Source: Halichondria panicea
Lineage: Eukaryota > Porifera > Demospongiae > Suberitida > Halichondriidae
Assembly (NCBI RefSeq): GCF_963675165.1
Contig: NC_087377.1
Coordinates: forward strand, 8,697,122 to 8,761,121
Direction of reading: 5' to 3'
Length of the DNA stretch: 64,000 nt
Shown here: in pieces, positions 1 to 64,000 of the stretch
Layout: each line of letters begins with the position of its first letter
Numbering within the stretch: the first letter of the stretch is position 1
Translations under genes and position numbers: made by a program
The notes under the pieces: generated by a model
Seen by the model: the letters and a program-made list of their open reading frames with translations, nothing else
Told to the model about the DNA's origin: nothing
Database searches by the model: none

Positions 1-966
1 AGTGTATGCAGCATGGGGTTGGGTGGAGGCAATGTCAGCAAGCCGAGACCCTGTTCCACCCAAGCGGTAACTTTTCCCTCTAAGTATGTGGCAACAAATG
101 CTGGGGACCCAATCGCTGCACCCAGGTGACGCTGTCCTGACTTATTTGCTAAATCTTCTCCATCCTCAGACATCTGGATGCCTGTGCCTTCGAATTCTTT
201 AACTGCTGCTGCTCGGCATTCACGTTTTTGATGGTTTTGGGCAGTACCCATACGCGGGTCCTTGTTGCAGTAGGATGTCCCAGTAGTTGCGTAAAATCTT
301 CAGGTTCCCCCCAGCTGCGGCGTCATCGGCATACCATATTTGAACTGCACTGGGAGAATCATCCGTGGATAGCACACTCCTGCATTTGTCTATTAAAGAT
401 ACAGTGCTTAGTGCATACATCGCCATGGACAGGGGACATCCCCTGGGTGGTACCTTCTTCTGAGGACAGTTCCATTCCTCCTGAGACAAATAGTCTGGAC
501 GGCGACCGGTAGAAATTTAAGAGGACTGTTGCCAGAGGTGGGCATGTGTATCGGATGTTATGGAGGGCCACTGCACGATTCAGACAATTAAATGCATTAT
601 CTGCGTCAACCAACAAAACGGCGTCTGTGCCTGCTGAAGCGAATACCTTTCTCAATGCATGTATATAGCAGCTTCACAACCAGACGGGTGGCCTGCACAT
701 ACTTGCATAGATCCTGCAGCTTTGGTAATAATCTCTCTTGAGCACAGACACCAGGGACTTGCCAATAATACGTCTCAGGTCGTACTCCGGCCAGGGTTCT
801 TCGAAAGGGGGATCAAACGATTGTTTAGAAGTGGGCTAAGCCCGACTGGGTCCACTTCCTGTGATGCTATGTGCCTTGCCACCGTCCGCCACCGCATCAC
901 ATACAAATCTTTTGATGCTGACTTAAAAGATACCATCATACGTCTCCATATATAAGCATCTCCCAT
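1..966 (-). pseudogene. Reverse transcriptase fragment of a non-LTR-like retroelement
   Basis: Decayed polymerase domain read on the minus strand and cut by the left window edge. Recognisable blocks in order are RLIPLSKNPG (about 800), a [11 protein letters not shown] block with the first catalytic Asp (about 610), EGTTQG (about 440), the catalytic YADD box inside QIWYADDAAAGG (about 330), and a downstream HLGAAIGS block near 125. The blocks lie in several frames, so there are at least three frameshifts; 655-359 and 489-220 are different frames. It resembles a family with a GYFxxxSKT region after YADD that I recall from sponges and cnidarians. No intact ORF and no terminal repeats are seen. 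It is not functional as it stands. Confidence 0.8.
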
Positions 967-1055
967 GGAGGGACCCGCGGCACCGTGGGTTGCTAGTGCA
1001 GTCTTCCTTACAACCTCAACAGTTAGACTTTCGAATAAGAATGGGGATAATTCTA

Positions 1056-1155
1056 ATTAAAGAACAATTTTCGTGGACTTAATTTTCGTGTAGGATTGCT
1101 AACCCACGAAATCCGTGAAAATTAAGCCCCTCGAAAATTTCGCGCTATACGATAT
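1056..1155. mobile_element. MITE of the CCGTATAGCG family
   Basis: About 100 bp with imperfect inverted arms: the left reads TTTTCGTGGACTTAATTTTC and the right CGAAAATTTCGCGCTATACG. It closely matches the element at 8961-9193, which has the same internal 'aattaag ... ccacgaaa' blocks. Non-coding. Confidence 0.6.
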
Positions 1156-1276
1156 ACTATAATTATGCTATTATTATAGGAGCACATAATTATTTGTGTT
1201 CCTGACTTCATGTGCATACTACAATTATATCATGCATGTATGTTAGTTGTGACACATGCACGAGTGCCACATGGGT

Positions 1277-1335
1277 TATATTGGCTCAGTAGTGACTTAG
1301 GCTGGAGGGCCCGCAGGCACTACTGAGCCAATATA
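1277..1335. repeat. 18-bp perfect stem, 23-nt loop
   Basis: TATATTGGCTCAGTAGTG (1277-1294) is followed by its exact reverse complement (1318-1335). It is probably the remnant or terminus of a palindromic MITE; a related 'GCTCA' hairpin is at 59147-59262. The surrounding 970-1737 stretch holds no supported gene. Confidence 0.7.
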
Positions 1336-1847
1336 TTCAATGTGCACAGGAGTGAGCTGTGTAACAACTGATTTGTTGCATTCCTTGTGCATTCCTTTCA
1401 GTGTACACATCACTCCTTTTATAGGACAACTAGTTTCAACTACTTGTGGTGGCTGTGGAATGCACCCAGACGCACCACTGAATCTGTTGACAGTGTTATA
1501 CTATAAAAGGGACCGTTTCAGGTTACTGGGTGGACCGTGGGCTTTAGGTAACTTCAGCCACACTATGCCAGTATCTAGATAGTGGCACAGTTCAAGGCTT
1601 GACCTGTGCCATATGGCCGATATTGGCACAGTGTTTCCTTTGATCTGCCCACTCAAAATGCAACAAATATACATATCATAATTATAATAATATGTATATG
1701 CATGTAGCTATATACTAACACACTACCAAGGGCGTATGAAGAGAAGAGGGCATGCAACTCGCAATGTAACTGTAGTCGTCAAAATACTGATGAGTCAGCA
1801 GGATATACTCCAACCGCCCACACGTAAATAGGCATGATAGTGGTGTG

Positions 1848-2646
1848 TTTTCAGGTAGGTTGAGGGAATGCTTCAGAGTGTAAAGTACTCATGCATAAGT
1901 TGTAATTAAATTATTGTGCACTGTGCTGTATGTACATCCAACAGTAATTTAACTAGTGTTCAAGCTGGCGCTGTGCTAATGCCTCTCGCCATGTTTTTGC
2001 TTTCGCTCAAAAGTATTAGAGTGTTATAGAAAGGTTAATAATTTGCAATAATTATGATTTCAAATAGGTGTTAGCAATTGAATGAACATTAAACACAGTA
2101 AAGCAAATTGTGTAGAAAAGGTTGGTTTGTGGCTTACCTGGACCTCAAAAGAAGAAAATTGCTGATTCTGCAAAATGGATTCTCTTACACGTGGTATTGA
2201 GCGCGCATGCGCATTAGATCTACATCCTAGCTTCTTTAGCAGCTCTTTCTAACTCTTGTAGCCAACAAAAAGCTAGCGCTTAAGTGCAAGGCTAACTCAT
2301 AAGTTGAATAGAAAGTTTGTGGGAACAGATGATGCTATGAAAGATTCTGAAGAAACTGCAACAGCCTTCAATGTGAGTCAAACTAGCCATAACTCGAGAA
2401 AGAAGCTTTAGTTTGCTAATCCACGAATCAAAATCCAAGAGAACGTGGCTAGAAGCCTATAGAAGCTGTTAGTTTTCGTTGCATTGTAACCGTTGAGCAG
2501 TTATAGCTGGAATACACACACAGACAGACAGACACGTACACAGTCAGCTTTACCGTATCCCTCGTGCGGCTACGCCTCGAGGCATAATTAAACTATGCAT
2601 GAGTAACTTTACACTCTGAAGCATTCTCTCAACCTACCTGAAAACC
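1848..2646. mobile_element. Inserted inverted-repeat element
   Basis: About 800 bp with roughly 60-bp arms beginning TTTTCAGGTAGGTTGAG, mirrored at 2590-2646. Inside are a GCGCGCATGCGC palindrome and, near the right arm, a (ACAG)n-like run followed by CCCTCGTGCGGCTACGCC. It sits inside the 1738-3326 element. Non-coding. Confidence 0.65.
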
Positions 2647-2778
2647 TCTGTATACTAGAAATTTACCGCAAAATTAATTTAGAAGAGCTTAGAATTGATC
2701 AATGGCTGCTTCTAGTCTAGCATTGGTCCTTCTCTTCCGCTTGTTGACCTTTGTGGCTAACTCTACCCAACAGTATAC

Positions 2779-3211
2779 AGTGCCAGAGGAGGTCGGACAT
2801 CACTTGAACTTTCACTAATTATGACCTTGTAATGACATTCCAGGCCAAATTGCTTTTCGTTTTTTGCTGAGCAATAGCGTCTACTGTACTTCTGCTAGTC
2901 TTTATTTTAGCCACCCTCTAAAAGTTGGGCGACCTAATCACGAGTCTATGTTATAGAGGGCGACTGATTTATGAGAGAATATTTCTGCACGGTTTCTGTC
3001 GCTGAAACTGTTGACAGCTAGTTGTGTTTGGTGTCTCTATGATGGTTTGGACCTAACCTATCAGCACATAATACCCATACTAGCTAGATCCGCCTAGATC
3101 CAGTCATGTTTTACTGCTGAGTCAGCAAAAACGAAAAGCAATTTGGCCTGGAATGTCATTAAAAGGTCATATAATTAGTGAAAGTTCAAGTGATGTCTGA
3201 CCTCCTCTGAT
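2779..3211. mobile_element. Inserted inverted-repeat element, CAGAGGAGGTC ends
   Basis: Arms of about 90 bp (2783-2870 and 3125-3211) begin CCAGAGGAGGTCGGACATCA. The same terminal motif occurs at 27930-28151, so these belong to one family. It is the second insertion inside the 1738-3326 composite. Confidence 0.65.
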
Positions 3212-3329
3212 ACAGTGCTAGCTAGCTAGCTGTCTTGGTGACTATTATGAAGTAAGTGCATGTGCAAGTGCACACGCCCCTCCCATTTGTAATTGTATAG
3301 TTGCATGCCCTCTTCTCCCTTGACGCTAC

Positions 3330-4790
3330 ATAACTGTTATGTATTTAGGTTACAATAACATGCTATATATAGTATAATTATATAAAAGGAGCTAGATCTA
3401 TACAGGGCCATAAGAAAATGTTTTAGGTAGGGGGGGGGGGGCAGGAAAAAATGCAACGCATGCAGGGGGTGGGTTCGGGAGGGGAAGAAATGTTTGATGT
3501 TCTCAGAGATCAAACTTTAGAAATGAAAGAATCTGCATGTGAGAGCTATTAAAATGTCCAAAATAGTTTATTCGACGTGTGTTAGTGGAAGCAAAGTCAC
3601 GAGCAACTTTTTCAAGGTCAAGCGAATCAGTTACAGCTATACTAAAGTAAGAATAGATGCTGGGAGGTCGTTGAGCTTCAAACCTTTTTCATCATGGGCA
3701 GGCTGAGGTATTGAGGAGAAATTCAATACTCCTTGTGCTATTATAGTGTTTCAGCTGCATGTGGATCAAAAAATAGTAACTGTTACTGTGTACAGTGTTG
3801 TTGCAACAAACCACATTGTATATTCACCAATGTGGTTAGATTACCAATGTGGTTAGATTAAAGGCACTAGTAAAAGCCTTAGGGCGTGCAGTGTGGTTTA
3901 CTAATTGCATGTAAACCACAATGTAAACCCACAATGTAAAAACATGGACTATTAGGACTATATTTGAGTGGTTTCTTTACTAGCAGTATCAAACCAAAAT
4001 TGGCCATGCGTGCAGTGCATGTTGCACACCAACTATAGATCTAGCTATACACAAGGTTGCAGTTAGTAAGGCCTATATACTCCACAGACATGAAGTGGAG
4101 AATGGTGTACCAGAAGTGTGTACTTGGTCTATCACACAGACTAATATAGCTAGCAATTTAAAATATGCATGAACATGTTGATAGCAGTGGCGTAGGAAGA
4201 GAGTTATCACTTAGATAGCATGGATATAGCTTATAAAAGGGGAGCTGCATGATACGCATGTACACATATTAAAGTGCGCCTGCAAGGGGATCTTGGGGTT
4301 GTTGTCCCCTAAAAAAATGTGCCTGCTCTGGTGTATTTGCTAAAAGCATTCCATTGAGCTTGCATGCATGGGCACAAAGCAAGCATGCAGTGTTGATTAA
4401 ATGGGGGGCCTGCATGCATGGTTCCTACCTGAAACGAGCCCTTTTATATATAGTATCACAATCAAGGCATAAGAATTTCATGTGCATGCACAGTCAACCA
4501 CAAGTAGTTGCAAACTATAAGTGTCCTATAGTGATGTGTACACGGAAAGGCATGCAACAAATCAGTGAGTCTAATCACCTGTGGATGCGATATAGCACTG
4601 TGTTTGTACCGTGGATAACCTCAACACAACAAGGTGTAGTATAGTTTTAAACTTCAGCGCTTCAAAAACAAGGCTAGATGAACAACTCATTGCTAGGTAC
4701 TAGTATCATAAATGGGAAGAGTAGCAGTTACTGTATTCTTGAGATACACAAAATAGCCTACCTCTAAGGTAGTCTCATGAATCAGTCGCA
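3330..4790. other. Gene-free stretch
   Basis: No ORF here has splice signals or recognisable protein similarity. It contains a poly-G run near 3429-3440 and many TATA/TGCATG-rich segments. Probably old transposon debris. Confidence 0.5.
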
Positions 4791-4794
4791 CCTT

Positions 4795-5056
4795 TGGTGT
4801 CCGTCTGAGCACTCTTTACGTGAAGTCATTTCACAATGGAATGTATTACGTCACTGTACAAGCTAACAAAACCATAAAAATGCAACCACATCCGTTATCT
4901 CTGCGCAGCCACATCACTGCTTGCTGCTCAACCGCATGTAAAGTTTCACTATTTGCTGCCTCCTATTCAAGGTACCTGATGCTTGAGCAATCTCATTGGT
5001 CACGTTGGACCACCGTGGCCCATGAGTTCAAGTAAAGAGTGCTCAGACGGACACCA
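4795..5056. mobile_element. 262-bp inverted-repeat element
   Basis: Termini are GGTGTCCGTCTGAGCACTC.. at 4795 and the exact reverse complement ending at 5056, with 24-bp arms. The small ORFs inside are not supported. From 5057 to 6518 I see no gene; the 100-aa minus-strand ORF at 5200-5502 has no recognisable features. Confidence 0.65.
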
Positions 5057-6518
5057 TTGTCGCCACATCGGGATTAGGTGGTGGGTCGTCCCAGGGAAAC
5101 TTGGCAAACCATTTGGGTGCTTCGTCTATCGTAGTTTTGTACATATCCAAGGTGTGAAACATTGTTGTCAGGCCAACAGTACGAGAGGAGCTGCCTTTTT
5201 TAGAACCACCACCCCCAGGCATTTTCTCCGAGTTGATATATCACCGGAGTCCCCCCAACGCAGGGTAGAGCACTGTGGATTCGTTGTGTGATAACCAGTT
5301 TAGCTCTTGAATAACGTTCAATTAAATTGAAGGCTATACAATAAATAGGTCTCGACTGATTATACGGCCCACCAATGTATGCTTCACACGGATTCCCCTG
5401 TCTCTGATTTTTTTTCGGAAGCATTTGAAAATACTCTTTCTTCACATCAACAATAAAAATCTCATTAGTTTTCTCAGATTTCACTTGAAGCATTAAAGTC
5501 ATACAACCTGAGAAACATGAAGGTAGATGTGGCTATAATAATGAATGACCATGTCTTATTCGTATATAGGTTTCTGTAGCGACGGTGAATTCAACTCCAT
5601 GAGGAATAGGGGGTATACCAGACCTATCTCTGTGTTTCTCATTCGTTCTCAAGTTCATGCAAAGTATGCCCGACTGTCTGAAAGCACAATGCTGGCTATG
5701 CTAACTCCAAATGGTAACAATAAAATTTATAAATAATGATTACATGATGAACCACTTATTCTTCAGTGTCTTCCAATCAGCTAATTACTGCTGAAAAAAA
5801 CCAAACCCTGCTGTGACTCCTACATTACTATGTGAAATTTGGATAGTGCAATGCCTTTCATGGGATGATGTGATTTCTGTGCTCTGTCTACGAACAGTTC
5901 CAGCTGGTTACTCCTGCCATGCCTGGAAATCTGGTATTAAAGTTCGATTATAGTTAATGTATAATTATACAGACCTCATTATAGGACAGAAACTAGAGCT
6001 GGAAAAGCGTGTTGACTGTACATTAACAGCTTATATGTGATATCAATATTCCTTTACCACTTTTTTGCAAGTAACAAGTGCATGCAATGACGACATGGTA
6101 CCTTATTGTTACTATTATAACTAATTTTAGCAAATTTTAGTGAATTTGTAATTAACACTAAATTAAGTACACGCAATTACTGAATCTCATAAAAAAAAAT
6201 TTTTTTCAATGTACTTTTGTATAATGCATGCTAGCCCTTTTCATCTGTATCTGACTCCAAAATTTTCATTCAACCTTAAAACTCCTACTTCTACATCTTT
6301 TGACTAAAAAATATTATTGTGGTGATGAATTTGCTACAAATCCGCCAAAATTAGTACCCTAAAAACAGAGAAAAATCTGAAAACGCTAAAATTACTGCCT
6401 GCCTATAATAGTAACATTAAGGTATGTGCAGTCTCGTTCAGGCTTGATTCTGTTTTTCAACACACCCGAAGAAACGTGGATGATTATAAAACCTACCTGC
6501 TGCAATTATAATATTATG

Positions 6519-7339
6519 GTGAGCCTTGTTTCAAAATGGCGATACAAAATACCATGTGTTGGTGTCCCAAACTGGAAGGATAAATCGACTCGATGTGTTT
6601 TATCAACTCGATTTTATCGACTTCATCTGGTAGGGATCGACTCGATGTGTTTTATCAACTCGATTTTATCGACTTCATCTGGTAAGGATCGCCTCGATGT
6701 GTTTATCAACTCGATTTATCGACTGCTTCTGGTAAGGATCGACTCGATTCCAGGTCGCTGGAGGAAAAGGCGAGTTTCGAGGGCGGCCTGATATGGCTGT
6801 AGATCTACTCTACCAAAAGGCGCTAGAATTAAGAAGGCACTGAGACTCTTGAGGCCACAGGCACGCCTACAGCAGCTCAGAGTAGGGACCTTCTGAGCCT
6901 GAGATTACACAGCAGCTACTTGCTATGTTTCATGAACTCAAGTAGACAAGCATTTAGTGATTTAATTACTGTGACCCAGTACAAGTAAGCTGCTGTGACC
7001 TTCTGCATGCAGGCGTGCCTGGAAGGTCAGCTACTCTGACCTGCTGTAGGCGTGCCTGTGGCCTCAAGAGTCTCAGTGCCTTGTCTGAGCCTAGCGCAAT
7101 TGTTGCAAGAGTACAGCCATAGATAGCCTTGATATCAAGCCGCCCTCGAAACTTGCCTTTTCCCCCAGCGGCCGAATCGAGTCGATCCTTACCAGAAGCA
7201 GTCGATAAATCGAGTTGATAAAACACATCGAGTCGATCCTTAATTACCAGATGAAGTCGATAAAATTAACACAGAGTTGATTTTTGGGACACCAACACAT
7301 GGTATTTTGTATCGCCATTTTGAAACAAAAGGCTCACCA
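6519..7339. mobile_element. Long inverted repeat with internal ~52-bp tandem units
   Basis: The outer arms (6519-6570 and 7286-7339) are near-perfect reverse complements. The left arm continues into about three tandem copies of a 50-54-bp unit containing GGATCGACTCGATGTG and ATTTTATCGACTTCATCTGG, with fewer copies mirrored on the right (7175-7265). A second inner pair (6830-6888 and 7015-7080) contains GGCACTGAGACTCTTGAGGC. Foldback-like architecture, no coding capacity. Confidence 0.7.
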
Positions 7340-7377
7340 TAGCAATTGATCATATATTTATAGTTCAACCGACTGTA

Positions 7378-7414
7378 TAGCCTCGAATCCATAATCGGCC
7401 TGGAATCGAGGCTA
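7378..7414. repeat. Fused pair of TAGCCTCGA termini
   Basis: TAGCCTCGAATCC lies almost back to back with GGAATCGAGGCTA, the two ends of the MULE-like TIR family that is full size at 41033 and 42961. Another copy of the left terminus follows at 7418. Confidence 0.5.
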
Positions 7415-7513
7415 GATGAGCCTCGAATCCAGGCCGATTAAAATACGGCCTGGTATCTATTGGATGTCTAATTAATCATCGTCCACGCCCATGTACTATA
7501 TCTACTACCATAT

Positions 7514-7705
7514 ATATAGCGGGTGATTTTCGTGGGGTAAAATATTCGTTATTTTTGTGGGCAAGTTCCATGAAATTTTAACGTAGGCGTGGCTTACCAG
7601 AACGTAGGAATGCAGTGCAGCCACGAAACGAAATTTTTACTCACGAATACCACCGTTTTTCGAGTTGAACGAATTTTTTACCCCACGAAAATTACCCGCT
7701 ATATA
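7514..7705. mobile_element. MITE of the TATAGCGGGT family
   Basis: About 190 bp with arms TATAGCGGGTGATTTTCGTG and CACGAAAATTACCCGCTATA and mirrored 'ccccac..gaatat' blocks. Related to 8286-8558 and 11806-11972. Confidence 0.7.
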
Positions 7706-7869
7706 CAGTATGTATATATGAAGCTTTTTTTATAGCCTAGCCTAGCTAGCTAGCTATGGCCCTCTCTATGGTGTTGTCGATAAGGCTTGCACCGAAGCCA
7801 GAAGAGGCTCTGAGTCTCATCTACCTCTATGATGGTTGGATGGTCGTGATGTTTTGAACTGGGTTTCTG

Positions 7870-8142
7870 ACAGACTCTGGCAAGTCTTTGACTTTGTGCT
7901 TCCAACTGTAACCATAGGGTCATCGTAGAGGTAGCATCTGGCCTTCTAGACAACGACAACGCAATAGAGAACATAAGCCACAGCTTCACAGGAGACATAG
8001 ATAGAAGAGTTTAAAGACTATGGCAAGTCTTTGACTTTGTGCTTCCAACTGCAACCATAGGACTATCGTAGAGAGCCTCTTCTGGCTTCAGACAAGTGTG
8101 TAACCCTTCTTGAGAACACAATAGAGGGCATAAAGCCACAGG
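7870..8142. repeat. Two tandem copies of a ~140-bp unit
   Basis: GGCAAGTCTTTGACTTTGTG and its downstream context (AACCATAGG, then CAATAGAG..CATAA..CCACAG..GGAGACA) occur at 7872-8000 and again at 8022-8140. Non-coding. Confidence 0.6.
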
Positions 8143-8285
8143 AGACAAGTTAAAAATAATACGGAAAGAAACTAGTAAACAAACTAGTTTACGGTATAAT
8201 TTTACAAAGGTTTACTAACGTGAACGAATTCCCCAGATTCTGAGGAACTCAGTTTGCGCATGTGCACTATCACCCATGCAATAGA

Positions 8286-8558
8286 TACCGTATAGCGGGT
8301 ATATTTCGAGGGTATAAATTTTTGCGGATGGACCATTACAAAGGATTTCGCGGATTTTATTTTCGTGGTCTGAGTTCCAGCCTTTTGGCGCATGCGCACA
8401 TCAACATGCAGCTGTACCTCCACACCGTTAGCCTCGAATCCATAATACTGAACACGCCTACTATTATAAATTTTCGTGGGTATAAATTTTTGCGGTACAG
8501 GCTCAATCCGCGAAAACCGCGAACATTTATACCCTCGAAATATACCCGCTATACGGTA
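8286..8558. mobile_element. 273-bp MITE, ACCGTATAGCGGGTATATTT ends
   Basis: Left arm ACCGTATAGCGGGTATATTT, continuing 'cgagggtataaatttttgcgg'. The right arm, ending at about 8558, is its reverse complement. The ORFs predicted on both strands are translations of the palindrome. Confidence 0.75.
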
Positions 8559-8960
8559 CATCTCGAGGCTAAAGCTAGACTGACTAATATAAGGCTTCAA
8601 TACATCATAGTAATCAGTAAATTCTTTTATATACCTGATTCTTGTATGGAGCAGTTGCTCACAAACTCTGTAGATCTACAACACTCAGACTGACAGCTCT
8701 CCAGATAGATAGAAACTAAATGTGATTGGGTTCAAATCAACAAACGGGTTAGTTTAACCTAAATTGGTAAATGTATATAACCATTGGGTTAAAAAAACCA
8801 GCTTATAGTAAAGTAACATTTGGGAGTTTTTTTAATCGTTATACTACTGCGATTATCAAAGTACCTTTTCTCAAGCAGTAAAAACTTCCATTGCCTGTGT
8901 AAACAACCATTTGTGATAGGTAATAAAATGTAATGGGTTAATAAAACCACCGCTATAATT

Positions 8961-9193
8961 ATACCGTATAGCGCGAAATTTTTGAGGGGCTTAATTTTCG
9001 CGGATTTTGTGGGTTAGAATTCTACACTAAAATTAAGTCCACGAAAATTGTTAAATTACCTGCTATAACGTGCAAAGATTTAAAGACGTGGCTTCCGGTA
9101 AGCAGTCATTCCGCGAACATTGTGCAACGAAATGGCTTTTAGAGGCCAATCCACGAAATATAAGTGCCTCGAAAATTTCGCGCTATACGGTAG
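8961..9193. mobile_element. 233-bp MITE, TACCGTATAGCGCGAAATTT ends
   Basis: Arms TACCGTATAGCGCGAAATTT (left) and AAATTTCGCGCTATACGGTA (right, ends 9193). Same subfamily as 1056-1155. The flanks 8700-8960 and 9194-9711 hold no gene; they contain scattered GGGTTA/TAACCC motifs, densest at 9489-9542. Confidence 0.7.
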
Positions 9194-9711
9194 TCAAAGT
9201 GCCTCTCCTCATACAGTAAATACCTCCAGGTTCAGTCGAAACAACCTGTGATACGTATATAACTACTCCAATCGTCAATTCCTTTACTCAAACAGTACCT
9301 TGTCATAACAACCATATTTTGTGCTATAGCTAATCAAATAATGTAGCGAGTTAACTGAACTGCAAACACGTAAAGTTAGAAGGCATAGCAGAACAATAAT
9401 GTATTGTGATTCGAATGAACACAAAGGACAGGGTTTCTGCCTCAAACTTGACGTTGCAAATCATGTGCTAATCATCCAGAGTAATTTTAGGGTTATTATA
9501 ACCTAGGGTAAGGGTTAGGATAACCTACAGCTGGGTTAAATCCATGCCGTGTGACTCTGCTCATGTGACCCAGAGTCATGTGATCTAAGTTCTTCAAAAA
9601 CATGTGCAAGTCCAATAGTGGCGTTAAATACATAAGGTTAGTGAGGTCAAACTTCACGAATTGACTCAATATTCTCATGAATTAGCCGCCCTTCCAAGAT
9701 AGTGACTGTAG

Positions 9712-9761
9712 TAGCCTCGATTCCAGGCCGTATTTTAATAGGCCAGTGTAATTCGAGGCTA
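9712..9761. mobile_element. 50-bp miniature of the TAGCCTCGATTCCAGGCCG family
   Basis: TAGCCTCGATTCCAGGCCG at 9712 is followed 30 bp later by AATTCGAGGCTA: only the two terminal motifs with almost nothing between. No target duplication is visible. Confidence 0.5.
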
Positions 9762-10436
9762 AGGCTAGTGGGATGATGTATAAACAATGCATGATGATAT
9801 AATACATGTACAATCAGGAGTGCTGCTCCTGGTACAATACATAATGAGCCACTTAACCTGAGCCAAAGAAGGAGAAATCCCTTGTTGTAATTGTCCCTTC
9901 AGGACTCTGCAAATAACTGCTATGCTATGTGTACGTGTATCAGTGCTGAATCATTTCTTGACGTACAAGTAGCTGCAACGATGTAATGCGGAACACAATA
10001 CAGAATTGTTCTCATGAAGGCAAATTTGTAATTGCACTGTTATAATTAACAACAATTACATGCAGGGTGTGTGGTGACTGGTGATAGAAACAGTAAAGTA
10101 AAACTGTCAGATGAGGGGGTATAACATAATGTCCGACAGGATCCACTGACTCCACCATCATTGTAGAGTCCCTGCAATAAAGAGTTACAACTAACATAAC
10201 ATAACAAAGATGCACAGAGTTCTACCGCTATATCTCATCAACTATATAAAACCAAGAGTGCGTACGTACTTTAATACGGTAGTACAACATTAACAAAGAT
10301 GAATAAGCCCTCACCTCAATAGAGCCAAAGGTATGTGTGCTGTGCTGCACGTCTGATTTGAAAGAAGATAATTCTGTCAACACAATTATAATTGAGTGAA
10401 TACTATACCACGTGACCGCAGCACTATAAAAGTAAA

Positions 10437-10508
10437 CGTTCTAAGTATAGGATATACCACACCTAAGAGATCCTCCTCTTAGGTGTGGTATATCCTATAC
10501 TTAGAACG
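10437..10508. repeat. Perfect 33-bp hairpin with 6-nt loop
   Basis: The arms 10437-10469 and 10476-10508 are exact reverse complements (core ATACCACACCTAAGAG / CTCTTAGGTGTGGTAT), extended by about 5 bp with one mismatch. Loop ATCCTC. No coding sequence adjoins it. Confidence 0.85.
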
Positions 10509-12320
10509 CTTACGGTAGACTAGACTCGACACGGAACAGACTCAGAAAAATGGGAAGGCAATGCCCATCTTGAATGAAATTTGTAAACTTTGACCTCGGC
10601 TAACCTTCTGTCTTTAATGGCTAGTAAGTCCAAGTGTTATTGCTCAAGTTTTCTTCAAGTTATAGTCATGCATTGCCTTTGACAAAGCTTATTGCCTCTG
10701 ATCAAAGCTTTGTTATGGAAATGGAAAAGAGCGGCCTGGGATCGAGGCTATATAGGTGTGTACAAAAAGGCTTGAAAGAATCTCTTTTAGCATTAAAACG
10801 GCCAGCTGTGGTTAAATGACAAACGATCAACTATGTAAGTACGTTATTAGTTTTTTGTTTTGTGTAATTATAATTAACACACTTATATGTCACGATACTG
10901 AGTTTTTCTACTATATAATAATTATGGGTATGACATTTGAGTCAAAAGAACCTATAGCATGGTTGTTCTCACCGATTAGCTACTACTCAAAACAACCTAT
11001 TGGAGGTTGCTACAACCTATACGGTAATTCTACGTATGGCTGCATGGTTGCTACAACCCATTACCAAATAATTATGCTTAAAAGAACCTATAATTATGGC
11101 TGGTTACAACAACCTGTAGCTGGGTACTTCTACCTGTTTTGAATGTGTTAAAATAACCCATCGAGTTGTAGGTAGATCCAACCTATATATACTTTATCTA
11201 TTGTTGTAACCCAGCATGTGGGTTACTTGAATTGCACATGTGTTAACCCATTTTTCTGGGTTATTATAAACCATTTGTTTTATCAGTGAATACACACGAA
11301 AGGTTGATGCCGAACCACTCAAGCAACAATGCACATAGTGATACCTATATACAACCCAAAACCATGCAGTTCACATTATATATTCACGTGGGAATGTATA
11401 TAGGGCGCCGTTTGTGCCAAAAGTGCTATTTTTTCCTGTAATAATAGTTTACCATAACCTTAAAACTGCTGTGTATACTGCATGTTTGTTTATAACTAGT
11501 AACTATAATCATATATCATATACATATTATTATTCGTGGCAGCACCATGAAACGTTTATCCGAAGTCCAGAAAGTTTGTGTACCTCTCCTGCTCTGACTG
11601 ACACAGCTTATAGGTATTAGAAAGTGTGGAACACAAGTATCTTTATCCGGCTGTCTTGTGTGATTGATGAGATGGCATTTGAAGGACTTGGGAACAGACC
11701 TCTTGTAGTTTGTAGAGAGTACTGACACCCCTTTGGAGCTCACTTCCTCATCACTTTGCATAAGTAGATAGCGCTAAAAGATTAATAGCCTATGTCCATT
11801 CGTTCATAGATACAAGTTTCGTTCATCGAAAACGGGAATTTTCGTCAGTAAAAATTTCGTTGCATTTCGGTAATTAAGACACGCCTACGTTTTCGTGGGA
11901 AATATTCATGGAGGTCAGCTTGCCCACGAATATTTTACCCCACAAACATTTATACACGCTATATAATATGGTAGTATTATATATAATTATACTGTACGTA
12001 CGTTTTGTGGAACATCTGTATTATCTGCATGTCTGATTGCTGCATGTTGTTCTGAGCAGACTGAGGTGATTTAAATAAAATGCATGCACTAAATTTGCTT
12101 GCTTACCAAATTAGGTATCTTCACATGCATAATAATAATTTTATAGTGATCATAGGAATACATTAATTTTGAGAGTGATTCAAACATAACTGTTAACAGT
12201 CACAGCAATCACACAATAAATTATGTGTGTGAGTACAGTCACATGTACTAGTGTGATTTAGATATAGATTATAGTCAGAACACAAAAACTTAATGGTATC
12301 TGATTGCATGGTCACACAGA
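10509..12320. other. Gene-free stretch 3' of P4H-A
   Basis: Holds a lone right terminus of the GAGGCTA family (10729-10748), a region rich in AACCTA/AACCCA motifs (10960-11250), and a MITE (11806-11972). No convincing exon was found. Confidence 0.45.
11806..11972. mobile_element. Degenerate MITE related to 7514-7705
   Basis: Shares, in reverse orientation, the internal blocks CACGCCTACG, GCCCACGAATATTTTACCCC and a CGCTATATA terminus. The left arm is eroded. Confidence 0.5.
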
Positions 12321-15300
12321 CTAAAGGTTTTTGTTGAGATCACATTGCCGTCTGAACTCTTGACCTCTCTCGTGAATCCACTTATTGCACACTGCAAAAA
12401 AAGATGTGAAGTTTATCATAATTTGCACTCGATCCACGATAAAGAAGCCAAAAGAAATGTATAGTCATGGCAATAATCATGAAGTTACTCACCCCATTTT
12501 GAGCCCACTAGCACAGGACACCCAGCATGCCGGGTTCGAAGGTCACCCTCTCCCGATTTTTTCAAGTTCCACCAGAATGTAGCATCGCCCTGGAAATAGC
12601 AGCAAACAGTTAATAAATACTCACACATTTACATGTACATACATGTACAGGGCCCAAAAATTAATGAGAGCAAAACATACCTTCGAGGGTGCTATTCTGA
12701 GGCCCAGTTCAGTGAACACTGTTGCTCCACCTCTCTCTACAGCACTGATCTGTATGCATGAGTTGTGTGTATGTGAGTGTGTGTCACATGCAGTGTGAGT
12801 GCTGCATGTGTACATCATGACACTGCATGACACTGAACAAGTAGTCAAAATTACATCAACATTACATCAACACTCGTCACTATAATAATGGCTCACTTAC
12901 ATAAAACAGTACTGTGGCCATCCTGTTACCAGTTCCGAGACTAGTGAAAGCATCCTCATCATTCTGTGAGTATTATAGGGTGTGCATAAACAGTAATGTG
13001 AGCTTATTTATACTAATGTGCATTAAGCACTATACATACACACATGTATGTACTGTAGCTCACCCTGGCAAAGTCATAGTGTGGCTCATAATGTCCTCCT
13101 ATCCCATAGTTGCACACCTGTATATACAAAATACACCCGAGTATTTAAACCTTAATTGATGTCGATTATTTACAAAAGAAAGGCACACTGTAAACTGACG
13201 TACATGTACTGTATGCTATGGTAATCATTTCGATACCATAAACATGCAGGTGGCCATAAAGTGTGCTGTTTAGTGTATACTAGAGGTCTTCACCTGCAAC
13301 TGCTCTGCTGTTTCCATGGTGAGCCCAGTGAAGTCCTCTATCCTCTGATCAATCTTGACCAAATAGCCCTGGTCATCATCGGCAGGGCTCAGCCAACCAC
13401 TAAGTGAGTGGAGTCGATAATAATCTTCAAAATGCAGTTCAAAGTTCAAAATTAATTATGTACAATGTACAAACATTATAAGCTCTGTTTATGTGACTTT
13501 TTTCGTTGACAAAGAGAGAGAGAAAGGTCTGACTTTGCCATACGATGTCACACGTGCCCACACATGCATACGTATAAAATACATTATCTTGGTTTTATGG
13601 CCAACCAACACTACAATTTTCTATCCATTCGTAACTCAGTAATTCAAAATACCTTTGACTAGTTCTGTAGTCAGTATAAATCAAGTTGCCATCCGTGTCA
13701 CGAATGGTAGCACGTCGAAGCTAGGGATTAAAAAGCAGTAAATGCTAAATCGACATGCCTTAACTATAGGGGATGGATGGCCACCAAGCAGGTACATGTA
13801 TATACAAGCACGTCTATGATTTGAGAGTTTCGTCCTGGATTAGAAGCAAGTTGTTTTGAGCTAAAGATCGCGGTGAGCTTAGACAGTGAAGTGAGAATAA
13901 AATGACGATACCAGATAAATCGTTAAAATCTTTGTTTTCTTGTTTCATTTACATGATTGTAAGAATTGATTTTCTCAATTACCTCTTGCTAATTCTGTAG
14001 GTAACAGGAACGTCTACACCAGCATCATTGGTTGCCGTGGCTCTGTTTAGCTGTGGAGATGGGTCAACATTAGTGTACAGTACGTGTATGTATAGTAGGC
14101 ACACAGAGTCTGGTATAGCCACATGCACTTCCATTGCAAGGAATAGCTCAGCAAAAATTAAATTGAACGCGCGCACTGAATTTTGATGGTATAATGTAAC
14201 TATAATTATTTCCCGCTATTCCAATGTTTAGTACATTCGTTATTTTGCTCAAGTTTTATATGATTGTGCTGAATTTTCACCATGTTTTTGGATTGTGTTG
14301 GTTGGCCATGTTTATATGATTTATGATTTTGCTGTTAAGAATTTTACCTCTTGCTGATTCTGTATTTGACTGGCTCAAATTGTTGGCTTTTCCAGTTCCT
14401 AGCCGTAGCACGCTTCAGCTATGTGTGGGGGTGGGGTAATCTTCTTTGAATTCTACGTATAGTTACACTAAGCATGTGTACAATGATCGGTGGTCACCCA
14501 TCCTAGTTGGCCGAGCTATTCCAAGCCTTGGCATAATTATACACAAAAACAGTAATAATTATTATGTACACGAACAGCTAGGAACATTGTACAAATACAT
14601 CATTATATGTACGAGTACATTTTGGAAGTCTATAGCACGAATTTAATAATTATGATATAAACAGAGGGTTTTAAATGTACATGCACGGACAATTACGGAG
14701 TGCCTTGATAAATAATAATAGTTCAGTGAGTCGACATTACTTTTTAATTAGTGCATGGGTCCATTGTATGCCTATATGCACCTACAATGTATCTAACGCT
14801 ACACATCCTTAACCTTGCAACCACTCACCACGGGGCCTCCGAGTTCTTTCAGTCGCTCTATTTCTCTGTCACTGACAATCCCCCTTAATATATATATCCG
14901 TGGATCTAGATAGACAACCTCCACCTTGACGGGCTGGATGATCAGCCGAGGGTTGTTACCACCATTGTAATAGAAACAGGTCAGCTTGCGTTCGATCTCA
15001 GTGGGCTGCAGAGAATACGCATGCACACATCAATTAATGGAGTACAGTCTTGTTCATCATAAGCTATACAAGCGACACTACAGGCTAAAAGAAATAGTCC
15101 TTGCAATTGCACCCTACAGCATTGCTCTCTCTCTCTCTACTTTCCTCTCTGCAGGTGGTCTCGGCCTGAGAGACAACGTTCACACTTCAGCATACTTAAA
15201 GATATCAGTGATGGTACATATAGGCGGCTTGGCTTATCAACACCCATACATTCATTATTGAGGAACATGGGTCAGGTGCATGGTCCCCCACACACACTCA

Positions 15301-18300
15301 ACACCCACACACTTACGTAGGGACGTCCCTCCCGACAGGTGGCCTCGTATATCTCCCTCTCACTCATCTCCAGACGGTCGTCCTCGTTCATGGGAATCTC
15401 CTGGTCGATGAAATCGTCTGGCTTCTCATCCTTGAGGGTGTTGAAGTACGCCATATTGGACAGGGCTCGCTCGTGATTCGGCTCTGGGGGAAAGAGATGA
15501 AACTGAACACACTTACACCACAACAATAATTATGTACTTATAAATATAGACAGTAGACGTGAAAAACTGTTGGGCGAAATGAGCCAAATCAAGCAGAAAA
15601 TTTGACAATTTGTGATCTAACCTTTGGGTTGGCAAGGATCATGACGGCATATAAATACCGGTACCGTACTCTACCGAGATTACGCCCACGTCCGAAAATA
15701 CGCCCACCCCACTTTTGAGTGAAAGTTCCTGCACAGGCTAATTTGCCTCGAGAATACGCCCACCAGGAAGTGATGCATTTGTCAGTGAGCAAGTTCGTCA
15801 AGAAAAGTTTATTGTGCATGTAGTACGCTGGTATAGCTCTGAATATAGCTAGATATATATAGCTAGATCCTATTTGCAAGTATAAGAGACAAGGACAATC
15901 TTCTCTGAATCTCTGTTGAAGACTCTGACAGTGACAAGGAACAACCTTCTGATGCAGAATCTTGACTCTTTATACCTAGCTACTTTATCCATGCATTATA
16001 CCATTGTTGTATGTTGATGTATTCATTGTATTTCAAGAGCTGGTAGGCCTCAGACGCAGACAGAAAAGTCTTAATGAGTGGGCTTAATTTCGAGGCAAAC
16101 ACCTGGGTGGGCTTAATTTCGAGACAAAACTACTGTTTTCGAAATTAAGCCCATCCCACCTGTAGCTGCTTTGTAGCATGCAATTAGGGTGGGCGTAATC
16201 TCGGTAGAGTACAGTATAACTTTTTGCTAAGCGATCAACATTTGCAAAATTCGCTTATGTTTGATGCTCGCAAAACATTCTAGAAATATGGCATTCAGTG
16301 ATCTAGCTAGTCCAGACAAATACACACTCTATTGTGACCCTGGAACAGGCTGTTGCTCCTACTGTACATACAGCCGCTAGTACCAACAAAATATTTAATA
16401 CCAGTACTTTGTACTATGTAACAATAGCCTCATTATTATATGTAGGTGATTGCAATGACATGTACTTGCAAAACTCACCATTTTGTAGCAGATCTTTGTT
16501 GTACCCGGCAGCTCTCTTCAGATTTCCAATTGAGTACTCGGAAAAAGAAAGGTGATCGTAGATGGACACCAGATCAACGTCACCACCTGCAAGTGTGAGG
16601 ATGTACAAGGACACAGTGTTAGCAACGACTCTCTTAGCTATCAAGTATTATACCAGTTGTACTGTACGTGGATATTTTGAATAGTTGGAGAATCTTTGAT
16701 AGTAAGGTTTAGGAACCTAGCACACACAATTCCTTAGGTCATTTATTTGCACTATTGCCTTGTCTGTGAGTGCTGTTGTTTTCTTTCATTTAACTCAATA
16801 CAATTGATGACGCCAATAGAGAAATGCAAGCTACATGTAGGCGTAAAGCTTTACACATTTCAGCAGTAGAAACCAAGGGCGTATAACGAGAAGAGGGCAT
16901 GCAACTCACAATGTATACTGTGTACGCGTCATATTACTGATGAGTAAGCAGGACATGCTATATTTAGCCAACCGCCCACTAAGTTATGAGGCTAGTCTAG
17001 AGTACAAAGTGCAAGTGCAATAAATTCTTGTCAATTTTAGACACACGCCCCCGTCGATTTGTAATACCATAGATTGTATAGTTACATGCCCTCTTCTCTT
17101 TATACGCCCTTGTTACAACCTACTAAAAATGACTTACCATCTTCGAATTTGTGGAGAGCCTCTTTCATCCAGTCACGAGCTTTCTTCCAGTTCTTTTCTT
17201 CATAAGCAAGTCTACCCACACGGTAACAGTCCAATGCTGAATGTGTGTGTGTGTGGGAAGGGGATGGTGAAAAACGATGAAATCTCTCGCTGATTGACCA
17301 TAAAGCCATTTCAGTTCTTCCGCTCCCAAAATTTAACAACCTATCTGAAAAAAGGAATTTCAATACCCCAGAAAGGAACGTCTATACAGTTACATAGACT
17401 ATAGGAGCGGTTGCCAGTGGCTATACACAGCTAACAGCAGGGTGTTGTTGTTGAACACTCAGTATAGGTGTGTGATATACACATTGACCCACTCATAGAC
17501 ACAGGCGACACCAGAAACCCTACCACACCAGACTAAACGAACTTGGCTTCACCACATATTGACCCAGATACACAATACCAATCCAATAATATTGCTATTC
17601 GGTAGCTCACTCAAGTCACAACAATGAGACAACAGTGAACATTTCTCTCATACTTGCTACACTCACATGACAATGACAATGGTAGTGGTTTCGTTTAGGT
17701 TTTCAAGTGCATAACTGTGGTACAGAAGTTATAGTCTTAGACTAATCACAAGGTTGTATGATCCAAGCCCTCGGGCATCATGCACTGTATATTCCAGCAT
17801 AAAAAAAACACAGATTACACTACTACGTTGGCTGTTCGCAACTTCTTCGACAGGGTAAAACAGCGTAATTTGTGTTTTCTAACTGCTCCAGTATACCTGA
17901 AGCGCTCCTAACATTTAGCACTGCCGAACAATTGGACCGTTGGTTATCTTTTTACGTCCTGAAAACACGATAAAACCTTATCCTCCAAAGACCCTTTACC
18001 AGCTACTGTATAGGCTGCTTCGGCATATGCGTGGAACAAACTCCAACACCCTCAACTTTCTTCAAAAGACCAAAAATATAGTAATAGTCTTTTATTTTTT
18101 ATTTTTGTTTATTCTCTTTTCATAACACAATCATGTCGAATATGTAACCTATTACGTATGTAAACACGTGAAAAACATGCATTGTACATCTTAACTAATC
18201 ACAAGGATCTGTATAATCACTGTATACCTTAGCAACCACATAGCAACGACAATAAGTTATGATACGAAATTAGTAAACTTCCACTGTTAGTCAGAAATCT

Positions 18301-19580
18301 TGCATTAAAATGTGCTAGGGAATATAGTTATCACTTAACATGCAAGCTTCTTTATCACCATTACAATTACTGCCATGCAATTAACACTGAGCCCAGTTCA
18401 CTTCTAATTACATTAACACTCTCTCACCATCCATGGACAAGCTCTTTTCTTTGCCGAGGTTCCCTGAGGCTAGTTCATGGGGTTGTAGGTCGTAAGTGTC
18501 CTGTAGTCTCATGACAGCTGTCATGGCTCCGTTGAAATCCTCTTGTGTGGGAAGACGGTAGTTGTTTACAGAAAGGTTGGCCATCAGGTCTAAAGTGAGA
18601 AGTGTTACAGTAAGTTGAAGAAAATCACTTCCATAAAATATAATGATTCTTAGGATAAAAGATAGCACACATCAAATTTTGCTCTAGTAAGATATCAAAA
18701 TACACAAGAGCAGACATCTTGATCACACAGCACGATTACGAGTACACACTACGCAGAAGCTTTGTGCTTATATTATAAGTAGCTAGAATTTCACTGGAAC
18801 TTAATGTATTGACTAAATTCTAACCTACCATGAGAGTTATCCTGATAGACGAGGTCAGCGAGGTTCCCCCAATTGTTAGTGAATCTGCCCACCAGATGAA
18901 GTGAGTTGACTGGGTTATGGAGATGACTAGTTGGATCAACCTCATCCATTAGATTGTGGATGCCACTCACTTGGTCAGCAAATGATTCCAATTGCTGTAT
19001 TCTACAAGAGAGGTTTGAAACACGCATGGTCAATATTCTCTTAACAGCAAAAATTAGGCACAATAATGTATAGTTACACAACGTCCTTATAGCCCTCGTT
19101 CTACCAATTGGAAGAAAAATGCAAACACACACATTGGCAAATAATTATAAGGCCACTCCAAGTGAAAGTCTGGTAACCAAAGCAAGCGGACCATTGTGCG
19201 GATGCGTAGTACAAATAGTGACAGAATTGTAGATACTTGAGGATAGAATCAAGAATTAAGAATAAGCGGCGGGTAGACCAGAAACCACTTAGAGTGGTCT
19301 AAATACAATTGAATATGCTACACTTTTTATTTTATCATGCAACCAGAGTGAATAGTTGGTATCCAAGTGATACATGTACGTCTTGAGACAAAATTGAAAG
19401 TTTGGCACTATTGTGTCACCCTCACCTGTCCTTCTCTCTAGTGATGTACGAGTTGAGAGAGGTCAATAGTTCACTCTCCAGTCCCAAGAGTCCCTCCATG
19501 TGAGCAATGGCCGTAAACAACTCACACTGAGCAACGCCTAACAACAGCGCACCCATGAGCAGGGTTAGTAACCTTGCCAT
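12321..19580 (-). CDS. Prolyl 4-hydroxylase subunit alpha (P4H-A), 14 coding exons
   Basis: Alpha subunit of collagen prolyl 4-hydroxylase, an ER-lumen Fe(II)/2-oxoglutarate dioxygenase that hydroxylates Pro in X-Pro-Gly repeats. Exons: complement(12321-12391, 12493-12589, 12681-12749, 12901-12963, 13064-13117, 13294-13399, 14348-14418 or an alternative, 14829-15005, 15317-15483, 16479-16586, 17138-17236, 18428-18589, 18829-19001, 19426-19580). They sum to 1572 nt: 523 aa plus stop, close to the usual ~530. The signal peptide is MARLLTLLMGALLLGVAQC. The N-terminal dimerisation domain is followed by a TPR-like peptide-binding domain (DCYRVGRLAYEEKNWKKA) and the catalytic domain. Fe ligands are H419 and D421 (YEPHYDF) and H489; K499 (VLVGSKW) should bind 2-oxoglutarate. 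No C-terminal ER-retention motif is seen; the family is normally held by a PDI beta subunit. All splice sites are GT-AG. Confidence 0.95.
13653..13720 (-). other. Alternative exon 8c of P4H-A (68 bp)
   Basis: Flanked by a good acceptor (ccctag) and donor (GTATTTT). Encodes LRRATIRDTDGNLI.. and ends ..YRTSQR, aligning with the two other versions of this exon. At 68 bp (2 mod 3) it can replace 8a without changing frame. In vertebrate P4HA1 the equivalent position is the known pair of mutually exclusive exons 9 and 10. Confidence 0.8.
13983..14050 (-). other. Alternative exon 8b of P4H-A (68 bp)
   Basis: Acceptor ccacag and donor GTAATT. Encodes LNRATATNDAGVDVPV.. and ends YRISKR. Same phase and nearly the same length as 8a and 8c. 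Splicing 8b to 8a or 8c in series would break the frame (68+71 or 68+68 gives the wrong phase), so inclusion should be exclusive. Confidence 0.8.
14348..14418 (-). other. Alternative exon 8a of P4H-A (71 bp)
   Basis: Acceptor 'acatag', donor GTAAAA. Encodes LKRATARNWKSQQFEPV.. ending KYRISKR. I used it as the default in the CDS sum. P4H-B carries one corresponding exon (22228-22301, MKRATVTNTDSNGFY..). Confidence 0.85.
15660..16216. mobile_element. ~556-bp inverted-repeat element in P4H-A intron
   Basis: Ends CTCTACCGAGATTACGCCCAC (near 15668) and GTGGGCGTAATCTCGGTAGAG (near 16190). Inner mirrored 'gggcttaattTCGAG' / 'CTCGAGaatacgccc' blocks. Lies in the intron between coding exons 15317-15483 and 16479-16586. 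Confidence 0.7.
16875..17111. mobile_element. 237-bp intact MITE, AAGGGCGTATAACGAG ends
   Basis: Arms AAGGGCGTATAACGAGAAGA and the imperfect reverse complement ending ..TATACGCCCTT. Lies in the intron between exons 16479-16586 and 17138-17236, only 26 bp from the latter. It is the uninterrupted relative of 1738-3326. Confidence 0.75.
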
Positions 19581-19805
19581 CCTTGAATATAATGCTGCAA
19601 GAACAAGTTGGGTTAAATTAACAGTCTCTATACTCCAACTCTATGGCAACAAATTGTGACCTATATTATACAGTTTTACTGGATAGCTGCTAGGTCTACA
19701 ATTTATTAGTAGGCCTATACTAATACTAATCAGTGACTTCTATAATCATATAGCAGGAGACTTACCTTGTTCTTGTCTTTCTGAGCAAGACAACAATGTG
19801 TTTTG
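19581..19805 (-). other. Likely 5' UTR and first non-coding exon of P4H-A
   Basis: Upstream of the ATG a good acceptor (ttcttgcag) places the start of the coding exon at 19594. Farther upstream, a segment near 19767-19800 ends in a consensus donor GTAAGT, giving a short non-coding leader exon. The transcription start is not determined. Confidence 0.45.
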
Positions 19806-20316
19806 CTGACTGGACTCTTTATGACACATGGGCAAACACACAAAGGCCTTTTGTTTGTCGGCCATATTGACCATTTGTAGTTAATGATCTTTACCAGACA
19901 TGGTTTTGTCTGCTTTGTATGTTAACGATCTTTACCACAAACGATAGTAGAAGTCTTTACTAGCTTGGGTTTGATTAACTCTTCAATCTATGATTGCACC
20001 TAATAAAATATAACTGGCGAATTTTGACATTTTTAATTATTGGCATCTCAGGCGTGGGTAACTACAGCAATGACATTGTGTGTCTGGAAAACTTGACAGT
20101 TAAATTTGGGGATCTTCGGTAAAATATTCCATTAAAACACCCACTAAATTAGAATTTGATGGCAGTTAACTAATAATTTATGACCGGGGAATTCAATGCA
20201 TTGTTGTTTGGCACAAGAACTTCAAGTCTTTTGCAAATGTAAAATACAAGTATAAATCATGAAAAATGTGGATTCGGTATTAATTGGTTTGACTTGATTC
20301 TCTACCCAACAATTCA

Positions 20317-23300
20317 TCACAAGTCTTTATTGAGATCACATTTCCGTCTGAACTCTTGACCTCTCTCGTGAATCCACTTATTGCACACTGCAAAAAAGAA
20401 ACATTATAATTCTGCATAATTTTACAACCTGTGAAAAAGAAGCCAATCATGTAAGTTACTCACCCCATTTTGAGCCCACTAGCACAGGGCACCCAGCATG
20501 CCGGGTTCGAACATCACCCTCTCCAGATTTCTTCAAGTTCCACCAGAACGCAGCGTCACCCTGGAAACAGATTACATATATTAGATAATGACTAGCACAT
20601 TCTAAGTAGAAGTGGCCTATCCAGATGATTACGTACAATATACCTTAGATGGAGGTATTCTGAGGCCCAATTCAGTGAAGACAGTGGCTCCACCTTTTTC
20701 TACATCACTGATCTGTGGAGACAAACATTTAATTTATCTAATTTGTACATTCAGACTCATTTTTGATGACATTTGGCAATTAATTGACAGCAACTACTAC
20801 ACCTATTAGGCTAACAGATTAATTAGCTACACTATACTAATAGTGACCGTACCTCAAAGTTGAACTAAGAGGTCGACTATCGTAAGTACTGAGGAATTGT
20901 ACATGACTTAAATTATCGTTTATAAGTGGTGAGCTTAATCGACCATACGGCTGAACATTGTACTCACATAGAACAAAACTGTGGCTATCCTGTTTCCAGA
21001 GCCCCCTAGTGTGACAGCATCCAGGATGTGTCGATGGACTCCTTCCTGCAATAACAAACTTAGTGTTACAAACAGCTAGTGTATCGTTTCAATTTCATTC
21101 ACTGTTGCGTTGTGCATGACTACATGTATATGCATGGACTTCATTTTATAGTCATGCGACCTAATTAATCAACATGCTGTTTAGCACCAAACATTATTGG
21201 CCGACTTGTTTTGTTAAATTGTTTCACTCGACCAAGTGTTTCTCAGAAACTTAATAAGCTCACCATAGCAAAGTCATAGTGTGGCTCATAATGACCTCCA
21301 ATCCCATAGTTGCAAACCTGCAGGAGCATTAATTTACTATTACTATGAGTAAATGTGTACACATGGAAGAATAGTAAATTTAAATGACAAACTGAAAATG
21401 GACGGTTAAGACACTAGCTATGGCCACTCAAAGATATACACAAGCAGTAACCGAGCCACATGATCATTACTTGAAACCATCTGTTTTCCATAATTACCAT
21501 AATTACTAAGGTGCACCAAGTAACTGTGTACCATAACGAGTCTCAATACGAACTATTGATAAGTACTTGATAATCCGACTGTCAGTCAGTTTGGCCCACA
21601 AATAGAACAGATTAATTATCAAGTACTCTGTTATCAAGCCAGTAAGAAGCGCAGGGAGACATAAAGCTTGCAAGGGAGAAATCGTAAACCTTATCGATCT
21701 CGAGTCATCTATGTTTGGTGTCTGATTACGAGTGGCGTGTATAGTAGTTGCTCCTATGGAAGGACTGTCATGTTAGCGTTATTCATTTAGAGCGGCGACC
21801 ACATTCAAATTTCAGGGATGATTAGCTTATGGCACACACTTAGAGCCAAGAAAAATCAGTTCTAGCGCTTTGCACTTTTATTAGGCTAATCAGCATTAAA
21901 GTTAACCCACCTGTAGTGGCTCTGCAGTTTCTAAAGTGAGCCCGGTGACATCCTCTATCCTCTGATCAATCTCGGCCAGGTAGCCTTGTTCATCATCTTC
22001 AGGGTTGAACCAAGCACTGTACGTACGAGATTGACAAAGGTAGTGCATGCATTGTGTTGCTTAGCTTTAAGGGAGCTATGTACATTGGCGAGATGCAAGA
22101 TATTGAAGACGTGCAAACGTTTTGCGAACTGTAATTGTCATCCCTAAATAATTGAAACCTCAGTGCCAACATTAATTATTCGCCAAGTGATACTGCTTAA
22201 TTATTGTTACCATCCGTTTCGACTCACCTCTTACTGATTCTGTATTTGGCATATTTGTAAAATCCATTTGAATCTGTATTGGTAACTGTTGCTCGCTTCA
22301 TCTACAGCAGAAATATAATCCATAAAATAACTAATCAAATGCCATTCCCAACATCAGTAGTCCTCACCGCAGGCCCTCCAAGCTCCTTCAATCGCTCCAT
22401 TTCTTTTTCACTGAGTATGTCTCTGAGGATGTAAATGTTTGGACTCAGATAGACGACCTCCACCTTGACTGGCTGGATGATCAGCCGAGGGTTGTTAGCA
22501 CCATTGTAATAGAAGCAGGTCAGCTTGCATTCCATTTCTGGAGGCTATACAGAACAAGAGAAAGTGATCACTAAATAAACACGCTCCTTGTACCACAGTG
22601 GCATACAGTGAAGCCTGTCTATCGTGGGCAGACCAACAATAATTAATGATCGAAGGAAAAGTATAGCTAGACAGATGTATTAATAACAACAGTGAAAATA
22701 CGCTAAGCAAACTGAAGGTACACTGTATATGTAAACATCATTTGTAAATGTAAACATCAATTTGTGAAACACATACTTCGTGTCTACAAAAAAACACATA
22801 CAACACTAGAAAAAAATCAACCCCCAACCGCACACTTACGTAGGGACGTCCCTCTCGACAAGTGGCCTCGTACACCTCCCTCTCCCCCATGTTCATAGTG
22901 TCATACTCGTAGTAAGGCAGCTGCTCATCTATGAACTGTTCCGGACTCTGTTCTTTGAGCCCATTCAGTACGGCCATGTTTGAGAGGGCCCGCTCGTGAC
23001 TCGGATCTGTGCAGTGATAAGTAATTACAGCTGCACCGACAGTTATAGTGTCAGCACTACAAAAGGCTTTGAAATTGAAGGTAACACATATAGTCACGTA
23101 GTTGTGTCAATTAACATGCACTAAAGATGATACATAGAAATGTCTATCGACATACGTACTATGTTGTAGCATTTATCGACATACGTTGTAGTATTTATCG
23201 ACATACGTTGTAGTGTGTATCGACATACGTACAGTGTTGTAGTAGTTGCTCGGTGTACATTGCAGCACTCTTTGTGTTTCCGAGGTAGAACTCAGCAAAG

Positions 23301-25062
23301 GAGAGAAGATCATAGATGGACACAACATCAACGTCACTACCTGCAGGAGCAGTCTCTGTGAGTGTATATCCTATAATGCCAGGACAACTATAATATAATA
23401 AATGTACATGCATACGTTCTGTTGTCTTAGAGGTTTAGCACCCAGCAGTATAGAAAGATCCCTGCTAATAATTAGATTCCAAGATGCCCAAGTCAACCAC
23501 ATCAGTTCTTACCATCATCAGATCTGTTCAGTGCTTCTTTCATCCAGTCTCTAACTTTCTTCCAGCTCTTCTCCTCATACGCGAGTTTCCAACACGGTAG
23601 CAATCCAGTGCTGTGAGCATGGGGACGTGTGTTGGGTAAATGTGACAATATGAGTACAAGTACCATGGCTACAACCAATTAAATTGTCAAGGATTTTCAC
23701 AAGCAAGGAATATGCAAGGGTGTTCATAAAGGTGACGTTGCCAGTCTCGGCAAAATTTTCTTCCACAAGTTAGTCAACTTGCGAAATATTTGGACAAATT
23801 CCACAACATCATTATTCTCCATCTTACCGTTCATGGACAAGCTCTTTTCTTTGCCGAGGTTCCCTGAGGCTAGTTCATGGGGCTGTAGGTCGTAAGTGTC
23901 CTGTAGTCTCATGACAGCTGTCATGGCTCCGTTGAAGTCTTCTTGTGTGGGAAGACGATAATCATTCACAGAGAGGTTGGCCATCAAGTCTGAGTGGGTT
24001 GAAGAAACAAGAACAAGAATACGTTTATATTCTAGACATAATTTATCATGAATGGTGAGGACATACACCTGTACACGTATAACTATTATTAATAGTGATT
24101 TGATGACAAAGTAACCTACTAAAGAACTAAGAGAAGCATGAACTATTTCATCACAGAACCAATTAATGTACCAACTGGTATGGGAGAGAGTACAGTTATA
24201 AATGAATGCAACACGAACTTAAATGCAGAATTGGCATGTTCTTTGCAGGGTACATACATACAGGTTGTCTCAAGGGTACAAGAGCCGCGACGTACACCTA
24301 CCATGAGAGTTATCCTGATAGACGAGGTCAGCGAGCTTCCTCCATTCGTTAGTGAACCTGCCCACCAGTTGTAGTGAGTTGACCGGGTTGTGGAGGTGAC
24401 TAGTGAGCTCCCTCTCATCCACTACACTGTGGATACTACTGACACGGTCAGCAAACACCTCCAGCTGATGGAGTCTGCATGCATGGGAAATAAAGACCAT
24501 GGACTCACAGAATCCCCTGACAAGTCTTATAATCAGGGCACCCAACCAATTAAGTCCCAACTCAATAAAAACTACTCGGTACATCACAAAAACAGGGACA
24601 CTTTCTAATAATGGGTCTCAAAACTAAGCTCACAGCAATAGAAAAACTAGTTTAGGCCTAGGGTAGTTTACGTCCCTACAACAACAGTCCACAGCTCTAT
24701 AATAATTATAGTGAATCTATTTCAACGATAATTATTATATCTACAATTAATTACCGTGTATAGTGCAATTCTAAGGCTGACAATCTTTACCATAACCATA
24801 GGCACTGTATTGTCACAGGACTGTTTGGGACTCATATACACTAGTTCGTATTTGGTGCACAATTGATTATCATCAGCTATATTATAATTAATGGTCCTCA
24901 CCTGCCCTTCTCTCTAGTGATGTACGAGTTGAGAGAGGTCAATAGTTCACTCTCCAGTCCCAAGAGTCCCTCCATGTGAGCAATGGCCGTAAACAACTCA
25001 CACTGAGCAACGCCTAACAACAGCGCACCCACGAGCAGGGTTAGGAGATTACAGCAAGACAT
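20317..25062 (-). CDS. Prolyl 4-hydroxylase subunit alpha (P4H-B), one missing base
   Basis: Tandem paralogue of P4H-A in the same orientation with the same exon phases: complement(20317-20387, 20464-20560, 20644-20712, 20968-21045, 21264-21317, 21911-22016, 22228-22301, 22368-22544, 22840-23006, 23233-23340, 23513-23610, 23828-23989, 24302-24474, 24902-25062). The catalytic residues are present (YEPHYDFA; RHAGCPVLVGSKW). Starts MSCCNLLTLLVGALLLGVAQC, a signal peptide. Exon 23513-23610 is 98 bp where P4H-A has 99: after CYRVG, an expected run of four A is three, which shifts frame to an early stop. Restoring one base gives a 531-aa protein, so this is either a very young pseudogene or an assembly indel. 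Its exon 20968-21045 is 15 bp longer than the P4H-A counterpart. Confidence 0.9.
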
Positions 25063-25784
25063 CTACAAGAAGACATCATTATTACACTCACAAGCAATTA
25101 AAGTTGCTTGTACAGATTCGTGCAAACAACCTCTTTTAAAAGAAGCGGATGCGATTTCTGGGAAGACGACTATATATCTACGATGTATGAATTCACAATG
25201 CTCCTCGATTTCCCTTTGCAGTCTCGATCTACTCATCAGTACAATACAACAATCATCGCATTCAGTACTCGGTATTAATATACATCGATCAAGAGATTAT
25301 ATTCCGCATGTAATTAGTCACAGTATACTATATATATATATACTGCATGCTCAATAAGTTACCTGATCATGAGCTTAAGGAGTATGTTCACATTCAATTA
25401 TTGCTATAGCCCTGGCTGTGAGTTTGAGATGCCAACCAACCGGTAGTAGGTACCTTCATTAGCATGGTGGTTTCAGCCCGGCCACATGGCAGCCCTGCTT
25501 TTCTGCAAGATAGGGGGAGGGGCTCCCTACATTGCACATGCAGGTTATCCTTATTTTGTTCAACCCACAATCAAATTAAAGGTAACCATTGTATAATATT
25601 AAAAAATGGAAGTGAAAATGTGTACAAAGCACAAATCATATAATTACAAAGAAGCTTACGATTCACAAATCGTATGTAGGCTAGCTATATCGATAATAAT
25701 TGCTACTGTAACAGTGTCATAATAATTATCTTCTCACAATATTTTTTGTTTGTTCCTAACTACAAGTGTATAATGTCCGTGGAC
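25063..25784. other. Intergenic gap between P4H-B 5' end and receptor C 3' end
   Basis: Should contain the P4H-B promoter and the receptor C 3' UTR. A donor-like CATGATCAG/GTAACT lies near 25362 on the minus strand, a possible P4H-B leader exon. No repeat termini were recognised. Confidence 0.35.
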
Positions 25785-25955
25785 CTAATTGTCCTCATCG
25801 CCCTCACTCTTATCACTCTTCTTAAAATGCTCTATGGAAGCGTACTCCACAGCTTCATGTCCCTCTGCCCCACCAGTAGGAGTGACTGTGGCATCAACTT
25901 TCGCCTTATTCTTGTCCTTGGTGGCCATCTCCAAGTCAGCATAGATCAGAGCATT
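25785..25955 (-). other. Alternative last exon of receptor C with two ITIM-like motifs
   Basis: Acceptor 'tttctcag', phase 0, 56 codons to a TAG. Begins NALIYADLEM and later has EAVEYASIEHF. LIYADL and VEYASI both fit [SIVL]-x-Y-x-x-[ILV]. Its phase-0 start fits the end of exon 30144-30221 but not the donor-like GTCGTG of 26779, so I read it as alternative to 26765-26935 rather than downstream of it. Confidence 0.6.
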
Positions 25956-28900
25956 CTGAGAAAACGAAGAAAAGGGATTAACGTGACGTCACAGTCATAC
26001 AATTTAATGTCACAGTCACAAAATGTATCGATATAACGTCATAGTACAATGTATCGACAAGACTGACATGGGTTTAACGTTATAGCTATAAGTGTATCAT
26101 CAATAAGGTAATGTCAATAAACCCATAAAGTGCTAAGACAAAACAAAGTTGGTACTCGTGATTACTATTCACAATGCGGCTACTTTGTTGTGACTTGGTA
26201 ATAAAAGAAGGGGCACAATTGTACGTCATTATACGGTCTGAGTGAGTGAAACCCCTCTTAGAGCAACCACTTCTAAAGAAAGGCCAACCATGATAAAGGA
26301 CCCACGTCTACGTACCCAGGCCTCCAATGAACCAGTTTTGGTACAAACCACTACAGCAAAGTCCACAAATAGTTCTGAGTCCGCTCTATGAAGGGCTACT
26401 GGAGTCAGTGCATAATAGGTAACTCAATGAAAATCCTAGATTTATATTTAGGTAAAGGATAACACACAGCTACAGCTAGGAATGTCTGGTATAAATCTAT
26501 ACAAAGTCATGTGGGACGAGTTATATAGGGATTGGTAAAGATCACAATAATAAGACACTAATTTTGCAGCAGATAGACCATGCACATGTCAAGTCACTAC
26601 ATATAAAACCCAGTTATATACATGATAGACTCGTACATACACTATACTAGTATAAAAAATTGTTAATCTGGTAAGGTTAAACTAATGAGTTTCAGTTAAT
26701 TAATGCTAATAATCTGCACGACCTTGTTTTTGCCTGAGCCAACACTAATAAGTTTCGGTTAATGTTAATCTGCACGACCTGCTTTTCCCTGAGACAACAA
26801 ATCCTCGTACTCCCCCTCTGTTGTTGCTGAGGCCTGTGAGTCATCGATTCTCTGTCCCCATGGTTTCTTTATTTGCTCATAGGCAATATTCTTCTTAAGT
26901 ACTGGAGCGAAAGCTTCGTTGGGCTGCTCAATTGCCTAGTAACATACCACGACCTAGGTTACACATGTACCTACTAACGAGGTGCACATTGCCTAGCAAT
27001 ATACCACATCTGTTAATAATTGGTGTAAGAGAAATATATGGCAGGAATGCCGAGTCGACAGCCTACAACAACATTCCACACTGTTACTGTAACATGAGTA
27101 ATTAATCGATCTTGAAAGCAAAATCAAAATAATTCTAAGAGGACCTATATTATCTATCAAAAGTGTTTCTCACACTCGTGACTTATCAGACTTATCATTG
27201 AAACCTTAGCTATAAATAAGCAAACATGTTTATATAACGAATAATGGAAAAGGGATAATCAACGGAACACACCTTAAACAAACGCACTCAGACTAAGATA
27301 TGCTCTTCTTTCACAACAAACAATAAAGAGAAGCTAGCTTATTCATTGTTACTAGATAGGAGCCCATGGGAAATCATCTTGTATGGGCTTCTGGTGTATG
27401 TTGGGTAATACTCTAATTATGTGGTGGCTTGGCTATATATAGGAGAACAACTGTTCTGGGAAAGACTATTGTACATGCATGCACTATCAGTGAGATCATA
27501 TAAGCTTCAAAATTTTACCTTTTTGCGAAGTTAAGAAGCCATATATATTCTGAAAGTTGTCATTTCACACAAATAAGCCTACACGTATATTTGGGGCATA
27601 CAAACCAGTGTACACTTCCTGACCACAGGGGAAGTTAAGACAGCACCTTGGCTCAGTGAGGCCACACACACTAGGGCAGTATCTTATAAGGTCTCAATTA
27701 CATGTACTATTATGTTCTCCATATGTATCTGCTGAAATGAAAGCTCAAATTATTTAGCCTGCCCAGAGACTAGAAGTCTTTGAGATGAGCCCACTCAAAC
27801 TGTGGACTAGCAATAACTAATTACTATGCCACACACGCACAAATGAACTAGCTCATAGCATATCCTGTTACATACGACTGGAAAAGCAACAAGAGGAGGC
27901 AATGCCTCTCCACAATGTATGCGCCCAGAGGAGGTTCGACAACCGTGCGCCTAGTATTATTTTTGTTGAATCAGCATTTTCATAAACTTGCCTTTAATGT
28001 GTTGCACTCCTCTCAGACTTATATGTAGTCCTATCTTGTATTGTTAGGTCTAGTTTAGTAATAGGAGCTCTAACTCTCAATAACATCTGTAAAGGCAAAT
28101 TTTATGAAATGCTGATTCAATGCTAGGTGCATGGTTGTCGGACCTCCTCTGGTACATGGGTGTGCCATACCACCCCTATACATGTACTAGAGACAAGCAC
28201 ACACACTGCAGTACCAGTGTATATAAGCTATTGTACATATCAGTGAAACTGTATATGTCACATCGGAACTCATGTTATAAATACTCAACCACTGCAATTA
28301 TACAAACTGTAGGAGCGATCAGTTTCAGAAACTATTCAAACAGGTAGAGTTTCTGTTGCCTAATGGTAGCATACTAATGGGAGCAACTCACAGTACAGTA
28401 CAGTACAGTACATGCAGGCTTTAATTCAGTGTGTATGTAGAGTGTGCATGTAGGTTCCTAACTAAACTTTGTTGCTATTTCAATGTCTCGTAACAACAAT
28501 CTGATATTTAGGGTCACATGTGTGCATACAGTACAGAGTTCTAAAATTAGATTAGAGGTATTTTTAGCCACAATGCTATGTATACTGAATGCCCACACAT
28601 ACACCTGTATAATAGTACACTAAACCAGTTGGCCAAGTCAATCATCTATAATCAATGAATGCAAATACAGAGGAACCTCTCACTTAATGTTGGATACACA
28701 TGTTTATAAGGAGTCCTGATAAAGTGTTCTTCTATTGAACTTGATTCATCGTCTTGAATAGTACATAATTATGATGATAAAAATATGTACTTAATTAGGG
28801 CTCCACTGTACCGTAAACATGTGACAAATGTGGTTCAATTAAGACGCAAATTCTCACCCCCGTGGGTAAATATTGACAGTGATACTGAATACACCCCAGC

Positions 28901-31900
28901 CCACACACTAAGGGAACACGGCTGACAGCATCCTCTGGGGAATTTTGCAACACCCATGAATCCATTTAGTGCCTGGCAGTGATTCTAGTTATAGACCCAA
29001 ATACTACGACAGATGTTTCTTACTAAAGCTGAGACTGCTTTATCAATCTATGTACTTGTACATGTACACAATGCTACACAATGGGGATGGGAATGTTCTT
29101 GTACTGATAAGACACTACAAAACAACCACCTTAGCAGAACAGTTTCAAGCAGTGAACTGACTTTATATTGTGGCCACACTGTAAGCTGGTCATGCACCCT
29201 TGAACAAGCCTGAGGGCGCATACATATTGCATAAAACTATAACATGAGGATTCAACCTAATGCAACCTATAAGCCATTCTATTGTAATGTTATGCCCAAG
29301 GGTGACTGTGACAAACAGATTTCATTGCATTGCACTAGTTAGGGGAATGCAGTGTTACAGGAAAGTTGGCATGTGAGGGAGGTGGGAATCACCATTGATA
29401 AGAAACACTCCAAAACAGACAAACATTTCCAAAGAATACATAGGTAGAGATATGAATGATAATGAAGTAGACAACATTGCCTTTGGGAACATTTCTATTC
29501 TCTGAAACACTTATCAACAGGCAGGCACACAAACAAGGAGACAACATATATCCAACAAGCTAGAATGATCACCCTATCAGGTTATACCCGGTCTCTCAAC
29601 CATTGCCTCCCACAAACCACATAAGTGGTCACACAGTACTCCCTACATACCTCAAAGCACAGCTCAGGTGCACTGGGTTGTTGGTGCATGTGTACAACAT
29701 GTGCAAAGCTCACTAGACCACGACAAATAGAATGTTGGTACAATGCAACTCCTAATAGGGAACTTATCACAGTAAAAAACTAACTGTTGTGCAATACCAG
29801 GGCAAGTTTTGGTGTGTGGATAGCAACTACAGGAAAGCATAGGGAAACATTGACACACAGAGCCAAAAGCACAAGGAATACAACTGACACGTACACACAT
29901 AATTATTAGGGCAGCTACTAAGACTAGCTCATAATGTGAGCTGGTGTGCAAAGAAATCCTTGCACTATATTAGCACAAATTCCTCAAACATTTACTATTT
30001 AGTGTAACACACAGCTTTTAGCCTACCTAAGCAAACACTACAGACCACACACACACAACAAGCCACTAAACAGCAACAGTTCATACAAGTGTTTAACCAG
30101 AGCTAGACTAAGCAATAACACCTAATTTGTGGTCGTAACTCACTGAGTCTGGGCCAGCATCCACATCTTCATTCCCTGGAATCACGTCAGGTGACTTGTC
30201 AGCAGCAGCGGCTTCAGGGTTCTGAGTGGAGAGGTGGCTTATGAAACATTGGAACAAGAAGTGCTCACCATGCATGCTTAAGCGCACATACACGATTATA
30301 GTCGTATGAACTGCCCAATTATTGATTCGTACAGCTCAGGATACATGTAGTTACTTACGTTGAACGTATTGCGGTACAATAATTTTCGTACTGTCACAAT
30401 ACGAAAATATCCACCATATGAAAATAACTCGCTATTATAATACGGTATTAGTTCTCAAAAACACACATACATGTATATTGTGCACAGACATGTATTTGCA
30501 GATAGTTAACAGACTGCCCTTAACATGCGGCACTGATCAAGTCCCGTACTCCACTCACTACTAGAGGGAGCTATATTTGACCTTCCCCTAACGGACTGAC
30601 CTTGAAGGTCTCAGTGGGGGGAGAATCAGATATAGGGTCCACCTGATCTCCATGGCTGGGACTGTGGGGGCAGTATATACTTAGTAGTAAAACTTGTTAA
30701 GACAAGATGTGTATGTACACGCATGTACCCACAAGTACTCTGTTCACAAAACAAACTGCTCAGTGCATACTACATGTAGCTCACGTCAGTTTGTCACTCT
30801 GTTCCTCCATTTCGTGTGATACCTTCATTCCTCCGGACTCTGAATAAATTTGGATTCGAAAGTGAAAAAGCAATACAGAGAAAAATCACTTACTTCTTGT
30901 CTTGCTCCAGTAACACAGTACAATGACAATGATGACCACAACTAGTACTAGAACAAACAGAAAACCAACAATGATTCCAGCAATACAACCTTCAGTACAT
31001 CCTCCCTGTGGTGAAGTTGTCCCTGGTGATGAGGTTGTTAGGTCACTGCCGGTAGGAGACGTTGTTGGAGGTGGAGGGACCGTTGTTGCTGTAAGAATAA
31101 TAAGTGGAACCAAAGAGCATGCAGAGGTGGTTGTAATATTCATTTACCAACACGTTTTACCTGCCCAGGCGTATAAAGTAGCCTTGAGAACTAACTTAGG
31201 AATTCTATACTCATTATAGAAGATTGGCCACTCTTCAACTTACGGAGAGCTGCAATTAAAAAATCTGCCACAAAAGCGTCCACATTTACTTCCGTCATGT
31301 CATTGCGACGCACAATGCGAACTGTGTAGGTGTAACTAGTACCAGGCATAAGACCTGAGAACATCACAGTGTACTCGTAGCTAGCAGAGAAGTTGGCTAC
31401 AACTGGTGCAGTGTCGTTGGGGGTTAGAGAGGTGATGACTAGTAGCTGGTCTAGTCGATACTCAGTGATTGGTAGGTTCAGAGTAACAGTGAAGTTAGTA
31501 CCAGATACTGTCCCTACATTCTGTGAAGTAATGTTTTGACCAGGAACTGCATGGGTGGACACAACATGCGCATCAAGCTAAAACGTGAATCAGAATGACA
31601 GGCTCACTTGTGAAATCACTCGATGCCATTTCCCTACAGTTTCCAGAGGTCAGTTGCACACACATCGTAAAAGTTTCTCCAAAGTCAGCATCATCAGGAA
31701 GAGTGACTTCAAATGACTCACCAGTAAACACTATGTTAGGTGTACAAGCCATGCCGACCCGATTGTACCCAATCATACGACTGGTGTTAACAATCTGAGA
31801 TATTTCCTAATAAACAATTTATGGGTAAAATATTCATTCCACTTTTGTGAAAATACGTACTTGAACCATTCCAAAAAATACTTTCATCATGATGTTCATG

Positions 31901-34900
31901 GTTATGTTTGTCCCATTATTTTCCATGACCGTGCTGCTCAACCGATATACACCAGAAATAGTAGGGGTCACAAAATCTGTGAAAGAATGTAATACAGAAT
32001 GTTAGGCATTTGGTTATTATTACCTGGTGCGATTAAACTGACATCTGCAGTAGAGTCTCTCCCAGCTAACAGTCCCATTGGTGTCATTGGTGTCACGGTG
32101 ACGGATGTATTCATACAAAAAGGAAAACCTGAGTCATTCAATAGTTCTCTAGTCAAACAGGTAACGATATCAGTTGTGTTATAAGTCACTCCATTCCAAC
32201 CAATAGAGTAACTTGTGATGCAATCAGGATAGTCGGTGTTAAGAGTTTGCTTCCATTGCAAAACTGTACTCTCCAATTTAGTACTCACATTGGAAACACC
32301 ATTCACTCCTGAACAGAGAAATGAAACTGCCATTATACCATACAGCGGATTACTTTCATATGGCGTACATTTCGTATTATACATGTAGAGCATCATACGA
32401 ATTAAACTACGAAATTATTCTATCGCATTCTATGAAGGTGACATAATTATTTTGCAAGATTAAATTTCTGCGTATGAGAAACATTTGTATCCACAATTAA
32501 ATGGAAATGCAATGAATCCCATTTGTGAATACAGTATAAGCGGGTAGTTTTTGTTGGTGCAAATTTTCGTACGAACAACCATTTATGTATTTTTAATTTT
32601 CGTACAGCTCAGGATAGTTACTTTTTGTATGCTGCTCTTCAATACGAAATAATTATAGGAAAATTTCCACTATATACGGTAATTACAAACGCTATTAATC
32701 TCTCAACTTAATACCATTATAGCGGGAAATTTTCGATGTTTAGCTCGAGAGCCCTCAGAAGAAATGTTTACAGTTCTGTTGTAATACCCACATTTCAATG
32801 CCAGGAAACCACACCCACAAAGAGCTTTACATGTGAAATACTGGTGCGCGAGAGTTTCTCCCAGGTTTTAATTTTCGCGTTAACTGCTCTCGCGAGATCT
32901 CTCAAAAATTTCCCTCTATACGTTACCATTAAAATAATAGTGAAATAGTACCAGTGAAAATATGTCCGCTTAAGGTACATGGACTATGAGGCCAGGTTAC
33001 ATACCTGAGAGGTCAGCAGTGAAGCTGTAAGGTGCACTCGTATCTCCCGACACTCCACTAGGCGTGATTACGAACCCCACAAAGCTGTAACTATAGCCAC
33101 ACACATCCAAACCATCGACTGTCACAGGTGATGTAGAGCTTGACCCACCACTCACTGACCCATCGCCACCATCTTGAGTGGCATTGACCACATAGGTGGC
33201 AGCACACAGAGTATTATTGTCCACTGACAAGCTCACATTTGCCATGGACTGAGATATCTGCTCCACCATGGTGATGTTGGGAGTTGGAATGGCTGCACAA
33301 GAAATATTAAAAAGTAAAACATTAAGAAGCCATCTCACCTGCAACACTGATGTTTATACTGGCAAGTACAGACACTAATGCAGCATTTTGGCCAGACAAG
33401 CACTCCACTTCACCACTCAGTCCTTCAGTGGCAGTTATCTCGACAGTTGAGCTCAGTGTTGAACCACCACTGACCATGGTGACCGTGAAGGGAGCACAAA
33501 TAGGAAGATTTGGTGATCCATGAACGACAAGACATTGAGCTGATACACCAGGAAGCCTCCACTCAGTAATAGCACCAATAGTGATGTTATGAGTACAAGT
33601 GATGGAGATGGGATCTCCTGGACAAGCTGTGACTACTCCATTGGTGGACTCAGGAGTTGACATCAAGCTACCAAATGCATCTGCAAGATGAGTAATAAGT
33701 ACCAATTGATTAAGTACTGTGCCATAAAAATGTCTTTTAAAACCCTCAAAATTGCGTTCAGCCCAGCTGGGACCTAAATTATGCGCGTATGTTCTACAGC
33801 TGAGAATAGACATTTAGGTGTGGTCTAGCTTAGTTTCACTTGCTAGCTAGCTGTTCAAAAGTGTGAAGGAAGTCAAAGATGCAGGATGATTGTTGCAAGC
33901 ACCAGAACAAATTATAGCAACGGTGTAGGCGCGGCCTCACAAATTATGCTAATGCTCACGTAACGTGGTGCTTAAATTATATTGTGCTGTAATTACATCA
34001 ATTACGGTACCGTACTTATTCAATATAAGGTGACACTTAAAAAGTCAGAGTCGTTTCTTTTGGAAGTTGAACAATTATGTTGAAGTTCTGGTGTCGCATA
34101 TTAGAGGGTCGGATCTAATTGGAGGTAAGTCGAGGCTACTCTATCATCCCCTCGATTATAGCCTGCAGGGTTTCATTAAAGATTAATTTTGGGGGAAGGT
34201 TTTTACGCAGGCCGCAAAATGTTTGGCCACTCCCACATTTGTTTCCCACACTCCCTATTACATGCTAGTGCATCACAGTATCTAGTAACATAATAACATC
34301 ATAGTCAGTACTATAATGCTCATTAGTCCACACACATTTTGGGGGGAAGGTTTACCCCCACCCCACTAAGATGAAACCCTGACAGGCTGCTTAAATTATC
34401 GGTTATTTTCGAGGCACTAAATTTTTGCGGATTGCTCGAAGGTTCAAATGACCACCCCTACAGTACTAGAGAGGTTTCCGGAAATAAATGAGGTTCGAGG
34501 TCAATCCTCGAAAGCTGTGAAAATATACAGCTATATGCCTTGGTACATTGTTTCTAGCTGCCTGGAATTGAAGCTATGGTATTTAGGACACAAAATTAAA
34601 CCAATTTGTCAACGCAGCAATCGCGAGGTCAGGCTAAGGTCGAGGGTGAGGGGTCCGACACCGTAATTTTTAGCGTACAAGATTTCAAAATCTCGAGATT
34701 TCAGAGATTTCAAAGATTTCACAGAGCATCACTCGGGTTGAAGATTTAAAGTTCTACCGTCATTCAACACTTGCACTAGTCATGCACCTCGGTCATGGAT
34801 GCACTAGCACTTGGCACTTGCACTGTGAGCAGATGCAATCAAGGCATAGATGGGCGTGCCCGTCCCCTTTTTGTAGGTAGGCCACGCCCATCTAGTCAAG

Positions 34901-35445
34901 GCATGACACTGAGATTACAATAAGATTACGGAAAATGAGGTCAAAGGTGGGATTTTAGAGATTTCAAGATTTCGGGATTTCATGAGATTTCAAAAGTAGG
35001 TGTACAAGATTTCACGGAGTGTCAGACCCCTCGAGGTCGAGGGTGCGTAATTTGGAGGGTCACCTTAAATCGGTAACACGTTTTCACTATGTATAAATAA
35101 GGCTGTATGTCATGTAGAATTTAGAGAGACCTCTAGCTCTACAGCTAGCTGGACTCTCCAGATCCACTTTAATACCTGGGACATTTTTATCCACTACAGC
35201 TAAATCTACTCTATACTGCACTAGCCTTTTAGTAAAAAAATGACACAAGGCATATACATGTAGCTGGCTAGAGAAAACGCTTCTAGTTTTATACATAGGC
35301 TTACCTGATCCACTTGGGCAGCAGAGGTAGATTGACACAACCACCAGAAAAATCTAATGAAAAACAGAATAGGCCATCTTTAATATAATAACGCTGTATT
35401 TCCTATTCTAGTATTCAATCAAGTCTTTACCTTCATTCTTATCAT
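25785..35445 (-). CDS. Receptor C: Ig/FN3-like single-pass receptor with tyrosine-motif tail
   Basis: Exons: complement(25785-25955 or 26765-26935 as last exon, 30144-30221, 30601-30661, 30785-30839, 30894-31088, 31244-31546, 31608-31806, 31861-31976, 32024-32308, 33005-33292, 33339-33680, 35305-35353, 35431-35445). Frame is kept throughout and gives 718 aa with either last exon. The signal peptide (MIRMKIFLVVVSIYLCCPSG) spans two exons. An Ig-like domain follows (aa 22-135; C..W..C pattern, GDPISITC and GEVECLSG), then four FN3-like modules (to aa 532), a Thr/Ser/Pro stalk and a transmembrane helix (IAGIIVGFLFVLVLVVVIIV). The tail carries Y-x-x-I/L motifs. Most domain exons are bounded by phase-1 introns. 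It probably binds an extracellular ligand and signals through SH2 proteins; that is inferred from the motifs alone. Paralogues: 48853-52645 and 58261-61205. Confidence 0.85.
26765..26935 (-). other. Alternative last exon of receptor C with YEQI/YEDL
   Basis: Acceptor 'ttactag', phase 0, 56 codons to an in-frame TAA, the same length as the exon at 25785-25955. Contains NIAYEQIKKPWG (IAYEQI fits the ITIM pattern) and GEYEDLL, with 20 residues between the two YxxI/L motifs, too far for a classical ITAM. Confidence 0.6.
26936..30143. other. Large 3' intron of receptor C
   Basis: Contains the MITE at 27930-28151, a (CAGTA)n-like microsatellite near 28390-28411, and a lone CAGAGGAACCTCTCACTTAA terminus at 28668 paired loosely with GGGCTCCACTGTACCG near 28799-28814. 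No other exon was recognised. Confidence 0.45.
27930..28151. mobile_element. ~220-bp MITE, CAGAGGAGGT ends
   Basis: Left CCCAGAGGAGGTTCGACAAC and right GTTGTCGGACCTCCTCTGG are imperfect reverse complements. Inner mirrored block AATCAGCATTTTCATAAA. Same terminal motif as 2779-3211. Confidence 0.65.
30370..30446. mobile_element. Short MITE relic, TTTTCGTA family
   Basis: Contains TAATTTTCGTACTGTCACAA and a mirrored ATACGAAAATA, ending GCTATTATAATACGGTA. In a receptor C intron. Confidence 0.4.
32533..32685. mobile_element. MITE of the TATAAGCGGG family
   Basis: Starts TATAAGCGGGTAGTTTTTGT and ends GAAAATTTCCACTATATACG, with mirrored TTTTCGTAC/ATACGAAA blocks. In the receptor C intron 32309-33004. 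Confidence 0.5.
32718..32926. mobile_element. MITE of the TATAGCGGG family
   Basis: Arms TTATAGCGGGAAATTTTCGA and TCAAAAATTTCCCTCTATACG, with an inner CTCGAGAGC / GCTCTCGCGAG pair. Second element in the same receptor C intron. Confidence 0.55.
33749..34015. repeat. Dispersed repeat shared with a receptor E intron
   Basis: AAAATTGCGTTCAGCCCA.. through GTTCTACAGCTGAGAATAG and on to CTGTAATTACATCAATTACGG matches, in reverse orientation, the 59040-59165 region inside receptor E. Here it lies in the intron between the signal exons and the Ig exon of receptor C. Confidence 0.55.
34085..35060. mobile_element. Degenerate nested elements in receptor C intron
   Basis: Bounded by imperfectly mirrored 'GGAGGGTC..AAATCGG' (35052-35072) and 'GAGGGTCGGATCTAATTGGAGG' (34103-34124) motifs. 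Inside are a CGGTTATTTTCGAGGCACTA relic (34398), a GGGGTC-GACAC pair (34650 and 35015) with GATTTCAAGATTTC runs, and an AGATGGGCGTG/CACGCCCATCT hairpin (34848-34903). Non-coding. Confidence 0.4.
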
Positions 35446-35815
35446 CTCTAGCTAGCAAGGCTTACTGGCTTTTTTTAGCTACAAGCATAGACACTACTAC
35501 ACAGCCAAAAATTTCATTCTGTATCGGAACTGGCACAGTGTGTATCGGAAGTGGTTACAGTTGCATACAGATCATGTGATCATTTGTGAATCTGAACATT
35601 AGGGGAACAGGTCAGATTCAAAATGTGTGTACACTTATGTATCGTTTTGTAATCTGAGCTGAATCAGACTTGAAATTCTATCATTCTGAAACTGACTGTA
35701 AAGCTCTTTTAATAATAGTTTCAGAATTGTCATTATTTTAAAGGCAAAGTGATAGTACAGACAACAAATTAGCAATAGAATTGAAAGCACAAAAGTGATA
35801 GTAACAACATGAAAG

Positions 35816-37496
35816 CTACTGCGTCATGCAGTATACATTGAAACAATACAATTTATTCGTCCAGTCGTGCATGTATACAAATCTGTTTGTTGGAATTGTC
35901 TCTCGTTCGACTTGTAGGACATTGAGCGGTCCGTTACTGACAAATTCACAAGTGTCTGTACATTCATGTACTATTGACGTTTCAAGTAAAATGTCAACAG
36001 GGTAGACTCCAGTAATCGTATCCGTTAGGGTCAACAGTGGGCAGTCATACTCGTTGACAATTGGTTGTCCATTCAAGACGATGCCCTCAAATTTCTGGAC
36101 CAGGCACATAGATGAATGGGATGCTAGTCTGAGTACATTTGCCACCAGTATACCATACTGCAGTGTTGTGTGTGTGGTAGAAGTGTGAGGTTGTGTCAAG
36201 TTGAATGTTAATTTGTAAAGTACGTACCTGTGACATGTTGTCTGTGGTGGCCAATTTAACAGATTGCCCACAGTGAACAAGTTGGCCAGCTTGTGACACA
36301 ACACCTCCATATCTTTGGACATCATCCCGCAGGTTGAAGGTCTCAAGAAGATCCACAGACAGGTCAGTGGGAAGGCTTCCCAGGGTCATCACCTCTCCAC
36401 CCACCTTAAGCTCAACACTCGAGAGAGATGCAGGCTGTACTTGTTTCTGTAATTTGTGTCATTTTGTATGCTTTCGTCGACTCAACATAAAAATGTGATA
36501 ATTACCATTCTGAGTGCTCCTGGCTGGTATATCGCCTTGTGTTTGGGTGGTGTTGCTCCATTCAGAAACTTTTGGACCGCATTTGAATGGTACATGTGTA
36601 CCAGTCCTAACCCAACGCTCCTGGATGGTAATATGCATACTGGTTACGCGGGAAAGGGGGGGGGGGGGTACGATCACTGTATATACAAGTACATGGCATA
36701 AATGGTACAAAATGGTTGAATAAAAAGTAATAACTGTAGCAAGCCAACAGCTACCTGCCAAAACTGAGTGTCGTTCCCCGTCACACACAAGCCTGATGTC
36801 TTCCAACACGGCAAAGCTGAGAGCAATGTCTCTACTTGACGCAGCTTTATTAGAGTATACATTGTAGTTTCTCATCTTTGAGTTGAAAGCCTCACACCTG
36901 CATGAATAATATTGATGTACAGTGGACAGTAATTTGTTATACCTTTCTGTGTTAAAAGATGATGGGGGACCAAACTCTTTCATACTTTCCGGAAGATGGA
37001 GTAGCAGGTGAACTTATTGTTTTTTCAGCATTTCAGGCATGTTTTCTTTTACGGTGGCCACAAAGTGCTGACATATCTGGTCATAGTCGTGTACTTTATC
37101 CTCGGTGAATGGTACACAGTAGGCAATTCTGAATACCTACATGTATACATGTACACGTACAAGTACAAATTTGCATTATAAGGTTATAAGGTCAGTCTGT
37201 ACCATGTGCTCAAAGCTATATACTTGTAATGCGTACATGTGCATGTACCTTTGAAAGAGCAAGCCAAACTTTTCTCTCTCCTTCAGATATTGATATATGA
37301 TTGCTGGACAATGGTGCATTGTATAAAGTAGATCTATAAGGTACTGAACAGCTATATTATTATACAAGTCATGTCAATGAGGAAAAAGTCTATAAAAAAA
37401 GTCTATATAATTATGTATAATCATGCTGTAACTTATACACTCACTTTTTAACTCATCTAATATCGACTGTAGGAGCTGGCTATCTGGGGAAGACAT
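35816..37496 (-). pseudogene. Broken multi-exon gene, transposon-protein-like
   Basis: Exons: complement(35816-36157, 36228-36446, 36506-36620, 36755-36897, 36943-37128, 37249-37303, 37445-37496), GT-AG throughout. Starts MSSPDSQLLQSILDELK. The middle reads MKEFGPPSSFNTER then CEAFNSKMRNYNVYSNKAAS and SRDIALSFAVLEDIRLVCDG. That 'FGPP..TE..E.FNS..R....SN..A.SRDIA..FA' pattern resembles, from memory, the C-terminal part of large uncharacterised proteins from fungal and invertebrate mobile elements; I cannot name the family. There is one in-frame TAA (after MPEMLKKQ), and the total length is one base short of a full frame between the exons at 36755 and 36506. Its 5' end is about 2 kb upstream of receptor C on the same strand. 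It may be a domesticated gene that is now dead, or one with sequence errors. Confidence 0.55.
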
Positions 37497-39304
37497 TTTG
37501 CTTTGTTTTATTATACTACATGTGCTCTCTCATGTGCTCTATTTTAAGCTTCTGGTCTGATACATAATCTCTTAACACATCAGATACTGTTCTCCGTTGT
37601 ACACTTGTGTATCAATAAAAAACTAACAGTACAGTAATTGGCTGAAATCTGCTTCAGATACAATTTGAAAATACAGAATAGTTACTGATCCGCATGCATA
37701 CAGTTCAGATACAAAACCGACTACATAACAGTATCAGATGCGGAACAATTCACTTCAGATACGGAAATGATTATTTTTGGCTGTGTACAAGGCTATTAAA
37801 CAGCTTAAATTTTGGTTTACCAGTACCAGAGCATGTTGGTGACTCCCCGGTGGGAGTGACCCCCCCCCCGCCCCCCCGGTCATTCCAATGTGTGGGCATT
37901 GCTTGTTTGTTCCTCCCCACACATCCTATGTAGCATTAGCCTCTTTTATCTATGGCGCTATATTAGTGCCATAAATTCAAGGGGGGTATACTTTTTCATT
38001 AGGGGGTATACTTTTTTTATTAGGGGGTATACTTTTTCATTTGGGGGTATACTTTTTTTTATTAGGGGGTATACTTTTTCATTAGGGGATATACTTTTTT
38101 ATTAGGGGGTATATTTTTTCATTAGGGTATACTCTTTTCATTAGGGGGTACACTTTTTCATTAGGGTGTACACTTTTCATTAGGGGGTACACTTTTTCAT
38201 TAGGGTGTACTCTCTTTTCATTAGGTACACTTTTTTCTAGGGTATAAATTTTTTTCATGAGAGCAGTATAGGAGAACATTATTCAGTATACTTTTCAAAA
38301 TTCACTGGAGCCCTGGGCTCCTGATAAATCGATGACCATTTCCAGAAGACATTTGACTTATTGACGACCTTTGACCTGAACACAAGAAATTCAGAGGAGG
38401 CTGGAACTACTTGACCTTAGTCAGTTAATTAATTAAGGTCACTAAATAGGATTTCTTCAAACTTCTCTTTCAGACTACTTCAAGTCTAGTTTTAGTGTCT
38501 ATAAGTTTTAAAACGTTATTCTACAGGGGGGGATCAATTTTATTTCGCCAATTTTGTTCAAAAGCAGAGATAGGATAAAAGTTAGCTCTTGTACTAGCCT
38601 TGATATCGTGAGCGGCTTGTTCTCGAGGGAAACGCACAACTGGCTTTGACCATAGGATAGGCAACGCCCAGCACTTCCATTGGATGAGGCGAGCTGCTAA
38701 AAAGGGGCGTGTAATGAGCAAAAGGGGTGTGTGCACCAGTAAAGTTACTTAGCCTCGACTCCAGCCCCTTGAATAGTGGGCCTGGTATTTACTGTTGGCG
38801 CATGGGTGGACAATTAATTTATTATTTACCGTATTTTATCTCATTGAACGTTAAAACAGTATTTTATCTTATTGTGATAAAGAACAGAAAAAGGAGAGGC
38901 TACCTCTCTGTATATACTGTAGACAGAGACAGCTAAGTAAAACATCAGCTCTGTAGATTTATTCATTAACTTGAGGCTCGGATCGGATACACACTCAGCC
39001 GACAAGTTAATCTCATAAGAAATTAGTTAAACCTGTGGGTAAAAAATAAATGTGGATAAGTACAGTGGCTGTGACATAACATAATGTGAGGACTACTTAT
39101 TGATTTACACAATAGATTTACCATTGAAAGCACTATCCATTAAATCACACTCAAGCAACAAGTCCGGATACACACTCAAGCAACAAGTCCCTCGGATCGG
39201 ATACACACAAGTCCCTCGGATTGTAAACACATTCAGGCCACACAGTTCTCGGATCAGATACCACGTACTTACTCTGTGACCAATTTTCGGCAAAATATTT
39301 AATG

Positions 39305-39653
39305 TCACAACAATACTTCCTTCCAGAGAGAATGGCACTGAACGTCGAACAGACACACCAACACTTTGAAGATGGCTTCACTCAGAGAAACAAGAGGAGA
39401 AATCACCATCACAACACTTCTTTCAGAGAGAGGTGCACTGGTCCTGTCAAGCTTCACATCAATCAAGAAAGGGAGTGTCTGGAAAGCAGATGGACTTGCT
39501 CTGGGACTTGCCATAGCCGGTCGGTACGGTACCCACATAAACACCAGCGTACAGACACTTCAACGCCTCCAGCTGCTTGTCTTTCAAGACTAGACCTGGT
39601 TTTCCAACACAGGATAACGCGTACGCGAGAGCAGAAGAGAAGGTAGCAGCCAT
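39305..39653 (-). pseudogene. N-terminal fragment of a RecQ-like DNA helicase
   Basis: Starts MAATFSSALAYALSCVGKPG, then KDKQLEALKCLYAG. PTGYGKS is the Walker A motif. A frameshift follows, after which QTLPFLIDVKLDRTSAPLS and RSVVMVISPLVSL continue the helicase core. Motif II (DEAH) and everything after are absent, so it cannot be active. It resembles the multi-copy RecQ-like helicases of invertebrate genomes. It lies between MULE-like termini, so it was either captured by that element or belongs to another element nested there. Confidence 0.7.
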
Positions 39654-39916
39654 TACACAACTTGGACTAGATTTCTAAATGAAACGGATATCAATGTTTT
39701 ACAAACTAATGCGGAATAAGAATACTGATAATTAGATCATGTTTGTCATAAATACTGCAATCTGATTGGTTAGAGGAAATGTTCTATCCAATTTAGAAAA
39801 TCATGTACTTCAATAGAAAATCATGTACTTCACTTAGAAAATCATGTAGCAAAGATTAGATAAGAACATTCAAATCTGATTGGCTAAATACTCATGGTTG
39901 CTATGATCTAAAATGC

Positions 39917-40049
39917 TTAGACACTGTTTAGGAAGTTTCCACATGATTTAGAAGTCCTCAGGGCTAGTAGAACCCTCACTGCGTTCGGGATACTACAACC
40001 AGCCCTTTGGGCTTCTAAATCATGTAGAAACTTCCTAAACAGTGTCTAA
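39917..40049. repeat. Hairpin terminus (133 bp) upstream of the helicase fragment
   Basis: TTAGACACTGTTTAGGAAGT at 39917 is mirrored by ACTTCCTAAACAGTGTCTAA-type sequence ending at 40049, with mirrored AGAAG blocks inside. The palindrome at 53611-53726 has the same outer sequence (TTAGATACTGTTTAGGAGGT) and a similar 'GCCCAAAGG' inner motif. Confidence 0.7.
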
Positions 40050-41016
40050 CTATTATATATACTGCAATTTACGATTACCCAGATTCTGGGTAATTCTGGC
40101 GCATGCGTAAACAGTGTATACCAGGCCGTCTTTCTCAGCGGCTTGGAATCGAGGCTAGTAGTTACTGTGCTCTTGATGTCACCAGATACACTTTAATAGA
40201 TCATGTACAGTAAGAGCAGGAGAGGTACGCAAACTTTCTGGACTTCGGACAAACGTTTCATGATGCTGCTACTACTTCACTGCATTGAGAGCTGAAAAAT
40301 ATGCTTTGTTCCATGCAGTTATAAACACACTTTAATTTTGTGAACAAGCCGCTCACGATATCGAGGCTAGTACAAGAGCTGACTTTTGATCGTACCTCTG
40401 CTTTTGAACAAAATTGGCGAAATAAAAATTGACCCCCCCCCCTGTAGAATAACGTTTTAAAACTTACAGACACTAAAACTAGATTGAAGTAGTCTGAAAG
40501 AGAAGTTTGAAGAAAATCCTATTTAGTGACCCTAACTAAGGTCAAGTGGTTCCAGCCTCCTCTGAATTTCTTCTGTGTTCAGGTCAAAGATCGATCAATA
40601 AGTCAAACGTCTTCTGGAAATGGTCATCGATTTATCAGGAGCCCATAAATAAAGGGCTCCAGTGAAAAGTATACTGAATAATGTTCTCCTATACTGCTCT
40701 CATGAAAAAAATTGTACCCCCTAATGAAAAGAGTACACCCTAATGAAAAAGTGTACCCCCTAATGAAAAAGAGTATACCCTAATGAAGAAGTGTACCCCC
40801 TAATGAAAAGAGTATACCCTAATGAAAAAGTATACCCCCTATAATGAAAAGAGTATGCCCTAATGAAAAAGTATACCCCCTAATGCAAAAAAGTATACCC
40901 CCCTTGAATTATGGCACTAATATGGCGCCATATTTATCACATCGTTCAATAAGATAAAATACTGTATTAATCGTTCAGAAAGAAATAGACGTACAGGGAT
41001 TTGCTGAGTTCTTGAT

Positions 41017-44000
41017 ATGGCAGTAAATCAACTAGCCTCGATTCCAGGCCGCTCTTCGCTCGAAGAGAGGGCCTGGTATCGACTGCTTGCGCATGCGCCA
41101 CCTATTACCCGGAAAGTGGGTAATTCTGATACAGGGATTTGAGGAGTTCTTGCAACTGTAATGTCGAGAGCGGAAGTACCTGTCACGTGAACCTTGGTAA
41201 CAAGATTGAATTTTGGCTCATTCTAAACCAATTTTTCTCCAATAGAGCCTATTCATTTTTGTTAAACTGGGAAAACAACGACTTACATCAGAAAGCTCTA
41301 AGAGCCTTTGGTAAAGGCTTTGCACCACAGTAGGTTGTCAGCTGAAGCTATCCTTGAGATTCTAATCGTTTTGTGAGCTACTACTTGCCCCAGCCTGCCC
41401 GTAAGCTGTTGAAAGTGTATCACTAGTCTCAGTAAAATCTCTCTTAGGCTAGCTCCAGCTGGATACACAGTTTGTGTGACAGACTAATAGTACACGATTG
41501 GGCTCAAGGATAGCTTTAGCTGTGGTGCAAAGGCTTGCAGATAATTATAATTATGCAGAGCAAAGCCTCCTGTATAGGCCGATTTTTTCCCAAAATAAAC
41601 AGGCCTAAAGGCTTTATTGGAGAAAAATTGGTTTGAAATGAGCCATAATTACGTAACTGTTCACGTGACAGGTACTTCCGCTCTTGAATTACAGTTGCAA
41701 GAACTCCTCAAATCCCTGTACCATTGTATATGCTCAGTAAAACAATGACGTCACAACGAACGGAAGTGGATTGAAGAAAGTGGATAGAAGGTTTCTAGCC
41801 CGTGTGATAGCATTCTAATAGCTACCCTTAGCCTACTATGTTAACAAAAGACTCACAGCCTGCAACAGTGTGGATAACAATCCTCTGAACGGAGGGGAAG
41901 GCTGACAATAGCCTATATGGATAGGCCACGCCCATCTGACAGAAAGTCGACTCTATCAGAAAGAAATTGCTGCTGTAACCAATACAGCTCTGTCTCTAGC
42001 TAGCTAGCTATATAGCTCTGTGTCTGACTTTTAATATGAAGAGTATTCTTGTCTATATAGTGATTATGTTGTTCAGGATATAATTCGGGTAAAAATTCAG
42101 TTTAATGGAAAACATTACGGGAATATTATCCAATAATTTTGCGCATGCGCAAGCAGTCAGTAGCAGGCCTTGTGAAGGAGGCTATAAATCAACAAGCCCT
42201 GTTGCTTCAGCAACTTATACAGCTGTCTGGACAAGGTCAAAGGCAACCATTTATCCAGGTTAACACAAACAGCTCTAACAGCAGTAGCAGAACCACCCAA
42301 CAAGCTGAAAAAGTGAGTTGGGTTTGTCAAATTGTATAGGGCCTAGGGAGCCTAGGTTTTATTATGTAGTAAATGCCTTTAATAATTCTCTCTCTCTTTG
42401 TTTTTCAGGCTCAAATTTACTCGTACAAAGTTAAAATAATAAATCCTCTCAAAAAGAGTGATGTTATCACCTGTGAGTTACATCATTTTAACAGCAAGTT
42501 TGAATCGGTTCTCTCTCTAAGAATGAAGTTAATTGAACATTTAAAAGAACACGTTCCTAGTACTGTTGATTTTAATATTATGAAGGTCAACAACATACCA
42601 AAGTATTGGTTGTCACTCCTGATGACCTCACGTTGATGTACACCAAGTTTTCAGGAGGACACCTCACTCTATGGTGTGATGGAAAGTTAGATGAAGCAGG
42701 AAAGAAGCGAAAAAGGGATGATGTGGATCCAAAAACAAAGCGGCAAGAGAAAGAGGAAGATGTTGACTCTATTTTCAAAGATCTCAAACGTAGGCATGAC
42801 AGCAAATTTGACACACCCAAACTTCGCCTATGGGCAAGGATGATATGCTCCAAACTGCATGATGATTATGATAAGCCTCCAGATATCCCTGCTTTTTCTG
42901 GTGTTGTGCCAAAAAGGCCTAGGAGAGAGAGCCTCGGTGATGCTCTTTCAGATGTAGCTGTAGCCTCGATCCCAGGCCGAGTTTTCGCTTTTATAACGGT
43001 TAGGCGAACAACTGGGCCTGGTACTAGTTGTCTGCGCATGCGTCAGTCGTTCGTCAGATTCTGACGAATGGATATTCTCGTTCACTTTCGTGACATTTAT
43101 ATTTGTGTACTATCGTGTACTAGAAGTCAGTTCCCGTTTTATCATTATTGGAATCGATTGGAATCGATTGGAATGGCTCTTAGCTGAAGCTTCTCTCTTC
43201 TCTGAAGCTTATTCTGAAGACTGAACAACAAGGGAAGAGGTATAAAGCTTTGTCAAGCTTGTTAAGGTCAGATATTTTTGTGTGGGCCCTATGGCCGGCT
43301 ATGCTATCAAGTCTTGTTCATGTTTGGCAAGAATGTAGGTAGACTATAGTTTCATCATTAATATGGTGGATCAAGTGAAGAGTGTGAGCTAGAGAACTTG
43401 GTGCTGCCATCATCAGCTCGTCGACAATGACACTATAATCGAGAAATTTCTACACATATTTAAAATGTCTACTTCTCTGTACAGGAGCAATGGCTAATAT
43501 CCAGCTGTCCCAACAGTGCTCCTCTTGGCTATACTAACGGACGAGACTGGACAGTTTGAGGTAAGGGTTTAACCGTCTTTGGTTTCTTTTAATATTGTCC
43601 TATACTCACAGACACAGGACTGGAGTATGACCTGCTCATTCGAGCGTTGCTGGGTAGCTCAGAGACATCAAGAGAATCTACGTTTTCTCAAGCAATGAGT
43701 TACGAGTTGGGGCCTAGAATCAGAGAAGTCCAGCAGCCTGCTAAATCTTTTTGAAACGTAATTTGAAGGCATTCAATCATCCTGAAGTTGCCCTGGGTCA
43801 CTGTAATTGTGCTGCAGCACAACTGGCAACTCCCCAGGCCTTTGTGAAGCAGCTCCCTATGTGCATCTTTTGTGTACTCACTCTGTGCATTTTCTGTGTA
43901 CAAATTTCTATTATTGATTTATTAAATATTTTTGCCGACCACAAATATACAATGAAAATTTGACGCATGCGCAGACAACTAGTACCAGGCCCAGTTGTTC

Positions 44001-44152
44001 GCCTAACCGTTATAAAAGCGAAAACTCGGCCTGGGATCGAGGCTAATGTAGCTGTTGCTATCACTAAAGCTTTTACTAGCTCTAATGATAAAGTCGTCGG
44101 AGAGCAAGTTGCTGCTGCACCCTCAGTCACAAATACAGTAGACTCTCGTTAA
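41017..44152 (+). CDS. Unrecognised gene interrupted by two MULE-like insertions
   Basis: Host sequence is 41017-41032 + 42194-42312, a GT-AG intron (42313-42408), 42409-42960, and 44055-44152. Without the insertions and one target copy each, it reads MAVNQQALLLQQLIQLSGQG, then AQIYSYKVKIINP.., YEGQQHTKVLVVTPDD, LTLWCDGKLDEAGKKRKRDD (basic, NLS-like), KLRLWARMICSKLHDDYDKP, and PKRPRRESLGDALSDVAVAI, about 261 aa. One base is missing near 42585 (ATTATG where ATTTATG fits). No domain is recognised; the Lys/Arg-rich segments suggest a nuclear protein. The stop lies in what looks like another element's terminus (CAGTAGACTCTCGTTAAT at 44137), so the true C-terminus may be lost. The 5' end is 23 bp from a Tc1-like terminus (CAGGGATTTG at 40994). 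Confidence 0.55.
41033..42184. mobile_element. 1152-bp MULE-like element with perfect 9-bp target duplication
   Basis: Starts TAGCCTCGATTCCAGGCCGC and ends ..AAGGAGGCTA. The 9-mer TAAATCAAC occurs immediately before (41024-41032) and after (42185-42193). Subterminal GCGCATGCGC palindromes are on both sides. It contains a Tc1-type MITE (41132-41718). The segment 41815-41950 is shared, in reverse, with the element at 50037-50567. Sits in the first coding exon of the 41017 gene. Confidence 0.8.
41132..41718. mobile_element. Tc1-like MITE with TA target duplication
   Basis: Starts CAGGGATTTGAGGAGTTCTT and ends as its reverse complement, with arms of about 60 bp and TA on both sides (41130-41131, 41719-41720). 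The termini match the CAAATCCCTG end next to the transposase relic at 48095-48732, so that family probably mobilised it. Confidence 0.75.
42961..44045. mobile_element. 1085-bp MULE-like element with perfect 9-bp target duplication
   Basis: Terminal inverted repeats of about 81 bp (42961-43041 and 43965-44045), nearly perfect, beginning TAGCCTCGATCCCAGGCCGA. ATGTAGCTG lies directly on both sides (42952-42960, 44046-44054). No transposase ORF, so non-autonomous. The 9-bp duplication and long TIRs fit the Mutator-like superfamily. Excision in silico with one target copy rejoins the host frame exactly (..SDVAVAITK..). Confidence 0.85.
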
Positions 44153-46222
44153 TCTGGTCACCCTTGGGACCATGCAGCTTGGCCGGAATAGCGAGGTGGC
44201 TGCGAAATAGCCGCAGCTTAAAAACGACCTTACCTCGAATCTAATGACTACTTTTGCGGTTCTTGTCTCGAGGATAATGTAAGATAATAAATCATTTTGT
44301 TCTCTATTTAAGTGTAATTCAATTTTATTTGCTAAACCACACCCAAAACGTCATATCCGGCCGTAATACACGTATAAAATTACATTGCAACGGATGACAC
44401 GGACGGAGTATCCGGAATTCCTTATAGTATACGGAATGTATTGCAATAATAACAGTAACTATGTGTGAGTCATCAGATAACTGAAGCTTCCAGTCCAAGT
44501 TCTTCCAGTGCTAACTGATTCTCTGCGCAGGGAGAGCCAAGAGTAGAGATGTCAGACCGGAAGTAGTGCGTGGGCGTATTTTCGTACAGTAATTCAATGG
44601 TAAAAAACGGGACTAGAAAGTGAGTGAACAAGAAGGGCTTTCCGCAAGCCCTGGAAGAGTCTAGCAAACAACAGCTGTTCCCAGGGGTAAAAAATAGCGT
44701 AGAATTTGATTTTTATAACAGTTTTTTATGATTTTAGCATTTGATGCTTGTTTTGTGTGTGATTTTTTCTCAAAGGTGATCATCATTTTGGCAACCAAAC
44801 ATGAAAATGAACAAAAACACAAGTGAGCATGTCTTTCATCTCTAACTCTCTCCAGATTATGCAAAAAGTTGCTACAATAAGCTTTTATTTCTTGCGGAAT
44901 CACATATTGCATGGATAGATGGGTGGAGCTGAGAATAGAAATGCAGTAAAATCAAGCCAAGTGTACCAATAGCTGTATTTATTTCTTAGAAGTTCTTAGA
45001 AGTTACTGAAAGTAATTATTGAAGCAATCTGAAAGCCTCTGTTGAAAAGAAACAAGAAAGATTGGAGAGAATTCCAGGGACAACAATGTAATCTACCAAA
45101 ACTATTAAATTGCAAGAACTGATTCAATTTGCACACAAAAAAGACAAGAGTAATCTACTGTATTAATTAGAAGCTGTCAACAGAGTTGTATCATAGATTT
45201 ATAGTTGTATAGCCTTAAATCTACATCACACTAAAAACGAATTATTTAGACCAAATGAAATTGACAGAAAAGTTGCTTATAAAGATCAAGAAACAGATAC
45301 AAGCGTAAGGTGGACATTGATGAGAGTTCTGAAACATGATACAATATACTGAAAAGATAGCATGGTTACTTTAATCCAAAAGAACTCTCTGAAGCAGGAG
45401 ACATCATACTATTATAGGGACATCATAAAGATATACATTACAGAAACATTATAAACTTCATAAAATAGATATCAAATGGTTATAATGTTAACTCCTGAGT
45501 CCTGAGTGTCCATTTCATACTTTTTTAAAAGAGAATAGACTAAGCGGTTCAGCAGATATGCTAACTTTAAGATCATTTCCGGTATTAACAACAAATTTCA
45601 TAAGTCCCGCCCAAGTACATTAAAATGCGGTAAATTTTTGTACGAATTTTTCCCTGACTAGTGTTCTTCAAAACGCTGTATCTCTGCATTTGCTTGACCA
45701 AATCCAGTGCAGTAAAGTTTTTCTGGTTTGCCTAGAGTGTTCAAAAGAGATAGTAATACATAGGAGTTAGAAATAGCAAAAATGAAAATCGGTCTGACAT
45801 CGCTACCAAGAGAGATGTTCATGAATGAAAGTGGAGATTCAGAAATAATATTAGAACCTGACAAATCTAGATCTAGCTACATGTACGTACACTGCTGACT
45901 TAATTTTGTGATTGTATATAGCCGCACAGCATGTATGCACACAGAATATTATATAGGCAGGCATCCGAGATAGACTTAGTAATAGACAACTAAATGGACA
46001 ACTAAAACTGATTTAAAGTTGAAGGAGGATTCTTCTTCGTCTTATCGCTACTTGTGCTCGTACACTTGTTTGTTAGTCTTGCATCAGGGAATAATTATGC
46101 TCCTTTCCGCTTCCTCTGGTGATAGAGCATTACCCAAATTAAAAATATGTATGTTAGAATGCACATAATAATTTACTTCGGCCGCTGTACGATCATGTAT
46201 GCATTATCATCATACAGTACCG
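44153..46222. other. Gene-free stretch
   Basis: Begins with a Tc/pogo-like terminus (CAGTAGACTCTCGTTAATC at 44137, with ATAGCGAGGTGGC nearby). The remainder is AT-rich, with no exon-like ORF. Confidence 0.4.
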
Positions 46223-46350
46223 TAAGACCTCGATTTAAGGTGACCCTCCAAATATGCGACACCCAGGAGCTTCAGTAATTTTCTGACCTCTAAAAGTAGC
46301 GACAGCTGCGTTGACAATTATTTTTTAATGTCGCGTTCTAAATAGAGGTA
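46223..46350. mobile_element. ~130-bp Tc/pogo-like MITE
   Basis: Left GTAAGACCTCGATTTAAGGT and right TGTCGCGTTCTAAATAGAGGT are imperfect mirrors. Inner TATGCGACACC is shared with the copy at 47355-47493. Confidence 0.5.
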
Positions 46351-47354
46351 AATGTAGCCACTCCCTAGCCTCGATTGTAGCCCACTGGAAAATCAGTGTT
46401 TTTAACTCTTTCCTTGGCAATCTGTTGTAGAAATTACAACATTGGGTAAGGAATCGTTATGATGAATTAGATGAAGTTGTATGTGAGCTCCTCCCTGACA
46501 AACAAACTGTAGTCTAGGTAACCGCCTTATCAGTCAAGTAGGCTAAAAATCTGTGTCCTTTGATGTAAGCTTTGATGTCTCTTTGTGCATATGAAAAAAA
46601 AAAAGAAACCTTTGACTAGCTAGGAAGAGTAGCAGCAGTAGGCAGCAGTAGTAGTAGCAGTGCAAGCAGGACTAGACTAGATTAAAAAGTTGGTGGAAAG
46701 AATAACTTACCGTTTGGACGTCACCTGGCTGCCAGACTTTCATCTGGACTCTTCCCCCTGAGTAGCTGGCCTTTCTCTAAGCCACAAAACTGAGCAAGAA
46801 GCTGAAGAAGCAGCTAGACAGAGACATGTACCTAGCCTTGAGAATTGGGAGGCGTGGCTCAACTAGTTAGCCCAGCCCAGAGGAATTGTTACCGTGGGTA
46901 CTGAACAACCGTAGAAGTAGGGCTACCCCTGGCTTTACTGAATTAACTAGCTGTGTCTGCTGTCTAGTTGGACCAGATTTAGCTAGATAATGGGGTAGAG
47001 AATAGTTGAGCGGTGCTGTGTGTAGCTTGAACTGTACAGAATCTAGTAAGCACCCTATGCACTGATAACTCGTCAGAATGGAGGGTATGTTCTAGGGATC
47101 TGGACAGCTGTACATCCAAAGGAGCCAGGGAGTGCCAATCATCTTCTCCCAGTCTCTGACACGCTAAACAAAAGGAGCTAGAACTGGGAGTCCCAGCTAG
47201 AATTGCTAGCCGGATCTAGACTAATAGAATGACTTGGAGGCGTGGTGAGGCCGGATCCACACTAATTGATCGACCTAAAGACGCTCCTGTTCCAGATTTC
47301 ACGAATGGCAAGGAAAGGGTTATGCGGCCTGAAATCGAGGCAAGTAGACTCTGT
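46351..47354. other. Gene-free stretch bounded by degenerate TAGCCTCGA termini
   Basis: A TAGCCTCGATTGTAGCCC left end at 46366 and a CGGCCTGAAATCGAGGC right end near 47331 could mark an old element of the MULE-like family, but no target duplication is visible. No ORF. Confidence 0.35.
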
Positions 47355-47493
47355 AAAGTTACCTCTAATTAGATGCGACCCTCTAAATATGCGACACCTG
47401 GACTTCAATATAATTTTTCAACCTCCAAAAGATGGACCTCTGGCTTCGTAATTATTAAAAAGTGTCGCTTTAAATCGAGATCTTATGGTACAT
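47355..47493. mobile_element. ~140-bp Tc/pogo-like MITE, second copy
   Basis: Contains CTAAATATGCGACACCTGGA as in 46223-46350 and ends GTCGCTTTAAATCGAGATCTTA, mirroring the left arm of that copy. From 47494 to 48094 no gene is seen. Confidence 0.5.
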
Positions 47494-48094
47494 TTGTATG
47501 AGTAAACATTTTCACCACAAAAGACACACTTTCCTGAAATAACAAAACATTTACTGAGAGTCAAAATAGATTCTCCCAGTATAAAGACATCTATATTATT
47601 GAATGACCACATCATTTAAGTGATGGAGCTTTTTGTTGGCAAGATCGCCTAACCACAAGATGAGTACCGTTAAACACCTAAATTTGACCTATCATTTAGT
47701 TTGCTGCTAGCCTTATACATTTCCTTAAGTGCTGAACACATTCTCCTGGTACTTCACTTCATAGACTAACAGGAAAGCAAAGCGAAATGTTCCAACCATA
47801 AACCCAACCAAAGATCGCCTAACCACAAACTTGTCACCTAGTAAGTTACAGACAAAAATGAGCTCCAAAAGGCTATCCACTAATAATGCAGGCTCAATAT
47901 ACATGCTCTATGATAGACTTACCTCCCACCTACGAGTACAGCAGACCTTCTCCTCAACTGAAGCCACAAGTGCGCAGCTGTGCAAGAAAAACAACACTAA
48001 AAGTGTCCATTTCTGCAGCTGGTTGCCGTTGCAGTGAGTGAACACGAATATTCCGTAATCTACCCGTATACTACCTACGTTTCACATCCACGGA

Positions 48095-48732
48095 GTGTAC
48101 AGTATCTATGGTACCAGTTTCATCAACAAAAATGAGCATTTCAGGACTGTATACAGACATATCTGTAATATACTGTTGCCTTAAGCACTCATTTCGTTGT
48201 AAGGCACATGTTTGTAGTCTTTGGTGTGTAAATCCATTGGCATGTAAGAATCTACATATATACCTGAAATACTCATATCTAAATACAACTGTGAATCTAG
48301 CTCACTTTGAATTTCACGTAAAAGAATGCCTGGTCTGTCCAATACAAGCTGAAAAATTAGTTGTTCAATAGGTGCAGTGATTTTTTGATGAGCCTTCTCT
48401 TTAGGATAGGGTTTCTTGCTAACTTCTCCAGTTGCATGAAACAGATCTAGCGTTCTGGACACTGTAGACTTATCCACACAGAGATTCTTAGCAATTTGAG
48501 ATATAGAAATCTGAAGTGCCTCCTTTTGCCATACCATCCTCCAACGAATGTCCTCAGAATAGGCGCTGCTTCTCTTCTTTTCCGAGGAAGTCATGTTCAA
48601 TGCTCAATAAAGTCTGAGATCAACGTATAAATTTGAAACTTGGCGCTGAAACAGTTAAGAAGAGACTCCGCCTACATCGTGACATCAACTTCCGCTCTGG
48701 CTTCTTGTTTGCAAGAACACTTCAAATCCCTG
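48095..48732 (-). pseudogene. Tc1/mariner-type transposase relic with one terminal repeat
   Basis: Starts at 48600 with MNMTSSEKKRSSAYSEDIRW. The N-terminal helix-turn-helix is clear (SISQIAKNLCVDKSTVSRTL). ITAPIEQLIFQLVLDRPGIL and REIQSELD follow. After a frameshift near 48258 the protein resumes as FLHANGFTHQRLQTCALQRN and reaches LIFVDETG, the first catalytic Asp of the DDE/D triad. The rest is lost. Upstream the terminus ..CAAATCCCTG ends at 48732, matching the MITE at 41132-41718. Inactive. Confidence 0.8.
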
Positions 48733-48852
48733 ACTACGGATGACGCGTTCCAGCCTCCTACCATGTAGATGGGCGTGCCCATCTGTTACACGTTCATAAA
48801 AATTCTTGTGGATCCATGTGATTTTCCAAACCAGGCCTAAAATGAGATCAAG

Positions 48853-51800
48853 ATGAACTTCTTGCTGCATATGCTCTGTGCAGTTGTATCTTTTAAACAA
48901 CGTGAGTGCTGCTCTTTTTGCTGTATGGTAGATTTACATGAATAGTTATGCACCTATCAATGCAAAGCCCCACTACCATAGATAGTATGCCACTACCCCC
49001 CTCCGGTGAAGAGGGGACTTTGTGGGAGCTTTGTTAGTAAAACCTAGTACCTAGCCCTGGGGGTGGGAACTTTGTAAAGTCAGTATATCATAGCTGTTTG
49101 TCTGTATTGCAATTATTATTGTGTTCAACTGTCATGCCCCGGGTATTTTCCAGGGGTTTGTCAAATAAAATTGCCCAGGGGGAGAGTCCTTTGCACCTCA
49201 TAATTGACAAAGCTCCCCCTTGTCCCGGGAGGGGGGTAGTGGGGCTTTGCATTGATAGGTGCATTATAGATCTACGTAGTCTACTAAGTCTTAGACTAAG
49301 AACTGATTTCCACTCCGCTGGTCATTCAGATGCTGTTGCAATTGGTAGCTTGACGTCAACTCCTGAGTCCACCAATGGAATAGTCACAGCTTGTCTAGGA
49401 GATCCCATCTCCATCACTTGTACTCATAACATCACTATTGGTGGTATTACTGAGTGGAGGCTTCCTGGTGTATCAGCTCAATGTCTTGTCGTTCATGGAT
49501 CACCAACTCTTCCCATTTGTGCTCCCTTCACGGTCACCATGGTCAGTGGTGGTTCAACACTGAGCTCAACTGTCGAGATAACTGCCACTGAAGGACTGAG
49601 TGGTGAAGTGGAGTGCTTGTCTGGCCAAAATGCTGCATTAGTGTCTGTACTTGCCAGTATAAACATCAGTGTTGCAGGTTAGATGGCTTCTTAATGTTTT
49701 ATTTTTTAATATTTTTCTTTATATACAGCCATTCCCACTCCCAGCATCACCATGGTGGAGCAAACATCTCAGTCCATGGCAAGTGTGAGCCTGTCAGTGG
49801 ACAACACTCAGTGTGCTGCTATCTATGTGGTCAATGCCACTCAAGATGGTGGCGGTGGGTCAGTGAGTGGTGGGTCAAGCTCTACATCACCTGTGACAGT
49901 CGATGGTTTGGATGTGTGTGGCTATAGTTACAGCTTTGTGGGGTTCGTAATCACGCCTAGTGGAGTGTCGGGAGATACGAGTGCACCTTACAGCTTCACT
50001 GCTGACCTCTCAGGTATGTAACCTCATAGCCCACACTAGCCTCCTTCGCTGGCCTCCCCTGAAGAGAAGGCCTGCTACTGACAAATTTATTGGCTATTTT
50101 TTTCCTATAAAAAGTCATACACACAGCTATATACTATAGCTAGCTAGCTAGAGAGAGACAGAGCTGTATGTTTGTTGTACAGCTATTTTCTTCTGATAGA
50201 GTCAGTAGCAGTAGTATAATTATATATATAGTAGTAGTAGTATAGATGGGCGTGGCCTGTCCATACGGCTAGTGTCAGCGTTCAGACAATTAATTGTTAT
50301 CCACACTGTTGTATAGGCTGTGAGTCTTTTGTTAGCATACGCTACGGGTATAGCTATCAGAATGCGATCAGGCTATAAACCTTCAATCGAACTTTCTATC
50401 TACTTCCTTCAATTTATTTCCGTTCGTTGTGCATGTTGTGGCCATCATTGTTTTATAAGCATACAGGTTGTTATCCTGTGTTAGCCGGTATCTGGGTAAT
50501 GATAGCGTACGCGCAAGCAGTTGATACCTGGCCCACTCTCCGAGGAAGCGGCCTGGAAACGAAGCTAATCCCACACACACCTTCTTCATTCTATTTTCTG
50601 CAGGAGTCAATGATATTATTTCTAATGTGCATACCAACTCGGAGAGGACAGTTTTGCAATGGGATCAACTGACTAACATTGACTATCCTGATTGCATCAC
50701 AAGCTACTCCATTGGTTGGAATGGAATAACTTATAACACCATTGATACTGCCACCTTCGTGACTAGAGAACTACTGAGAGCCTCAGGGTTTCCTTTCTGT
50801 ACCACTACATCCGTCACCGTGACACCAGTAACTTCAATGGAACTGTTAGCTGGGAGAAACTCTACTGCAGATGTCAGCTTAATCTCACCAGGTATAAAAC
50901 TATATCTAGTAAGATTGTGTACATAAACTTTAGTACACCACAGATTTCATCACCCCAACTATCTCTGGTGTGTACAATGTGAAGGTGACCAACAGAACAG
51001 TATTCACTGGAATGGTGCAAGTACGTTTAATTTATGTTTCATTTTTTATAGCCTTTCCTTTTGTACCTCAGGGAATATCTCAGATTGTTAACCCCAGTCG
51101 TATGATTGGGTACAATCGGGTCGGCATAGCTTGTACACCTAACATAGTGTTTACTGGTGAGTCATTTGAAGTCACTCTTCCTGATGATGCTGACTCTGAA
51201 GAAACTTTTACGATGTGTGTGCAACTAATCTTTGGGAACTGTATGGAACTGAAATCTATCGATTTCACTAGTAAGTCAAACATTTTTAATGTCATCTTGT
51301 ATCTCCCACCTATGCAGTACCTGGTCGAACCATCACTGCACAGAATGGAAGAATGGTGTTGGGTACTACTAACTTCACTGTTACTGTGAATCTACCAATC
51401 ACTGAGTATCAACCGGACCAGCTACAAATTGTCATCTCTCTAACCCCCAATGACACTGCACCAGTTGTAACTGACTTCCCAACTAGCTACCAGTACACTG
51501 TGATGTTCTCAGGTCTCATGACTGGCAGAAGTTACATTTACACAGTTCGGGTTGTGCGTCGCAGTGACATGACTACAGATGTAGTGGAACCTTTTGAGGG
51601 ATCGTTCACAATTGTAGTTCTCTGTAAGTTAATTGCTGTGTACAGAATTTGTCATAGCAAACAAGGGAGCTCCCAATGAGTATATAATTTATGCAATTGA
51701 ACATTAATTTTGTCTGTAGCTACAGTACAACTTAGCGTATAGCAAGTCCTTGTACCATTTAGTAACCCTATAATTATGTTCTTTGAAGGAATGATATTTT

Positions 51801-52645
51801 TTTTCTTGTAGTCCCACCTGTAACAATCGCTAGCAGTACTGGACAGCCAACATCAGCTTACACGATCACTCTAACCCTACCCGAGATCAATTATCCTCAC
51901 AGTGAACTCATCATAATCTCTACCCTCACTCCAACTGATTCTGTACCAATTACCGATGACTTCCCGTTTTCCTCACAATACTCCGTCACCTTCAATAGAC
52001 TAAGTGATGGTGTGGTATACTCCTATTCCATCAGGGTTGTGCTGCGGACTAACACCAGCCTGGATGTGTCCATTCCAGTGACAGGCTCATTCACATTGAG
52101 TAAGCATCGAGTTACTGGGTTTGATTATGAATGCATTTGTACATATGGCATATTTGTTTGTTTTTTCTTCTTTCAACAACTTTGAGCAGATGTTTACATG
52201 TCAAATAATAGTTCAATTTGAACTTTAATATTCGTTAGGGGGCACTTCCAAACCACTTTTGCATTTTTGGAAGTGCCGCCTTACTGATGCAAAATTCACT
52301 ACAGTCCTGACGAAATACGTGTACACTTAACGCATGACCGATTTTCAGCAGGCATCAATGTCATATTGTATACTCGTTTATAACTTCTTTACAGTGACAT
52401 CTTTCTCAACTGGAGCTGCTGTTGCCCTCACATTTGTCCTGACGTTCCTGTTGACCCTGGTTATTGGAATCTCCATTGGTGTCTTCATTGTACTGACAGT
52501 GAACAAGTATAGGAGGTCTGAGAAGGTAACTCTACAAACTGACACTGAAATGATACCACCACCTGTGATATATGAAGAGCCTGAGGCCATTAAACCAGAT
52601 CCCCTCACTCAGGGGAATGCTGCGTATGGAGAAATAGTTTACTGA
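48853..52645 (+). CDS. Receptor D: intact Ig/FN3-like receptor, paralogue of C
   Basis: Exons: join(48853-48901, 49330-49677, 49729-50013, 50604-50891, 50944-51020, 51072-51270, 51318-51623, 51812-52099, 52395-52645). 2091 nt, 696 aa, all GT-AG, frame unbroken. The start was chosen because MNFLLHMLCAVVSFKQ gives a signal peptide and the exon ends in phase 1, matching the Ig exon. The Ig-like domain is aa 17-132. Five FN3-like modules follow, one more than receptor C: the 51812-52099 module is extra. Transmembrane helix: ALTFVLTFLLTLVIGISIGV. The 49-aa tail has VIYEEPE and NAAYGEIVY, near-ITIM. The Ig and first FN3 exons are almost identical to those of receptor C, so duplication or conversion is recent; the fourth module lacks 13 residues. 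Opposite strand to C and E. Confidence 0.88.
48949..49263. mobile_element. 315-bp MITE in receptor D intron 1
   Basis: Arms TGCACCTATCAATGCAAAGC and GCTTTGCATTGATAGGTGCA are perfect mirrors and continue through CCCCACTA. Inner GGGGGTAGTGG / CCACTACCCCC and CTTTGTGGGAGCTTTGT / ACAAAGCTCCCCCTTGT pairs. Confidence 0.8.
50037..50567. mobile_element. 531-bp MULE-like MITE in receptor D intron
   Basis: Ends TAGCCTCC.. and ..GAAGCTA. Flanking 9-mers AGCCCACAC and ATCCCACAC match at 8 of 9. Shares internal sequence with 41815-41950 in reverse orientation. It accounts for nearly all of the intron: removing it and one target copy leaves about 50 nt, like the neighbouring introns (50-52 nt). Confidence 0.7.
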
Positions 52646-53610
52646 ACTTCACTTTTCACAAATTACATGATGCACAATAATTTAAGTACATGTATAGATT
52701 TACCTTCATATTAAACACTATACATAATTATTAGCAAATGAATTCATGTATAGATCTATAGTATACACCCACAATCATGTAAAAGCGATGTAATGTCATT
52801 TTGTGCGTACAATCAAATGCAGTCAAGTTCATAGTTAGTGTAATTGACAGAAAAGAAGTACCTATATGCACATAATTATAGGGATGAATATAGGCACAAT
52901 CAACATTGAAGGTCCATTAAAAGGTTTGTTCATGTATAGGGCCGTTAGGCATTGCAATAAGATTCTAGACGATAGTCAATAGAGTGCGGCATGGCGATAT
53001 ACATGATTGCATGACACAATAAAAATAGCCCTCCAGACCGAACCAAAGAGGGTATTAAGAGCTGAGCTGACATAAACTTTTCAATAAGACACACAAAGTA
53101 GAGCGCTTGTATACTTATTGATTAATAATGATATGATTAATTATGATAGTGATATAGTGTCAGATTACAAAAAGTACCCCCTGTGAACGCAAATATCATT
53201 ATCATGTTACACTGGTTGGAGTTTTCTTAGGACATAACGTACACATGCAGCAGCTAGGTCCGCTCTTCACAGCGTGTATGTTATCATATTATGGCTATTC
53301 CAGCTCGTACGGCCACCTCGATTTTATACCTTGCAGCCATTTGGTTTGGCACGGATTGCTAGCTATATAGCTGTACAAAACTCGCCCTGAAATGCAGCCA
53401 CTCGCTATTCCCTATACTGGCCAGTACTATACTGGCTGCCCAAACTACTTTGAATGAACCTCCCACCAGAGGACAAATTAAAGCTCTGCTCCCAAACTGT
53501 CTTTATTCGGAGGTTCCACTGTATCGAGGTGACTGTTATTAATTCAGAGAGCTGGATTGATCAGTGAGAGTCTACTGCATGTAAGGTATTACAATAATTA
53601 TACATAATAG
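52646..53610. other. Gene-free stretch 3' of receptor D
   Basis: Should include the receptor D 3' UTR (AATAAA-type signals are plausible but not pinned down). A lone Tc/pogo-like terminus GGAGGTTCCACTGTATCGA lies at 53511. No exon recognised. Confidence 0.4.
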
Positions 53611-53726
53611 TTAGATACTGTTTAGGAGGTATCTATGGGAATTATAAGCCCAAAGGCCAGCGAGGGTACTACGAGTGCCTGCAGGCTAATTATAATTCCC
53701 ATAGATACCGACTAAATAGTATCTAA
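53611..53726. repeat. Hairpin terminus (116 bp) of a tyrosine-recombinase element
   Basis: TTAGATACTGTTTAGGAGGT.. is mirrored by ..ATAGTATCTAA, with inner GGGAATTATAA/TTATAATTCCC and a loop containing GGGTACTACGAGTGCC. Lies 44 bp upstream of an ATG (53770) that opens the recombinase relic. Confidence 0.7.
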
Positions 53727-53769
53727 CAAGTTTAGTTGCTAGGTTCATTTCAAAAACTAACCGAAAGAA

Positions 53770-55530
53770 TGGACGCGGACGAAGACCTAGGCCTAGACAA
53801 GCTCTTTTCTATGGAACGCCGTTTGCGACAAAATTCAGGCAGAATCTGATAGGCGTGTGCATCCAATATAAAATCGATTTTTGAAGATCGATTTTTAATA
53901 ATCGATTTTTTACAGTTGATTTTCGATTTACACGTGAACGATCTTTGACAATCGATCTGATAATCGATTTTTGAAATTCGATTTTTGATAATCAATTATT
54001 GAAATTCGATTTTTGATAATCGATTTTTAATAATCGATTTTTGAAATTCGATTTTTGATAATCGATTTTTAAAAATCGATTACAAAAATCGCAATTGATT
54101 GATATACTAGCCTCGAATCCAGGCCGATTAAAATGGATTCAAGGCTACAGTTAGGCCGCCCTTGAAACTCAGAACATGCACAAACTTTTTCTCCGCGGCC
54201 TGGAATCAAAGCTTGGCTTGGTTAGCTATCTCACATGATAGACTATAACGCAAAAGCGAAACATTATTGTTTTTTGGAACCATTAAAAAGGAGGGCCATA
54301 AGTCACAGTAAAAATCATTAATTTTAGAACTGCTCAGTTGGTGCTATCTTATTTAGTTTCTTCATGCACCCATTTTTGTATGCTTTCTCGCCAGCACTGT
54401 TTTATTTGGCCATCTTGTGTGTGCTTAGAGAAAGAGCTGAGAAAGAGTTTGGTGATTCCAGATAGAATAGAAGTCATGAATAGTGGCTTCTTCAATGGAT
54501 AGTATCACGTGATACAGCTTTAGACAGGGGCCCCCCCAGCCCACCTTCAGAGCAGTTCTAAAATCGATTATCAAAAATCGAATTTCAATAATGATTATCA
54601 AAAATCGATTATCAAAAATCGAATTTCAATAATCGATTATCAAAAATCGATTATCAAAAATCGAATTTCAATAATCGATTATCAAAAATCGAATTTCAAA
54701 AATCGATTATCAGATCGATTCAAAGATTGTTCAGGTGTAAATCGAAAATCAACTGTAAAAAATCGATTATTAAAAATCGATCTTCAAAAATCGATTTTAT
54801 ATTGGATGCACACGCCTATCACATTCTGCCTGAATTTTGTCGCAAACGGCGTTCCATACTTTTCTGAAGAAGTACTCGGCATAATAATGACCGAGCCCAT
54901 AGACCCCGCCCTCTAAATGTGGAGGCGGAGCTGGCTACTCTTTCTACAGAACAAAGAAAGGAGGAGGAGCTGGACAAGCCAACAGAACCTGCACAATCTT
55001 CTCTACCTAACTCAAAGCGAATGAAGCAAAGTGTCTGCAGGCCTCTTATCACGGCAGGTGCAGTGTACAGTTTGGATAGTGATATCTGCATAAGGTGAAT
55101 AATTAGAATGGAAATCCCGGGATTGACCTGTTCAAGGATGCTTGTTTTGCTGACTTTCGAGTGTGCCTAGACTCCGAAATGAAGCGCTTGCAAAGAGCTG
55201 GACTAGGGTCACAAAAGAAGGCTGAACCTCTAATACATACTCCGTGCAACTGCTGCTACTAGACTCTACAACGCTGGAGTGGACGAACAAATGATAATGG
55301 AAACAACTGGACACCGAAGCTTGGAAGGAGTTCGCAGCTACAAGAGAACTTCTGAGTGTCAAAAGAAGTCAGTTTCAGACATCCTCAACGTAAAGCCAAT
55401 TAACATACTGGCACACACTGATCACTCACAGATGGCAGTGCAACAAAACTCACAAACCAACTGCTGTCAATTTATGCCTCCAAACTTTAACTTTAGTGCC
55501 TGCAACGTTATACCATCAATCTCTCTATAA
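53770..55530 (+). pseudogene. Tyrosine recombinase (Crypton/DUF3504-like) relic
   Basis: The ATG at 53770 opens MDADEDLGLDKLFS, interrupted by the element 53810-54858. Across the insertion the frame resumes as EEVLGIIMTEPIDPAL. Later fragments are KPTEPAQSSLPNSKRMKQSV, LFKDACFADFRVCLDSEMKR and, after frame breaks, the diagnostic C-terminus with TGHRSLEGVRSYKRTSE. The HR and Tyr of that block are the expected YR catalytic residues. The middle of the recombinase domain, including the first catalytic Arg region, is missing or scrambled. Non-functional. The family resembles the Crypton-derived YR domain found in animal transposons and domesticated proteins. Confidence 0.65.
53810..54858. mobile_element. 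1049-bp foldback element with ATCGATTTTT arrays
   Basis: Ends TATGGAACGCCGTTTGCG and CGCAAACGGCGTTCCATA. CTTTTC directly flanks both sides (53804-53809, 54859-54864), a 6-bp target duplication. Both arms contain arrays of GATTATCAAAAATCGA-type units (53868-54090 and 54553-54800). Internal TAGCCTCGAATCCAGGCCG pieces lie at 54109-54215. Confidence 0.75.
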
Positions 55531-56270
55531 TATGCCTACATCCAACAACCAACGTATTAACAGCGACTGAACATTATAATTTTTTGTCATTACCAAAACA
55601 AAACAGTTACTTCTCATTGTTTTTTATAACAATAATTATACAAAAAACATGTTTGAAAAACACAAAAATTAATAATGAATGGTTGTTGTGAACATGAAAA
55701 TTACAGGTTTATATGAGAATTTACAGGTTAATATGGGAAATATAAACCCTGTACTGACCAATCAGATTGCTGGATTCTGGGATACTAGTAACTAAAGATA
55801 TGGTATAGCCACAGATATTTATTATGTGGCCAGTATAGCGTCTGTTATTGACGAAAACACATAACTATAAAAGCATGCATGTTTCATGTTATTCATACAT
55901 TTGCTAAGCGAACTTGAATGTTAGCTTTCAGTATATAACATCAGCATGACATACTTAATATACGATCTTAGCTTTCAATGGCAAATATTCAAGGAAAGCC
56001 AGCTATAGTATTGCACAGCCTGTCCTGCTATTTAATGGTAGAATGCATGGGGCTACAATTCAGTTCAATAACACTATGTGTACACCTAAGGAAATTGCTA
56101 TAATTTATAAGCGAAGGCACATGCATCATTGACATAGTATATATAGCTACGCCTGAAACGCCAAATTAAAAAACTATCACCAGATTTATCGATGAGTCAT
56201 CATAACTACAAAATTATCTCACAAACATTAATGTTAACTGGTATCTTGATCAATTACTTGTGTCTACATG
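55531..56270. other. Gene-free stretch
   Basis: No ORF of note. CCAATCAGATTGCTGG at 55759 is similar to the CAATCTGATTGG motif at 39749 near the helicase fragment and may mark the far end of the recombinase element. Confidence 0.35.
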
Positions 56271-56471
56271 CAGTGGAATCCCTCCTATAACGGCCACTCT
56301 GAAAGGCCAACTGTGATATAATGGCCACTCAGGCCACCCAGATCCAAAATGAACAGTTTGTGTATAATATAATTATAAAGCAACCCTTCAACAAAGGTCA
56401 CCTCTGAGTATAGTAATGGCCATCAACATTGTTCCCCAAAAGTGTCCATTATAGAGTTAGGGGTTCCACTG
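56271..56471. mobile_element. 201-bp Tc/pogo-like MITE
   Basis: Starts CAGTGGAATCCCTCCTATAA and ends ..TTAGGGGTTCCACTG. Inner ACGGCCACT / AGTGTCCATTAT pair. Non-autonomous. Confidence 0.65.
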
Positions 56472-56604
56472 TATCTAGTTGTAATTATATATTATGTGTG
56501 TACCTATAAAAAAATTATGTGTCTAAGTGGCCAGTTCAAAGGCCATGCGCATGGGATGCAAAATTAAATGAATAGCCACTTCGTTCATGATTTATTTGCA
56601 TGCA

Positions 56605-57992
56605 TATGTGACAGGGCCAATGAAAACAGACCTTAACGCGGGCATTTTCGAATCAGTTTTTATTGTTGAATCAGATAGGGCGTCCTTTAAGCTTCAAAAT
56701 GATACCAAGATCGACCTCCTAGCTACTTTCTTTCCGGAGATATGTTCGAGGGAACGCTACAAAGGTATTGCAACGCCCTCTTGAGTAAATGACGCTCAAA
56801 CGTCATGATAATTGAAGTTCAATTATTGGCTTCCGGGCACTTCCGTATACTCATAAAGCTTAGTAAAATATGTTCTGGATAAGACAAGTTAGTTAGATGA
56901 AGGCTAGGCGTTCTAGGACTCTCTAGCTAGCTAGTATAGCTATGTAGCTGGATTGCTTGGCACCTAGGAAGGATCTTCAAAGAAATAAAGAGACAAAGAC
57001 TCCCGTCGCTCAAATGGTAAGCTCTCATGTCTTGTTATAAGCTTGTACTTATTATCTGTGTAATGTATCAGTCTTATAAAAGATCCCTCACTTGTATGGA
57101 GCCTACAGAAAGTGTCTCTGTCCTTCATACAGCTTAAAGGAAGCCTAAGTGATCTATTATAGGTAGTCTTTCACTTAGTATTCATCCGTATCGATCTAAG
57201 GCTTGATCCAACTTATTAGTAGCCTTATAAGAAGCTTTCCTCCTTTAATTTAGTACTGGTATCACTGCCATTGTGCTTAGTAGTAACAGGCTTGATGGGA
57301 TGGGTGATCACATCATGGAGGGCCCAGGAAACTGCGTGGAATTGTCGTATAACATTTATATTGATGGTTCCCTCAGGTGGTGGTAAGTGTCGGAGGCCTG
57401 AGAAACGCTTGTCTATTGGCTAGAATGTAAGTGACATTGATATTGTGTCTATCTTAACTTACTACTTATCTGTAGGTTGTTATGGAATGTTTATGAGGAC
57501 AAGTGGCACGGGATACGTACATCTAAAGAAACAAGAGTGGATCTACGCCAAGCTAGCTAGCTAGATAGCTGCTCTTTCTAATCTATTTCTGTTGCTAAAT
57601 TATGTTTGTTAAGAAGTGGAGCTATAATATACCTGGCTCCTCTTGATGATTGTAAGTACTGGGCTGATGAAATAGTCCTGTACAAGTTGTCATCTTTTAT
57701 TTGTTAAAAATAATTAACAATAATAGGGAAATTCCCAGGGAATTTCCCCTCACGTAGACAGTAAATTTCATTGTAAAAAATGAACGTTCGGTGAGTTTCT
57801 TCAACGTCCGCGCTTGACCTGTTTAAAGCTTTGTAGAGACCCACATTTTTACAGGTAGGTAGAGGAAGGGTTGAAGTTAGCACCTGTGAAAAAAAAATTT
57901 TTTGCCCATGTTTTTCATTTCTACTAAATTGGCCTATAGCTTAATTTAATTATTGCCGCGTTAAGGTCTGTTTTCATTGGCCCTGTCACATA
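56605..57992. mobile_element. 1388-bp element with 36-bp terminal inverted repeats
   Basis: TATGTGACAGGGCCAATGAA.. to ..CCTTAACGCG at 56605-56640 is matched exactly in reverse at 57957-57992. No target duplication is obvious. The 65-aa ORF near the left end (56587-56784) overlaps the TIR and is unrecognised. The interior has no transposase. Confidence 0.7.
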
Positions 57993-58260
57993 TTAATAGT
58001 GTTTTTATAATAATTATTATGCTGAACATTATACAGTATAATTATATAGTTTGACTATAATAATTTATTATGATCGGTATACATAATTATTACTAAATCA
58101 CAGTGGATTAATAGTGACAATTATTACTTGCATGAGCTCTTCATTCCAGCACCAAACTTTAAGTGAGAATGCATGAATTGTACAGACTGCTAAAAACGTG
58201 TGATAAAAATCATCTGAAGTACATAAATGGACAATAATGGACAAGACTGACTGTTTTAAA

Positions 58261-61205
58261 TTAATTGAATTGCACATGTCCATAAGCAAGGTTCCCCTGG
58301 GTGTGGGGGTCTGGTTTAATGTCCTCGTATATCGGTCCCTTCAATTGAGCTGACTGTTGAACATGACCATAGGCAAGATTGTCCTGAGTGTAGGGGTCTA
58401 GTTTAAAGGTATCAGGATCTTCGTACACTGGACCCAACTGATGCATGGAGGTAAAAATAAAATCAATTCTCAAAGGCTGAGCGGCATCACGTACGGTTTT
58501 GGGTGATTCATTTATGAGGCTTGGGACATGGTTGACATGCGCAGGGTCCTATAGCTAGCAACATTACAATAAAAACGACAAAATTGAAACGGTTCTCATA
58601 AGGCATCTGTATTATACTGCACAAGTTAAAGTAGACTGTGCAATTACTATGTGTACAGGATAATAAATGGGACGAGATAAAAAAGCTTGTATATACAGAT
58701 ACCGTATTCATAGTAGGTATAGTTAGAGGGGATAAACTTTCGCTGAAAGACCGTAAGAAAGGATTTCGTGAACTAACAACTTTTTGGTGCATGCATGCAA
58801 TATTAATATTCGTGGTACATGCTAATCAGCGAAATCGCGACAATTTACACCCTCGAAATAACTTATACCCGCTATACGGTAACCTGCTATACGATAACTC
58901 ATTCACCTTGTCGGATTCAGATGTGGGCGGGTATTCAGGTATGTTGGCCATGGAATCCACCTCCTCCCCATCGTTGGTACTGCATAATGTAAGTATATAT
59001 GTATATATATATACTACGCCCATTTTCTCTACGAATTCTATACTAGCTGTAGAACATAAGCGCCACCATAATTTAGCCGCAGCGCAGTTGGGCTGAACGC
59101 AATTTTTTGTGTTCTAAAATGATTCACTCAAAAGCGAATTTTTTTTGGCACTGTAATTATACATCAATTACGGTAATGATTGGCTCATCTACCTAGTTGG
59201 GCGCGTGCCTGCACTAGGTAGATGAGCCAATCATTACCGTATTTGATGTAATTACAGTGCCAGAAAATATAGCTTCTATCTATGCTATATTAGCTACAAA
59301 CGAGAACTAGTCTATTTAAGCCATAAGCTCACGGTTTAGAAACTAAACTGTTTTGCCTGCCTACTAGCTAGCCTCATGCACAGTAACACGTATGTATACC
59401 CTAGCTAAGAAATATATGACTCACGTTATAGTTCTTTGTTGCTCCATTTCTTGTGATGATACCTTCGGTTCTGTTTTGTTATTGCAAAATTCCACACATA
59501 ATTATGAGTGAGAATAATAACTTACTTCTTGTTTTGTTCCAGTAGCACAGAACGATAGCAACGATGACCACCACTAGTACTAGAACAATCAGAAAACCAA
59601 TGATGATTCCAGCAATACAGCCACCACCACAACCTCCACCCTGAGGGGCAGCAGTTGACTGGGTGGGTGCTTGAGTGGAGGTGGTGGTAGGGGCCATGGT
59701 AGTGGGGGGAGGAGTGGTTGCTGTATATGTACAAGAAACAGTGAAGTGAAACTAGTAAAGAGTTGTTCCTCAGTCAATATAATTATGCTTACAAGGATAG
59801 GAAAGACTAGTCAGAGCATACACCAACTTACTTGGAGTTATAAGGGTCATGAAAAATCCCATAGCGGCTGAAACAACATCCACTGTAGTGTTGGCACAGA
59901 GGACAATCCTGACGGTGAAGGTGTAGGTTGTATCAGCCATGAGATTATCAAAGGTCACCGAGTACTGCATTGCAGGGCAGGAAAAATTGGATTGTCATTG
60001 GAAGGCTCAACAGTTGAGATGATGAGCAGCTCCTCGGGTTGGTAGGGAGTGAGGGGTAGAGTGATTGTGATAGTTTGACTGGTGTCTGTAGTTGGACCTT
60101 GCACCACATTAGAGATGTTCCGTTCAGGCACTACAAACAATTAATGTCGTAAGACACGTACACACAGAATATTATATACTCACCAGTGAAAGAGGCTATG
60201 GTTGCTCTTGAGCATGGACCCCTCTCGAACATCACAATGACATTAACAACATGGCCACCATCCACTCCAGGCAATGCAATCTCAAACATGTCTCCAGTGA
60301 AGTTCATCATGGGAGACAATGAACCAGTGAGGTTGGTGTAGCGATAGTTACGAGTGGATATTATAGATTCTGAAACAGCCTGAAAATTACTTACTAGTAA
60401 AACCAAACTGGATAAATGTGATTAGCTGACTTACTTGTACATTGACAAGCAATACGACACCCGTCTCATTTTCAGACTGGTTCACCAGAGCCTGAAAACT
60501 GTAGGTAAGCACCGGGGTGGGGAAATCTGCACGTAAAGAAAGAATATCACTTTTTATTGGAATCAATCACACCTACCTGGATCAATTAGGTTAGTATAGA
60601 AATTGGAGCTGCCCATAATTGAGGTCAGAGGTCGCATTGTAGTCCTTGGTGTGACTGTAGGGTGGATACTGATACAGTAAGGGAAGCCCGCTGCATTGAG
60701 TTGCTGTACAGTGAGTGATCTTGTGGTAGAGTCAACAATGGTTGTGAGGGACTGGTTCCCTTGATCAGTCACCACATAGCCAGTGATGCAGGTTGGGTAG
60801 AGAGGGTTCAAAGCGTGTGTCCATTCAATCAGTGGGTCCATTTGATTGATAGTCACAGTTATGCCCCCATTAACATCTAAAATGTAATTAAAATTAAATC
60901 AAGCTGATAGACAACGTAATTGAATTTACCTGACAGGTTTGCAGCGAAATTGATGGGAGAGCTCAATGCACTTTGAACCCCACCAGCTGTAATGACTGAT
61001 CCTGACAGTGTATAGTTGTTCTCACACACATTTAGACCAGTGACATTGAATGTTGAATCAGTGCTTGAGTTGGTAGACACGAGGCCACTAGTTGGAGTAG
61101 CATCCACTTGATACCGTGCAACACACTCAGTGTCTGTAGCTGACAAACTGGCCCTCACCACTGACTGGGAGACTTGTTCAATGGAGAGGCCAGGAGTGGG
61201 GATAT
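58261..61205 (-). CDS. Receptor E: FN3-like receptor, 5' truncated, one missing base
   Basis: Exons: complement(58261-58437, 58907-58979, 59425-59470, 59526-59720, 59832-60130, 60184-60379, 60435-60526, 60577-60876, 60930-61205). Four FN3-like modules align with those of C and D, followed by a Thr/Pro stalk, a Gly/Cys-rich juxtamembrane segment and the helix IAGIIIGFLIVLVLVVVIVA, very close to receptor C. The tail holds VYEDPD, NLAYGHVQ, IYEDIK and a second NLAYGHVQ. LAYGHV fits the ITIM pattern twice. Exon 59832-60130 is 299 bp, one base short, near GCCCTGC at about 59977. No signal peptide or Ig exon is found before the next gene at 61506, so the 5' part is missing, displaced or beyond the window. 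Confidence 0.8.
58697..58882. mobile_element. MITE of the ACCGTAT..TATACGGTA family
   Basis: Left ATACCGTATTCATAGTAGGT and right TTATACCCGCTATACGGTA. Internal 'AGGATTTCG' and 'CACCCTCGAAATAA' blocks as in 8286-8558. In a receptor E intron, ending 25 bp from exon 58907-58979. Confidence 0.6.
59147..59262. repeat. 116-bp near-perfect palindrome in receptor E intron
   Basis: GGCACTGTAATTATACATCA.. at 59147 and ..TGATGTAATTACAGTGCC ending 59262 pair over about 45-50 bp each, including GGTAATGATTGGCTCATCTA and its mirror. The loop contains GTTGGGCGCGTGCC. Confidence 0.8.
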
Positions 61206-61505
61206 CTGTGGGAAATTAAGGCAAGTTTAGGCCTAAGGCCACTCATATATGTCTTGATCCTTAAACTATGCGCTGTAGACTACCACCTTAGTCAAGTAGT
61301 GGGTAGTCATCACCAATTGTCCAATCACTAGTTATAAGTTATAATAATTCCAATAATTGAACACCATGGCATTTACTAGATTTACAAAGTGAACATTGAG
61401 CTGTTGTTGTAAATGAGTAAATAAATGAGTAGATCTAGATATCTACTAGGTGAACACAAAACGTAAGTGATAGCTCAGAAACTTAGAACAATCTGTTTAA
61501 CATTA

Positions 61506-63413
61506 TTGAGCATTTCCACTGTCACGGATGTTGTTGTCAATTCTCACGCAATTAATGTGGAACCAACGTGGACAGTAATCACATCCCACCCAATTCTCCT
61601 CGTCTCCTGCCTGCTGGCACTGCTGGCAAATGTTTGTGTCGATCTTTTTGATGATCTTTTTGTTCATGCGTCTGCGTTTCATCCGTTTGCTGCGCTTCAA
61701 CACAGGAGTATTGTCTTCAGTGTAAGAGCATGCTTTAGTTGTTTTGTTACGGCTTCACCACTGCTCGCTGGATCTCTGTTCGTACCACTGTCTGATGGAA
61801 GGGTCTCTACAGCTACCACAGGAGGAGCTGTACTGCTGTTTGATGGAGGGATCTCTACCACGTGAGGAGTTGTACTGCTGTTTGATGGAGGGGTCTCTAC
61901 CACGTGAGGAGTTGTATCTGATGCATGGAGGGATCTCTACCAAAGGAGGAGTTTCTGATGATGGAGGGGTCTCTCTTTCCACACTGGTTTCCTTTGGAGG
62001 AGTCTGACTCTCCCTGCCCCAAAGGCCACTGGAGTCCTTGTCAACTTCCTAAGAGCTGAACACACCTCTTCTCCATGTATAGCTAAAAAGGACACAAAAT
62101 TGTATGATTATAATATATGCATGCTGTTATCTATTAAAGGTATATGCCCTGATAAATTATAATTTTATGCTCGGAATTTTTAGCATGAATATTGATGAGA
62201 ATGTTATAATTAATTAGGTATACCCTTTTCGAGAAAAGACTCGCCTGCGAGCACTTCTTTTGCTTAGCATGGATGCTAAGCAGGTGCTTGCTAGATAGAA
62301 TCGTGGTCCTGTCAATTGTTTCGTTTAGAAACCATTGCATGGGGGTTGACAGTGTTCAAAGGGAAGTTGGCGATTCTCTTCTGAAAGTCTTGCACAGTGA
62401 TTGTCAATGAGATCTGTTTGTCACTAAGTGCAGTACAGAGCTCCCGTACAATGAAGCTGATGCATGGCTTTGGAGACACGTCTCCTTTGGCAGTGGCTTT
62501 TCTGTCAACTCGCAAAAACCGCAAAAGCAAAAATGCAACCTTATTACAATAGTTCCATGGCTGTTATAATTATATAACTTTATATAATATAGTTGGCACA
62601 TTATACAGTCTAATATAATTTTTATATCATAGTTATGATAACGATATGACTGAGTAGGTGATATATCACTGACAGCTTTGAGGATAAGATCGCCAAGTTT
62701 TTATCCAGTGAAAGGTGCATGCGGCAGGTGGTGTGGCAACTGATTGAGGTGAAACTGTCTGAGTCTGGAAAACACTTACGGCTTCTGAGATGGCCGTCTG
62801 GAGATAGTTCCAAATAGCATCTTCGTATACTTTTCCCTCAGGTAAAGCTTCTCCATGTAATAGCTGCAATACAAAATAGGACAGATAACATAATTGTTTA
62901 TATTAATTATAGCATGCATGATACCTTCAACACAGCAAATGTGGCAAGAGCATATAGGACCACTGAACTCGATTTACGGTACCCGGAAGAGCTTTTTCAA
63001 TTTTTGGAGTAATATACAAGAAATAAGCTCCTGGCGGTTCTGCACAAGATCATTTCCTAGACTGACGATGAGCCCAGCAGCACCTTGAGCATCCTTCATT
63101 GCTTCGTCAAGCTCAATGTCAAGAGCATCTTGGTACAAACTTCTCTGAAGGGTACGAGAATAGCTCTTGTGATCAAACTGCAAGTATCGCAGCTATTGAT
63201 AATAAATTCTTCAATAAATTAAAATTAATTATACTGAGAAAATTGAGTTATGCATGTACCTTGAGTGTGCAGCAACTTTCTTGCAATGAGCATTCTTTCG
63301 TTCATATAGAGGTTGTTGATGCATTGGATTGCTGAAAATAGTAAGTGAGTTTCTTGCCAACTTGTTTCAAGTCTTCAGGGTCGTCAACTATACCATTCCC
63401 AAAGTCGTTTGGC
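61506..63413 (-). CDS. Unrecognised gene ending in a PHD-like zinc finger
   Basis: Probable exons, minus strand: from ATG 63413 (MPNDFGNGIVDDPEDLKQVG); about 63260-63330 (AIQCINNLYMNERMLIARKL); about 63020-63180 (SYSRTLQRSLYQDALDIELD, GAAGLIVSLGND); about 62783-62864 (LLHGEALPEGKVYEDAIWNY); about 62335-62520 (VSPKPCISFIVRELCTALSD); and the last exon to 61506. The end has a basic run (KRSKRMKRRRMNKK) and a Cys/His cluster C-x2-C..W-x2-C-x2-C-x3-F-H-x2-C, like the first half of a PHD finger. A Ser/Thr/Pro repeat precedes it, and the frame breaks between the two. I do not know the family; short C-terminal fingers like this occur in some transposon proteins. Exon limits are approximate. Same strand as receptor E, 300 bp upstream. 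Confidence 0.4.
61785..61945 (-). repeat. Coding minisatellite, ~40-50-bp units
   Basis: Three to four copies of TTTGATGGAGGGRTCTCTACC-like units; on the minus strand they read ETPPSNSSTTPHVVEIPPSN and similar. Lies between the exons and the zinc finger of the 61506 gene. Confidence 0.65.
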
Positions 63414-63424
63414 ATGTGAACTCA

Positions 63425-64000
63425 AAAGCTCAACTCAACCACTTCACTACTGACTCAACTACTTCACTACCTGACTACCCAACTACTCCACTACCTGCGT
63501 GACTACCTACTACCTGACTACTCAACTACCTGACTACCCAACTACTCGTACACTACCCAACTACCTGAGTACTCAACTACCTGACTACCCACTACTTGAC
63601 TACCCAACTACTTGACTACCCAACTACTTGACTACTCAACTACTTGACTACCCAACTACTCCACTACCCAACTACTTCACTACTCGACTACTTCACTACC
63701 CAACTACTTGACTATACCCAACTACTCGACTACTGGACTACCCAACTACTCGACTACTTCACTACCCAACTACTTCACTACTTCACTACTCAACTACTCG
63801 ATTACCCAACTACTCGACTACTTCACTACCCAACTACTTGACTACTCGACTACTTCACTACCCAACTACTTCACTACTCGACTACTTCACTACCCAACTA
63901 CTTGACTATACCCACTACTTGACTACCCAACTACTTGACTACCCAACTACTCAACCACTTGACTACCTATAGCTACTCCACTACCCAACTATATAGCTAC
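63425..64000. repeat. Minisatellite, ACTACTTGACTACCCA-like units
   Basis: About 570 bp, to the window edge, of 8-bp half units CAACTACT, (C/T)GACTACC and TTCACTAC in variable order. The ORFs rich in Thr, Leu and Tyr here are repeat translations. Confidence 0.9.

Follow-up and report, generated by a model that had tools for sequence, protein, structure and literature searches.

According to excerpts of two open papers (PMC12065747, PMC11999971), the Alr genes of Hydractinia form a clustered Ig-type family with V-set domains, whose candidate members bear ITIM or ITAM motifs; excerpts of the second count 41 genes (PMC11999971). In Botryllus, the fester co-receptors (FcoR) of the fuhc locus are described, in excerpts of a 2025 review, as carrying a V-type Ig domain, sushi, a C2 Ig domain, a transmembrane segment and a tail with an ITIM, a hemITAM or a lone Y-x-x-[ILV] motif (PMC12065747). 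The same excerpts read the ITIM- and ITAM-type tails of the Hydractinia and Botryllus candidates as an early origin of such signalling, state that the allorecognition candidates of sponges, cnidarians and ascidians are not conserved, and name aggregation factors, citing Grice 2017, as proposed allorecognition molecules of sponges (PMC12065747). We found no report of a receptor family like the one described below in sponges among titles and abstracts of the open literature, subscription papers lying outside this scope.

We analysed a 64,000-nucleotide stretch of the Halichondria panicea genome (the window, always meaning this whole stretch). It holds three receptor loci, C, D and E, which are real but unequal. 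Like Alr, their family consists of clustered Ig-type receptors with predicted V-set domains, a likeness by description only; 41 Alr genes compare with at least about 260 tail matches here, and allorecognition genetics exist on the Alr side only. FcoR resembles, again by description only, the third of our three sets of tails, which carries Ig-like, FN3, sushi, transmembrane and tail parts. However, domain order and number differ, and closely similar tails on differing ectodomains are a feature of the sponge family. With vertebrate paired receptors (SIRP, KIR, LILR, Siglec, CEACAM) the family shares an Ig ectodomain, a single transmembrane segment and pairs of strict ITIMs, here 29 and 33 residues apart, but it adds FN3-like and other modules and an extra YE[DE] tyrosine; the likeness seen is one of architecture.

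The positions that the initial annotation gave for receptors C (minus strand), D (plus) and E (minus) hold, and each receptor has one hydrophobic transmembrane segment, in line with the single helix it proposed. The features are:

33339-33680, minus: first exon found of C, phase 1-1, V-type Ig-like domain (AF2 model, Foldseek)
33005-33292, minus: C module 2, phase 1-1 exon, "FN3" in the initial annotation (AF2 pLDDT 52)
32994-33685, minus: tract of C matching D 49331-50024 at 95.4% identity, from the Ig exon acceptor to just past the module 2 donor
32024-32308, minus: C module 3, putative, FN3-like pattern (gp130 E 0.76, marginal)
31608-31976, minus: C module 4, split by a phase-0 border into exons 31976-31861 and 31806-31608
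31244-31546, minus: C module 5, FN3-like (Pfam fn3 and profile against PDB)
30894-31088, minus: Thr/Pro stalk and transmembrane exon of C, with homologous transmembrane exons in E and in paralogue loci L001-L005
30144-30221, minus: putative tail exon of C in phase 0-0, with donor TCA/GTGAGT, proposed from splice signals and phase
26765-26935, minus: shortened copy of a tail exon from another receptor family (IAYEQI, YEDL), from genome matches
25785-25955, minus: candidate terminal exon of C, its two strict ITIMs being LIYADL and VEYASI; acceptor TTCTCAG/AAT, phase 0
49330-52645, plus: receptor D, an open, phase-consistent chain
49330-49677, plus: Ig exon of D
49729-50013, 50604-50891, 50944-51020 and 51072-51270, plus: further D exons
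51318-51623 and 51812-52099, plus: two module 5 copies of D
52395-52645, plus: last D exon, transmembrane segment and tail in one exon and one reading frame (IYEEP...NAAYGEI)
58261-61205, minus: remnant of receptor E
61205-60930, 60876-60577, 60526-60435 and 60379-60184, minus: E exons
about 60132-59832, minus: E module 5, with a frame break
59720-59526, minus: E transmembrane exon
58437-58261, minus: E tail exon, LAYGHV twice

C and D are open, phase-consistent GT-AG exon chains with intact splice signals, encoding a V-type Ig domain, further modules and one transmembrane helix; a search for signal-peptide exons of C and D gave no convincing one. The common module order and phase-1 exon borders that had been proposed hold for all three receptors, except for one phase-0 border inside module 4. 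The proposed near-identity of C and D extends over the Ig and second exons (95.4% over 697 bp) and falls to 75.8% over the next 1.1 kb. A genome search with C found no Ig exon between the first E exon and the window end, and the reading frame of E module 5 shifts between 59,994 and 59,955; E therefore looks decayed. The interval upstream of E contains a PHD-finger ORF, and the other pieces beside this ORF look, by eye, like mobile-element remnants.

The ectodomains had been proposed to consist of Ig and FN3 domains. The Ig part is borne out by prediction: the model of the C Ig exon has a pLDDT of 87.1 and a pTM of 0.80, its best Foldseek matches are antibody VL domains (E 2e-5, TM about 0.6), and the Ig profile matches V-lambda sequences at E 6e-4. 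The predicted fold thus belongs to the immunoglobulin superfamily. Module 5 is FN3-like by profile, matching fibronectin in the PDB at E 1.7e-6 over the whole chain (E 4e-4 for the best match with a single passing stretch); Pfam fn3 matched three of seven members at E 1.5e-4, below the cut-off. Profile searches of modules 2, 3 and 4, and structure prediction for module 2, gave no confirmation of FN3, and the profile matches of module 3 were marginal (IL3Ra_N in 2/7 members, best E 0.013). Pfam alone, which gave no Ig match above cut-off, was too weak for such tests here; profiles and structure were needed.

The claim that all three receptors have ITIM-pattern tails fared unevenly. In the window's six-frame ORFs of at least 50 aa, 122 of 1305 tyrosines fit the strict pattern [SIVL]xYxx[ILV]. 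LAYGHV, twice in E, fits it (2/5 tyrosines, P 0.007 by shuffling, but both are repeat copies), and this pair is the tail of the family. None of the four tyrosines of the D tail does so, AAYGEI being off the pattern. In the candidate C terminal exon, LIYADL and VEYASI fit and lie 33 residues apart; this exon is open, both its tyrosines lie in ITIMs (P about 1e-4 by shuffling), and it joins the candidate exon 30221-30144 phase 0-0. On these phases, its assignment to receptor C is putative. An exon linking 30221-30144 to the C transmembrane exon was looked for and not found, and genome searches with either candidate exon gave no other match at E <= 1, nor a second copy of the LIYADL/VEYASI exon. 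This motif pair is reminiscent of the SIRP-alpha tail; the exon was rejected as a SIRP homologue, as it has no sequence match in the PDB. The IAYEQI exon, ascribed to C in the initial annotation, belongs to another family, located at 6.9-7.75 and 3.4-3.7 Mb of contig C1, and could be an alternative terminal exon of C or a relic. Treatment of the C, D and E tails as one homologous set was ruled out, as the C exons differ.

The paralogue count that had been suggested revealed a large family clustered on C1, with the window at the edge of a larger array. With C as query, 93 exon matches were obtained, all on C1. Tail matches fall into three sets and number at least about 260, all but three on C1, on differing ectodomains: 44 merged loci with window-type tails (8 of the 47 rows of that search, being middle-exon matches, were left out), 67 second-set tails besides C itself, and the best 150 of 296 third-set candidates. 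Loci L001, L003 and L005 keep the gene order of the window, L002 and L004 also have the transmembrane and last tail exons, and in L012 and L013 the window-type tail sits on differing ectodomains. Transmembrane segment and tail share one reading frame in 15/16 window-type, 16/16 third-type and 1/10 second-family ORFs, counting ORFs with at least 40 residues before the first YE motif (L039, which lacks that motif, was taken whole); in the second family the transmembrane exon is separate from the tail. In E-type genes, introns separate the tail from the transmembrane exon, and a link exon between them was looked for and not found. The frame of their middle tail exon that is in phase with the transmembrane exon hits a stop in L005, so that a further link exon is needed.

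Whether the tyrosine motifs are kept in other paralogues depends on the residue considered. Purifying selection acts on the tail motif (dN/dS 0.22, against 0.54 for the Ig exons, these being pooled pairwise values from different gene sets near synonymous saturation), with less constraint on the third-set tail (0.49). The ITIM residue at -2 is kept in the window subfamily only: strict ITIMs make up 44/54 motifs there (after L015 was dropped as a duplicate of L013), 2/26 in the second set and 0/21 in the third. Among the motifs that escaped the pattern used for the latter two counts were L026 and the second one of L017; one second-set motif without a tyrosine (the window copy, F for Y) was left out. 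The pooled ratio of the Ig exons gave no evidence of positive selection; the value of 2.15 for C against D rests on a handful of changes.

The gene content is that of an animal, with 10 exon matches to Wnt; taken together with the abundance of Calx-beta matches and the PTP matches, it is probably that of a sponge. An SHP1/2 orthologue lies on C3, with SH2, SH2 and PTP in order, its second SH2 piece matching PTPN11 at E 4e-58. We give just under an even chance to a reading in which C, D and E are members of a large clustered single-pass family whose conserved tail docks SH2 proteins, the window subfamily being bound by SHP1/2 with inhibitory or threshold-setting output. SH2-docking recognition receptors fit the observations best. 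The variable ectodomain (V-type Ig, FN3-like and other modules) would bind a cell-surface or microbial ligand. The short conserved tail would offer two tyrosines, a membrane-proximal YE[DE] and a C-terminal N-x-A-Y-G-x-[VLI]; most likely both are phosphorylated by Src-type kinases and then docked by SH2 proteins. The distal motif of the window subfamily, LAYGHV, is a strict ITIM and is frequently duplicated at a spacing of 29 residues; such a pair would fit the two SH2 domains that SHP1/2 has in tandem, and docking on it may yield the inhibitory or threshold-setting output. Phosphorylation, SHP recruitment, inhibitory polarity and a recognition role are inferred, and an immune or allorecognition role may be conjectured for the family. 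The proposal of a diversifying family with inhibitory-type signalling thus stands as to a clustered, Ig-type, single-pass family with an SHP1/2 orthologue present. As a general property, inhibitory signalling was overstated: the ITIM residue at -2 is kept in one subfamily, D is off the pattern, the genome search gave no second copy of the C tail exon, and E looks decayed. Only for the window subfamily is an inhibitory polarity plausible.

The proximal tyrosine invites an activating or bidirectional reading, in which YE[DE][IV]-x(n)-Y-x-x-[VLI] acts as a loose ITAM or hemITAM recruiting Src- and SHARK-type kinases, with SHP only as a brake. YE[DE] occurs in 60/64 tails examined (34/38 window-type, 10/10 second-set, 16/16 third-set), and YE[DE][IVP] is closer to a Src-family SH2 site than to an ITIM, which counts against the ITIM reading. 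L057 reads, by eye, as a SHARK-like tandem-SH2 kinase (SH2, ankyrin, SH2 and the start of the kinase, with SH2 matches in the genome search), and every one of the 21 third-set motifs has E or Q at the distal -2 position. A loose ITAM, Yxx[LIV]-x(6-12)-Yxx[LIV], is present in 15/38 window-type and 4/10 second-set tails, but in 0/16 third-set tails, and the strict form, YxxL/I-x(6-8)-YxxL/I, in 1/64, so that by this strict definition the tails are not those of ITAM receptors; the strict ITIM, moreover, is kept in most distal motifs of the window subfamily. We consider this reading somewhat unlikely.

A further reading takes the proteins for adhesion or uptake receptors whose tails control endocytosis, the tyrosine motifs serving clathrin adaptors chiefly as YxxPhi sorting signals. 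It agrees with the window and third sets retaining a hydrophobic residue at +3 from the distal tyrosine but not the -2 residue of an ITIM. Conservation, however, reaches past Y and +3, with the run K-P-D-P-H-T-Q-G-N kept in most window-type copies; the YE[DE] tyrosine is unneeded for sorting, and the +3 residue of the second-set NIAYEQ is T in 11/13. Such a function is very improbable as the main one. It is also improbable, if less strikingly so, that the window copies are largely relics, with E decayed, the C tail exons captured or due to chance, and only D and distant paralogues making receptors. The frame break and missing Ig match of E, C tail exons that lack second copies or are borrowed, and the unsuccessful search for signal-peptide exons agree with this, but in C and D the ectodomain exons have open frames, phases that match and undamaged splice signals, and the C terminal exon is open with ITIMs at both tyrosines.

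SH2-docking recognition receptors in such numbers would bear on the origin of this signalling. A sponge-grade genome with hundreds of tyrosine-tailed Ig receptors and SHP would push ITIM/ITAM logic towards the base of the animals, and the family supplies a concrete gene set and peptides for testing. It is conceivable, though unlikely, that the genome carries an NK-like system predating the cnidarian/bilaterian split: V-type Ig receptors in their hundreds, encoded on one chromosome, with differing ectodomains on a common two-tyrosine tail in ITIM and non-ITIM forms, and with SHP- and SHARK-type partners.

Sponge aggregation factors are Calx-beta proteins, in contrast to the Ig receptors described here. 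Among the Calx-beta matches listed (best 150 of 645), most lie on C2, C5, C15 and at 15-16 Mb of C1; six, at 7.76-7.95 Mb of C1, adjoin the second receptor cluster.

Receptor C, on the minus strand, was resolved into seven exons (33,680 to 30,894) whose borders follow the GT-AG rule and whose phases agree; all borders are phase 1 except for a single phase-0 border within module 4. Receptor D, on the plus strand, comprises eight exons (49,330 to 52,645), with module 5 present twice and the transmembrane (TM) helix and tail encoded in one exon. Receptor E, on the minus strand, contains four good exons, then module 5 and one exon each for the TM segment and the tail. Its module 5 is interrupted by a frame shift between 59,994 and 59,955, and the matches listed by a genome search with C include no Ig exon between E and the window end upstream of it; E may have a diverged Ig exon, or one sited outside the window. 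The three similar receptors of the initial annotation hold as phase-consistent exon chains for C and D, while E carries a frame break and lacks an Ig match. For neither C nor D did the search turn up a convincing signal-peptide exon. The near identity described for the distal exons of C and D was borne out by a 697-bp tract of 95.4% identity (window 32,994–33,685 and 49,331–50,024), which starts at the Ig acceptor, covers the Ig and module 2 exons and stops just beyond the module 2 donor; 3′ of it, identity drops to 75.8%. This pattern suggests that the membrane-distal modules were recently converted or duplicated. Upstream of E, we found a PHD-finger open reading frame (ORF) and, by eye, pieces resembling mobile-element remnants. 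Further features in the window are as follows.

23,724–24,218 and 22,738–23,106, minus strand: ORFs; Pfam P4Ha_N (N-terminal region of prolyl 4-hydroxylase alpha) at E = 6e-12, with no Pfam match in the neighbouring ORF
42,961–43,045 and 43,961–44,045: 85-bp perfect inverted repeat, arms about 1 kb apart
48,181–48,603, minus strand: helix-turn-helix (transposase-like) ORF
61,503–61,754, minus strand: PHD-finger ORF

The helix-turn-helix and PHD-finger ORFs, lying between or beside the receptor loci, are probably mobile-element remnants.

For the proposed Ig/FN3 ectodomain, the Ig fold was supported and module 5 looks FN3-like, leaving modules 2, 3 and 4 without assignment. Pfam gave no Ig match on C and an fn3 match below threshold. 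AlphaFold2 modelling of the Ig exon with nine family Ig exons yielded a pLDDT of 87.1 and a pTM of 0.80, and antibody light-chain V domains were the top listed Foldseek matches to this model (E = 2e-5, TM-score about 0.6). Consistently, V-lambda chains ranked first when the Ig exon profile was compared with PDB sequences (E = 6e-4). Module 5 is FN3-like by profile comparison, matching a fibronectin chain at E = 1.7e-6 overall (best match with a single passing stretch, E = 4e-4), with Pfam fn3 below cut-off in 3 of 7 members. The module 2 structure model was poor, and module 3 showed marginal similarity to gp130 (E = 0.76) and the IL-3 receptor family (best E = 0.013).

Genome-wide counting (131 Mb, 39 contigs) confirmed a clustered paralogue family. 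Searching with C returned at least 93 exon matches (76 of 156 candidates scored), all listed on the window's own contig, C1 (window, C1:8,697,122–8,761,121), and mainly clustered at 8.7–8.95, 9.16, 9.5–9.8, 11.3–11.4 and 12.8–13.0 Mb. Three paralogous loci (L001, L003 and L005) share the order Ig, modules 2–5, TM, middle exon and last exon; TM and last tail exons were likewise found in L002 and L004. The last exon of loci of this type corresponds to the E tail, GPVYEDP...NLAYGHV...GPIYEDIKPDPHTQGNLAYGHVQ. Helicase-like pieces of RIG-I/Dicer type (by eye) lie in or adjoin receptor genes in L004 (3700–4943, between the TM and tail exons) and L005 (7393–8647).

Tail searches identified three sets. 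For the window-type tail, the E query gave 47 matches at C1 8.6–10.9 Mb (39 of them tail rows) and the D-type query 59, every one on C1; merged, these represent 44 loci, including D and E. The IAYEQI exon, initially read as part of the C tail, leads to a second receptor set: 70 matches, three of them C's own exons and the others at C1 6.9–7.75 and 3.4–3.7 Mb, plus two on contig C2. A third type, SGPVYEEV...NEAYGPL or NQAYGPV, gave at least 150 matches (296 candidates), one on contig C7 and the others at C1 11.2–14.5 Mb. Tail matches total about 260 over all types, counted as matches rather than proven genes, some with stops. The three types have a common design; the search did not show descent from one another. 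The C ectodomain also matched third-set genes at 12.8–13.0 Mb. Window-type tails occur behind differing ectodomains in L012 and L013, whose Ig exons share 23% and 31% identity with that of C, and modules of the FN3 and sushi types occur in third-set loci L055 and L056 (in L055, at Pfam E = 8.5e-6 and 8e-6), beside an Ig-position exon that has no Pfam match.

Among ORFs with at least 40 residues ahead of the first YE motif, TM and tail lie in one frame in 15 of 16 window-type, 16 of 16 third-set and 1 of 10 second-set ORFs, which ties the tail to the membrane without a splice assumption in the window-type and third sets. In C, the LIYADL/VEYASI exon (25,955–25,785) can follow in phase on a candidate tail exon of phase 0-0 (30,221–30,144). 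Since the phase at the end of the TM exon is 1, the chain also requires a link exon running from phase 1 to phase 0, and none was found between the TM and candidate tail exons; neither tail exon had a second match at E ≤ 1 in the genome. These exons are therefore plausible candidates for the C tail. We take the LIYADL/VEYASI tail to resemble that of SIRP-alpha; it had no PDB sequence match.

The claim of ITIM-bearing tails held for part of the family. Strict ITIMs ([SIVL]xYxx[ILV]) occur in 44 of 54 distal motifs of the window subfamily (one duplicate locus removed beforehand), at both tyrosines of the candidate terminal exon of C (33 residues apart, shuffle P about 1e-4) and at two of five in E (spacing 29 residues, P = 0.007, the two motifs being repeat copies and hence not independent). 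None of the four D tyrosines conforms. Second-set motifs are strict ITIMs in 2 of 13 cases for NIAYEQ[TI] and 0 of 13 for EAYA.V; among the third-set motifs none of 21 qualifies, since the residue two before the tyrosine is Q or E. Of 64 tails, 60 carry YE[DE] and one a strict ITAM; loose ITAMs occur in 15/38 window-type, 4/10 second-set and 0/16 third-set tails.

Pooled pairwise dN/dS, from overlapping but different gene sets near synonymous saturation, was 0.22 for the 13-codon distal motif (54 copies, some genes contributing two; dS 1.01, dN 0.22), 0.54 for the Ig exon (nine genes) and 0.43 for module 2 (seven genes); in the third set, it was 0.49 for the tail versus 0.80 for the TM region. 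These values show that the window-type tail is more strongly constrained. They did not show positive selection on the ectodomain.

Candidate partners are encoded in the same genome. On contig C3, two SH2 matches and a protein tyrosine phosphatase (PTP) match follow in order, all confirmed by Pfam, with the signature VHCSAGIGRTG readable in the PTP piece and the second SH2 piece matching PTPN11 at E = 4e-58; by sequence, this gene is an SHP1/2 orthologue. Tyrosine-phosphatase exon matches number 176 genome-wide, most of those listed being arrayed on contig C4. Two further SH2 loci from the genome search were labelled by eye: SH2-ankyrin-SH2 followed by a kinase start (L057, SHARK type) and SH2-SH2-SH3 (L058, PLC-gamma type). 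Proteins of the C/D/E type would most likely be recognition receptors, with tail tyrosines most likely phosphorylated by Src-type kinases and then most likely docking SH2 proteins. LAYGHV pairs would suit SHP and a role in inhibition or threshold setting; the remaining sets, which have a YE-acidic site and mostly lack a strict ITIM, may signal differently or oppositely. Paired receptors would be expected to show just such an arrangement, a single genome holding variants of a shared tail design with and without ITIMs.

In other invertebrate systems, Hydractinia Alr candidates and Botryllus FcoR bear tails with ITIM, ITAM or hemITAM (PMC12065747); FcoR is described there with a V-type Ig domain, sushi, TM and tails of these types. 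PMC11999971 gives 41 Alr genes and discusses sponge IgSF in terms of adhesion. In an Antarctic sponge transcriptome, Ig-like and FN3 domains were counted, and the word tyrosine is absent from the text available (PMC12723187). Among the titles and abstracts listed by searches of the open literature, none concerned a sponge ITIM receptor family.

Beside a receptor with a window-type tail, L012 (C1:8627500–8637400) contains an SH2 and PH gene (SH2 at C1:8635968–8636129; Pfam E = 3e-14 and 2.9e-7 for SH2 and PH), presumably DAPP1/Bam32-like. Another SH2 match is found 23 kb off (C1:8613183–8613344); since it too is near a window-type tail, the adaptor may have been duplicated along with the receptor. 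Elsewhere, the genome contains 10 Wnt exon matches and at least 151 Calx-beta matches (150 of 645 candidates scored). The Wnt genes mark it as an animal genome, and the abundance of Calx-beta and tyrosine-phosphatase matches suggests a sponge. Six listed Calx-beta matches (C1:7762976–7948613) lie just past the cluster of second-set receptors, in which the final tail listed stands at C1 7.746 Mb, and another, on contig C6 (C6:2382998–2383231), falls within a 10,065-residue open frame.
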